In this document: piece after piece, positions 1 through 64,000 of the stretch | Position numbering within the stretch: the first letter of the stretch is position 1 | How the letters are laid out: every line of letters begins with the position of its first letter | NCBI GenBank assembly: GCA_020091685.1 | Contig: CM034594.1 | Location: forward strand, 41,486,015-41,550,014 | Direction: 5' to 3' | Length of the DNA: 64,000 bases | DNA from: Lutjanus erythropterus | Lineage: Eukaryota > Chordata > Actinopteri > Lutjaniformes > Lutjanidae | Notes under the pieces: model-generated | Told to the model about the DNA's origin: nothing | The model's input: the letters and a program-made list of their open reading frames with translations, nothing else | The model's database searches: none | Position numbers and translations under genes: made by a program

Positions 1-34
1 ATTGATTATTCGATTAGTTGTTGCAGCTCTACTT
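1..34. mobile_element. End of an AGGGCTGCAAC-family hAT MITE, cut by window edge
   Basis: The first bases read as alternating ATTGATTATTCGATTAG followed by TTGCAGCTCTA. This is the terminus of the same short element seen complete at 4688-5037, 6960-7308 and elsewhere. The rest lies outside the window. Confidence 0.5.
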
Positions 35-185
35 CCACTAATCGTGAATCTTATTGCAATTGCAATTACTGCTAAAATATTCAGTAATCAGTCATGTGTT
101 TTTTAAAGATATTCTGTTAATTCTAATTATTTTGGGAATACAAAAAATACTGAAAACTTTTATCATCAGTACTTCAGGCCTTAGA

Positions 186-568
186 ATTAGGGCTGCACCA
201 ATTTGGTATAAAAGTCATACTGCGATTATTCTGACTGAAACTGCAACTGTGGTATGCCATTCTATTAGTGGAAATGATCTGTTTTGCATTTCATTATTTC
301 ATCTTCACTGAGGGAAAAAACAATCATAATCGTGAAGATATGATATTTATTGAGGTCTGTACCAAACACACATTTTCTTTCATCTGGAGAACAAGATTTG
401 TAGTCCAGGTCATGTCTGCAGCACTACAGTACCTCATTATAATACTGCTTTCTCACACATTTTGCCTTTTTCAAAAAATTGCGAGTTGGTGCTGGTTCTG
501 CAATTTGGATATTGCACTTGGCCATATTGCAATGTTATTGCAATTGTGATTAATTGTGCAGCCCTGCT
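186..568. mobile_element. AGGGCTGCACAATT-family MITE
   Basis: The segment opens with AGGGCTGCACCAATTTGG and closes with TTAATTGTGCAGCCCT, an imperfect terminal inverted repeat. The interior shares phrases such as the 'TCTGTACCAAACA' stretch and 'GCAGCACTACAGTAC' with the copy near 17.84-18.11 kb and, more loosely, with those at 10.81 and 50.62 kb. It has no coding capacity. I assign it to non-autonomous hAT-like DNA elements by inference, because I could not see a clean target-site duplication for this copy. Confidence 0.55.
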
Positions 569-2089
569 TAAAATGTCAAGATTTCAAGATACTCAGTAGC
601 AGCACAAAATATTGGAAATCATTAGCTTCAAACCTAGTGAACTGTTAGTATCAGCCATAACAAAAATCCATACAGCTCAAACCTTGATGCTAACTGACAA
701 GCACACTTGTCCCTTTTGTGCTGCTCACATAGTATCTCTCCATCTGTGCCTGGGGCCACAAGCTGATATTGACACAGAGCCTCTGGTTCCCGGAGTCAAA
801 TAATGAATGACTGCAAAATCAGCTAGGAACGAGAACAAGACGAATGCTGTGGGTCACTACAACCTCTGAGATTGTTATGACAAAAATATGACACACAACA
901 GCTTGCCTAGAATATAAAGTCGGTAGAAAAGGCTTTCAAATAAACTATAATTAGCAGAGGCTCGTCTTCTTTTGTTTGTGGGTGATTTGTGATGCAAATC
1001 TGGCTGCACTGGGCGGTTGCACTACCTTGAATTTCATACAGCCACAGTGAGATATTTGAGTGGAGACAATGGCCCCATAATCTGATAGTGCTGTCTGTTT
1101 GCCTGCTTCCGGACAGAGCTTCAAATGAACCACGATATGATCACCGAGCTGCAGTGGAAGTGCACCAGTGAATGACGGCAGCTATATCCAGACAGTGATG
1201 CACCTCTCCTATTTCAGGAAGGAGACTAATGACATTTATATGACCTTGTTAGAGGCTCCCTACTGAGGCAGACATATAATGATGACACATCAAATGAAAT
1301 AACAGGTACATCATTTTGATTTTACAATCACCTTCCAGCACTCCCAAAGAGCTGGGACCAATTTGTGCAGGCAGAGCGAAAGAAGAATAAGCTCATATTC
1401 ATCTGCATTTCAAAGATACTGGGCTAAAAAACAAGGGACTGACTCAATAATTCATGAGAGTTACCAACTCCACAGCACTTTACAGTTCCCATCGCTGGGA
1501 TATACTGTAAGCTGCTCTCACAGATGTAGCACACTTGAACCCACATACTGTATGTAGACATTTTCCTTTCCTGCTTCAAATCAGCAAATATGCAACCCCT
1601 TGAGCTGAGCTGTACAGAAAATACATTTCCTATGTAGACAGCTGTTGAGAAACGGGAGAGAAAATACTAAATCAGCACTGAGAACGTCTAGTGCAAATAT
1701 GGTGATGAAAATGCAAATATATTTGGTGTTACATTGTTTTTGACTGTACATCTGGGCCAAGAAGATACATACAGTCTAGTAGGAGAAATAGCTTCCTACG
1801 CACAAAAATGGCATTTCATTGTAACCTGTTTTTCAGGACCCCAATGGTGTCTAGTTGAGAATTTTGACCAGATGACATACAAAGACAAATAAACAACTTT
1901 TTCATACAATAATGACACTAGGAATCTAATGGAACAGTCACTGACATGGTACAACCACTTATTATTGGTGAAAAATAGTGTAAAGTAACAAATTTTAGGC
2001 TCATAACAATGTAGCTTTTGCTATCATGTTTCCTGCATTAGCAATTTAAACTTGTTTAGTCTCTTCTACAATTTGCAAGGTTATTATAT

Positions 2090-2620
2090 TGATGTCAATA
2101 AAGAATATGGCATGAAAGTCTGAGGATATGGAATAAAACTAAGAATATGGCATAAAACTCTGAGAATATCACATAAAACTCTGAAAATATGGGATGAGAG
2201 ACTGAAAATATAGATAAAAGTCACAGAATGTGGCATAAAAGTCTGAAAATATGGCATAAAAGTCTGAAAAAATAGATAAAAGTCTAAGAAAATAACATAA
2301 AATTCTAAAAATATAGCATAAAAGTCTGAAAATATGGATGAAAATCTAAGAAAATAACATACAATTCTGAAAATATGGCATAAAAGTCTGAAAATATGGA
2401 TAAAAGAGTAAGAAAATAACAAAATTCTGAAAATATGGCATAAAAGTCTGAAAATATAGATAAAAGACTGAGAAAATGGCATACATGTCTGAGAAAATGC
2501 CATGAAAGTCTGAATATATAGCATGGAAGTCAGAGAATATAGGTAAAAGTCTGAGAAAATGACACAAAATTCTGAGAATTTGGCTTTAAAGTCTGAGGGA
2601 ATGGCATTAAAGTGTAAGAA
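2090..2620. repeat. 21-bp minisatellite
   Basis: About 25 degenerate tandem copies of a 21-bp unit resembling CTGAAAATATGGCATAAAAGT, with variants such as AGAAAATAACATAAAATTC. Because 21 is a multiple of three, it leaves overlapping open frames on the minus strand. The longest is 186 codons at 2084-2644 and looks like a hydrophobic seven-residue repeat. I read that as a by-product of the repeat rather than a gene. Confidence 0.85.
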
Positions 2621-3330
2621 ACAGAGAGAAGGAGAGACAGACAAAGTTGTGCATTACAGTCATCACTGTGACAGTACAAAATTTCATGACCAGTGCAGCA
2701 ATTGTAAAAAACCACAATATCTACACAGGAAGTGAGTGGGCGTCCCTTTGAAAGAAGAACTCAAATATCACTTCATAACCTGACAGCAGCCACATCTTGA
2801 CCTAAAATAGGGCCACATATACGAACAGTATCACGCACAAATTCCCTCTGGACCTCTGAGACCTTGTTCATTGAGCAAACACTGCATTGGCACACCAGCG
2901 CAAAACACCGCAATGTGAATTCACTCCAAGTTTAGCAGCTTTAAAAGTGCTATCAGGCATACTTTGTTAAGTGTTATGAAACATCTTTTGGAGATGGTCC
3001 GCTCTAGTCGGGGAGTAAGAAAAGATGACACAGTTTCAAACGCAGAGAGCCAACTTTAATTATTCAGCTAAAACTTTAGATCTTAAGATACTGATCCCAT
3101 CATACTAATAAGACAGCTGTGGGTACAATGAAGGCAGACTGGGGATACTGTGGTGAGGCAATGAGAAGCTCTTTCTTATCTGTCTGTTCCTTTTCAGTGC
3201 TGACTGTGTAATACTACCTACTGCCACTGAAACCCACAAATACTGAGGAGGAGTCAGATCTGTGTTTAACCATATACAATTAGCAGAGTGGAGGTACACA
3301 TATGATCATTTTTGATTTGTAGAAGGAATG

Positions 3331-4180
3331 GGGCTCATGCCAGAACATTTTCATATTCTTGTCTCAAATTTCTGACTTTTTTTCGTAGGAAGGGCTCATA
3401 TGAACACGCCACATCAGATTCAACAAATGCTCGTAACTTCTGAAAAACAAGGAAATGATCCACCTGTGCATATTTGGCTGCACGAACACGACACTTGAAA
3501 ATTAGCATAATTAATGCCCCAATAATACCATATATGGTTGCGCTTCCTGCTCCAGATGTCAGGAAGTGTTCATTCATGAAAATGGCATCAAAGAGAAAAA
3601 AGAAGAACTTTACAAGTTTGGAGTGTAATGCTGTTCTTTGAGAGATGCATAAAAGAAAATTAATAAAGGAATAAAATAAAGGAATTAAAAGACCTGCTAA
3701 ATCCAAGAAACGGGAAAAGCGAGTGCTGTTGCCATGTTGCTTGAAGGTCAGACTGAAATAAAGAGGACATATCTCAATTTGAAAATGACTTGAAAGAAAA
3801 ACAAAAACGAGTTTGGGGTGGTCGATGACTGCAGCAGGAGGAGGGGGTTAAGAGGAAGTTCTCATCGCAGAGACAGAGGACAGAATAAGTGAGGATGTTC
3901 ACCTGGACTGAGACTTCATAAACCTGCATGTGCAAATATACAACCAAACCTGACAGCAGCTAATAATACATCATTGAATGAAGGATGAGGGGCTTTATAT
4001 GTAAATTTACAATTATATTGTAATTTGAAATGTAGTCAAACAGGATAATGTCGACATAATTATGAAGAGTAATTTATTTTCAAACTCAAAATGTCTTCAG
4101 ATTAATGAAATGTACAGTTATTAGTGAAAAACTTCAGTCTGTATACCAGCAGACTGACTGCAGTGGTTCTTGCATGAGGC
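3331..4180. mobile_element. CTCATGCAAGAAC-type DNA transposon, copy A
   Basis: The left end reads GGGCTCATGCCAGAAC and the right end is the inverse, GGTTCTTGCATGAGGC. Several long blocks match the copy starting at 30.34 kb. Examples are the 'CCACATCAGATTCA' block, 'AATAATACCATATATGG' and 'TAGTCAAACAGGATAA'. The minus-strand open frame at 3335-3706 (123 codons) lies wholly inside it and I do not recognise its product. The superfamily is uncertain. Confidence 0.6.
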
Positions 4181-4687
4181 TTAGAACTTTTTTTTAAAGA
4201 AATTATTCCATTTAAAAGCAATGCTATTCCCCAAAGTCAGAACTATTACTGAATTCATGCATCAGTAGATAAACCCTGTTAGTTAAAGAATTAAAATGGA
4301 AAGCAAAATTACATATTTTTACTTTTTTCTGACCATGCAGTTGTTAAAACAGGCCAAATAAAATGTATTTTTTTCTTCTGTTTCTGGGGGTTAATATTTG
4401 AGCCAGAAATCTACTCTAATCTCTAAAAAGCCCTTGTAATCGAGGTGACAGCTAAATAAAAAACTGACAGTGTTCGTTAACAAATAAAGATGAAATGAAA
4501 ATGTCAGGGAGGGACGAGCAAAGTCCAACATGAGTAAGTATAATTCCTCCAGAAGCTCTGGCTACATAAAGCTACTAGCATTAGCTACCTGTCATATAAC
4601 TACAGTGGTTCTGTTGTGTCAGACAGAGCAGTCAGTAAAAGGAACATTATAAATTCACAGAGCACATGTAGTGCCCATAGTGAACAT

Positions 4688-5037
4688 CAGAGCTGCAATG
4701 ATTAACCAAATAATCCATTTTTAATCAATTACTGAATTAATCACCAACTATCTTGATAATTGATTAATTGGTTTGAGTAATTTTTTAAGAAACAAACAGT
4801 CAAAATTGTCTCATTTCAGCTTCTTAAATGTGAATATTTTCTGGTTTCTTTACTCCATGAAGACAGTAAACTGAATATCTTTGTGTTGTGGACAAAAACG
4901 TCACCTTGAGTTTTGGTAAACACTAATTGACATTTTTTGTCATTTTCTGACATTATAGACCAAACAACTAATCGATTAATCGAGACAATAACCGACAGAT
5001 TGATCGACCATGAAAATAATCCTTACTTGCAGCCCTA
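4688..5037. mobile_element. hAT MITE (AGGGCTGCAAC family) with 8-bp TSD
   Basis: A 350-bp element with termini CAGAGCTGCAATGATTAA and TTGCAGCCCTA, and an interior rich in ATCGATTAATC. It is flanked on both sides by GTGAACAT (4680-4687 and 5038-5045). An exact 8-bp duplication is the hallmark of hAT transposition. It has no coding capacity. Confidence 0.85.
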
Positions 5038-6377
5038 GTGAACATAATTCCCCAGGCAAAAAAGTGACTGTGTTGCTGAAATGTTTTAGTGGAAATGGCC
5101 TGCTGGTAAAATCATGGTTTATAGTTTTGGAACCATTCATAGAATAACACATGGGGATTGTGCAGGGCAGGCCTGTAATAATTTTAATTTAAACCAATAA
5201 ATATAACCACAAATGATTTGACCTACAAGTATGTAACAGAAAGTAAAACACACATTTGAAGAAATGTAGTATACTTAATGTTAACGTTAACAGCAGGTTA
5301 AAGGATGTTTCCTCCAAGAGTATGAGTTTAATACATACAATCTTATGATTTTAAATTGACTAAGACTAAAACAATTCAAAATTTGACAACCCATATACCA
5401 TTTTAGTCAAAAGACTGTGACTTAAACTAAGAAATTAACACTGCATGTTTCTATCTCCACATCTACAAGTATGTCTATTGTCTTTTACGTCTTGGACATC
5501 TCATGTGCAACACAAAACAGTTGTTACTTTGGGGTAGTAAATAATATATAGGATCCCATCACTCGCTAAAAGAAGCTGATTGAGAAATTGTGCTATCAGG
5601 GGCTTTAAGAGTGAGAGCTTCAGCCAAACCAACTCGCAAAAACACTCAGCTCTGTGCATACAGATGTTGGCGTCCTTCAGCCAGGATTTTAATGCACGGA
5701 CTGAGAATATGTCTGGAGTTCTGATGTCTCATGATGACATATCTATTCCTGAGTAAGAGCTGATTTTGACCTTGGATGCGATACTAACTGAGTGTTCTGT
5801 CTCTCTCTCGTCTTACTCTGAGCCAACAGGCAGAGTTGTTTCAGCAGCCGAGTCAGTATTCTGGTAAAAACAGGCATGACTCTGCTTGTTTCCCGTCTAA
5901 TTGATCAGTACATTAAGAGTTAGCTGACATGCACAAGACTGTCATTTACAAAGTCGAGGAGAAGCACCTTGTGACTCTCGGGAAGCTTTTTCTCCCCGGA
6001 GAGATGAATAATGTGCACGATCGATTGGTGTTTTCCAGAGTGATTTAACCTGTCGATGGACAGCAGAACTACAGCCATTTCCTGCTCCAAGATGAGGGAA
6101 ATGTCCGTTGTTAATAACGGCAAGATAGATTTTTTTAATCGGGAATAGGGATGTTAATGATTTATCATTAATTGATTATCACCATTAAGGATTTAAGTGA
6201 TTGAAAATGTATTAATTGGCCATTAACTGATATCCTAGAAATGGCAGTAATTGCACCTCATTTAACAACACATTTCTTTTGTTGAATAAAGAAAATTACA
6301 GGAGAAAAAAAAAGAAGTGTAAATGTAAATGTGCATTTTATTATTAGAGGCTCTATTGTTTTCAAAGGAATTATTAT

Positions 6378-6872
6378 TAGGGCCCAAGCACCCACGGGTG
6401 CGAGGACCTTATTGAAACTGAAGGAGTTATTATTATTACTCTGGCAAAAGTAAATTGCTTATTTGGGGGCAGTGTCAGTCGTGGTGAAAATTTACGTGAT
6501 ATAGTTTTCAACGTCTTGGCCATGCCTTTTTAACATCAGCCCCTGCTGCTGGTTTCACCGATAAGTATGAAAATCGATACACACGTATCACACCAAGATG
6601 CACAAAAAAGTCTCTTGGACTCACAGGCCAAACCCAACAGGAAGTCGGACATTTTGAATTTCGTGGCCATTTTTGGCGTTTTCCACGTGTTATATTTTAA
6701 CGAACTCCTCCTACAGTATTAGTTGCATCAAATTCCTCCTACAATGTTTGAAGGACGTGAAAATTCAGAGTGTCTTTGATCGGAACAAATCAGGCCACGA
6801 GGTCGCGGCTGCCAGCGCCTCGAGTGGTGCGGGGGTGCGAGGGCCCATAAAATGCTGCTTGCAGCTTTAATT
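6378..6872. repeat. GGGCCC-bounded interspersed repeat
   Basis: Starts AGGGCCCAAGCACCCACGGG and ends near GCGAGGGCCC followed by GCTGCTTGCAGCTTTAA. I recognise this as a widespread fish non-autonomous repeat family, from memory. A short piece of its end appears inverted near 50.35 kb (AACAGCTGCAAGCAGCC). The open frame at 6673-6870 is not credible as a gene. Confidence 0.5.
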
Positions 6873-6959
6873 CTTATTTATTATTCATTATGACTAATTC
6901 ATAAATTGATCTTAAGTGTTTTCAACTATTGGTGAGCTTAAGGAAAATGCACAAAATTT

Positions 6960-7308
6960 TAGCACTGCAAATGAAAATTAATGATAATTTTCATAGTCGA
7001 TTAATTATTTTCTCATTTAATTGATTAATAGTTGGTCGCCTATAAAATTTAAATGAAAATAATTGGTGAAAAATGTTGATCAGTGTGTCCCAAAGCCCAA
7101 GATGATGTCCTCAAATGTCTTGTTTTGTCCACAACACAAAAATATTCAGTTTACTGTCAAAGAGGAGTAAAAAAAAAATATTCACATTTAAGAAGCTAAA
7201 ATCTGAGAATTTTGACGTTTTTCATAAAAAAAAGAAGACTCAAACCAATTAATCAATTATCAAAATAGCTGTCTGTTAATTTAATAATCATTGATAATTG
7301 CAGCTCTG
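6960..7308. mobile_element. hAT MITE (AGGGCTGCAAC family) with 8-bp TSD
   Basis: A second complete copy of the family at 4688, about 349 bp, in the opposite interior orientation. The flanks are CAAAATTT at 6952-6959 and again at 7309-7316, an exact 8-bp target-site duplication. Confidence 0.85.
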
Positions 7309-8353
7309 CAAAATTTCCAACCCTAATCAGTAACCTATGTCCAGTACCTGACTGGAAACTGTGTTTCTTTGACATAAGATTGTGGAGTTATTCAGGATTT
7401 TTAAATTTATTTTACATCTGACATTTAATTAAGATACATTTCAACTGAAATAAAAAAAAGATTGTCATCTAGGATATATTTATTATTCAGTCTTCTCTAA
7501 AATGTTACTCTTATGTAAGGAAAAAACTTGTGAAATGGCACATTAGAGCTCGATATTGTAACCAAGAATGATAAAAAAAAAATAGAATATTAAAATATAT
7601 ATTTCAAAATGTTAAGTCAGAGATGACAGGAAATGAGCAGGAGGAAGACCAACAGTGCTTTGCAGTTGGCGTCTTAACCCATAAGCTACAGGGGCTCACA
7701 CAATGTTAGGTTTAAATCTGTTCAGTTTAGAACATTAGTTTGATGTACTGGTCCAATCTAAGGCTGGGTGTCATTTGAAAATCTCTTATATTGCCGTTAA
7801 TATATAATATATTGAGTTTTGGTTCTGGTACTAGACAAAACTTTTTTTGAATTCTTATTTCTGCGAATATTAACACGCTGTAATGCTTCTTTTGAGGTTC
7901 ATGATACATTTTATTTGTGGCTCTATATTTTGAATGTTACATTTTTAATATTATGTATATTAAAAAGTGCCTTTAAAGCTACTTCAGTGGGGGACATTTC
8001 TAAAATACACTGTCTGACACTGAAACCAGAAACCAGCGAGCCATGCTGAACAGATAACCATGAAACCAATCCATCTGAGAGGCTGTGGAAAAACCGTGGA
8101 TAAAGGTAGAGCTGTTTGCTGACTTTCTGTAATGTTCTGCCTCACAGTAACATCAGCTTGTCACTCAAATGTAGCAGAAGAGGAATCGTGAATAAATTGA
8201 ATTCCTCTGTAGTTTCAGTACAGTTCAGGATTAGGCTACATGGGATGTGTTAGAATTTGTCCAAACCAACTGCATTTTTATTAAAATTTGTTTTAACTTT
8301 TCAAAAGTGACAGTCCTAATACAGTCTCCATTTTTGATCTTATGAACTACATA

Positions 8354-8672
8354 TAGGATTGCAACAATATGAGATTTTCACAGTACAGTAAATAACTAGG
8401 AAAATCAGTTTTTATGCTATCACTATACGGTATTACACAATTATTATTGTTACTAATTACAATGACCCTTAAAAGAATGAAAACTGCAGGTTTTTTGCCT
8501 GAACAAATGTTGTTATAACTTTAGAAATGATTATGTTCTGACAGACATGAAGCGTAACCACCTATTCCTTCCAAAGAATTCGATACAACAGATAAACAAA
8601 TGTACATGGTATGATAACCGTCAATTTTCAAACCTTGATATACTGTGAAACCAGAATACCACTGCAACCCTA
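8354..8672. mobile_element. MITE with AGGATTGCAACAAT / ACTGCAACCCTA ends
   Basis: The termini are inverted relative to each other: TAGGATTGCAACAATATGAG on the left, and CTGTGAAACC with ACTGCAACCCTA on the right. The 8 bp next to each end do not match, so the duplication has decayed or the boundaries are slightly off. No coding capacity. Confidence 0.45.
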
Positions 8673-9425
8673 AGATGTGTGATAAACACGCCTTGTGAAG
8701 CAAAAGTGCTTTGCTCAGCTCCCGAATGGAGTATAAGGTGGAGTTTTGAAAATGCACGGTTGACTACCAGGCTTCTCGCCGGCTAATGATTTAGTCGATG
8801 AGGGGAAAGCCTTATTGGCCGGGCATTCAACTTGACAGTCAGCAGTTTAGTCAGTCACTCAGTGCTAGAGACATCATTCAAAAAGTATTAAGCTTAAAGG
8901 AGAAATCTGTGATATATTTGCTGCAATAAACCACAAAATGACCATAATATGTCACCAGAGATCAAGGAAACATGTTGAGTTGAAATACCCACTTCACTGC
9001 TGCGTCCCCCTTTGAAATTTCCATCCCTGAATAACTGTTTTGTGTGTCTGTTTAATGTTAATCAGAGTTCAAATTAATGCCAAATATCTGCAGAATGAGT
9101 AAGTGTCTGTTTAAGAGTTGCAAGAAATCATTAATAGTCGTGTAGTAGGAGTAGATTTTTATAACGGTTAAATTGAGCAAAATGTTAATCTAGTTTGGCA
9201 GGCAGTGAGACAAGCAGCCATTTAACTCATCGCCCAGGTGTGGCCTTTTGTTTTCAGGATAACAGGCTTAACTTTACATTTGCAGTCAAATGACTGTTCA
9301 TCTTGGCTTGTTTTTGTCAATTTATGAAGTTGCGTGCATCCTGCACTCCTGCAGTGTTCCTGCAGCCTGTCTTTCTCTGCTGTGTCTGGGGAGTAGGGGG
9401 GCGGGAGGAAACAGCTCATTTTAAA

Positions 9426-9478
9426 CCATAGAACGTATATTAAACAGGATTACAATCTATTTAATATACAGTCTATGG
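9426..9478. repeat. Short perfect-stem hairpin
   Basis: CCATAGAACGTATATTAAA is followed after about 15 bases by TTTAATATACAGTCTATGG. The arms form a roughly 19-bp stem with one mismatch. It resembles a collapsed pair of transposon terminal repeats. No gene is nearby. Confidence 0.55.
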
Positions 9479-10081
9479 CTCCAACTCGCTATTTGGACTG
9501 CTGTACTCATTTCTGCACGTGTAATAACTACATATTGCTCCTTTGAACACTCAGCACTGGTAGAATCAATATTTTCCAAACACCCCAAGCTCAACATTTT
9601 TAAGTAAAAACTACATTTCATCTCTCTACCACAATTGTATTATTAATCATATCCTCCTGTACTGATATGACTAAACTGTATTATATAAAGCCAGAGGGCA
9701 TCTACTCTCTTGTGCGAACACTGGTAGAGATGTGGGAATGCCCCCGAACCAAAACAATGGCGGGACAACAAGAGCAGATAAATTTAATCTTCCTACACAG
9801 AAATAATCCTTTTACAGCAGAACCAGGACACCTGAAGTTGGTCAGGAAATTTAGTGGGTCAACCTCTTCAGACAGAAAAAAAAGAGGGAGAGAGACAGAC
9901 AGACAGAGAAAGGGAGTTAATAAGTGGCCGTGTCAAGGCCAAGCAGTCATGGGCTGATATAAAAGAGGTTGTGGCTTCCCTGAGGGAGTGTGTTCTAGGC
10001 CAACGCTAGCCTGCCTGGGGGCCTATCATCATCTGCTGTGTCCATTCAGCAAACCACAGCACACTTCCTCTGACACACACC

Positions 10082-10082
10082 A

Positions 10083-10113
<31 letters not shown>

Positions 10114-10224
10114 CTCTTGATGTGTGACATCTGTCTGGGTGAAAGGAGTGGAAGGACTCCCAAGGTTAAGCGTCATGAGCCGAAATGAAAAGAGAAGTGC
10201 TGTGAGATCCCCCCCCCCCCCCCC
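10082..10224. repeat. (AC)n microsatellite and poly-C tract
   Basis: An AC dinucleotide run spans about 10082-10109, and a 16-base C tract spans 10209-10224. About 100 bases of unremarkable sequence separate them. Confidence 0.9.
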
Positions 10225-10810
10225 AACTTCAAATCAAAGGACAAAAATAGGTTTAGCTACTTTCACTAATTAATACGACACAGTACTGATTCCACCATAG
10301 ACGGTTTATGAAAGCTTTTCCATCTGCTGTTCTGACCGGCTGGTGTCAGAGAGGTTGCCCCTCAGAAAATCCACCAAATACACCGGAAGTTATGTTCTTT
10401 TTTTGGTATATATTTTAAGTGTTCATCAGAATAAGAAGAAGAGCTTCTGCTGGTCGATGGCAGCCATCATACATGGAGAATGATGTCACAGTTATGAACA
10501 CTGCATTTGACAAACAAATGACCTCTGAGAGTTTCAGTGCAAAACACACACATAGAATGCATACTAAAGGCAGAGTGATAAAAACAGCCTGCTGATATTA
10601 GCTTATCAAACACATAGACCTCAACACTTTCTCAGCAGCTCTAACAGTTGTTGTGCAAGTTCACACTTAAAGAGAGCGAGCTCAAAGTTCAGTTCACACA
10701 GATTAAAATGCACTTGTTCACATTCACAGTTAACAAATTAAATTTCAAACGAAATTCACAGTTCCAAAATTAAACTAATTCACGTTTTGTTTTTTTTTAA
10801 ACCTAAGTTT

Positions 10811-11110
10811 TAGGGCTGAATGATTTTGAAAAAATATCCAACCGCGATTATTTTGGCAGACATTGCAATTGCAGTATCATTTGCGATATTAGGGGGAATG
10901 CTAATTTTTACATCAGTAATTTCAGTGTCATTAAAAAAACATATTAAGATGATTTTAGCATGACATTTGCAGGGATCTGTACCAAACAAAGATATTTTGT
11001 TAAGTCTGTGGAATATGATGTGTAGGCCTTTAACAAATATTGCGTCTGGTGTGATTTGACAATTGCAGTAAGCCATACTGTGATTCAATAAAATTTCAAT
11101 TAATTGTTCG
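10811..11110. mobile_element. Degenerate AGGGCTG...-family MITE copy
   Basis: Starts TTAGGGCTGAATGATTTTG and contains 'GCGATTATTTTGGCAGACAT', 'CATTTGCAGGGATCTGTACC' and 'TTTAACAAATATTGCGTCT'. These blocks are shared with the copies near 186-568 and 50.62-50.93 kb. It ends around TTTCAATTAATTG, without the expected GCAGCCCT terminus. Confidence 0.5.
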
Positions 11111-11158
11111 GGTTGTTGTTTTTATTATTAACTTTTAAATGACATGCACTGTATGTTA

Positions 11159-11332
11159 CAGGGTTTCCCCCAGTGTTTTGCAAGCCCAGGCCTAAGCACC
11201 GGGAAATACTATATTTATCTGTTGCTGCCCCATGCCGAAACTGGGCCCCAGTTAAAACAAGACGCTTGCCTGCCAGCCCACGTCAGAAGATACTTGCCAC
11301 CAGGCCTACCAACTTTGCTGGGGGAAACCCTC
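11159..11332. mobile_element. Short MITE with CAGGGTTTCCCCC ends
   Basis: CAGGGTTTCCCCCAGTG on the left and its inverse GCTGGGGGAAACCCT on the right bound about 174 bp of GC-richer sequence. I do not see a clear target duplication. The two overlapping open frames here belong to the repeat. Confidence 0.5.
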
Positions 11333-12414
11333 ACATTTGTATGCAAGAAACACCATCCAGTGTTGCAGAGCTACTAAAATATTGACACATCAATGAATAT
11401 TGACGTTGAATATTTGAAATGCGTTCAATACTCTTTTCTCACAGCATTGATACTTTCTTTCTTCTTACCGATGATGAGGTGTAACACACACCACTGCAGT
11501 TCTCACATGGCCCCACCTCCTCTCACTTACTCGCAGCAGTGCTGTCGTCTTCACATCACTCATCTCGTTTCCTATATCCGTTCTCATGTTATAGCCTTGT
11601 TATATTTATCTTTTAATAATACACTAAAATTTTATGTCCTCAATGCTGAGTCACTTTTTCCCCCGTGGTATCGGAAATACTATTAAATATCAATATTTCT
11701 CAAGGTATTGTATCGCAATTATAAATTCCAGCATCATTAGCTGCAACAGAATACTACAGTACTCGTACATAACTATGTGCTGCTTCAGAATAATGTCTCA
11801 CTCCACTGACTCTGTGTCCATTCAATCAGTAACCTACATCAGAACAGGGAATCAATTTTTCTGATTCACTAAGGACACGACTGACACCATGGACCACTAG
11901 CCCACTGGTGGCTGTGCTAGCATGGCTAGTGCTCTTTAGCTTTAGATGTGATTTTAGCCGTTTCTCTTTACTCCTGTAATTGGTGAATAACACACAACAA
12001 TTTTGGAAGTGGAAATATCACCAAAATGATAAATGCTACCAGTTGTGTTCCAGTATTTATTGGTAACTGTGTAAACTGCTGCTTTCCTGGCTGCTGACAT
12101 ACAGTATACAGTAGTGTTGTGTTTACAGTGAGAGGCTGTAGCCGACAGGACGGATGTGAACTCACTGATCTGGCCAAGTCAAAGACAGTCCCTCCATTCA
12201 GTAAGAGCAGAGGACACAGGGTGAACCGTATGACACAAACACACACGCAGTCATGACTTCAGGACTCCTGACTCCAGTTTTCTGAATAGTTTGCATATGA
12301 CAGCTCCTTAAGACTATGGCTGAAACATAAGTCTCCTACTTACAGTAGATTTGAATGCACTCAAAATGCACCAAAGAAAAGCAAATGTGGCGTTTATTTA
12401 AATAAGCAGTTTTT

Positions 12415-13110
12415 TTAAAAGAGGTGGGACCAAGGCATTGTTTTGCAAGTCACAAATAAGTCTCAAGTCTTTGCACTCAAGTCCAAAGTCCTGAATGTTG
12501 AGTTTGGAAACCTAAACAAGTCATAGTAACAATGAGTTTCTAGCCTCATTGATTTACAGGGTTACTTAGCTAGCTAGCTAACGTTAGTTCACTAAGTACA
12601 TTAACATTAGCCTCGACTTATTGCTACAAATGTTGTACGAAGATGGAAGTTGTGACGTCTCTGTGAATAATTTTCATTCCCTATGTTCCGCAGACAGTAT
12701 TAGTATTTTTGTTGACCACAGCATAGTGTTTGCACGCCATAACATCATGTAATGTAACGTAACGTAACATAACGTAATGTAACGGTAGCTCTTCGTGGTT
12801 CTCTTCTGTAACTTGAGTGGATGCCATCGGATTGGTTCAAACAAAGTGAATTTGGGGAATTAAATGTCCACATGCTGAGAATAAATAACGTTAACTTTAG
12901 GTAATTCAGGTAATTAAGGGAAATTAATTGCTTTGCGGATTCACACTTTTTAAATAACAGTTTTAATCTGCAGAGTTGATGTAAAGTATCGCAGGCCATG
13001 TCGAGCTGCAAGTCTTTTTTTTTTATTTTTAAGTTCAGTCTAAAGTCATCAAATTTGTGACTCAACTCGAGTCCAAGTCATGTGACCTCTGCTATTTCCT
13101 AATAAAGCTT
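12415..13110. repeat. Tandem duplication, unit 1
   Basis: This block is repeated about 720-760 bp downstream, in the same order, at 13175-13835. Shared landmarks in order are CACTCAAGTCC, AGCCTCATTGATTTA, TTAGCTAGCTAGCTAAC, TTGTTGACCAC, GAATAACGTTAACTTTA, GGATTCACACTTTTTAAATA, AAAGTATCGCAGGCCA and CCTAATAAAGCTTTAA. An ATAACGTAACGT-type pentanucleotide run at about 12750-12782 is private to this unit. Confidence 0.75.
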
Positions 13111-13174
13111 TAATATCACTTATCATTGAAAGTAAAAATGTAAAAAAAAGAGCGAAAAGGTAAAATACAATCAC

Positions 13175-13835
13175 ATTTTGGGGTGATTTTGTTGCATTTG
13201 ATGCCAATATTCTGAAACTGCACTCAAGTCCCACACCAAGTCCCAAGTCAAAACGTTGAGTTCTGAATCCTATACAAGTCATAATGTAGCAGGTCATTTC
13301 CAGCCTCATTGATTTAAAAAGTTAGTTAGCTAGCTAGCTAACATTAGCTAAGCATTAGTTTTCCAAGTATGTTAATATTAGCTTGACTTATCATTCTTTC
13401 AACTTCAAATGTTGAATTTCGTATGTTTGGCATACCATACTACTTTTTTGTTGACCACAACGTAGTTTTTGTACACCAACAAAATTATCTTTTGTCTCAT
13501 TTTTTCCAACTGAAGCTCCATAATGTAACACTGGTTCTTCATGGCTCTTTTCTTCAACTTTACTGGATGCTGGTGGGTTTGTTAAAACAAAATGAATTTG
13601 AGGACTTGCTGGGAATGAATAACGTTAACTTTATTCAGACAATTAAGGAAAATGAATTGCTTCATGGATTCACACTTTTTTAAATAACAGACTTTTTAGT
13701 CTTTGGGCTTGAGGGAAAGTATTGCAGGCCAAGTCTTTTTTCTTTTTTTTTAACTTCTGTCAAGCCCTGTCTAAAATCAAATTAGTGACTAGAGTCTGAG
13801 TCCACACCTCTGCTATTTTCTAATAAAGCTTTAAA
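13175..13835. repeat. Tandem duplication, unit 2
   Basis: This is the downstream copy of the block at 12415-13110, with substitutions and small indels throughout, so the duplication is not recent. It ends with TCTAATAAAGCTTTAA, matching the end of unit 1. Neither unit has a coherent reading frame. Confidence 0.75.
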
Positions 13836-14295
13836 TTGAGAGATACAATTTAAACAAGGAGCAAACAAGGAAAATGTAATCACATTTTTGTTGTATTTAA
13901 TGCTAACATTACCCTACTTCTGTTAACTTTTATCCTCCATTCTTGCTTTTATCTTGGTTTTCTGTTCTTGTTTCTAAAAAGCTCGTTTTTCTGTTGTTTT
14001 GTGTATTTAATTCTGCTGTATCACACATTATTGGACTTCTCTTCAGTTGTGTTCAGTTGTACACATGGAGCACCAGCTAGCTGCGCACAGCCAGAACCGA
14101 TGCGGGGAGACGGCGAGTGTGGAGTGATGCTGCGTTTGACCACCGGTCCGTTAACGCAACCATAACAAACGCACCGTTACTCACTGCTCACACACCGGCC
14201 ATGTCCCCGCCAGGTCCCCGGACGACCTCTGACATGCATGTAATCCTCCAGCCCACACACGCACACACACACGGCGTTTGGGTCAGGCTACTTAC

Positions 14296-14423
14296 GCCCT
14301 TGGTCTGGGGAAGCCCATGGATAACAGCACGTCCAAGTTGGAGCTACATTTTACTGAGCCCGGCCGGTTCTGTCGGAGCCTCCGAGGCAGGATTTTACTG
14401 TAGAGGTCCTCTTTGGCAGCCAT
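14296..14423 (-). CDS. ubash3b: UBASH3B-like protein, first coding exon
   Basis: This 128-nt exon encodes 42 residues and part of the next. It begins MAAKEDLYSKILPRR and ends LDVLLSMGFPRPRA. Human UBASH3B (STS-1) has a very similar N-terminus, and LDVLLSMGFPR is the start of its UBA domain. Seen: the start ATG at 14423 sits in a strong Kozak context (ACCATGG), and the exon ends in GGGC followed by a consensus GTAAGT donor in phase 2. UBASH3B is a cytosolic regulator with UBA, SH3 and histidine-phosphatase domains that dampens tyrosine-kinase and receptor signalling. The remaining exons must lie to the left, beyond the window. UBASH3A fits less well. Teleosts have two ubash3b copies and this exon cannot tell them apart. 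Confidence 0.82.
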
Positions 14424-14720
14424 GGTCCACTGAGTCAGCCAGTCCGCTACAAGCCCGATACAGCCCACCAGCAGACCTCCAGCTAGTCCATGAGCTACGG
14501 CTGGGTCCGCATGAGTGGAGAGGTGACGGCAACTACACGGAGCAGAGCCGAGAGCAGCGCTGTGCTGCACGGCCAGCCAGAGAGAGAGAGAGAGCCAGAG
14601 AGAGCCGTGCTACTCCGCCCACTGAAGGAAACAGCGAATTAGATCTGCTCACTGAATACATACAGCACAGTGGCAGCGTACACACACCACGACACATCAC
14701 AATACATCACAATGTGTAGG
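14424..14720 (-). promoter_or_regulatory. GC-rich 5' region of ubash3b
   Basis: The stretch from about 14090 to 14650 is clearly richer in G+C and CpG than its surroundings, and it brackets the first coding exon. It contains a (GA)n run near 14580-14605 in what should be 5' UTR or promoter. No TATA box is obvious, consistent with a CpG-island promoter. The long plus-strand open frame at 14117-14719 is antisense to the exon and is not supported. Confidence 0.5.
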
Positions 14721-14811
14721 GTGTGAGGGGGGAGAAAGGGTTATACATATACGTATAAGAGACTTACGTGTTATTTCAAGAGTTTTGACTTGGGGATTTA
14801 CCTTCAGCTAT

Positions 14812-15600
14812 AATAGGGGAGACCAGGGACAATTGTAACATTTTTTACATTTTCTGTCATACCTCTACAGACTACTTGAAATACACTTGTCATCTTTTAA
14901 TATAAGAAACATACATATATTCACACCAGGAGTGATATAATTTCTAGAACTATGATATTAAATTTAATGCAAGAAGTCATAGTGGTCGGGGGCAATTGTA
15001 ACACTGAAACCCAGGGTACCTAAAATAAAAGCACATCACGGTACTCCTATTACTACTCTAGTATCTAATAATGTAAGATAAGATAAGATTGGGTAACTAT
15101 TACAGTGATAATTAGAGTTTAATTATTTAAGTTGAGTCAAAAGTAATTTTACATTTAGATTTTGTTGAATATGTTTTTTTTTTCTAATAGCACCCTTGTC
15201 AACACAGACAAACAGGTGCTTTCATTGGGCCATGTGGCTCACTGTATTACAACTATCCTCAGTCATGCAGCAATGATAAAATCTTGTATGCTAGCTGGCA
15301 ACATCTATATTTGCATATGTTAATTTTTAACAGATAAGAGTGATAGAAGTTTTTATTTGCAGTCATTTAAACTTTAGACAGCTGCTGTACATCTAAAAAA
15401 TAACTTTCATATCTCAAAATAACAATTTTGTCAAAAACCCCTGCTGAGGTGAAATGATCCTGCTGTTCAACAAGCAGAGAAGAATTCCTACAGAGCATGT
15501 GCAGAGTAAGTGTCATCACTCTAGCTTGTTTCTGATTGGAGGAAGTGAGTGCTCTACAATTACCCTGTTACAATTACCATCAGTAATTGGTAAGCGACTA
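14812..15600. repeat. Interspersed repeat with GGGGACAATTGTAAC-like motif
   Basis: TAGGGGAGACCAGGGACAAT with TTGTAACA at the left recurs in part inside (GGGGGCAATTGTAACACTG near 14989). It appears in related inverted form near 15555-15580 (ACAATTACCCTGTTACAATTACC). This looks like a decayed DNA element. The boundaries are approximate. Confidence 0.35.
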
Positions 15601-15726
15601 TGGCAAGCCCTCCTAACATTTAATCTGTATGTGTAATAGCTAGGAATGTAAAAATATATTGAATATTGCAAAAATAATTCTTGATACTGCACAAGACTGT
15701 AAAGATATCTATCATGATATTACATG

Positions 15727-15775
15727 GTCAATTATTTTATTATTATTATTATTATTTTATTATTTTTGTTTTATG
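15727..15775. repeat. (ATT)n microsatellite
   Basis: An imperfect ATT trinucleotide run beginning TCAATTATTTTATTATTATT. Confidence 0.8.
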
Positions 15776-15939
15776 TTATAAAAGGACTGCCACTGACTGC
15801 TGTATTGGTTTTGTTTTGCAGTTGTACAAACACAATTCAAACATTCGTCACCAAAGACAGTTCATACACATTTTTTGCACATGCTTAGGTCATGGCTGCT
15901 ACTTTAAGTTACAAGGAATAACATATTTTTAAGAAACAA

Positions 15940-16680
15940 AAACAATTGTTTTTGTCTGGTTAGAATTACAAGACAAAATATCCATTATGTAACTTTGACT
16001 AGTAGCAATTCTAATTAATATCTACGATTAATTTCTCCCTAGTCAAAATGTTAAATATTGATATCAACAATGAATATATTACTAGTGGAAATGTCCAATA
16101 TATCTGTAATTCCTTACACCTAGTCAGCTTTCACCATTGACTTCTATTCAAACTCACTTACAGATATCGGTCATTCAATTTTAATGTTATAATTCTGAGT
16201 TAATATATCCGTAATGTAATTTTGTCTAGTTGCAATTTTAATTAAAGATATCTACAACTAATTTCTCAGTAGTCAAAATGTTAATTCTTGATATCAATGA
16301 TTCAGTTTCTTATATTAAACATATGCATGGAATTCTAGTGATCTAAAATGTAGTTCTGAGTAGTCAAAATTAAATCATTGATATTTTGGCTTGAATTTAT
16401 CACTAGTAAGTGTGCAGTTTCAGATATGATATATAATTGTAACTAAGTGACAATTATATTTGCGCTATTAATTATATTAGAGATATCCACAATTCCTTCT
16501 GTAACTAGTCAGAATTTAATTTTAGATACCAAAAAGGGTATTTCCACTTGTGAAAATGTCACTGTAAATATCTCATACATACCCAAAATGAATGACATTT
16601 CTACTCGTCACAATCCTTTTTTCAACATATGGAAATTCAACTGTAGATCTCTGTAATCATTCTTCTTACTAGTGATTAAA
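15940..16680. repeat. Degenerate GACTAGT/GATATC tandem repeat
   Basis: Motifs such as CTAGTCAAAATGTTAA, GATATCAA, ACTAGTGGAAATGTC and ATATCTGTAATTCC return every few tens of bases. They appear on both strands, with frequent ACTAG(T) and GATAT(C) half-palindromes. It resembles a degenerate fish satellite-like repeat. No gene is seen. Confidence 0.55.
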
Positions 16681-17240
16681 TGTTAAAAAGGGTTTGGCAT
16701 AAATGTACAGGTACACACAGTACACATAACAAAACACTAAGTGCTATAAAAATTACTTTTAATTTGTTTACAAAATTACATTTATCATACAAAGATAATG
16801 AGATTAAGTCTATAGAGTCTATACAATTCATGTATCACAAATGTAGAAAAATAATTCTAATAATATTTTTTACATTGTTATGGATAATAAATTTGGTAAA
16901 ACGGTGTTGAGTAACTACACCTTCAACGTCCTGAATCTCATGTAATCTGCAACAATACTTTAAAATATATAGAGTCTCTAATTTTCTAGGGACAGCGTGA
17001 AGTAATGCTAAACATTATTTGATTGAAATGGTAAATTCCTACCCAAATTATCACCCTGATTATTTTTACGCATGGCTTACACATAATTTCATGTAAATGA
17101 TCTTCAACATTGCTGTCCATTGCAGTTATGATTCCTATGAAATGACATTGGGACTCATTGAAGGCCACGCTGTGCCGTTTCCAACTGATGCCCGCGAGTT
17201 GGCCCCGAGTAGCCTGACTGAGTCGTGGGGAGATGTGAGG

Positions 17241-20200
17241 TTAGTGTTGGCCGCCGACAGAGCTGGCAGATGGGTTGTATGGTGCGATGACACAGAAGAC
17301 ACAGCCTGCCTCCTGGAAGGCCTGCCTCATCTCCACCTAGTGGGCCAAACACAGACTGCATCAGACAGCAGGGCATCGATTTACAACTCTGAACAGGTTA
17401 ATTACGAATGTAGCCCTGATCTTAAGATTGGATTTGTTAGGTTAGAGTCTAATTAAGCAAGAAATAAATGAACAAAGAAGCCATGGTCCACTCAGATGGC
17501 ACTTAATTTAGTTATGTAAGGGCTGGAGCTTTTGTTTCCTCGAACAGTAAGATTAAAGGTAGTAAAAATATTATTCTAGTGTACATTTGCTACATATATT
17601 ACTGGGTGTTGACATTTTGCATAGGACTGCTATCACTGTATAGTTTCACCTCAGTTTTATCTCCAGATCTTTTTCATTAACCATGGACTTCATTTGTCCA
17701 AGCCGTGAGACATCACACTGAACTTTTTTCAGTTATCATCTGTTTCAAATCATGCAAACATGTTAGTTATTGATTCAGAACAGAAAACAAGCTGCTCCTT
17801 TTTGTTTTCAAGTCACCTAAGTCATCTGCATGATATGGTAAAAAAGTAATATTCTGATTATTTTTGTGATACAATTAGTGGGAATTATCATTTTTGTAGT
17901 ACAATTTTAATTTTTTCTGAACAAAAAAAAACTATAGAAATCATGGTTATGTGACATTTATTGTGGTCTGTACCAAACAAACATGTTTTCTTTAATCTGG
18001 AAAACAAGATTTTTAGGCAAGAATATCTCTGCAGCACTACAGTACTTCTTCTTCACATATTTTCTGACCATATTGTCATTTCCATAATATTGCAATTAAT
18101 TGTGCAGCCCTAATCTAAATGCCAGATTGAGTACAAGACAGCTGTGATCATAAAACAGATGACTACTTCTAGGTGGGAATAATCTAAATTTGTTTTTCCT
18201 CCACTAAAACAATGACAAGAAATTAAAACTTTGTGCCTTTTAGAGATGAAGTCACAAATTAATGTGAAGATTTGCCACAACCAAAGTATCAGGCAGTGTA
18301 TCTTTGCAACAAACAATATCTTTCAACACTGGATATCTGCAAGGAAACACAAATCAAAGTGACTAAGCATCTAGCAGAGAAACTGAAGATGGTGTCTCTT
18401 GATTACATCAGACATTAGAAGGGAACTCAGACAGCGCAGACCTCTGCCAAGGCCTATTGTCCAGTCTTTTATGATATGTAAATGCAAGCTCAACCACAAT
18501 ATATGTCTGGATAGATTTCCAAAGCTATTAAAATTAAAATTATTACAGCTGAAGCCTCATCTTCTCAGCTGTGTGTTATTATGGACTTATTCACTGGCAA
18601 TATTTCACGTACTCAACATATATTAGTGAGAACCTGATAACATTCTCTTATCATGTGCATATGTACCTCAAGCACGCTGTGGTTGTAACAACTACTGCGG
18701 ACAAAGAACATGAAAATATCGCCTTTGTACTTTTTACTCAAGTTGTTGTCAGGAAGTACTTTCACTTCCTCTGCTTCACTGTCTCCACTGCAGCTTCACT
18801 GTTGTGTTTTGTTGTAATTCGTAATTAATTTAATTATGACGGGTTTATGTTTGCCACACACTCTGTGCTCCAATAACAGTTGAGTAAATGTGGTACCTCA
18901 GTACCACATCTGTAGTTAGGTAATGTTGGCAAAATGCTAGCTCACTAGCTGATGCCTGATGTAGATTAGCTAGCTAGTTAGCTAGTGTTTTGCTAGCATT
19001 CACTTTGAGCATGACAAGCTGAGAGCCATTTACTCCCATTATATTGGAGAAGAGGCAGACATCTCTAGGGCTGATATCTACAAAAATGCAAATCACACAA
19101 AAACTGTCTAGATGGATAAACAGCACTACAAGCCAGAGAACAAATCTGTATTTTTGGGTGGGGTTTTTTTGTATTTTGGGGTGGACTGTCCAGTAACCAA
19201 GAAAGACTTAGGAATGTCAACATGAAAATGAGGCTCTAAATCTCTGTCCTCAAATGGGAGTTGATACAGAACGTCAGCTAAAAACAATAACTTCCACGCA
19301 GTGCAGTCTTACCAGTCTTGCATTATCCAGACACAGACCCACCACTGCCCCTCCGCTGCCTGGTAATTTCACTGCGGAGCCAAACTGCAAGAAGCACCAC
19401 AAACTTTATGAATGCATAAACAAGTGCACACAAATGTTGAATAAAACATGCTCTGGTCTGAGCAGGCAGTGGAACCTCGGAGCACCTACCTGCTTCGCCA
19501 GCTGAACCATCTTGAGATTTCCAGGGCCCAGACACTCGTCAGTGTAGACAGTCCTGTGAGGATGTGTTGTTACTTTAGCTGTGAGTGATACTGTAACATG
19601 GAAGCCTCACGTCAAAATATGCTGTTTACCTCCGCAGCTCAAAGTTCTGGTCCATCAGTTGTGCCAGACGGCTCCAGTCCCTGTCCTGCAGAGCCGTCCT
19701 GAGGGAGGAATATTTTCAGTCAGTCATTTCTGTCAGAAACGTTGCAGCAACACTTTGCATGAGGTATTTCTTGGAGCTCACAGTGCATAAACATTTGACA
19801 CATTTCAGAAAGCCCAAAGCCTCTTTGACACTGTTGTGCAAAATGGAAATATAAATGATCCAATAGTTATTTATGTCTAGCCTTTAACCTGATATATTTG
19901 ACAAAAGCTCCATTGCTATTTATTGCAAAACTGTTGATCCACAACCCACTTAAAGTACTCGAACCAACCTGGCCTGATCAGTGAGCTCAGCAAAAGTCTT
20001 CATGGCTTCGACCACCAGAGGCTCGCCTGTGGAAAGACAGAGCAGCATTTTAGTACTTCATCAAACAAACCAATGTGTTTCCACTTTTATAACTGCTTAA
20101 AGGAACAGAAAAATATGTACTAAATATGCACATGGGCTGGCGTGTTGTTTTTAAAAAAGGACTGAAGAACTTTTGTGTGCTTACAGAAAACTGAAATGTT

Positions 20201-23200
20201 TTGCTCATAAAATCAGCAGCTTTTCTAACAGTAACAGTAAGTGACCATAAAAATGACATAAGATATTAGAACTGCAACGATCAACTGAATAATCAATTAT
20301 AAATTGATTACTAAATTAATCACCAACTAGTTTGATAATCATTTAATCAGTCTGAGTAAGTTTTTAAGGACAGAACTAAAAAAACTAAATTTTCTGAATT
20401 CCAGCTTCTTAAATGGGAATATTTTCTGGTTTCTTTATTCCTCGCTAATTTGATTATCTTTTGGTTGCAGTCAAAACAAGACATTTAAGGATGTCATCTT
20501 AGGCTTTGGGAAACAGTGACAAACATTTTTCACCATTTTCTGTTATTTTATAGGCAAAAAACTATTAATCGAGAAAGTAATCGACTGATTAATCCACTAT
20601 GAAAATAATTGTTAGTTGCAGCCCTATTAGACATAGAACAAGACTAATAGTCTCAATCAAACTAGCAGCTCTGTGAGGCCATACTTTGGCACAGCGTTGT
20701 TTTGAGCTAAATGCTAATGTTAGCATCCTAACATGCTCACAGTGACAGAGGAGTCTATGTTCCCAAGGTCCTAAGGTCCAAGACTGCTATGTTCTATGCT
20801 CACCCCTAATCCTCACCTATTATCAGAGCAAAAGTACACACATTCTTTACTTGAGTAAAAAAAAATAGTAAAGGTGAATAAGCATTCAAAGTATAAAAGT
20901 AAAAATTCACCTTCTGAATGACATTTCTACCAGCTGCTTCTGTTCAGTCAACTGAACCTAAACTCATATTAAAATTATTTGAAGACTATTAAAGTTAAAT
21001 CAGTCTAAGTTCAGATAAAGTATATACTGAATATACTGAAAATAATTAAGATTAAGGTTGCTCTAATTTGCAAATCAGTTTTCAATGTCAGCAACAGAAC
21101 CTGAAACATTATGAGAAACACAAGAACACACTTAGAGTCTAATTAAGCTCCTTTTTTTCTTTTGTTAGAGATTCTGTCATCTCCACTGGACGACCAAAAT
21201 CTTTTGTTCAGCCTCAGCAGAAGCTGGTTTTCTAAACCGTTTGAATCTAAGTGCCCTTCTGGGTCTAAAAAAATCAGCCCTGCAGTGCTAAAAAGCCTCT
21301 CACAGACAGCTGACAGATTGACTAGATGTCTTTTCTCCACAGGGGTCTCGCTCTCTGCCTGATTCATCTGTTATGTCTTTCATGTTGTTTTCTTCTGGAG
21401 AAGTTTGTCATGCTCGTGTGTGATCTAAACTGATGGATGCACCAAGGAATCATCTTTTCCTTGTGTTATTGTTCTTGTCCATTGAGGTTGAAATCAGTCT
21501 TGATGTTGGGAAGGCAGCGTACAATGATGCAAAATAAAAATAATCAATAATTGCCCTGAAATGTATTAAAACTTAACTAAGAAGTCTGTTTTGAAAATGT
21601 AAGGAGTAGAAAGTATAGGTATTTGTGTATGAATGTAGAAAATAAAAGTAAAGTTGGCAGAAAAATAACAACTCAAGTAAAGCATAGATACCTGAAAAAT
21701 GTACTTGAGGACAGTAACAAACTATTTGCACTTATAGTTACGTTCCACCTCTGCCTATTATGTGCTATATAGAGAGGTGAAGTCACAGCCCGTCTGGTTC
21801 CCCCATGGGACCTCGCTATGGAGAACATATGAACGGTAGTCTATGGTGAGAGACTAATCATTTTTGGATCCTGTTTGAACTGTGCCACGATTTACACATA
21901 TGATGTTGGTTAATTTAAAAGATTACAAGTCAAGAAAGTCACAGTTTGTTGTAGTTTAATTATGTAAAAGTGCTCAATGAACTACGTCTCTCATCTCATA
22001 CAGTACATGTCAGAAAGAACAAGTAAGGACCGTTGCCTGTCTGACTATATCCTTGTACAAAAACACTCAGGCATTGTTAGCTTTTGAAGGGAGAAAGTCA
22101 CGACATCACTTACACAACTTCTGGGTGTGTAGTCTTTCTAATTACAAATCCTCACAGACTGTCACCAAATTTTATGGCAATCCATCCAATAACTGTTTCA
22201 GTCTGGAGCAAAGTTGTAGACTCACTAACACACTGATGCACCATAACAAATGACTAATACCATCATCTCCTTTTCCGTATCAGAATCAAAACCATACTGG
22301 TCAAACAGTGGCTCCCTTGTTTGTTGAGGACTTTTTAGCAGTGACCTTTGACCTGCTGCTGTAATGTTTGACATACCACTGAGCCAGCGCTGTCTGATGT
22401 TGCTGTGGATGCGTCCAGAGTCACTGGGGTCGCTCAGGTAAGCCAGCCAGAAGGGTGGGAGCCCATTCATGTCCATAGAAACATAGTTTCCTGATAACAG
22501 AAAACACACAAAGACAAACATTAGGAAAGAAATTTGTATCTGTATTATTTACTGAGCAGCTACAGATGGACGGTGACTTCAGTACCGTAGCCCTGCTCCT
22601 CCATGAGGTCTTTGCTGAAATCCATGTAGACTAAACCTTCATACACCTGAAATGACAAGGGGCAGACAATTAAAGACAGGTATTAAATGAAAGACATCTA
22701 ACTGAAGTTTCTGACTCTGTTACTGACCTGCACAACTCTGTCCTGCAGGCCAGCAGTGATGAAAAGTTCATCAGTCTCCACGTTGAGGATGAAGTTGGCT
22801 CGGATTGGCTTTGGGAGATCCTGGAGTGTAAAATAAAAATATATCAATAGCTAAAGACATTTAGGGTACATTTTGTCTCATTTTCACATTTATCTTAAAG
22901 CTGCTGTAGGCAATTTGAACAAACACAATGCAAAATCCGCCTCTCTTTGCAACCCGGTTGACCTTTGTCGGTACAGAGTTACTGTGATTGGCCAGTTTAC
23001 ATGCTAGCAAACCCTGATTGGTTGTTTGATTCAGACCAGGTCCAGGTATCTTAAAAGACTAAATGCAAAGAGGTAGGCTCTCAGGAAGCCTTCAAGAAAA
23101 TATTGTTATTGACACACAATGGTCAAAATTAGTTATTTTGACCAAAGTTAATTAAAAATAATAAATTAATTAAAAATTAGAAGAAGAATTCTTTGGATAA

Positions 23201-26200
23201 GTGGTTACAACTAATGAATAAATGAAAGAAGAATCAATTTTATTCATCACCAACAATGATACATAGTATAGTGGAATTTGATGTCTGCATTTCAACCCAT
23301 TCCTGAGGAACAGTGAGCAGCCATTGGTGACATACGGGGTTCGTAGCAAAGGTTGTCGTAGGCAGCGGGACTTGATAGAGTTCTTGAGGACGTTTCGCCT
23401 CTCTTCCAAGAAGCTTCTTCAGTTCTGACTAACTGGTTGGAAGTTCAGGTATTAAACCTATGTGGGGTCGTTAACACCTTAAGGGGCATGCGACTCATGA
23501 GCCCGCCCTTCCATTGTGTTAACTGTCAGGGTCACCTGGGGGGAAGTGTGAATGACAGTCGTTAAGGTCTCTTGTGAGTCACTGACTCACACTGCCATCA
23601 TGTGAGTCATCAGAGTCACAGTTGTGTCTTAGACCTCCTCCTCTGTTGAGGGATGGCCATCCTAGGTTAACATAAATGGCCTATTTTATTCCTCTCTCAA
23701 ACCATCTGTCTTCCCTGGCCAGAATACGGACGTTGCCATCTTCAAAGGAGTGTCCCTTGGCTTTAAGGTGTAGGTGGACTGTTGAGTCCTGACCTGAGGA
23801 ACTGGCTCTCCTGTTTTGTGCTATGCGCTTATGCAGCGGTTGTTTTGTCTCCCTGATGTACAGGTCTGAGCACTCCTCATTACACTGGACTGCAAACACT
23901 ACACTTTCCTGCTTGTGTCTGGGTGTTCTGTCCATGGGGTGGTCACGCTTTTGCCTCAGGGTGTTGTAGGCAGGTGTTAATGACCCTGCAGAGGTTTAAT
24001 ACCTGAACTCCCAACCAGTCAGTCAGAACTGAAAAAGCTTCTTAGATGAGAGGTGAAACGTCTTCAAGAACAACCCCTCTACCTCCTGAGCCACAGCCGC
24101 CACAAAATGTGTAAAATTTCAGCTTCCACCAGGCTCTACAGTGCTGCTTTCACTGTGTGTAACTTCACTGGATCTGGAAGGAAATCTACTGAATTTGTAA
24201 TATGATAAGTGAAGTTGTCACAGGTTTTGATAATAGCAAATAGTGACAGACTCTGATGCCTTTGGTAAGCATAGGAGATGGGACAAATAGCCAACATTCT
24301 TACATGGTCTGTGATGTTGTAGAACTTCATGAGACACTTCAAGGTAGCTGAGACGATGGCACTGTGGAAAAAAATGTATATATTGTAAACACATTAGTTA
24401 CTGAATTGAAAAACTACCTTTAAATTAGGCTGTACAGATAGAAAATCATCAAACACAACTATTTACCTGCTTCCAGCGAGGCCCTTCATTAAAACACAGA
24501 GAAATAATGTCATCATTACATAACACTTTCACATTTGTGTTTTGAATCGTTTTTCAGCATTTGAACGGATTCTCACCACTTGCCGAGGAATGTTGGTGTC
24601 GTACTTCAGTGTGAAGTTCTGCTTTGTCAAAGCAATACTGCAGCCAAAAAAAAAAAACACACAGCAGCAGACACTGAATGAGCCCGAGCGGGGAAAGTGA
24701 CTGTCCCTATATGTGAGTGTCCTTAACAAATGACAACACAAACCAAAATAATGTCTTCTGCAGTGATTTGAAGCTTTTGCTTCATGTATTGTTAGTCTGA
24801 CAAATAGGGCCTATACATCTTATGTGCTTTAAAACTTGTCACCTCAAGGGCCAAGAGTATACAAGATAGTGAAAAGTAGTTCTTTATTGTTTGGGAAAGT
24901 TTCAGCAGTGTCCATGGTGATATTAGAGCATTTGGTAGGAACTGCACTTATAAAGGGTAAAGAGATATGCTAATGCTAATACTTGCTTGATTTGAATGTA
25001 ATTAAAGATCTGTATTCCAGTTATCTGCTTCTGATAAAAAATATACACAACCGCTTCTCAGTCCCTCCAGGAAGTTGCCACGTTGTGATTGCAACAATTA
25101 AAGCAAATTCAGCCAATCCCTGTGAATTCTGCACCACTCTGCAAGTGCGTCCAATAACCCCAACTTTTATGCAACTTTGACCAACCGTTGTAGTTTCCCA
25201 CGAGTTCCAGCAATCATAGCAACCCCCCTCACCAAGATCATACATATACTGTGCGTCTAAATGAACCTGCTCAGTGTTTTATTGTTTACTAGTTTGTTGT
25301 ATTATTTATTTAATTAATTAATTTATTATTTAATAGTTATTGACCTTTATCAATGCTCTGTGTACTTTTATTTTATTTTTTTTATTATTTTGTGCTGGTT
25401 TGAATTTTAGCTCCAATATTTTGCTTCTTTGTGAAATATCCCCCAAGTGAACTTCTTCATTTGGATTTAGAGCATATTTTGTTAAAATTTTTGTAATCCT
25501 GAGTCTTTCCAGTAAGATTAGATGGAACACTCATTCCTCATGGAATAAGTTGTCTCTGATTTCTAATTAAATATACAAAAAAGCGATTAAAGAAATTAAA
25601 AAAAAAAAAAAAAATCAACTTTTTTTGGTGCAATTTTCACTTGTTGCTGCAATTTCTTTGCAAAAATGATGGCACAACGATGGCAACATGCATCACAATT
25701 TTTTTAAAAACCTGCTGTGAAATGAGAAATTTTAGGCCGCAACAATCGCCAAAAAAGCCTGCAAAATCCTGGAGGGACTGTCTCGTAACAAATAACAAGA
25801 ATCACAGTGTCTCAGTTACTGATCTCACCCTTGTTTGGAACAGAACTGGTAGAACTTCTTACAGGTGGCCTGCAGCAGCCGCAGACCTCCCAGGTACCTG
25901 CAGTGGACGATGAACAGAATATTGTCAAAGAGCCTGAAAGTCTCTGATATATTTTTCAGCTCGCTGCGTGTACGCACCCTTCTTTCCTGCTGATGCAAAA
26001 CAGATCCTGCAGGCTTCCAAACTCTGTGGGGTCATTGAGCGGATGAGGGAGTAAAACCTGCAGAGTCACAGAAATTCACATGACTCTGCACCTTTTTCCC
26101 TGATTAAAGTGTTTTAGCTTATGAGCGGACGTAGACGTGTGCGTTACCAAAGTCTGGCTCTCCACTAGAGTGACCTCGGCCCAGAAGTTGGAGATGGACA

Positions 26201-29200
26201 TGGCGATGGTTTTCCCGTTGAAGCCGTCTGAGGGATTTCCCATTAATCCGACCCTGTGAGTCATCACATATTTGCAAGCGAATTCTTTCAGCATCTGTCA
26301 GGCTCTAACATTCAAGCGCTCTTGTTGTGAGTTACAAAGGAGAATGAGGCTTTTATTTGTGAAGAAAAAAACAGCAATCTGCACTCAAGTGAAGTGAGAG
26401 TCATCTGTGTTTTCTTACCTGGCGTATGATCGACATGTGATTGGTTTGGCAGGATTGTCTTGTTGCTTGGTGGAGTAGTGGGTGAGCCACTTGGTGTAGT
26501 CTGACAGACCCTGAGATGTCAAGAGGAAGTGTGTTATTAGAGGAAACAAAACTACAAGAGGGTTTTTTTTATACACAAACCCACAGCTGCAACAGAAAAA
26601 CAGCATCCAGTGCCTGTGTGGGTGCAGTGTAGAGTCAGCCAACTTGCCCTTAATATTAGAAGAAATATTAAAGGGAAAGTTCAACCTCAAAATCAAAAAT
26701 ACATTTTTCCCCTGGCCTGTTATGCTGTTTATCCATCTGGATATTTTTTGGCATGTTTTGCAAATATCTGCCTCCCCTCCAATATAATGCGGCTAAAAGG
26801 CAGCTGGTTTTTGGTTCTCAAAGCACCAAAAACACATTTGAAAAATCTAAAACCAGTGTCTCTTTCCAAGAATCATGACCCAGTAATTCAGGATAATCCA
26901 AATGTAGGAACTACTTTCTTTGTAGTAGAAAGAAAGTAGTTCTGATAGATTTTAAAATGGTTCCAGTAGATTATACTGCAGAAAGAAAGTAGTTATTCTC
27001 CAAACTCTATGTGCAATTCTCAAATTCACACTTGATTTTCACATATTATATGCATTTCCAGTGGAGTACATTGGTTTTGTAATGGTTTGTATTACTCTTA
27101 AATGCACGTATCAACATGCTCACTGAGAAAAAACCTTAGAATGCACAATAATGCACTCAATCATCCTAACTTTTCATATCTTTCAGTAGTCTGGCATCAT
27201 CATATATGTGCAGTTTTATGTAGGGACTACTTTCTTTCTACAGTAGAATCTCCTGGAAATACTTTCTTTCTAATGCAAAAAAGTAGTTCCTACATCAAAC
27301 TGCTCACAACAAGGTCTGTGGATTATCTTGAGTAATGAGGTCATGATTTCTGGAAAGAGACATTGCTGTTGAGTTTTCAAATGTTCTTTTGGTGTTCCAT
27401 CTAATTCCATTATACTGGCAGACCTCTCCTCTACAGCTGATATCTCCATAATTCACAACTCGAATTGAAACTATCTAGGTGGATAAACAGCACCACAGGT
27501 AAGAGGACAAAAATGTATTTTTGAATTTAGGCTGAACTGTCCCTTTAAACAGTAATAAAGAGACATTTTACTTTCGAATCATACACTTTTCACACAGGAG
27601 TTAAACGCTTTGAGTGAGTGACTGAAGCCTTTGGCAGAACAAATGAAGTGTTGTGCTGCTCAGTGCAAACAGTGACTGCTGTCTGTGTTTTGAGAACTGC
27701 AACAGTGTTTCTGCAGTTGAAAAAAAAAAACTATAAGAAACTTATTCTCCAGGACCAATAACATGCACTCAGATTCATCTAGTGTAGACTTTCCTCTGAA
27801 GTGACAGCGGATATTTTGAGCAACAGTGCCCAGTTTGCAGGTGATGTCACATTACATGATTTCTGAGTAATGCTTCAACACACTGCAATATGCTTTGATT
27901 TATAAGATAAAGGGGAACTCCACCAATGTTAGAAATCAAAGTGTGTTTCCAGGTGTTGGCGAGCGTTATGTGGCTCCAGAGGGAGGAGCGTGGAGTTTGA
28001 TAAATTACCTCAAATGATGTGACTTGAGTCAGGGTCAGTTGGGTCTTAAGACTACAAGTTTGAAAAAGAAAATCTCAGGGTGTGGTGTTAGAAGTGAGCT
28101 TACCAGACCTCTGTAGCCTGCTACTAGCATTAAACACTCTCTCTGAATGGACTGTCAGCAATCCATTTTGGGTAATATAGGTGCCAGATTTTAACAAGGA
28201 AGAATGTGTGGAATAAAAAAGATGACATCTCTGATTCTGCTCCATCGACCATTGTGAGTCCAACAATGTTACTCCTGTAAAGGGACAGTTTGGATTATTT
28301 GAGGTTGGGTTGAATGAGGTAATTTTCCACAGTTAGTATATGACCCCTGTTAGGAGACGCAGCAGAAGTGCTGGTGTAGGAAGCAAAACAAAAAGAAATC
28401 AACATCAGTTTAAGTGTACACTGTATTTAGAATATTTTCCCTGCTTTACCTTGCCATCCAACATTTATCTTCCTACACCAGTGCTCCTCTTCTGCTTCTT
28501 CAAAGTGAGGACATACCAAGCACTGCAGGTAATACACCGACTAAAGATAAAAACCTGATACAACCCACCTTTAAATAATCCAAAGTATTCCAGAATGATC
28601 ATCAATCTTCCTATACAGAACAAACTAAATGTAAAATTAATAATGGTCATCTTCGGGGGTTCATCTCTTGCCTTCATCCATTATAATCTATGAATTTGAA
28701 GGAAACGCTCTGCGACAAAACAACATAAAGCACAGCTGATGAACTGATTGAAGAATACAAACCACTTGTCCGATGAGCTGGAAGCCTGTAGGAAGCTTCA
28801 TCCCAAACACGTCCAGCTGCTTCTCATTAATGAGCCACTCCTGAAGAGAAAGGAGCCATAAGAGTAACTGGTTATTACTCAATCAATTCATGATTCAGGC
28901 ACTGATGTCATTTGGGTTTGGTAAAATAGGCCTGCACATAATCTACTAAGTGATCTGAGTTTTACCATCATTATGATTAAACAGATTAAACTGAAATCAC
29001 AGCAATTAGAATCAATCTTCCCTATTAAACACAATGGTTTGTCTAATAATTGTCTATGAAGTTACACAGCAGATCTAATATCAGTAGTTAATTTAACTTG
29101 TATAAGAAAACTCAGTTTAATTAAGCTGGTGAAAGCTTATGGTCTCGTGACTTTGAGAAGTAAGGGCATTCAGGTGTAAGTCAACCTACATGATATAACA

Positions 29201-32200
29201 ATAAGGAAAAGTAATAATTTATTCTGAAATAACTTATTGAATAAACACTTACGAACCCAGAATCGTCCAAAGCTCCTGTCTGTGGCTTGAGGCTGCAGGT
29301 TGAGGAAGTCAGACAGGTAGGACAGTGTGTCTCTCTGGATGCAGTAAAACACCACGCTGGCCAGCCGTGATTCTGTCAGCCCCTCCTGCGGCTTCTCCAA
29401 GAAGCGAGTTATCCTGATCAACGAAACCACAACAGATTAAAATCAAATCTGCAATGTAGTTCTGAACCACCACACAGAGCCTGTTTACACCTGGCATCAG
29501 CATGCATCCTGGGTGATCAGAGCACAAGTGGACAGCTCTAAGCAGAGGCGTGAATGTACCCAGGACACACTGAGATCTGATTACTCAGACCACATTCGGA
29601 GGTTGTGTGGCCACGCCATGTGTCCTCATCCACAGTGAGAAAACTCCCACACAACTAACATCCTTTGCATAAGTCCACATGAAACAGCTGTCTGATTTCC
29701 ATGCGGTTCACTGTGATGCAAATTATGTTCTTGGGCTCTCAGCAGACCATTCAATTAGTAAGTCCAATATCCCCAGACTCCCTTTAAAAACTGCACAGTT
29801 TTGAGGTTTGTTGCATGAGGAGAAGGCTACCTTTGAAAAATGGCTCAAGCAAATTCTTAATCAGTTAAGCCTTCTTTTGTGTTCAGTGATAAATGCAATA
29901 TATTGAGATGTTTTTTCCCTTGTAAAAACTTTGTATCACTTTGTTGTGGCATCGATGTAGAGGTGACTACTCCTGGCTGAAGTGCTGATATTTAGCAGCT
30001 AGGTATTTGATCTGAAGCTGTTTTCACTGATGTCATTATCTACACTTAATCTATGAAAAAAAGATAACATTTTAATGGCGGTAAATATGTTAAACTTTAC
30101 AAATACCGTAAACGCTAACCAATACAGGCTACCTCTGTCACCTGTGCAGAAAGTTCCCAGACCACCTAAAAAAAAAAAAAAAATCAGGCAATTTTCTGAG
30201 TTACTGAATTAGGAGAAACTTTACAAACGTTGTGAAACTTTGCCTACAACAAATTCAAAATTATTTGGCCCTTTCTTTTAAATTCAGCAAATTATTTGTG
30301 TGAAGTTATCTCTGTCTTTGTGTAAGAAACACTGGACCTCATGCAAAAACATTTTTTGAATTCTTGAATTTTTCTGACAGTTTTTCATAATAAGTGTTCA
30401 TACAAACACACCACATCAGATTCAGCCAATGCTTGTAACCTCAGATAATGGTGTTAATGATCCACCTGTGTGTATTCCAGTGCACATGCATGAGACTCGT
30501 TAATTAGCATAATTAATGCCTCAATAATACCATATATGGCTGCAATTCCTGCCTCATGAAAATGACAACAAAGAGTAAAAAGAGGAACTTTACAAGTTTA
30601 GAGTTTGATGTTCTACTTTCAGAGATCCATGAAGGAAAGTTCAACATTTTAACAGCGTCAGCAGTGGAATTAAGGAACCTGATAAAGCCAAGGAACAGAA
30701 AAAATGAGATGGTTCGATGAGTGCAGTGGGTGGAGAGGGTGAAGACGAAGTCTGATTCACAGAGATGGATGAAAAGTATAATCTGTCTCATAATAGAAGT
30801 GAAGGCAGGATCTGACAGTAGGTAATCACCATTTTAAATTAATGATTATATCATTAGGCTGTATGGATCATTTTTGTAATACAAAATATAGTCAAACAGG
30901 ATAAGGTCTACATGATTATTAAGTGTAATTTAGGATTTTCAAACTCAAAGTTGTTTTGAAGTGATGAAATATGCAGTCATTTGTGGAAAACGTTAGTTTG
31001 GATAACCAGGGCTCTGCAACCTGTGGCTCTTTAGCTCCTCTCCTGTGGCTCTCTGTGGCTTTGACAAAAGATTATATGGAAATAAATAAGAGTTAATCTT
31101 TAACATTTAAATTTCCAGCTATCACTGTTGTAGGTCAAAAGTGATTCTTGTATTGTCCAATTATAAAAATTAGGGATGTCCCGATCCGATCACGTGATCG
31201 GAAATCAGGGCCGATCACGTGATTTTCGGGTGGAAATGATCAGATTTAACCTTACAAAACAACAAGCATGGCCATGTTCACATTTTAAATTCATCCTGAG
31301 GTACAAAGAGATTGTCAAATGGAATGACAATAGCTTAATTTTAATTTTAATAAGTTCCACAACATCAATATTCATTGTTGCACAGACGGAAACAACACCA
31401 TAAACGTCACAATTTACAGCAAGTGGGGAATTCAGACAACATAGTAGTAGTGAGCTGGTAGTTAGTAGGCTAACGCAGGGCAAACGTGTCACCTCGGGAC
31501 GGTGAAAATGTCTGCAGTTTGGGGGTATTTTAAACTGGACAGCGAAGGCAGTGCAACAGCCACTTGTAATGTGTGCAAACTGGGCATTTCGCGTAGTGGA
31601 AATGTGGATGTGTTCTCTTTTTTTCTTATTATTATTATTAATGCATTGCTGAAGTATCGGATTGGGACTCGGTATCAGCAGATACTCAAAATCAAGTGAC
31701 TTGGACTCAGGGGCAAAAAAATGTGATCGGGACATCCCTAATAAAAATGTTTGGGTAGGAGCTGCCTGGACTCACAGTGATAGGAACAAGTGGACTCAAA
31801 AAACACAAAAGCTCAGAGATGTTCTCTTTTAAAACAATTAAAATGCCTTTATTGTCACGGTATGATCATGTTAAACTTTAAAGTCTTAAGGTCTTTGTGA
31901 TTTATAAATAAAAATTTGTAGCCTATTCACCAAATTAAAAAAAATGGTTCTAATGTTTCATCAACTAAAATGTAGACAAGCTATGGATGCCAAATACAAA
32001 AAAGACTTCAGGAGAAAATATACAAATAGTTGTGGCTTTAGACAGATTTTTCTGTCTTTTTTGGCTCTTTTGAGGGTAAAGGTTGCAGACCCAACCTAAC
32101 AGTAGCAGACTAACTGTGCATGACTCCATGGGAGGTCTGGACCACTCGTAAACCTTGTTTGTACCTGTAATAAAATTCAAAATTCAAATAAAATGGTGAA

Positions 32201-35200
32201 TGTGGGTAATTCTCCTAAATCACTCATACAAGACAACTTAAGAGCATATCTGTTCGGGGGACACGTGACCTGTAAGCAAGATGGCTGCTTAGCTTTGTCG
32301 CTCTCGGCCCGTCCTCCCCAATTCATGTAATTAAACAGTCAATTAAACTTCTTCCGCGCTTTACACACAAGCTTTTGAAAATGCAGTCGCAGAGGAACAA
32401 ACAATTCCGGGCCTCCAAGCTAACCGACACCAATTTGAGTGAAAGCTCAGCTGACCCGAACAGTGGTACGGAGGATAAAGTAGCTAGCACGATCAAGTTA
32501 GCTATGTCCGAGCAGCGGCAATTCATGGAAGACAAGTTCTCTGAACTGAACGACACACTTGACAAGCTGCGCCACGACATCTCCACCTGTACAAAGGATG
32601 TGTCTAAACTGCGCTCTGACACTGTAAGTCTTTCCAAGCGTATGGACAGCACAGAGAAGACCAGCAACGACAACAGGTGTAAGATAACGGAGCTGGAAAC
32701 CAAACTCAGTGATTTGGAGGATCGGAGTCGCCGCAATAACATACGAATCCGAGGGTTACCCGAAGGCGCGGAAGGGTCCAACGCCTGCCAGTACATAGCC
32801 ACATCCCTTTCCAAGTGGTTCCCTTCTTTAAGTGACCAGAATATTAAAATTATGAGAGCTCACCGCATTGGACCCCAACGTGGCAACCCATCCTCCTCAT
32901 CCAGGACACTCATCATGCTTCGCTTTTCCGACCGCGACCGGATTCTACAGGCCGCCCGACGTTCTCCCCTGAAAGTCGGCAGCAAAGACATCATCTTCTC
33001 GGCGGATTACAGCAACTACACGGTTACCCGTCGTCGCGAGTTTTCCACATCCATTGAGGCTGCGAGGAACCTGGGATTCCAGACGTTCCTATTGTACCCC
33101 GCCAGGCTGAAACTGATCCGGGGATCTGCTCAACATGTTTTCAACACTCGCCAGGAAGCTGAAGACTTTATTAACTGTCAAAAGGATAAGGATGACTAGG
33201 ATTGATAACCTGTGGTCACAACTGCCATTGGGTCACCTTTTCTGGTTCGTCTTCTCGCTGTGTGAAAGCGAGCACCAACAGTTAAGTGTGTGAGCTGCCT
33301 CTGATGTATTTTTACTCTTAACATCAGCAATTGTTACGATACTTATTCTATGGTGTTTAGATAATTAAGAACTTATAGCGGAATCACTAATTTTTTGCAT
33401 TTTACTTTTTTGGTCTATGTGGGTTTAATTTCTTCTATGGTTTTCATATTAAGAGGATCAGTTATTTTAACCCACATCGTTGCACTCGTTTAATTAAGTT
33501 GCTGTGATGATGCTTCTTAATTGACTGTATTTCTACTATCAGGTTGGATAGATTATTTTGTACTAGGGAGATGGGCATTGTTGATGGGGCTTAGCCAGCT
33601 TTCTCAGTGCCAGGTGTCTAATAGTAGGGGGTTTCATTTGCTGACAAGTTATACCACCAGTGGTGGTCATGGTTTTTTTTTTCTGTGTTGCTATTTGTAA
33701 CTCAGAGGGAGTCAAAGTTCATGTTGTTATATGGCGGCAGGGGGGTGGGTTTGTTTATTTTATGGCCTGGAAAACATCCTGAAAAGTTATTTATTTTTGT
33801 TGTTTACTCATCTTTCTTTTTTGATTCTTGTAGCATGGCATTGTCTGTCCACCTGGGTTTTGTCATTCAAGGTGTTATCTGCATTCATTATTTTGCTGAG
33901 ATTCTGACATGGTTTATTCTCTCTTACAACTACCAATGTTATTTCCATCATAACTACTTTACAGATTGCTACTTTTAATACAAACGGAATCAACAATCCA
34001 ATCAAGCGTACTGCTTCTTTAGACCTTCTACACAGACATGAAGTGGATGTAGCATTTATACAAGAATCTCACTTGAGAAGCAATGATGTTTCCCGCTTTA
34101 GTAACAGAAACTATTATGTGGCTGCCTCTAGCTCTTTTACATCTAAAACCAGAGGCTCATTGGTGGTGTTAAGACGTTCTTTGTCACTAACCATCTTGGA
34201 GAACTATGGGGGTGGGGATGGTCGTGTCTCCTATATCAAAACAAATATTGCTGGAAAAAAGGTGGCATTTGTATCTGTTTATGCACCTAATGATTTTGAC
34301 CCTGACTTTTTTACACACTTAACAGTCCTTTTATCCAATATGCAGGATTTCTCACTTGTACTGGGTGCGGATATGAATGCCACTGTTAACTCTGTCCTTG
34401 ATCGTTCAAGATGTCCGAGTCAGCAGTCTCAAAGTCCTTCTTCTGCCACCCTGAATAAACTCATCACAGACCTGAGCCTTACCGATACATTTCGAGCTAT
34501 TAACCCTTCAGTGAAACAATATAGTTTCTACTCGCATAGACATCAGACTTATTCTCGTATTGATTATGTATTCGTCTCTGCCTCACTGATATCAGAAATT
34601 CACAGTGCAATAATATTACCGACCTCTCTTTCTGACCATAGTATTATGTTATCCAAAATTACCCTGAGGGATACACCTAAAAAAGCTGCCTGATGGCGTC
34701 TCAAGGTTTCATTGTTAAGCAACAAAAAATTCTGTGAGTTTTTCAGGAGTGAGTTACGTGAATTCGTGTCATTAAATGTGGGCTCTGTTGATGATCCTTG
34801 CATGTTCTGGGGTGCTTTGAAAGGCTTTATAAGGAACACTGCATTATCTTTCTCATCTCATCAAAGTAAGGTCAGATTGGCTAAAATAAATTAACTGGAG
34901 GCAAAATTGACTGAATTGGAGCAAAAACAACAAGCAATATTTAGTGACAGCCTAAAACTAACCATTAATGTAGTACGTTCTGAACTGAACTCGCTGTTGA
35001 GACAGAGAGCAGAATTTTTAATGTTGAGGACAAGGAGGAACTATTATTTCAATGGCCCTAGACCTAGCCATCTTCTTGCTTTAAGGTTAAGGCAAAATGA
35101 AAAAGTTGCAAACATCACATCAATTAATTCTGCAGGTGGCCTTCTAACAAGCCCTGAAGATATTAATACAGAATTTAGAGGGTTTTTCTCTAGCCTTTAT

Positions 35201-38200
35201 TCCTCAGAAGTTACTGGGCACACCGGAAAGAGTCAGGACTTTATGAGACACCTAAATCTCCCTTCATTATCACAGGAGGAAGCAGACCATTTGGGATCTC
35301 CTATTACACTAAATGAACTCAAAGCGGCCATCTTTGGTATGAAGAGAGGAAAATCTCCAGGGTGGGATGGTATTCCACCTGCGTTTTACTCAACCTTCTG
35401 GGAGGAACTTGGACAGTACATGTTAAATATGATTTTAGCATCTGTAGAAAAGGGCTCCTTTCCTGGGGATGTCAATATGGCTCTCCTTGCTGTCTTACCT
35501 AAACCAAATAAAGACCCCACTCTATGCAGTAGTTATAGGCCTTTAAGCATTCTGTGTGCTGAAGTAAAGGCGTATGCCAAAATCTTGGCCTCTAGGATTG
35601 AGCTACATATGACCAAACTTGTGCACTATGATCAAACTGGTTTTATTAAGTCCCGTCCAGCAGGAGACAACATTCGCAGACTACTTCATGTAATACACTT
35701 TTTGAAGGATATAAAAACACCCTGTGCTGTGTTGTCACTTGATGCAGAAAAAGCCTTTGATCGACTCGAGTGGAAATACTTATGGGAGGTCCTCGGTAAA
35801 TTCGGCTTTGGTCAAGGCTTTATCAACTTGGTGAAGGTACTCTAAAAAAAACCCATCAGCCATGGTGACAGCCAACAATATATTATCTACCCCAGTCCCC
35901 ATCTCTAGAGGTTCCCGCCAGGGCTGTCCACTCTCCCCTCTTTTGTTTTCTTTAGAACCTCTAGCCCAAAGTATCAGACAACATCCCCTTATTGAACCCA
36001 TTACTTTTTGCAATACACACCACTATTTGTCCTTATTTGCAGACGATATATTACTGTATGTCAATAATGCCCCCTTCTCAATCCCTCACATTCTGGATGT
36101 TTTTGCCCAATTCAGCTCTTTCTCCGGATATAAAATCAATTGGTCCAAGTCCCAACTAATGCCCCTTAACTCGGCCCTAAACTCATCTGCACTTCCTTCT
36201 CACATTCCTGTTGTTAAATCTTTCAAATATCTGGGTATTGATATCCATCCTTCTTTACAATCTGTTTCCACTAAGAACTTTAAAAACATCCTGAAACGAG
36301 TTGAGGAGGATTTGGTCAGATGGATGAAATTGCCTAATTCTTTGTCAGCTCGAATTTCCATAATTAAAATGGATATTCTCCCCAGAATTAATTTCTTTTC
36401 CAATATGATACCTCTTCCTCCTCCAATTGGCTATTGGGACAAACTGACCAAAATAATTTCTAAGTTTATGTGGGGTGGTAAACAACCACGTATTAGGTTT
36501 TCCACTTTACAAAGAAGGAAAGAAGAGGGTGGCTTGACTGTCCTAAATTTTAAATTGTATTTTTGGTCGTATGTGCTCCGTCCTGTGTCAACAAGGCTTG
36601 ACCCCAATGCTAAGGTCTCATGGAGAGCAATAAAGGAGAACCTTGCCCACCCCCATCGGCTACAGGACCTTGTTTACTCTGCTGTGCCTCCTAAACTTGC
36701 TAAGCGCCAGCTCGGTCCAATTATGTCCTTTTTATTATCAACATGGCGGCTTGTAGAAAAATACACTCAATCTTTAAAATGGCACGCGCACAGCCCCATA
36801 TTTAATCATTTCAATCTTATTACAGGAGGAATCCCCTTTCAGTTCTCACAATGGTCTACAAAAGGTGTTGTTATTTTGTCAGATGTATGGGATGCTAAAG
36901 GAATGAGATCATTTGATGTTTTATGTTCTATGTATAATGTCCCCAGAAATTCATTTTTCTTCTACCTCCGCCTCAGGTTAGCAATGAAAACTTATGGGGT
37001 TCCTTGGGGTAAACCTTTAACAAGTCATCCACTCCATTCTCTTCTTGACGTGGAGGGTCACACTAGAGGCTTAGTATCAAGGTTATATTTACTTTTAAAT
37101 TCTATCTGCAAACCTCTGGCAATCAAACATGTCTGGAGTAGGGATCTTGGTTGCTCTGTAGATGACATTTGCTGGTCAACAATTTGGAATAATTTGGATG
37201 GTTCATCGAAAAATCCAAACCATAAACTGATACATTTCAAATTTTTGCATAGGATGTACTTAACACCTAGAAAACTCCATTTAATGAAGCTCATACCCTC
37301 TCCCAACTGTGAGCTCTGCCCAAATGGGGAAACAGGGTCTTTCCTACACATGTATTGGAATTGCCCAGGGGTAATGCATTTTTGGAGAATGGTATCCTCA
37401 ACTTTATCTAATCTCCTTGATGTTAAATTGCCATGTTGTCCTAAGCTGCTACTGTTGAATGATACTTCCTCTTTGGGTCTACCGTCCCATCGTATACATG
37501 GACTTTTAGTTGGTCTGACAGCGGCAAAAAAAAATGTTAGCCCTTCGTTGGCAGCCTCCTCACTGTCTGTCACGGAATCACTGGCTACATTCTCTGTTGG
37601 ACATTGCATATTTGGAGTTGTCAGTGGCAAAAATGCATAATGCTAAACAATCAACTGTCAGTGCCTGGATCTCTTTTACCGACAAAGTAAAAGAGCTTTT
37701 GGATTCATAGTTCATTCTTGACTATTGTTATGTAATTCTACCATGCTGTTTAAAGAGGGGAGGTAGGAAGGGGAGGGAGAAAAGAGTGCAAAGAAAGATA
37801 ATAAGCAAGTCTTATTTTTCTTATTCCTTACCTTTTTATTTATAATCAATTTATTTTCTTTTTACTTATTTATTTAGTAATCTAATTTATTTATTTTATT
37901 TCTTTTTTCATTTTATTTTATTATTTTCTTCTCAGTTTCATTCTATGTAGCTAATTGTATTAGATGGGATGGCCGCCAGGGGTGGGAGTTGGGTTAAAAT
38001 GTTTGTATTCGTATTTGTATGTTTATATGTTTTTCACTCTATATCAATAAAACAGTTGATAACAAAAAAAAAAAAGAGCATATCTGTTCGTACAAGTGGT
38101 TCTTGCATGAGGCCAAATGTGTCTGTTTGGTGACTGTTCGGTCACTACTTATAAAAACAAACAAACAAAAAAAAATGATGTAACTATGCATTTATGTACA

Positions 38201-41200
38201 TATACAGCTGGGAAGTGAGGTCTCATCATAATGAGACACTTGGAGACACATTATAAGCATGTTGTACTTTATGAGACTTAGGAAAAAAACTTGATGTCAC
38301 CTGTGGGTGTCAGAGCACACCTCCACGATGCCCCTGGAGCTGCTTTTCTCACTTTCCTCCAGCTCGTAGTAAATGATCAGCTCTCCAGGCTGCAGCACAC
38401 ACACAAAAGGAATCAACTACTGCAAGTTTCTCATGACTTTTCTGTCACAGATGGTAGATGACATTACTTGGTTTATGTCCATTAAAATGAGTGTATTCAT
38501 TCATTCAATCTTTATTTAAACTCAAAAAAACATTGTGGTAGAGACCTCATTTACAAAGTAGCTGAGTAAAACAACAAAATAAAATCTCAAAGACAGAAAA
38601 AACACCAAATAGAAACTTACATAAAAGTGGCAGCAATAAGTAAAAAAATAAGAATAAATAGAAACCACAATAATAAATAAAAACAGTCAAAATTTAAGGA
38701 ATATGAATTAGCCAAAACTGGAACACCTGCAAACAAAAATGGATTACAATGAGAAAAGCTTTAAATTGTTCGGCATGTTGTTCCACGCTGCAGGTGCTGT
38801 GTGTGTGAATAAACTTGTCTGCAAAAGGTTCTGTTGCACATATTTTTAAACTGTCGAACATCTCACCTTTGACCTGAAGAAGCGGATCACCTGAGCAATG
38901 TCAAAGTTCTGGTCTGCACACAGCATGTCTCCTGCAATCTGATCACACAAAAAGAATACACTCTTTGTACAGGTTACACCAACACAATCAAATGTAACTG
39001 AGCAGCTGTGTGATTGGACATCCTCATCGTACCACCATGATGTCATCCTGCAGCTTGCGGCTGCGTATGGCCAGCTGCAGGTCAGCCACGGCCCCGAGAC
39101 GGTCCTCCAGCGTCGTGCTGCCGTCATTCACCACATTTTCCATGGGGAAATCGTTAGCTGTGGCCCAGCGCTCATAGTGTTTATACCTGCTCAGGGTAAT
39201 GGAATGAGAACAGAATTAAAGCTGCTTCAGCAACAAACTGTAACAAGACAAATCAACACAGACTGGGTCATCATGCCCGAGTCAGAACTCACTTGTCTGC
39301 ATTAGTGACCAGATACACCTCTGTGAACAGCTGTCGCCTGGAGACAGATAACAGGCAGTTAGATGTTAAAGCAGTAAATGTGTTACTGGGGATACAAGAG
39401 AGGACTCAGAGGATAATCAGGGGACGCTTGCCACTGTTACGCACATGTTGACTGTTTCCCACCAGAAGTCCAGGAGCTTCTTTCCTCCAGTGCCAGGGAG
39501 TAAGGCCTTTGGTACTCCAGTCAGGTGGCTGTATAAACCTGTGTCATCATTCTGGAGAGGAGAGGAGAGGAGAGGACATGATAGGATAGGATAGGATAGG
39601 ATAGGGTAGGGTAGGCGAGGTGAGGCGAGGCGAGGACTCAAATAGTGGTACAATCTGTCACTTATTTTCTCAATTAATTGATTAATTAATCCTGTCAAAA
39701 TCATGTCAGTTAGAAAAACAGCGTAGAACACATGAATGTACCTCTATTTTTTCTTTCTTTAATGATTAGCCTGTCAATCATTTTTTCTATTAATCAATTA
39801 GTTGTTTGGGCCATAAAATATCAGGAAATGGTAAAAAAAAAAAAAAAGAACAAATGTTGACTAGTATTTACAAAAGTCCAAGATAATATCCTCAAATGTC
39901 TTATTTTGTCCACAACCCAAAAATACTTTTTACATTATATGTAACTTACAACTTCTATTCCACTACATTTTCAAGGCAAATGTTGTTAATTTTACTCCAC
40001 TACATTGATCTGACAGCTTAGGTTACTAGTTACAGTTGTGTCCAGTAAAAACCAAAAGAGGGGTGATTTTGAATTACTGGAATATTTGTGATAAACTGAG
40101 AAACCTCTCCTACTTTTTCAGCTAAATATGATTTTTAAAAAATCAGCTGGGAAATGCATCATCACAGAGCTGAAGACAGGACTGTTTTTCTGGAACCACA
40201 AATAGCTGACTTTTTAAAGATACATGTCATCGCAAGACAAGGATGCTACAAACATCATGATCTTATACAATATGAGGCAACATCTAGAACAATAAAATAA
40301 AATATACACATAAATACAACAATATTAATCCAAAAACATTCAATGTAATAGTAAACACTGACAATTTTACTGCACGAGGAATACTTTAATTTAGGATGTT
40401 TTGATAATGTTAATGATATTTAAATAAATATTTACATACTTTTACTTCAGTGTGGTTTTGACTGCAGGACTTTTACTTGAAATTGAGTAATTTCAGTGTG
40501 TATTTGTACTTTTACTGAAGGGTCAGAATACTTCTTCCACCACTGATACTAACAAACACACCCTGTATGTAAACATGCTACAACTTTTTTTCTATGCTGG
40601 CGATGTAACCTTAAGTGATACTTTGATTAAGATAAATAAATAAATGATGGCTATTCCCGAATACAGTATATGTGACTGACTGTGTAATATATGTACTGTT
40701 ATATCGATATATTCACGTGAGGTCTACATGTAGAGAACTTACAAGCTTTGAATTAATACTAAATGTGACTATTGGCTAAACTATTTAAACACTGAAGTCA
40801 AACTCTGGATGACACGTGGACTCTCAGGTGTTCCTGAACACAACATGTCCCGCCCACTGCTTTGAAGGTGACGTTAAGACAAACTTAATCAAATTAGCTA
40901 GCACCGTTATGTTGTCTTTCTTTCTTCGTAAAGACACGTACTTGTTAAAATGTTCGAGGCTCTACGTGGCAATTTTAGACTAGCGCCAGAAATTCGGCTA
41001 CATAGATACATAAATGAATGGTACTTATTGTCACAAAACATCAACTTTCAATAAATGGTCCCCTTCGAATTCCTCGACTTCTATTCCACCGCAATGCTCG
41101 ATGGGGGGCAGTGTGTGTGCGCTGTGACCCCATGATAATAATGCAATTTTATAAAAATTACAGCATGTTTGTTGAGTCAGGTGTAAGCCGAACGTAGTCG

Positions 41201-41440
41201 TGCACCCCCATGATTCCGTACATGTCCTTATTGATGGTCTAACTGGTAAACATGCGAGCTGACACGTTACGCTACGGCGAAGTGTCAGATTTTTTTAAGG
41301 CAGTTCAGTGTACTGATGACTGCTTATGAACTTTGCACTGCTTCGAGTTATCTCCTTTCTACTGCAACATTCAAGCTACTCACCTTAATTTGTGTCTCTA
41401 AGACGGTGCCGTGGCCGGCTACCAGCAGTATGCAGATCAT
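17241..41440 (-). CDS. gkup: Bifunctional glucuronokinase / putative UDP-sugar pyrophosphorylase
   Basis: Twenty-three exons splice in phase to 621 residues: 41384-41440, 39445-39551, 39293-39337, 39033-39186, 38867-38938, 38301-38389, 29257-29413, 28766-28840, 26419-26510, 26148-26253, 25978-26057, 25829-25897, 24577-24637, 24467-24483, 24304-24361, 22728-22820, 22586-22646, 22377-22490, 19969-20026, 19630-19698, 19490-19553, 19313-19384, 17241-17336. The start is the first in-frame ATG after a stop. Residues 1-250 form a sugar nucleotidyltransferase, with LLVAGHGT, PKALLP, VNDG, IAGDML and FLEKP motifs. Residues 283-621 form a GHMP kinase like plant glucuronokinase, with GLMGNPSDG, RQVGLAGSSAIV and LPGSGGAVVGL. 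The expected cytosolic pathway is glucuronate to glucuronate-1-phosphate to UDP-glucuronate. Zebrafish has a gene of this name and architecture. The substrate order is inferred. The exon 7 donor is the weakest point of the model. Confidence 0.88.
17840..18113. mobile_element. AGGGCTGCACAATT-family MITE, partial
   Basis: Lies in gkup intron 22 and ends TTGCAATTAATTGTGCAGCCCTAA. It shares 'GTGGTCTGTACCAAACAAAC' and 'GCAGCACTACAGTACTTC' with the copy at 186-568. The left terminus is not recognisable. Confidence 0.55.
19040..19196. repeat. Fragment of the TTAA/GGGACAGTTCA repeat
   Basis: In gkup intron 22. Shares 'GATGGATAAACAGCACTAC', 'ATATTGGAGAAGAGGCAGA' and the TGGACTGTCC end with the larger element at 26672-27544. 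Confidence 0.5.
20267..20626. mobile_element. hAT MITE (AGGGCTGCAAC family)
   Basis: In gkup intron 18. The ends are TAGAACTGCAACGATCAA and TTAGTTGCAGCCCTA, and the interior matches the 4688 copy. The flanking octamers TAAGATAT and TTAGACAT agree at six of eight positions, which fits an old target-site duplication. Confidence 0.7.
20850..21756 (-). mobile_element. Decayed hAT element with hAT C-terminal domain relic
   Basis: In gkup intron 18. The outer parts carry the 'TACTTGAGTAAA' and 'GTTCCACCTCTGCC' phrases of a common fish element. The minus-strand frame at 21143-21367 reads ERLFSTAGLIF, then LENQLLLRLNKRFW. This matches the conserved dimerisation (hATC) segment at the end of hAT transposases. 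The rest of the transposase is missing, so it is a non-functional remnant. Confidence 0.6.
22080..22240. repeat. Possible old interspersed repeat fragment
   Basis: The phrases 'AATTTTATGGCAATCCATCC' and 'TTCAGTCTGGAGCAAAGT' recur across fish genomes as I remember them. I see only one copy in this window, so the call is tentative. It lies in gkup intron 18, just beyond exon 18. Confidence 0.3.
23380..24085 (-). mobile_element. Penelope-like element, internally deleted, with inverted terminal repeats
   Basis: Lies in gkup intron 15. About 75 bp at 23385-23460 (GAGGACGTTTCGCCTCTC, then GTTCAGGTATTAAACC) is repeated in inverted orientation at 23990-24073 (GGTTTAATACCTGAACTC, then GAGAGGTGAAACGTC). 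Between them the minus frame 23681-23935 encodes SVVFAVQCNEECSDLYIRET, then KQPLHKR. This is the GIY-YIG endonuclease segment of Penelope retroelements. The usual YIG is YIR here. The reverse transcriptase is absent, so this is an inactive remnant. Confidence 0.7.
24467..24483 (-). other. gkup: gkup microexon 14, 17 nt
   Basis: GGCCTCGCTGGAAGCAG lies between an AATGAAG acceptor and a GTAAAT donor. It encodes GLAGS plus two bases of the next serine. It is needed to join exon 13 (ending PRQV) to exon 15 (starting with the last base of a serine codon, then AIVSATLK) in frame. The joined product is the GHMP phosphate-binding motif RQVGLAGSSAIV. Skipping it would both shift the frame and delete the ATP-phosphate loop. 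Confidence 0.85.
26672..27544. mobile_element. TTAA-flanked repeat with AGGGACAGTTCA-like ends
   Basis: In gkup intron 8. TTAA (26668-26671) precedes AGGGAAAGTTCAACC, and GGCTGAACTGTCCCT precedes TTAA (27545-27548). The ends are inverted repeats, and TTAA on both sides fits TTAA-targeting elements such as piggyBac-type MITEs. Inside, ACTACTTTCTTTCT and its complement occur several times. Relatives are at 19040-19196 and 52872-53150. Confidence 0.55.
29480..29640. repeat. Short MITE-like repeat beside gkup exon 7
   Basis: GCCTGTTTACACCTGGCATC with GATCAGAGCACAAGTGGACA resembles a common fish MITE. It begins about 65 bp upstream of the exon 7 acceptor on the minus strand. The ends are not well defined. 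Confidence 0.35.
31010..32092. mobile_element. Element with GGGCTCTGCAACC / GGTTGCAGACCC ends
   Basis: CAGGGCTCTGCAACCTGTGG on the left and AAAGGTTGCAGACCC on the right are inverted. Aligning copy A (TATACC/AGCAGACTGAC) with the sequence around this insert (GGATAAC...AGTAGCAGACTAAC) shows it interrupts copy B. About 513 bp remain after removing the nested hAT at 31171-31740. No coding capacity; probably hAT-like. Confidence 0.6.
31171..31740 (+). mobile_element. hAT element with 8-bp TSD and BED-finger remnant
   Basis: A 570-bp element with perfect inverted ends TAGGGATGTCCCGATC and GATCGGGACATCCCTA. It is flanked by ATAAAAAT at 31163-31170 and 31741-31748, an exact 8-bp duplication. The plus frame from 31508 reads MSAVWGYFKLDS and then CNVC, the start of the BED zinc finger of a hAT transposase. 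The transposase core is deleted. Near its left end it carries two TCACGTGA palindromes. Confidence 0.88.
32375..33199 (+). CDS. LINE ORF1 protein (L1-type RNA-binding chaperone)
   Basis: An intact 274-residue frame. Residues about 45-120 are heptad-like and charged, predicting a coiled coil for trimerisation. They are followed by the L1 ORF1p RRM start (LEDRSRRNNIRIRGLPEG, near 117-134) and a basic C-terminal domain with MRAHRIGPQR and RDRILQAARR. This layout is that of vertebrate L1 ORF1 proteins, which coat LINE RNA in cytoplasmic particles. No stop or frameshift is present, in contrast to ORF2. It belongs to the transposon and is not a host gene. Confidence 0.85.
   Translation: MKMQSQRNKQFRASKLTDTNLSESSADPNSGTEDKVASTIKLAMSEQRQFMEDKFSELNDTLDKLRHDISTCTKDVSKLRSDTVSLSKRMDSTEKTSNDNRCKITELETKLSDLEDRSRRNNIRIRGLPEGAEGSNACQYIATSLSKWFPSLSDQNIKIMRAHRIGPQRGNPSSSSRTLIMLRFSDRDRILQAARRSPLKVGSKDIIFSADYSNYTVTRRREFSTSIEAARNLGFQTFLLYPARLKLIRGSAQHVFNTRQEAEDFINCQKDKDD
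33946..37710 (+). pseudogene. LINE ORF2 (endonuclease-reverse transcriptase), disabled
   Basis: The apurinic-type endonuclease starts around 33960 (ATFNTNGINNP, FIQESHL, LGADMN, SRIDYVF and a final SDHSIM). The reverse transcriptase follows with GKSPGWDGIP, YRPLSIL, SLDAEKAFD, GSRQGCPLSP and the catalytic FADDILLY near 36040. There is a C-terminal CELCP/HMYWNCP zinc-knuckle-like segment near 37305-37365. The frame is broken by TGA at 34691, TAA at 34892, a shift at the A8 run near 35844 and another at the A9 run near 37527. The true end is TAG at 37708. The catalytic residues survive, but no full-length protein can be made. Confidence 0.88.
39552..39640. repeat. AGGAGAGG / GATAGGATAG microsatellite
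   Basis: A purine-rich run of GGAGAGGAGA units followed by ATAGGATAGG units. It begins directly at the acceptor side of gkup exon 2. On the transcribed minus strand it forms an unusually long CT-rich polypyrimidine tract ending in CTCCAG. Confidence 0.85.
39662..40556. repeat. Two abutting repeat fragments in gkup intron 1
   Basis: 39662-39920 is a truncated AGGGCTGCAAC-family piece (ATTAATTGATTAATTAATCC, then 'TATCCTCAAATGTCTTATTT'). 39925-40556 carries the 'TTCCACTACATTTTCAAGGC' and 'CAGAATACTTCTTCCACCAC' phrases of a common fish hAT-like element, ending near CACTGATACT. Confidence 0.5.
40714..40818. promoter_or_regulatory. Two CACGTG E-boxes in gkup intron 1
   Basis: CACGTG occurs at 40714-40719 inside TCACGTGA and at 40813-40818 inside ACACGTGG, about 620-730 bases downstream of the gkup start codon. 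USF, MITF/TFE and MYC family proteins bind this hexamer. Whether either site is used is unknown. Confidence 0.3.
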
Positions 41441-41600
41441 TGATGACACTTCTGGTGTTCCTTTTAAAAAATAAATACTTTGCAGGGATTGAGAGATGGC
41501 TACCGTAGCTGCAAGTGTTTACTGACAGCGTCAATGAGGTACTGCACTTCCGCAAAAGACCTTCAAAATAAAACCTACGCGCGACCACTCAGTTTATCTT
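41441..41600 (-). promoter_or_regulatory. gkup 5' UTR and proximal promoter
   Basis: An in-frame TAA lies upstream with no ATG between it and the chosen start. On the minus strand GCGGAAGTG (about 41546-41554) matches an ETS-family core in a CG-containing stretch. A GCGCG cluster follows near 41578-41584. There is no obvious TATA box. A non-coding upstream exon cannot be excluded. Confidence 0.35.
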
Positions 41601-41639
41601 CACGCTGAACATGAAAACAAACGATAGAAAGCAGAAAAA

Positions 41640-42240
41640 GAAAGCAATGAGTTTTTTTCATTTTGCATTTCAAGGATTAAGTCGATCTTTCAATATTAGT
41701 GCCAGACATTAAAAAGAAAATTGGGAGGAAGATTTTTTTCCTTTTGCATTTTGAGAATTTGAGAATAAAGTACAGAATATTTGAGAATACAGTCAATATT
41801 ATCAAGAATGAAGTCAAACTTTCAGGATTGTGCCAGGCATAAGAAAAAGCTAAATCAGAGAAACTTTTCTTTATTTTGCATTATGAGAATAAAGTTGAAA
41901 AGTTGAGAAAAATGCAAAATGTCAAGAATAAAGTCAAAATGCCTAGAATAAAATTGAAATATTGAGAATAAAGTCAAAATAGAGAATTAAGTCCAAATGT
42001 CAAGAATAAAGTCGAACTCTCAGAATTAGTGCCAGACACGAGGAAAAAAAATAAATCAGAAGTTTGGTTTTCTTTTGCATTATGAAAAAAAAAAGCTGAC
42101 ATGTTAAAAACAGAATTGAAACACCAGAGAAGTGAGATGAGCAGTGTTACTTCAACTTTATTCTCAACATTTTGACTCTATTCTACGTTTGTTTATTCAA
42201 CTTTATAATATTCTCATGATGCAAAATAAAAATCTTCCTC
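41640..42240. repeat. GAATAAAGTC minisatellite with inverted terminal blocks
   Basis: The left part repeats variants of GAGAATAAAGTCAAAATG and 'TTTGCATT(T/A)TGAGAATA' many times. From about 42150 the complement appears (CAACTTTATTCTCAACATTT, then ATTCTCATGATGCAAAATAA). It fills the spacer between the gkup start and the usf1 3' end. It supplies many AATAAA hexamers on the plus strand. Confidence 0.7.
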
Positions 42241-42398
42241 TCATTTTTTCCCCCTCATTCCCCCTAACACTCGTCCTTACAATCTCTACTCAACTAAGAT
42301 GCAATAATAAAAACCATTCTACATCTTTTAACCAATTTACCAACTTTAATAAACACAACTGAAAGTGGTTTATGACATACAGTATATTATTAGATTTT

Positions 42399-42404
42399 TT
42401 TATT
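42399..42404 (-). terminator. Candidate usf1 polyadenylation signal
   Basis: TTTATT on the plus strand, which is AATAAA in the sense of usf1. It lies about 720 bases beyond the usf1 stop codon. It is the first clear hexamer I noticed on that strand, so the 3' UTR would be about 0.7 kb. Confidence 0.4.
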
Positions 42405-43122
42405 ATAAAGACATACATAGCCTACCTACGATACAATGCTTACCAACCCCCGTTCATTTAGTTAGTTACATTGTTGCAATGCAATTATTGTCCCCAGTGA
42501 GGTTTCATGAAACTTACAAAAATACAAAGCAAAAGAGCTGAACTATGAACTGGATGACGAACTCGGCATCAACTGGTCAAAGTGATGTTGGTAAATGATG
42601 AAAACAAGTCAAAGCATGAATACAAGTTCTGTCTGGGACATTAACATGAGTGCATTTAACATGAGAAGCACAGTACTGCAGAGGTTAAGAAAAAGAAACT
42701 GACGTGAGAAGTTGGTCATGTTGTCGAGCTTACTGTACTGGAGGTTAATGAACAATCATAATGTTTGTGGAGGAAGGCATTCAATGAGGGCTTTGTTCAA
42801 CTGATCTGACATCTGAAACTCAACTTGATGTTGAAGTTTTCCTCTTTTCAGATGCGTCATGTAATTATGAATGGGTTGCATTCACCAGGCAAAGGACTTC
42901 AATTTTGTAAAAAGCTTCAAAGATAATATTGAAGGGTGCTATTTAGCAAAGAAGCTGGATTTGAATATTAATGACAATATTCCATTACCCCCACCCCACC
43001 CCCACCCCCATTTCATGCACACTCGACCACAAATAATGTATCTCAAAGCATTTCAAGTACTCTTTTGGCCCATCATGATGTGGTTGTCTTCAAATACCCT
43101 TTGAACACTGGCAACAGGCTTC

Positions 43123-46100
43123 TCACTGGGGATCTGTGCTGGATGATCCCACAATGCCGTGCTGTCGCAGCAGATTCCTCAGGATCTGATTCTTGGACTT
43201 CCAGTCTTCAACCTGAGCAAAAACAACACAGATAATACAGTAATGTACAAGATTGAAATGGTCATAACTGAGTAAGCCATGTTGAACTGTGGAAATAAGA
43301 AACTGGGCTGATAGCTTTTTTATTAGAATGTAGCTATCAGCTGCATTCTTTTATACCAGACAAAAAAACCCAGTAACACTCACTAACATCTGACTTTTGT
43401 CTTCAGAGAGAGGCTACAATTAGCAATAATCAGCACCAGCTCTGATCAGCAGTGATGGAAATATAGCACCTGGGTGCGCCAATTTTCACCCCTTTTCTGG
43501 CGCAATGCTGTGATCTATTTAGTGCCTCCGTTGGTAAATCTGCGACTCTTTGCTTGAATGGACGGGGATGGAATTTGCAGCTGAGACAACAGAGCTCAAC
43601 TATCATTCAAAATTAGTTGGTAAAGAGTTTGAGAGAGAGAATGAAGTAAAAGACATAAAAAAGTAACAACTGTAACATTGTCACTAGACTCATGCTGCTG
43701 TCTACTGTTTATTAATTCCGTTTTCTCATGTATTTGTGACATTGACTATGACACATCAGGAAAAACAAAACAAAATTGCAAAACGTATATTTAGAGGGTT
43801 TAACCACATTTAAAAAACCCAAATATATATGCTAATTTTAGCGTAAAAATGGTTTACTTTCAACCAGGATTTGTGTATTCAAAGCCAGGAAGTTACCAAC
43901 TGCCACTACTAGAGTGGCAACTTGCTGGTAAACCTGCACAATAACACTGTAATGTGTACATATACTTTTTGACCAATTTTAGAAAAAAAATGTCTAGAAT
44001 GTGTTGTAGAATTGACTACATGTGGAGAATATATGCAATGCATCCCACTGAGATAAGGTTTATGATACTGCTGGATATCATTTCAAATGGCTCTGCTCTA
44101 TGAAATCAATTTCAGCTGCAACAATTAGTTAATAAAATAAAATTAGTCCATCAAATTAAAATTTATTTGCAACTATTATGATACACAATGAATCATTTTA
44201 AGTATATTAAAAATAATTTAAAGCTACAAAAATGATAAACCTTTGATTGTTCAGCTTCTCACATGTGAGGATTGCTGTCTTGTCTTACTTTACAGTAAAC
44301 TCAATATATTTGGGTTTTCGATTGTTGATTGGAGAAACCAAGACATTTGATGACATCATGTTGGATTCTGAGTGAAAATTTTCACAGTTTTCTGACATTT
44401 TAAAGACCAATAAATTTAACGTTTGATCAAATTAATGACATGAAAATAATGTGTTTCAGATTTTTACTACATGGTGTATTACATCTTATCATAATGGTTG
44501 TTGGTTTAAACTTATACCGATACAGCATATTCACATCTAGTCTGTGGACATAAAACATAAAATACAGTTACATAAAAACAGTTTCTACCCAAAAGGCTGG
44601 GTCAGAACCAGTTTTTCTGGTGTTTTAAAGTAAAAAAAAAGAACAAGAAAAATTCAACATTGCACACAGAGCCAAACACCAAACATCAGTCAACCACACA
44701 TTCCCATTTCCATTGTCAGTGTGCACATGTGTTCACTTCAGCTCCTGCCAGGACAGGACTGATGGCAGCCAGAGAGCAGAACACAGCATTTAACACAATA
44801 CTACAGACTAATCTGCCTGTTTCACTGATTTTTTCCAGACAAAAACAAAAACATATTTCTGGGGAAAACACTGTATCATTGCCATTCCTTTCTTTTTTTA
44901 ACTTGACCGAGAATGATCTAAACAGTCATCATTTCAAATCTTGTACAGTGACACAAAGTAATAATAATTGGAAGCTTTAGTCCCAAAATACTTGCAGACA
45001 CATGCGGACGTACCTCCTGTCTTAGTAGCTGGTTGTCAATCCTGAGCCGATCAAGAGCACCGATGTCTTCTCCCAGCTTCAGGTTGCTCTGTCGGAGTTC
45101 TTTGATGTACTCGCAGGCTTTGGACAAGATTCCTCCTTTACTCTGAAACAAAAAGAGAGGGGAACTTAATTTTTTTTTTTTTTTAAATCAGAAATTGCCT
45201 CGGTCTGTCCTTTTGGGATTTTTTTCTCTTTTACATTTTTGTTTTTTTCTTATTTTCATTTTTTACCCGTTTTTTTTTCTCGTTTTAAGATTAAGTTTCC
45301 TTATTTAACAAATGCTTCTGCCAGACAAAACAATGCCAAGTGAGACTAAATGAGATTCTAAATGAGAAACTAAACTATAATCAGTTCCATTCTTAATGGT
45401 GATTAATCGATTAATGATTAGTCATTAACATCCCTTGTACAAACTGTTTGTGTGTCTGAAGAGTAACATACTTTGACTGGATTTGTCATTTTACCAGTAT
45501 GAAATCCAGAGTGAGTCTGAGCAGAGCTCACCTGTCCTGTCTTGGTGTAGTCGATGTTACAGTCTGGGATCGCCTTCGACAGCTGCACAATCCAGTTGTT
45601 GATTTTGTCTCTGCGCCGGCGCTCAACTGACAGAACAACATCTGAATTTTACACTCTCCTCTACATTCATACCTGGTCAGAAAACTAAAAATGCAGCTCT
45701 GCCTTCGATATGTCACACTTGGATGTGAGCACTGACCTTCGTTGTGCTGGGCTCGCCGTTTCTCGTCTCTGGAACCCCGAGGAGCCTCTTGCTTTCTGAA
45801 GAATGGATTGAAACAAAGCTGTTGAGTTAGCTTGACTTGTTGTATGTATTTTTTAGATTTTCCTACTATTGAAAACTTTCAATTATATGCAGCAGTGCTG
45901 TGATTCAGATGTAATTACGCTATGTATGGCTGAGTGCGAGGTGCGATTGTCCTTTGATTGGAACTCGTCAAGACTTCCTGGGGTGACATCATCACATAAA
46001 GCTGCCCTGTAAAACAAAAGTTTTTTTTATTTTGACACTGATTTCAATTAAATGAAAATGGCATTGGTACTGTATAACACAAAAAGTTTCAGCAAATGAC

Positions 46101-49100
46101 GCTTTGTCACAGCCGAGGCCTCAAATCTGGGCAGTGATTACCTGTGGGTGTGGTCTGGCCCAGCAGTGTGTCAGAGGCCTGCACTGTGGTCACCATGGTT
46201 CCTGTGGTGGCATCTGCGATGGTGGCGGGGTAGTAGGTGTACTGCGTCTCTGCGCCCTCTGTACCCTCCAATCCCTCAGACTGGGAGAACACAGCCTGAC
46301 GCCAAAGACACATTAACTGCACTATTAGTCTGCACTTCTCACCAGCTCCAAGAGAAATGAGAGATCAGATCTATCAAGAATTTTGAAAAATGAAAGCTTC
46401 AGTCAAGGGAATAGACAGAAACTGTGAGTAACCATCGTTACATATAACTGTATCCACATAAAACTACCTAAGTCTTTTACTAGAAAAAATGACTTTCATC
46501 TTTAAGGTTCTAAAGTTTCTAAAACAACATTTCTGCTTTCAATACCTAATGTCATATCAGCCATATCAGTGATGTAGCAGGCTGACTGGATCTGATCAGA
46601 TCAATAACAGAAACTCAGCGTTATAAATAAGATGAACCCCAGCTACAGAGCGAGATGATGTTAACTGATCGCACACAGGAAAATTCAAGTTTCACAGCAG
46701 CAGAAATACAGCAACGGATGCATAGTACAGATAAGTAACTTTAAATAACTAAAATACTGTATACTACAGGCAACTACCATATACAACAACTGAGTTTGAA
46801 AGAAACAAAAAATACAAAAATAACTTACACCAAACATGATTAAAGTAAAGTAAGTAAATATAAAATGTACTGAAAAAAAGCAGCCATAAATGAAGTGAGG
46901 GGGAAATGAAGCTGCAGTAAATATGCACACAAATTTAAAAATTGCACTTGAATGCAAAGTCCATTTTTGAGAATGGAATCAGGGTGAAGCGTCTCACTCC
47001 TGTTAGAAGCATGAAGTACAATCGGTACACTCTTTGCACCTTAGAAACAGAAAATATCAGTAGCCTGATTAGGTCTTGTTCCAGATCAGAAGTGGAGGTC
47101 AGTTAATCAGTGGCTTGTAATACCTGGTGACCATCACTGGTGATCAATCAAGTGATGGGAGGGTCTAACTGAACCTGTTCAAGCTGTCGTCTCATCTACA
47201 TCAAGTTATTCTTTTCCAAACAGGAGAAGACATGTGTATGATGTTTAAATGTGTTTTGAGGTTAGTGTTGCATTATGTAAGTTATATTTGCACACATATT
47301 GTATGTTACCAAGGGACAAAATGGAAGGGATGTTCTGTTCAAGGATTTTTGAACCTGATCCTGATTACACATCTTGCCCCTTAATACTGGATATCTGCCC
47401 ATCCTGAGTCTGACACTTACAGTACCAGTCACAAGTTTGGACAGACTTCTCATTCAGTGTTCAAATTCAATGCAAAGCTGTCATCAAAATAAAAGGTGGC
47501 GACTCTGAAAAAATCTAAAATATCAAACAGCAAAAAACTTTTGCAGATTCGTAGGCCTACAGGTGTGTAAGAGAAGACCATGGGTCGACAAAAAGCAAAA
47601 TGACTCTAGGACACTGTCTTCTGCACTTGCAAGATTTAATAACAACAGTGATATTAAATCTTTGATTGCAAATGCAGAAAACAGCGTCTTTTGAGTCTTT
47701 TTGCTTTTTAAGAATCTAAACTAACAATTTGCCTTGTTTTCACATTTTCTGCTTACTACATAATTCCAAATAATTCCATACTTCACAGTTTTGATGTCTC
47801 CGGTTTTAATCTACAATAGAGTGGAAAAATAATAACAATTAAGATTGAATGAGAAGACATGTCCAAACCTTTGACCAGTACTGTATGCTCACTTCAATGT
47901 CAGTTACAAATAAATATTTAACCAACAGCTGCAGCTGGATGTCTTGGTTAAAAATACTGGGTAATCAATGATATGACATGAATGAACATTTAACATGGAG
48001 AATGTGACTCCTGAATCTGATGTGATGTGATCAGCTAGAGAGAAGATGTTATCGCTCGGTTGGACGTGTGGAGAACCACAGACACACTCAGCCAGAGATA
48101 AGAGAAGCCTCACCCTGTAACACCGCTGTACAACAGCATATTGCCAGAGTACAAACACCAGCCACAGAGAGCACTTTAACCAGACAACTGGAAACTGCGA
48201 GTTGATTGATGACAGGCCAAAAAGAAGGACGTCAAATACCAATGTTTTGGTTGACAAACGTCCAGAGCATGGCAAAATAAAGTGAAACATAAATAAATAC
48301 AGGCAGACGACAGGGTTTCGGCAGATACCACAGAACGGTGTTCCTCAAACTTTTCAGACGATGTACCACCTCAGAAAATATTGAGCTCTCCAAGTACCAC
48401 CTAACTGTTTCGGGCTGTTTGGTGGCAGCAAGTGCTGGGGAGACTTCACTGGCATTTCTTAAGTAGCCACCAGCGCACGCACAAGTTCACCGACGTCCAA
48501 TTCATTTTAAACACAGCAGCTTGAAATACTCTCCTCCTGATCTGCATCTCTCCTCTAATAGTTCCCGTTTGGAGCCACAATTGCAGTGTTTTTAAAAAAA
48601 AATATTTTCAGTCTCAATTTAGCTTGTAACCACTGGTAATCATGGATGATGTGTGAGCAAGCTACGTGCATGACAGTGACTGTGTAGCAGGTTGAGACTG
48701 AGACAAAAATACAAGAAAATCAAAACTTATTTATCTTACATTTAAGTTTTCTCATTTGAAAGTCTGCAGCATTTTGATCTACTATGTTCATATGAGTTTA
48801 TACATTATTTTTTAGGAAATTGTTGCATATTATGCCTTTATAAAATTTATACATTTTTGAGACTTAGAACATTTTAAGTCTAAAATTCAGATTAGTGGCT
48901 TTTTGACTCATCAATAATCTATCTGCTCTACTGTTTTGAAATAATATAGCACTTGTCAATTAATTTTAGTCCTGAACAGATCAGTTTGAAAGATGAATAT
49001 GTGTAAAAAGTGAGCAGATGTCTTTCATACAGATCAGTAATTGATGCTCATGCTGTTGGTCTGTGTTTGTTCTCACCTGTGTGACGGTCTGTGTGGTTGC

Positions 49101-51946
49101 AGGGAAACCAGCGACCAGGCTGACTGCTGCAGCTCCGTCTGTCTGACCCTCCAGCTGGCCATCTGACACCTGGATCACTCTGTAGGTCACCTGGGACGCA
49201 ACACATCACACTGAGTGCTCAATATTTCATCATCACTGAGATGACATGTGCACAACAGAGAGAATCTCAATCTGACTTCTACTTTTAGGCCTCCATTAAG
49301 TGAAGTGGGTCATGAGTACTGAGACCAGGAGGTAATGTGACTGACATACTGACACGATTATCAAGGAATGTGAAGCCTCAGATGAGACATGCGCTTGATG
49401 AAATCAGTTTGCATGTATTCAAACAGTAGAAAACCTGCAGTGTGTGTTTTACTCATACCTTTCTGGCACAAACTCAAGTCGAACTCCAATTTTTGTCTGC
49501 TCATAAATGACAAACTCTGTTGCTGTGACTACACCAGGAGTCTTGAGAACCTGACCAACAAGGACAGCCTGAGGGGGAGACCATGTGATGACTGGCCAAT
49601 CAGAGGAGCTGCTTTTGACACTTACTTTTTGTTTCTTTGTTTTAGGGGGTGAGGTGGAGCAGGGAGTGGTCGGGGGGTCCCTTTAGACTACAGTCCTCAA
49701 TCAAAGATCCTGTGGATTCAGGGGTTAGATGTCTACAGTGACATTTGGGAAACAATTTAACTTGCTTTAACTCAACGAGTCCAAAACTCTAAATCAGATT
49801 TCATTTCTTTTCACAATATTTGACTCAAATTCACTCCAGTGTGACTTTACATAACAGTTCTGTAACTACAATATTAATCCAAAATCTATTTTCACTGTGT
49901 TGTCATGTTGAGGTCTGTCTGACTGCCATACTTGCCAACCTTGAGATCTCAAAAATAGGGAGGAAAAACTGGACTCTCATAGACTTTGTTTCCTGGATTC
50001 TGGTGACTTTCAAAGAATGAACAATAACAAAATAAGAAAAACACATTTCTTTGGTTATTAGATTTCTGCAGATGATCTGTAACTGGCACTTATTCTCTAG
50101 AAAACACAGCATTTAGCCTCATCTAGTCCATCTTAAATTTTTATGACACAATAATAAAATAAAAATTATTTTTTTCTCAGGGTATGTTAGTTTGATTGCT
50201 CTTAGAAAAAACAAGCCCATTTTCTTTAAAACTTTCTTTACAGGATGTCTGAAATTTGCTTGAGTATTTCTTTTTCTTACTACTCTACATTTTACTTTAG
50301 GTCTTTCAGTCACTGAGGTAGAAGAGGGGCGAGAATGGATTAGAACTGGATATAACAGCTGCAAGCAGCCAGGAAACGATATTTTGTGTATATCTGTGTC
50401 GGTGTGTCCATGTGGAAACGGTAGACTTTTAGCATCACTCTACAGTGCCACAAAAGGAAAAAAAATCAGAAATTGGGAAAATTACAGGAGAACTGTGACC
50501 CCAGGAACCAGGAGAAGGTACTGAAAACGTGAGTCTCTGAGTAAAATTGTGAGGGTTGGCAAGTATGCTGATTGCTGTCTGGGTGGAGTATTTCCAGGAA
50601 AATTATCCCTGATAATACCTAATTACGATTATTTTGACTGCTTTTGCAATTACAATATGATTTGTGATATTAGAGGCAATGATTATTTTTACATCATTAT
50701 CTTATTTTGATTGGAAAAACATGTTAAAATGACTATACTGTGATTTTTTTTTTTTTGCAGGAATGTGTATCAAATTAAGATTTTGTTTAAGTCTATAGAG
50801 TCTGATGTGTAAAACAGGACATCTCTGCTTCACAACATTCTTTCATTTAAAAGCACACATTTTGGCTTTAACAAATATTGCATCTCCTGCGATTTGTAAA
50901 TTGCCAAAAAAAACTGTGCAGCCCTAGTGGTTTTGTGTGAATATGTCAGCTCAAGTGCCTCTTAGTAAAAATAAAAGTCAGAGTCAGCAGATTTGAACTG
51001 ACACTTCACAGATGTTTTTTTTTGGTCAAAACCCCTACCTGCCCGCCTGCTCCTTCTGTCTTGAAGAGATATTTGATGGGTTGGTCAGTGAAGGTGGCGG
51101 CAGACTGAATGGTGGCAATAGCTGCGGGGTCCTCTGCTGTGGCCACGGACCCTGAAAAAGCATGTCACGCAAAATGTTCAACAATGTTGATGCCAACTTC
51201 TGACAGCAACTGTTAGAGAAGCAGGGAAATAATCTGCTTACACTGAGATTGATTTTTTTTTTTTTGTTTCGACTGCCATCTACCGTAGATAATACACTAA
51301 CTATTGATTAGTACCTCAAACAACTCCACTTCAAATAACCCAAATTATCCCTTTAAGACATCTTAAAGCCATATTATTCGTGTTTGAGATATAATCTCAC
51401 AAGCATGTGTGCTCCTATAGGGTAATAACTGAAAAGAATGCAAAGAAATTATAGGCTTATACAGTAGCCATATACACAGCATGTTTTCATGGTTATAATG
51501 TCTCAGTACAAACACCCATAGCGACTTTAAAATGTTTCATTAAGCAATTCAAAGACATACGACAACACAGAAACGTGTGATAACATTAAACACCAAATTG
51601 AGTGTTTGACCCATGAAAGCACATATAAATGTCATGAGACTTCTTTCGTTCATTTTAATAACTTTAAATACATTTTCACTGATAGTGATATTAATTGATT
51701 AAGTAATAGTAATAGTAATGGGTAGTTTCGTTTACCTTCCTCGCTCACAGTAACGCTTCCATCTGGTTCAGGGCTTTTCTGTTGGCTGCACACATGAAAA
51801 CACAAGAGAGGAGTCATTGTGGTTAAATTAACTAACTGTTAATTTAATTACTAACTAGTCAGTGGACTTGTAGCCCAGTCTTTTAGTGTATTTCAGTTGA
51901 TATTAGTTGGCAATGGCGCTTGTTACCGCGACACTCACCTCTTCAT
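43123..51946 (-). CDS. usf1: Upstream stimulatory factor 1 (bHLH-leucine zipper)
   Basis: Ten coding exons join in phase to 299 residues: 51939-51946, 51736-51785, 51039-51151, 49077-49190, 46142-46295, 45919-46006, 45737-45795, 45532-45626, 45014-45142 and 43123-43212. USF1 binds CACGTG E-boxes as a dimer in the nucleus. The N-terminus (SVATAEDPAAIATIQSAATF, GGQVTYRVIQVSDGQL) tracks human USF1 better than USF2. The USF-specific region TIAPRTQPY lies near 164-172. The basic region has H193, E197 and R200 in QHNEVERRRR. Helix-loop-helix follows to about 248, with SKGGILSKACEYIKELRQSN spanning helix 2, then a leucine zipper (LDRLRIDNQLLRQEVEDWKS). Human USF1 is 310 residues, so the length fits. 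The tail SSSTDPQ differs from mammals. A fish usf1-like paralogue is possible. Confidence 0.9.
44112..44452. mobile_element. AGGGCTGCAAC-family MITE, decayed
   Basis: In usf1 intron 9 (between the last two coding exons). Begins TTCAGCTGCAACAATTAG and ends near ATGAAAATAATG. The interior 'ATGATGACATCATG' and 'GATTGGAGAAACCAAGACAT' parts are diverged. The right terminus is lost. Confidence 0.45.
47420..47883. mobile_element. Tc1/mariner MITE with TA target site
   Basis: 464 bp in usf1 intron 4, between the coding exons at 49077-49190 and 46142-46295. CAGTACCAGTCACAAGTTTG at the left is inverted at the right (CCTTTGACCAGTACTG), and each end abuts TA. CTTCTCATTCA and TGAATGAGAAG extend the inverted repeat to about 40 bp. 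The interior has no transposase. Confidence 0.8.
48338..48560. repeat. Possible decayed interspersed repeat
   Basis: In usf1 intron 4. GTTCCTCAAACTTTTCAGAC with GTACCACCTCAGAAAAT and again GTACCACCTAACTG is reminiscent of a fish hAT-like family. The right end was not found. Confidence 0.3.
50620..50931. mobile_element. AGGGCTGCACAATT-family MITE
   Basis: In usf1 intron 3. Shares 'ACGATTATTTTGACTGCTTT', 'GATATTAGAGGCAATGATTA' and 'TTTAACAAATATTGCATCTC' with the copy at 10.81 kb, and ends AACTGTGCAGCCCTAG. The left terminus is degraded. Confidence 0.6.
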
Positions 51947-52000
51947 TTCTGCCGACAGTCTTGGACGAGGAGACCGTCTTCACTCGCTCCCACAGCCAGA
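51947..52000 (-). other. usf1: usf1 exon 2, untranslated part
   Basis: The start codon exon carries only eight coding bases (ATGAAGAG) before a GTGAGT donor. A TTGTTTCACAG acceptor ends at 52001, so the exon would span 51939-52000. Confidence 0.5.
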
Positions 52001-52673
52001 CTGTGAAACAAGTTCATAAGTTTGAGCAAAGGCCGGGAGAAACTTTGCTCGAAACGACAGAATATCGACTGTTGATGTGACTTTGAACGTCAAGGAGCCT
52101 AAAGCAGAAGATTCAAGCAGTAACGATGTTAGAATTGGGTTGTTTATTGCTAGCTGTGAAGCTGAGCGAGCTGAGTCAGAGCGAAAGTTTACCACGGCTG
52201 GTAACGGAAACTGTCCGCCTTTGCCTTCAAAATAAAGGCCTTACATTTGAACGCACCAACAAAACATGCGTGGTCGTTCATTTGCGCTATGAAAAGCAGT
52301 ACTGTGGAGGCGCGTTTTAATTCACCTCAAATACTTTCCACATACGGTGTGCATTTTGACGTCTAAGCTCTTTCACTCACATTAACTTTAAAATGAACGT
52401 CAACACGTATTTTACTTTGGTGATTCTAACCGGATATCATTTATTTAACTGTGACTAACCTGACACCGATTCTTCCTTTCTGCTATATTACCATTCGGCC
52501 CCAGCGGTTTTTTACAGATGTTTAACAAAGCACTTTCCTCTCCGCTAGCTCTCTGAGAACTGTGTCCGCATTAGCAAAAACGTGCGATGTGAAATTATAT
52601 TTTACGGTTTACATTCTGCGCACAGAGCTTAATTATGTTGAATATCTCTCTGTCTGAACAAAGATCTACTTAC

Positions 52674-52780
52674 GCCGCAGTGGTCCCTCCCCCGATATTT
52701 GTCAACAGACCAGCGTCTATGACGGCTGTACGCATGCGCAACAGGAAATTAATTCCACCGGGTTCCAGATCAGTAGATAA
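52674..52780 (-). promoter_or_regulatory. usf1: usf1 non-coding exon 1 and promoter
   Basis: CACTGCGGC followed by a perfect GTAAGT donor ends a likely non-coding first exon at 52674. Just upstream, CGCATGCGCA at 52731-52740 matches the core of the NRF1 palindrome, common in TATA-less housekeeping promoters. The start of the exon cannot be placed from sequence alone. Confidence 0.5.
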
Positions 52781-52871
52781 CTATTGGACCTATACTGTAC
52801 TAGTCAAACGATTTATGAATATCTGACCCACGATCAGTGGTTGTTACAGTTAAATTTTCGTGTAGCTGGGG

Positions 52872-53150
52872 CATTAAAGGCACATTTCACCCCCAAAATT
52901 AAAAATACACATTTTTCTTAAGATCTCTAGTGCCGTTTATCCATTTCTAGATTGTTCTGGTGTGAACTGCAGATAGATGCAAATATCACCCGTAGAGATG
53001 TCTGCCTGTTGTTGAATAAATTGGGACTAAAAGTCACTCGGCATGTGGTGTTTAAAGCAGTTACAAAAACTCAACAGCAATACCTCTTTCCAGAAATCAC
53101 GATTCAGTAACTCAAGATAATCCACAGACATTATTGTGAGCAGTTATACT
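52872..53150. repeat. Fragment of the TTAA/GGGACAGTTCA repeat
   Basis: TTAAAGGCACATTTCACCCC followed by 'AAAATTAAAAATACACATTT' and 'CCAGAAATCACGATTCAGTA' matches the left half of the element at 26672. The stretch from here to 54000 shows no gene. Confidence 0.5.
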
Positions 53151-53999
53151 CAAATTATTATTCAGGAACAACAAGAAAACATTTTTTGACAATTTCTTTA
53201 TATATCTTTAAAACAAAGTTAGGGGACAGTATACAGATAGAGGAGACATAACAGAAGAGCCAGGGTACATTACATTACTCAAGAATATTAGAAAACATAC
53301 AGAAATTGTTTTGATAATCCTTTTGTTGGCTGAATGAGAGAGAAGTTTAACATATTCAACATCTTTCACAAAAACAACAAATGGCCAAATTCTTTGGTAA
53401 ATTTACTTTTATGGATGAAAAATTTTGCCAATATTCATATCAGATTTATTATGAAAAAAGCTCTCTTTGTTGCCATTTGGTAAATGTTTTTGATAGAACT
53501 AATAAATAGCACCATGCGCTAGTTTGTGTCGCAAATGCAACACTGCACAGAAAATATCTCACAATATCATGAGACACTGTAATATATTGCAAAACTTGGT
53601 ACATACTTCTTATCATATAGAAAATACAAAGACATATGTCAGAGAACCAAAATGTGTGTTTGGAGGAAGAGCCTGTTCACACACCACCGTCACTTCTCTC
53701 TGTCTCAGTCCCCAGTCTGAGTCTCCCTCTGGTGATTGTCTCCCTCTAGTGGTCTTCTGATGATATTCAGTCAAAGATGTTCCTGGAATCAGAGGGAGAG
53801 AAAACATTGGACAGCAACTGTGATTTGATAGTTGATGATTTGGGTAGAAGAAAGGTAACTGTATTCTATTATAGCTGCAAACAAAAAATGATGTAATCAG
53901 ATTACAGATAAATTTAGTCAAAATGGGGCTTATTAGTTGGAATACAATTTTAACATGAAGAAGAATTTTAAATAAAGAACATCATACTGCACACTGATG
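53151..53999. other. No recognisable gene
   Basis: Contains only short AT-rich frames. A small CT-rich stretch near 53690-53760 (TCTCCCTCTAGTGGTC) looks repeat-like. Confidence 0.5.
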
Positions 54000-54135
54000 G
54001 CTGAAGGCTGTGAGTCCTCTGCAGCGGCTGGGGGTTCAACTCCCACCTGCAGCCCTTTGTTGTACGTCACTCTCCTCTCTCTCTTCATTTCCTGTCACAT
54101 CTTCAGCTGTCCTGTCAATAAATTTTAATATTTTA
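54000..54135 (+). mobile_element. tRNA-derived SINE-like fragment
   Basis: Contains a B-box-like GGGGTTCAACTCCCACC, followed by a CTCTCTCTTCATTTCCTGTC body and a TCCTGTCAATAAA end. This layout is shared by common fish SINEs. The A-box half is poorly preserved. Confidence 0.5.
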
Positions 54136-54316
54136 CCAAATAAGAAAAAGCACAGTGCACACACAGTTGCCAGTTCATTAACATGGCTCAAAATGCTTCA
54201 CTGGGTGAAAAATCCACAATTGTTTGTCTTTAAATCAATCAGTCAATCAAATTGTGCACAACAAAGGAATGAACGGCTGCACAAACTAATAAACCTGACA
54301 ACAAACATAAAACACT

Positions 54317-54649
54317 TGGAGCTGCAACAGTTAATTATTAATCAACTATTAAATTAATCTGCATCTCTTTTGATAATTGATTGATCATTGAATTATTATT
54401 TTTTTTAATTAGAACAAGTTCATCTTCTCTGATTTCAGCTTCTTAAATCTGACTATTTTCTGGTGTCTTTGCTCCTCTCTGACAGTAAACTGAATGGTTT
54501 TGAGATGTGGACAAAACAAGACATTTGAGGACATCATCTTGAGCTTCGATCAACATTTATCACCAAACAGACCAAACAATTGATTGATTAATTGAGAAAA
54601 TACTTGACCGATTAATCGATGATTAAAATAATTATTAGTTAAAGCCCTA
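54317..54649. mobile_element. hAT MITE (AGGGCTGCAAC family)
   Basis: 333 bp from TGGAGCTGCAACAGTTAA to TTAGTTAAAGCCCTA. The flanking octamers AAAACACT and AGAACACT match at seven of eight bases. Confidence 0.75.
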
Positions 54650-54991
54650 AGAACACTGTATTCAGCTAAACAGTGTCACCACATTCTATACTGAGGTAAT
54701 CCAAAAAGTAAATAAGTTACATTGCTTTAATATTGTGATACTTGAATTACTTTATGTAACACATTTAAGCAACATAGAGTGATGAATGTTCAGAAAGAAT
54801 TGATGTTTGAAATTACCCCTGAGCCAGTGTGAGAATGTAGGCAGGAAACTGAGGATATGGCTGCTGTAGACTTTGGTCTGGGTCTTCTGGAAGGATGAAT
54901 ATCACCTTTTTATATATCTATTGCAGCCATGTCGACTTAAAAGTCCTTGTAAAGGCAAATGGAAGTTTTTTTGTCTGAAACACATTATATA

Positions 54992-56600
54992 CAGTCAAGC
55001 CCGAAATTATTCATACCCCTGGCAAATTTTGCTTAAAGTTACTTTAATTCAACCAGCAAGTTTTTTTTTGACCGGAAATGACACAGGCTTCTCCCAAAAG
55101 ATAATAAGACAATGTACAAGAGGCATCATTGTGGAAAAAATTATTTCTCAGCTTTTATTTACATTTGAACAAAAAGTGGCATGTCCAAAATTATTCATAC
55201 CCTTTGCAAACTGTCACAGTCTATTGGAAAAATCCAAAGTTCTGAACCATTCCAAATAGTCCAAGCTGTTCTAAAGCATCCTAATTACCCTGATTCGTTG
55301 GGAACAGCAGTTTTAATCAACTCAACAGGTGAAAAACAGCAGCTCTCTGCAGTTGGTTTGTAAACAGTCATGGCTAAGACAAAGGAGCTCACTGAGGACC
55401 TGCAGCTGCGCATTGTGGCTGCTCACAAGTCTGGAAAGGGCTATAAGGTCATATCTAAATGTTTTCAAGTTCCAGTGGCTACAGTGCAAAGTATTATTAA
55501 AAAAATACAACACGTTCTGCACTGTGGAAAATCTCAGAGGATGTGGTCAGAAGCCAAAAGTGACACCTGTGCTGGCCAGGAGGATAGTGAGAGAGGTGAA
55601 AAAGAAGGATCTCTAAGGCCATCCTGGTAAATCTGGGCTGTGCAGGTGGCAACATCTCAAGGCAGACAGTCCAACGGACACTGCACACTGCTGGGTTCCA
55701 CGGACGCAGACCAAGGAGGACGCCACTTCTCCAGATAAGGCACACAAAAGCCCGCTTGGCCTTTTCAAATGCTCATCTGGACAAAGAAGAAGACTTCTGG
55801 TCTTCTGTTTTATGGTCAGATGAAACAAAAATTGAATTGTTTGGCCACAATGATGTATCCTTCATTTGGCGTAAAACAGGAGAAGCCTTCAACCCTAAGA
55901 ACACCATCCCCACTGTCAAACATGGTGGTGGGAACCTAATACTTTGGGGGTGTTTTTCAGCCAATGAACCAGGGAACCTAATCACAGTAAACGGCACCAT
56001 GAAAAAAGAGCAATACATCAAGATTCTCAACAACAACATCAGACAGTCTGCAGAGAAACTTGGCCTTGGGCACCAGTGGACATTTCAGCATGACAACGAC
56101 CCAAAACACACAGCAAAATTGGTGAAGAAATGGTTAGCAGACAAAAACATGAACATTTTGCAGTGGCCCAGCCAGAGTCCTGACTTGAATCCAATGGAAA
56201 ACCTGTGGAGGGAGCTAAAGATCAGGGTGATGGCAAGGAGACCCTCCAACCTGAAAGACTTGGAGCTCATCGCTAAAGATGAATGGGCAAAAATACCAGT
56301 GGAGACATGCAAAAAGCTGGTCAGCAATTATAGGAAGTGTTTGATTGCTGTAAGAGCCAATAAAGGCTCTTCTATTGATTATTGAGAAGGGTATGAATAA
56401 TTTTGGACATGCCACATTTTGTTCAAATGTAAATAAAAGCTGAGAAATAATTTTTTCCACAATGATGCCTCTTGTACATCGTCTTATTATCTTTTGGGAG
56501 AAGCCTGTGTCATTTCCGGTCAAAAAAAAAACTTGCTGGTTGAATAAAAGTAACTTTAAGCAAAATTTGCCAGGGCTATGAATAATTTCGGGCTTGACTG
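54992..56600 (+). mobile_element. Tc1-like transposon with 0.2-kb IR/DR ends
   Basis: 1,609 bp flanked by TA (54990-54991 and 56601-56602). The ends are inverted copies of about 213 bp (54992-55203 and 56387-56600) that differ at only a handful of positions, so the insertion is fairly young. Each end carries the repeat AAATTATTCATACCC twice, an outer and an inner direct repeat about 185 bp apart. This is the IR/DR layout of fish Tc1 elements such as the Sleeping Beauty and Passport groups. Confidence 0.92.
55370..56385 (+). pseudogene. Tc1-like transposase, frameshifted
   Basis: The paired-type helix-turn-helix N-terminus starts MAKTKELTEDLQLRIVAAHK at 55370. The reading frame then changes near 55530 and again near 55605. 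From about 55609 it is open to the stop at 56383-56385 ([11 protein letters not shown], then the DDE domain). Catalytic-site contexts are visible: [19 protein letters not shown] and NPMENLW, giving the D, D and E residues. About 340 codons is the normal family size. With two frameshifts it should not produce active enzyme. Confidence 0.88.
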
Positions 56601-56602
56601 TA

Positions 56603-57536
56603 TGTTAGAACATGTAAAAAGAGTGAGAACTGTAATACTGAACTGTGGAGTCAGACTGTTAAACTGTTCATGATTTCTGTGTTCAGGATTTTTTGGACGG
56701 GCCTGAAACATGGGTTGGTGATGTGCCGAAGCCATGGTCCCCCAACATTATAGAAGCCCCACAAACCAACACATGAACGACACCACCTTGTCCTCCCTAA
56801 CAGTCGGTTACAAACGTACCTTCAGCGACTCTCTGTCCAAATCAGCCCAGCAGTTCAATTCAGCTCACTTCAGTTCCAACAACCCGACACAGAAGAAAAT
56901 TAAATGCCATCCTGTCTCCGTCCTTTGGCTCTGGTGGCTCAAACATGTCTGGACATGTCCAATAAAGCTGCTAGATGGAACATCCATGTTTCAGGTTGTT
57001 TTCAGGTCTTATGAGTGTTTGACACTGAGACAGTGGAGTGAACACACCCCCGACATTTCAGAGAAGAGAAAACTGCTCATTTTTTTCATGATCATGAGAC
57101 CTAATGTTATATACTTCACATTTGTTTTATAGTTGGTGGCTTGCTGGTTAATAACACATGTTGCTGTGATGTGACAACCTCAAAACACACATTAATTGTT
57201 GCTTTTTACAGTATCTTTACATGTGTTTCTCAAGGAGTTTGACATGACACTCCCCTCATTAAACAGATCATTTAATGACTTCAATCAAAGATCCACTGGT
57301 GCAAATAAAACCATTGGTTCAATAGTTGAAATTATATACATTTTAAATGTATTTATTGGTTTTAGTGTATGCTATATTTAGCATATTTTCCCCATTTTAC
57401 TACCCTACTTTATTGAAGCTGCCATCTGTGCTCTCTTCACAACCACAGAACTCCATTGAAAATCAGTCATTTTCCCTTGCAGGACACTGGAGCTGCTGGT
57501 CTACAGCTGCCTTTACACGTTTGTTTGGGTCAAAAC
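56603..57536. other. No recognisable gene
   Basis: AT-rich sequence between the Tc1 element and the hAT element. The frame at 56734-57132 has no family features I recognise. Confidence 0.5.
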
Positions 57537-57695
57537 TAGGGATGCACCGATACCAGTGTCAGGTATCGGTCAGATACCCTTTTCATTCACTTGTACTGGT
57601 AATCATAAAACTGCTCCAATACTACAACACCCGATACCACTTTAAAGAAGCGTGAAGTCAAGCTCTGAATTGAGCAGGAAGGCAGGGAAGAATGA

Positions 57696-59160
57696 GTGAT
57701 GCCTGCTGTGTGGAAGTTTTTTAAAGTAAACGACCATGACATAATTAAAGCAAACTGGAAACTATGCTCTGCCAAATTGTCAAGAGGAGGGGTGAAAACG
57801 AGCTGCAATTTAATAAAACACCTGAAGAACCAACACGACACAGAGTGCAAGGAGTTCATTAATGCTAGCAGCAGGAAACGGCATCAACCCACTTTGCAGC
57901 AGACGCTACAGAAAGGAGAGAAAATGTCCAGAGACAACCCACAGGCGGTAAAAATAACCGAAGCGCTTACCCAGTATATTGCCTTTGATGACCAGCCATT
58001 GTCAGTTGTGGATAATGTGGGATTTCGATGTCTCCTAAATGTCCTGGAGCTGAGGTATGAGATCCCGAGCCGTCATCACATCACAGACACCATTTTACCA
58101 CAGCTCCATGACTTCATCAAAAATCATACCCACAGTCTGCTGCAGGAGCTTTCGGCCATCAGTTTTACCACTGATATTTGGACAAGCAGTGTCAGCCCTA
58201 TGTCTCTCACCAGCTTAACAGCTCTGCAGATTGATGGTAATTTTACTCCACAGAGAGTTGTCCTCCAAGCAAACCAGTTTCGGGGTTCCCACACCAGCCA
58301 AGCCATAGCAGGTGCATATGATCACATGCTACAGTCGTGCGGCATCCCTAAAACTGCAGTTCATGTTGTCCTCCGAGACAACGCCAAAAACATGATAAAG
58401 GCCATGAGTGATGCTGGACTCGCTAGCCTGCCATGTGCCGCCCACACCCTCCAGCTGGCTGTTAACGAAGGTGTTTTGGACGAGAAAAGTGTAGCCAATG
58501 TGGTGGCTGTTGGACGGAAAATAGTTGGACATTTTAAACATTCTGCCTTAGCCTACTCCTGCCTGGAAGATGTGGTGGCAATTTCTGTTGGATAAAGCAC
58601 GGAGTCAGAAACTTGTCTTTCTGTAAGGTTTACTCAGGCATCTGCAGATGGACTCACAGCACAGTAAAAGAATGAACTGGGTGGAATGAGCCCAGAACAG
58701 AGAATGTGTCAATGTTTTATACACAGATAAATGCAAGGTCAGGAAAGGGTGAGTTGCATATTGTTATCACATGATGGTACAGGACATTCAGAAAAACAAA
58801 ACAGCAATTCTGGCTTCTTCTATCTCATGTTGTCTCGTGAGTCATACAAGTATATCGGGCCTTCCTCTCTGTCCTGTATTTGGGTACTTATAATATGCAG
58901 CAATTAAAAGACTACAGCAGGACATGCAGACCTGCTGGAATAGCACATACTACATGCTCCAGACTCTCATCGAGCAGTAGTGGGCTCTGGGGATATTTGG
59001 GCCGAATATGAGCTCCCTGACACCGCTCACCAGTGGACACTCCATGAAAAGACTATTCTGGCTCCATTTGAGGAGTTAACTAGAAAAGTGAGTTTTTCTT
59101 TGGTCAAAAGTCTCAGAAGCATAGTTACAGCAGGAATCACAGCTGATGCCAAATCATGAG
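57696..59160 (+). pseudogene. hAT transposase (ZBED-like), interrupted
   Basis: The open part, 57696-58595, gives 299 residues. It starts with a BED finger at about 5-50 (VWKFFKV, HLKNQH) in which the first cysteine of the CxxC pair reads tryptophan (ANWKLC). RNase-H-like motifs follow: FTTDIWTS near 159-166, VLRDNAKNM near 227-235 and CAAHTLQLAVN near 248-258. A solo LTR then interrupts the frame. Coding resumes at 58912 (LQQDMQT, WNSTYYMLQTLIEQ), where an expected arginine is cysteine and a stop follows. It is related to the ZBED1/ZBED4-type hAT proteins. It is not functional. Confidence 0.8.
58586..58916 (-). mobile_element. Solo LTR inserted in the hAT transposase
   Basis: On the minus strand it begins TGTAGTCTTTTAATTGC and ends GTGCTTTATCCAACA, so it has TG...CA borders over 331 bp. 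A TATAAAA (about 58715-58721) and an AGTAAA-type poly-A signal (near 58628) sit in LTR-like positions. It splits the transposase frame. I see no matching short duplication at the two junctions, so the boundaries or flanks may have been altered. The retroelement family is not identified. Confidence 0.6.
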
Positions 59161-59495
59161 AGGAAGACAAGGATAAGTTCATCAGAGTTACAAGCCTCAG
59201 AAACTGCAAATTAACCGCACCTCAGATTAGAGCCCACATAAATGCTTCACAGAGTTGAAGTAGCAGACACATCTCAGCATCAACTGTTCAGAGGAGACTG
59301 CAGCTATTCGACCATGAAGGCCTGATTCACGCAAAGAAACCACAACTGAGGAAGAACAACAAGAAAAAGAGAACTGTTTGATCCATGAAACACAAGGAAT
59401 GGACGTTAGACCAGTGGAAGTCTGTACTTTGGTCTCATGAGTCCAAATTGGAGATTTTTGGTTCCACATGCCGTGTCTTTGTGACAATCTTATAT
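59160..59495 (+). mobile_element. Tc1-like transposase fragment
   Basis: Translates discontinuously as RVTSLRNCKLTAPQIRAHIN, SRHISASTVQRRLQ, KEWTLDQWKSVLWSHESKLE and IFGSTCRVFV. This is the middle of a Tc1 transposase of a different subfamily from the element at 54992. The catalytic aspartate in WSDES reads histidine. Both ends of the element are missing. Confidence 0.7.
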
Positions 59496-59559
59496 TATCT
59501 CATCTTATCTTTATGCTAACCTAACGTTTTTTGGTCTTTAGCCTGGGACAGTGACATGT

Positions 59560-61900
59560 CTGCCACCTTGCTGCTACTCCATCTCCTGCCACCATCTGCA
59601 CAAGGAAGGAAGAGGCCAGGGAAGATGTCGGCATGTCAGGCTGTGGAACACCTCATCAGATTCATAAAAGTATGCTGAACAGTTGTTTAAAATATACTTT
59701 TCATCACCTCAATTTCATGCACAGTGCTCTATTGTCACTAAATATTTCTGTTGAATTTTTGGTTGTAGGCTGGAACCAGTGTACAACAGCACCTCGATAA
59801 CATCAGTCAAAGCAGCCAGCCCTACCTCCTTGCTCAGGGCCCGCAAGAAGCAGCATTCACACCTTCTTTATTGTGATTGATAAGTATGCAATTCCATGTA
59901 AGGCAACAGGTTCCGTAGGGGCCCCTGACGAACTTTTTAAGGCCCATTACGTCTTTGGTACCTCATACAGCTCCTCCCTGGCAAACTTTTTCACGTTTCC
60001 GCAAACAACCATTTACAATATTGACATTGGGGAAATGAAGGAAACTCCCAGAGTTGCAGAGTTGCGAGCAAGAATGGTGCATTAGTGTCGAGATCAAACA
60101 GTGAGGTGTTTTCTTTGCAGAAGTGACCATGGGAAACCAAACAGCCTTATAAAGCATCTTAAGGTAATTCATGGTCTCTGTACTGGCTGGACTCTTCATC
60201 TTAAATGTGGCTAAGAGGGATGCTCATGTTCATTTGGTAGCTTTTCAGGCTTCAGAAAGCATCTAAATAAGTGCCATGTGAGCAGTTCATTTGATTCTGT
60301 TCAAGAAGGTGATTTTTCACCACACCAAAGTGTTGAGTGTAATGCCACTGATGTTAACATATCATCTGAACATTTGGAGGCAAACTCCGTAGTGTTTTCT
60401 ACACACCTTGTAAATAGTTGTGCATCTGTAATTTCTGAATTAAAGGCAGCAGGTGTAGGCCAAAGTGTTCTGAACTCTGTTGTGATTTCCATGGAAGAGA
60501 CTGTTCAAGATATCCAGCAGCATGTTAAAGAAACTGTCATTAAGCATGTATTTAGTGATGAAAGAGAAACTGAAACGTGCAAGAAAGTTGAAGCATGTTT
60601 TGAGGAGTTAGAGAATCCTTTCACAATTCTTAATTCAGAATACAAGCAATCAAAATTTTTATCAGGCAAGTGGGAAACTGTAGAACCAGTTGAATGTGTA
60701 ATTGGCTCAAGATTTGACACAAGGCGAAATAAAAAGACTGGAACATATGATCAGATAGTTGTTGAAGATAAATTCATGTATGTTCCAATTTTATCTACAT
60801 TGGAGTTGATATTTAAAAGTTGGCATATTGCCGAAATGTTGAAAAACTCAGACACTGATGATTCAAGACTCAGAGATATTTGTGATGGATCTCTATTTAA
60901 GACTCACCCTCTGTTTTCAACTGAAAAGCACACAGTGCAGATCCAAATGTTCTATGATGACTTCGAGGTTGCAAATCCTCTTGGTTCCAAGCGAGGTATT
61001 CATAAATTGGGTGCAATATATTTTACCTTAAGAAATGTCTCTCCAAAATGGAATTCTATCTTGGCCAACATACACCTGTGTGCCTTATTTCATGCACAAG
61101 ATCTTAAACGGTACAGTTTAAGTGAAATTCTTGCTCCTGTTGTTCGAGACATTAAAGTTTTAGAGAATGATGGTATTGAGATTCCATTATATGGAGGGGT
61201 TTAGGGTTACATAGCTTGTTTGGTCTGGTGGAGTCTTTCAGTGCAAGGTACTGTTGCAGATTTTGTTTAGCTGAAAAAGATGACTTTCAAACAGAATTCT
61301 CTGAAGATTCTTCCAAAATAGTGTGCACCAAAGACACCCACACTGCTCACTGTCAAGAAATGGCTCATAATCCATCTCTTCCTTATGTTTCTGGTGTGAA
61401 GAGGTCAAGTTCATTGAATTCATTGACATATTTTCACACAACTGAGAACTTCTCAGTTGATGTGATGCATGACATTTTGGAAGTATGAACTGAAGCTATT
61501 GTTTTTGTATTTTAAAGAACAACATGTTACAGTGGGGGAGCTGAATTCAAGAATACAAAGTTTTGATTATGGATTCATGGAGAGAAACAATAGGCCAGTT
61601 GCTGTGAATTTAGGTGGAGAGTTTAATGAGCTGGGACTGAATGCAGCTCAGTCATGGTGTTTATTGAGGAATGTTCCGCTTCTCTTTGGAGATTTGGTAA
61701 CCTCTACTGAGCACCACCATTTTCTTATCCATTATCCCCGCTGCATCCAGAAAATAGGACCTGTACTTCATAGTTGATGCATGTGCTACGAAGGCAAGCA
61801 CAATTTTTTTCAAGAAACAGCTCAAGTCATTTAAAAATATCGCCAAAACGCTGGCCAAAAAACAGTCTCCTATTGAAGACATTTTTTTTTATTAAATGTA
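59560..61900 (+). pseudogene. Zinc-finger / MHDILE transposon-like gene, decayed
   Basis: The order on the plus strand starts with exon-like segments bounded by CTTTAG and GTATGC, then TTGTAG (LLLHLLPPSAQGRKRPGKMS; AGTSVQQHLDNISQSSQPYL). Next is IDKYAIPCKATGSVGAPDEL to LRARMVH, ending at 60085. Two C2H2-type fingers (CFLCRSDH..HLKVIH; CSCSFGSF..HLNKCH) span about 60110-60280. A 308-codon frame runs 60278-61204, and further blocks contain YCCRFCLAEKDDF, then VDVMHDILE near 61459-61485. A stop at 60212 and frameshifts near 61200 and 61485 break it. I recognise the combination from repeated uncharacterised fish proteins. The superfamily is uncertain; CACTA/KDZ-like is a guess. Confidence 0.55.
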
Positions 61901-62375
61901 GACATCAGATGGAAAATCTGACTGGGTTGACAAAATGTTACATTTTTTCATTTCACAGCATAGTTGTAGTGAGAAGACATTTTATTTTTTTAAAGTGTCT
62001 CAGAGTTCTCTTAATGCTGATCAAAATATACATTTTTAAACCATAATTCTTGTTTAGCTTTGATTTAGAAGAGCTACAGAGTTGACATTATGGTTGAGAC
62101 ACATGATAGCAATATTATTTCATAAACAAACAGGAAACAAAAGGAAGGCCAGCACAAAGCTGGAGTCACCCAGGAAAAAGACAAAAAGTAGCCAAGGGGA
62201 CCAAAAGAAAGTCCAGCACTGAAAGTGAGTCCTCCAAAAAGAGACAGAGGAGTCACAACAACGACACTGACACCAGCAACCTGTTACCAGGACCTGACAC
62301 CATCACCAACACTGGTGAAGCCATCAAGGTGTCAAAAGAGACTCCCAGGACGACCAGCAGCTGTGACCCCTCCAC

Positions 62376-62580
62376 GAGTTCCAGCAACCCCCCACCCTCC
62401 ATATAGAACCCCTCCCCGAGCTCCAGGATCCCCTCCCCTTCTACACAGGACCCCTGCCTGAGCTCCACGACCCCCTCATTGTCCACAAATGATTCCTCCT
62501 TGAGCTACAGGACCGCCTCATCCTCCGCACAGAACTTCCTTGAGTTCCAGCAGCCCTTCACTCCTCACACAGGACAACGG
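62376..62580 (+). repeat. 42-bp VNTR
   Basis: Five units, mostly 42 bp, each starting GAGCTCCAGGA, GAGTTCCAGCA or close variants. In one plus frame each unit encodes 14 residues like ELQDPLPFYTGPLP, interrupted by stops. The preceding 62100-62375 is basic and lysine-rich in the same region. It may be the tail of the neighbouring transposon gene. Confidence 0.7.
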
Positions 62581-63049
62581 GATCACATCCTACTCACTAC
62601 CAGACAGAGGTAAACTGATACAGAAAATGACATGACTGTGTGTTGTTTGTATCTAAGTATGTCTGCCTCCTAATTGAGCGATAGTCCAGCACATAACCTC
62701 CCATAAAACTACAACAAGTTTTTTGCTCTTTGATTTTGGCACTAAATAAAGGGATTATTTGATGTGGAGTTGTGTGATGCAATTATGCACAGTCAGTGTA
62801 TTCATCAGAGTTACACAATAAACTATCTGATCAAGGTAGCAGTAGACCAGCAGCTCCCATGCTTTCCAAGCTAAAATTTGTGATTTGGCCAGTGGAGTCT
62901 GGTTGAGTGAGAGAAAGTGACTGATATAACTGCAGTTTCCAATCAGATAAGGCTGTCTGAAAGAAAGGTCAAGCAGTGGAAATATTTTATATATAGTTGT
63001 GCTGTCCTCATTATATGTGCTGTATATAACTTGACAGTCAGGTAAACAC

Positions 63050-63745
63050 TTTCCCAACATCAAAACTCTGAAGACCGTTGCTCTCTTGCCCACAGGTTTA
63101 TTGACGTTGCACAGAAAGGTGAAACTAAAACATACAGAAAGCAAAATTAACCCTGTGCTCGATTTTAACATGTACAAATATTTACAATGTAAATCAATAT
63201 CAACTCGATATACATATGAATTAAATTCTCTTGTTTTCTTTTTACCGTTGCAGCTTTTATGTCCTTCTCGTACTTTTAACTAAAAATGCAATATATAACA
63301 TAATTTTTTTAAAATTTAATAAATTGTTTGTTCATGTATTTATTTGTAACAGTCCTTTAATGAACTTCCAAAAACTTAGGATCAATGTAATCACTAGCAA
63401 CAATAACTCGGTAAATATCTACAAATAACCTCACAGAATTTAACATTGTCCCAAAAATAATGCACTGCAAATGTAAGTAATTATTAAACAAACATATACA
63501 TACCGACGATGCTACTTTAGTCCTGAGTCGTATGCAGATGGCACTGGATTATTTGAGGTGCAATACATCAACATCACTGAGAGCCATGCTCCCTTTCTTC
63601 CTGATTACTGGTCACATGACATAACATCCTGTCACTGACTTCCTGACTCTTAAAGTGACCACAACAGAATTCTGAAACACCTAAAAATACTGCAGAAAAC
63701 AGGAATAAGACTTGAAGACTTTAACATAAGAACTTATTTGTAACA
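63050..63745 (-). mobile_element. Probable 3' LTR of a BEL/Pao retrotransposon
   Basis: On the minus strand TGTTACAAATAAGTTC begins about 60 bases after the pol stop codon. CAATAAACC near 63098-63106 would be the poly-A signal, suggesting the LTR ends soon after. The exact end and the paired 5' LTR are not visible. Confidence 0.4.
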
Positions 63746-63804
63746 AAACACTCCTCGCCTGGCATGATTACATGCCACTCAACAGTCCTTGACAATTCTT
63801 CTCC

Positions 63805-64000
63805 CTAGGCATTTGGAGAGAGAAGAAGCACTGTCTCTGTGACAGGTCTAATGAAGAGTGTAGATCCTCCTGGTTTAATGATCTTCACCTTGACTCGGCG
63901 CACCTTCCCATCCTTGCCATCCTTGCCTGGGAAGGTTTGTGTTCCTAGTCCAAGAGGCCAATCATTTCTTGGCACTTGGCTGTTCTTGAGGAGAACCACA
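63805..64000 (-). CDS. BEL/Pao pol polyprotein, C-terminal end (partial)
   Basis: The last 64 codons of a frame that enters from beyond the right edge and stops at TAG (63805-63807). VPRNDWPLG, QTFPGKDGK, VRRVKVKI and STLFIRPVTETVLLL match the domain found after the integrase of BEL/Pao elements (the DUF5641-type segment), as I remember it. A short GKDGKDGKV repeat looks like a small in-frame duplication. It belongs to a retrotransposon, not a host gene. Whether upstream pol is intact cannot be seen. Confidence 0.7.
   Translation of the reverse strand, partial: VVLLKNSQVPRNDWPLGLGTQTFPGKDGKDGKVRRVKVKIIKPGGSTLFIRPVTETVLLLSPNA

Follow-up and report, generated by a model that had tools for sequence, protein, structure and literature searches.

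The locus raises the question whether one fish protein can carry out both successive steps that lead from glucuronate to UDP-glucuronate. We analysed a window of 64,000 nucleotides of the Lutjanus erythropterus genome (contig CM034594.1), i.e., the whole stretch of DNA under study, and rebuilt the gene from its raw sequence. On the minus strand, 23 exons between 41440 and 17241 combine in frame to encode a single protein of 621 residues (Table 1), which reproduces the exon number, length and limits of the original prediction. The coding sequence comprises 1866 nt including the stop codon (ATG at 41440, stop codon at 17243-17241, minus strand), all 22 introns are of the GT...AG type, and the other two frames of the joined sequence hold 24 and 28 stops. 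No stop or frameshift is found within exons 1-8. The splice model is based on genomic DNA alone. Its exon 7 donor (TGG/GTTCGT) is poor with a score of 2.3, and a GTAAGT located 4 nt further on scores 3.2; with the latter, translation would stop at residue 233. We kept the GTTCGT donor, since four other donors (exons 8, 10, 17 and 20) score below 2.3 and the in-frame 7/8 junction (GRFW/EWL) aligns gap-free with the prokaryotic relatives (GRFIQWL).

An exon-by-exon search of the species' own genome (938 Mb, E <= 0.001, 19 candidates scored) placed 18 of 18 matches within the gkup locus, i.e., the gene is single-copy in this genome. A seabass paper describes gkup as single copy across teleosts. 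The search of the genome also rules out a second nucleotidyltransferase gene with its active site intact (none at E 1e-3), and two separate genes are ruled out by the single open chain of 23 exons. Microexon 14, which encodes most of the GLAGSS motif, is a spot where automatic annotation could fail.

Table 1. Exons of the fish gkup gene and the mobile element in its intron 6 (positions within the window).
Feature	Position	Strand	Remarks
exon 1	41384..41440	-	residues 1-19, start ATG, first part of nucleotide loop (AGHGTVLETQIK)
exon 2	39445..39551	-	remaining loop insertion and PKALLP lysine (K34)
exon 3	39293..39337	-	
exon 4	39033..39186	-	NDGST..RLGA motif, common to prokaryotic relatives
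exon 5	38867..38938	-	AGDM, first active-site Asp (D125, kept)
exon 6	38301..38389	-	
exon 7	29257..29413	-	EKP (E181, K182, kept); weak donor GTTCGT
exon 8	28766..28840	-	GFQLIGQ; L249 replaces the relatives' second active-site Asp
exon 9	26419..26510	-	linker leading to kinase half
exon 10	26148..26253	-	kinase motif RVGLMGNPSDGFNGK; R283 at exon 9/10 join
exon 11	25978..26057	-	
exon 12	25829..25897	-	
exon 13	24577..24637	-	
exon 14	24467..24483	-	17-nt microexon, most of GHMP phosphate-loop motif GLAGSSA
exon 15	24304..24361	-	
exon 16	22728..22820	-	AGLQDRVVQ including D440 (kept)
exon 17	22586..22646	-	
exon 18	22377..22490	-	
exon 19	19969..20026	-	
exon 20	19630..19698	-	
exon 21	19490..19553	-	
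exon 22	19313..19384	-	kinase GSGG motif
exon 23 and stop codon	17241..17336	-	
non-LTR retrotransposon	32300..38080	+	intron 6 (8.9 kb), opposite strand to gene, outside protein; limits approximate, by eye

The retrotransposon in intron 6 opens with a frame at 32375-33199, for which all coiled-coil matches are sub-threshold; endonuclease and reverse transcriptase pieces follow in three interrupted frames (34043-37640), and an A-rich 3' end lies near 38075. Beyond the gene, an exon at 45014-45142 (minus strand) matches upstream stimulatory factor 2 (PDB 8ia3, E 4.7e-12), which makes it probable that gkup has a USF-type gene of the same orientation upstream of it. Two further frames belong to mobile elements, namely a DDE_3 transposase (55756-56385, E 1.4e-16) and a BED zinc finger (57696-58595), and a tandem array of a 21-base unit spans 2102-2620 (about 25 copies, 72% matches).

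With regard to domain content, both enzyme signatures sit in one chain, as had been proposed, and each exceeds its Pfam cut-off: NTP_transferase at residues 32-217 (E 2.4e-10, 40.9 bits vs. cut-off 21.2), GHMP_kinases_N at residues 367-448 (E 1.1e-7, 32.4 bits vs. 22.3) and GHMP_kinases_C at residues 522-600 (E 5.9e-8, 33.4 bits vs. 21). The NCBIfam galU and archaeal GlmU models match the protein weakly (E 2e-4 and 1.5e-5) and far under their cut-offs. The name suggested for checking, gkup, fits as well; zebrafish gkup has the same domain order and encodes 619 aa. Neither the gene nor the fusion of its two domains is new, and we take the Lutjanus erythropterus gene to be a teleost ortholog of the zebrafish one.

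The zebrafish gene was cloned and assayed in 2014 (Gangl et al., DrGKUP, 619 aa; PMC3938481), and assays of zebrafish and Xenopus GKUP were published there. The assumption that detailed enzymology is lacking is thus incorrect, and the main novelty claim of the original prediction falls because the ortholog had already been cloned and assayed. Glucuronate phosphorylation was demonstrated for both proteins; the zebrafish kinase has a Km of 31 uM for GlcA and 59 uM for ATP at a kcat of 1.3-1.4 per s, and among nine sugars it used glucuronate alone (PMC3938481). In standard assays, neither protein had any pyrophosphorylase activity; a wide choice of buffers, cations, nucleotides and cofactors did not change this, nor was activity seen in yeast. 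Full-length zebrafish protein gave trace UDP-GlcA after 70 h, and neither half alone gave any (PMC3938481). That paper proposes a UDP-glucuronate salvage route in fish and frogs, which is invoked for residual glycosaminoglycans in ugdh (jekyll) mutants; its authors treated the N-half as a putative pyrophosphorylase, considered it rather unlikely to be a pseudogene and had no explanation for its near-inactivity (PMC3938481). Given the negative standard assays and only trace product in 70 h, a working one-protein salvage route from glucuronate is not firmly established.

The active site of the N-half was compared with 27 prokaryotic (bacterial and archaeal) relatives, i.e., 16 from the Verrucomicrobiota-group, six from the Planctomycetota-group and five from plasmids (groups are labelled after each genome group's centre locus). 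The fish N-half matched 16/288 genomes of the first group and 30/246 of the second, six of these 30 being aligned, as well as 12 plasmid records, of which five were used. Matches in the Bacteroidota-group (33/296 genomes) were all weak (best E 5.6e-7) and are left out of the counts; most of those listed were partial and in long frames. A first scan of the species genome-contig collection with the fish N-half yielded zero relatives, and one of the 11 kinase-bearing genomes also matched it. Identity of the fish N-half to the 27 relatives has a median of 28.8% (best 33.6%).

The fish protein, represented by one sequence whose positions were matched to published residues by motif and profile, has the Pfam domain and keeps the PK lysine, the first Asp and the EK pair that occur in 27/27 relatives (K34, D125, E181, K182). 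Among 30 sites that are near-invariant in 21 prokaryotic relatives, 20 are kept. Two catalytic positions are lost. The loop Arg of the GXGXR motif occurs in all 27 aligned relatives (GYATR, GYGVR and similar) and is absent in fish, where the loop reads AGHGT-V and residues 1-55 hold no Arg at all. The fish nucleotide loop carries an 11-residue insertion. The alignment register of the loop is uncertain, such that either V13 or G24 takes the place of the Arg, with no Arg near either. The second active-site Asp (xDxG) is found in 26/26 relatives that reach this site (one row, Lactococcus, ends early); the fish has L249 and no acidic residue nearby (GFQLIGQ). This Asp of the relatives aligns with the DIG/DAG/DVG Asp of solved nucleotidyltransferases in five of the five alignments shown for a profile of six sequences (fish included), which matches 79 distinct PDB sequences. 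The AGHGT loop without the Arg common in bacterial relatives had been flagged as worth testing, and the absence of the Arg stands; it is not the sole loss, since the second Asp is also gone.

Published work on related enzymes bears on both positions. Exchange of the homologous Arg in KpUGP (R21A) leaves about 5% activity, and GalF, which is without this Arg among other changes, is inactive (PMC11796359); Asp210 of HddC holds waters around the Mg (PMC6981941). The 2014 study names some conserved substrate residues, introduced with 'e.g.', and neither the loop Arg nor the second Asp is among them (PMC3938481). The two lost residues are a new point and may be a candidate reason for the near-absent published activity. 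The fish sequence speaks against GKUP performing the second step efficiently.

To place the N-half, we used a tree of 46 rows, whose GalU rows were chosen by script, i.e., non-randomly. The fish N-half falls into a group (support 99/93) in which 4/7 prokaryotic rows adjoin a fish-type or galactokinase-like kinase gene, and it is split from the GalU partners of bacterial kinases (see below) at 100/100. Its branch is the longest of all rows (2.9 vs. a median end branch of 0.23), and the program warned of long-branch attraction between fish and Rhizobium; the place of the fish row within the tree is unsure given the long branch and the possible attraction to the Rhizobium row. An origin of the N-half from the kinase's GalU partner is ruled out by the 100/100 split and a best fish-to-partner E of 0.016. 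Viral carriers were found neither by pattern scans of viral contigs, which can detect close relatives only, nor by tblastn in phages.

The kinase half is conserved more strongly, i.e., its identity to 82 relatives is 39-48% (median 44.8%, best 48.3%). Of the 73 positions that hardly vary among the bacterial kinases, it retains 63, including R283, the GLAGSS residues, GSGG and D440, which we take to be the galactokinase-type catalytic Asp. The ten changed sites include Q354 and K565, where 82/82 relatives have K and R, respectively.

A plasmid of Rufibacter tibetensis (L009) carries a GHMP kinase that is 41% identical to the fish half, with galU as the next gene directly after it. The scan of the species genome-contig collection gave 256 stretches with kinase relatives, of which the best 80 were kept; together with Rufibacter this results in 81 loci. 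In 73/81 loci, the kinase has a GalU-type gene of the same orientation no more than 350 bp away, a share that may not hold for distant relatives since the sample consists of the best-scoring 80. Among these 73 pairs, galU comes first in 53 and the kinase in 20, with a median gap of -3 nt. One further locus (L033) has a GalU-type gene at 755 bp; of the other seven, four (L018, L024, L027, L038) show no such gene and three lie close to where their contig ends. The GXGTR motif is present in 67/73 partners by strict pattern and xDxG in 71/73. Of the six partners without GXGTR, two have GXGSR (Arg kept), one is truncated at the start of its contig and the remaining three have over-long predicted starts. 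From the 39-48% identity, we infer that the bacterial kinases act on glucuronate. Among the papers listed by a literature search covering few subscription journals, none dealt with a bacterial glucuronokinase. In two Aminicenantes loci (L018 7899-8996, L024 4721-5716), the kinase without GalU is followed by genes that look TRAP-type-transporter-like (by eye, from protein starts); perhaps this transporter imports the uronate.

Relatives of both fish halves occur side by side in one Verrucomicrobiota-group genome (G190; L098/L136), where a kinase gene (L136 1960-2979) is followed after 21 nt by a nucleotidyltransferase gene (3001-3741) with both Arg and Asp present. An N-half-type nucleotidyltransferase also adjoins a galactokinase-like GHMP kinase in L145, L147 and a Lactococcus plasmid (L005); the Lactococcus kinase was recognised by eye (GGLSSSA), and those of L145 and L147 match it. 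Within the fetched flanks, 3/16 Verrucomicrobiota-group loci have a kinase of one of these two types and 13/16 do not, so a sugar-1-kinase is only an occasional neighbour of this nucleotidyltransferase family. In the polysaccharide cluster of the Lactococcus garvieae plasmid (L005 5098-6666), an annotated hypothetical protein reads by eye as the galactokinase-like GHMP kinase; the nucleotidyltransferase relative directly after it is unannotated there and ends short of other relatives.

Given these observations, we consider it probable that GKUP is a working GHMP glucuronokinase whose fused N-half, having lost loop Arg and second active-site Asp, is a dead or crippled nucleotidyltransferase. 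The C-half would convert glucuronate and ATP to glucuronate-1-phosphate, as published for zebrafish and as the conserved residues suggest here. The N-half would descend from a bacterial-type family of sugar-1-phosphate nucleotidyltransferases, some members of which adjoin sugar-1-kinase genes, and would have little or no turnover after the loss of both residues. Speculatively, this half might retain the binding of nucleotide or UDP-glucuronate and regulate the kinase in the manner of GMPPA, a non-catalytic paralogue that binds GDP-mannose and inhibits GMPPB (PMC11228364). Another cellular pyrophosphorylase would then handle glucuronate-1-phosphate. According to a review, no broad USP-type UDP-sugar pyrophosphorylase has been reported from vertebrates (PMC6329318). 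We hold a wider joint reading tentatively, at somewhat less than even chance: a pseudo-nucleotidyltransferase sensing UTP/UDP-glucuronate gates glucuronate phosphorylation by the kinase, while glucuronate-1-phosphate is finished elsewhere or serves as signal or sink; and a bacterial glucuronokinase-GalU pair is widespread and unrecognised, whose kinase family together with a second nucleotidyltransferase family (sometimes beside sugar kinases) built the eukaryotic fusion.

Both halves might also be active, such that GKUP is a true bifunctional salvage enzyme whose second half needs a further cofactor, partner or modification. The retained Lys, first Asp and Glu-Lys are consistent with this, as are the bacterial relatives of each half, which can pair a kinase with a nucleotidyltransferase. 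Eukaryotic UGP2-type enzymes have a loop without this Arg and are still active, so another residue could stand in for it. The trace UDP-GlcA formed by full-length zebrafish protein implies that some N-half activity may exist, and the N-terminal domain is retained from fungi to fish (PMC3938481). On the other hand, Arg and Asp are both lost in fish against 27/27 and 26/26 relatives, the many conditions and cofactors tried had no success (PMC3938481), and the R-to-A exchange in KpUGP costs about 95% of the activity (PMC11796359), which renders this reading unlikely. That the N-half instead decays without function under relaxed constraint, to be lost like the whole gkup gene that is reported absent from mammals, we deem highly improbable. 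Its long branch, its lower identity compared to the kinase half (median 28.8% for 27 relatives vs. 44.8% for 82) and the lost active-site residues are what decay would predict, but exons 1-8 are free of stops and frameshifts, 20/30 near-invariant sites persist and zebrafish-Xenopus similarity is higher for the N-half (87%) than for the kinase half (63%; PMC3938481). Since the open frame is retained from fungi to fish and similarity is this high, the N-half does something.

We give hardly any credence to an error of the gene model at exons 7/8 or 1/2, i.e., to a true protein with intact active site or to two transcripts. The weak exon 7 donor and the domains of coelacanth and sea urchin, which are seemingly on separate transcripts (PMC3938481), point that way; against it stand the length-perfect match to prokaryotic relatives over exons 7/8, the fact that the exons in question (exon 8 for the lost Asp, exons 1-2 for the Arg position) are open and join in phase, and the length of 621 aa near the zebrafish reading frame of 619 aa. 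For the preferred reading of an active kinase and a largely silent N-half, the two lost residues provide a concrete, testable candidate answer to why the second half hardly works, which was left open in 2014. UDP-glucuronate salvage of fish and frogs may then not be completed by GKUP, and the bacterial kinase-GalU pairs, in which both enzymes of the pathway seem to be intact, are a possible positive control.

Compared to known systems, the bacterial kinase-GalU pair is like the fish protein in its kinase, whose gene lies beside a sugar-1-phosphate uridylyltransferase-type gene; it differs in being unfused and in its GalU-type partner, which is split from the fish N-half (100/100). The adjacent, same-strand pair of G190 has relatives of both fish halves but the kinase gene comes first, the genes are unfused and the nucleotidyltransferase has its Arg and Asp. 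Plant UDP-sugar pyrophosphorylase belongs to a different family. Together with the Arabidopsis-type glucuronokinase it performs the same two successive reactions (PMC3938481), with two separate proteins in contrast to the one fused fish chain. The similarity to GMPPA and GalF lies in a nucleotidyltransferase fold with lost catalysis, as proposed for the fish N-half, GalF also being without the loop Arg; both are separate subunits for other sugars and have no kinase fusion. In L-fucokinase/GDP-fucose pyrophosphorylase (FKP), both halves are active. Sugar and nucleotide of FKP (PDB 5yys, 9iit) differ from those of fish GKUP. Zebrafish GKUP shares with the Lutjanus erythropterus protein the order of N-terminal nucleotidyltransferase and C-terminal GHMP glucuronokinase, the length (619 vs. 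621 aa) and the lack of any other homolog found in its own genome (PMC3938481); in print, its N-half is read as a putative pyrophosphorylase, whereas the Lutjanus erythropterus sequence points to a damaged site.
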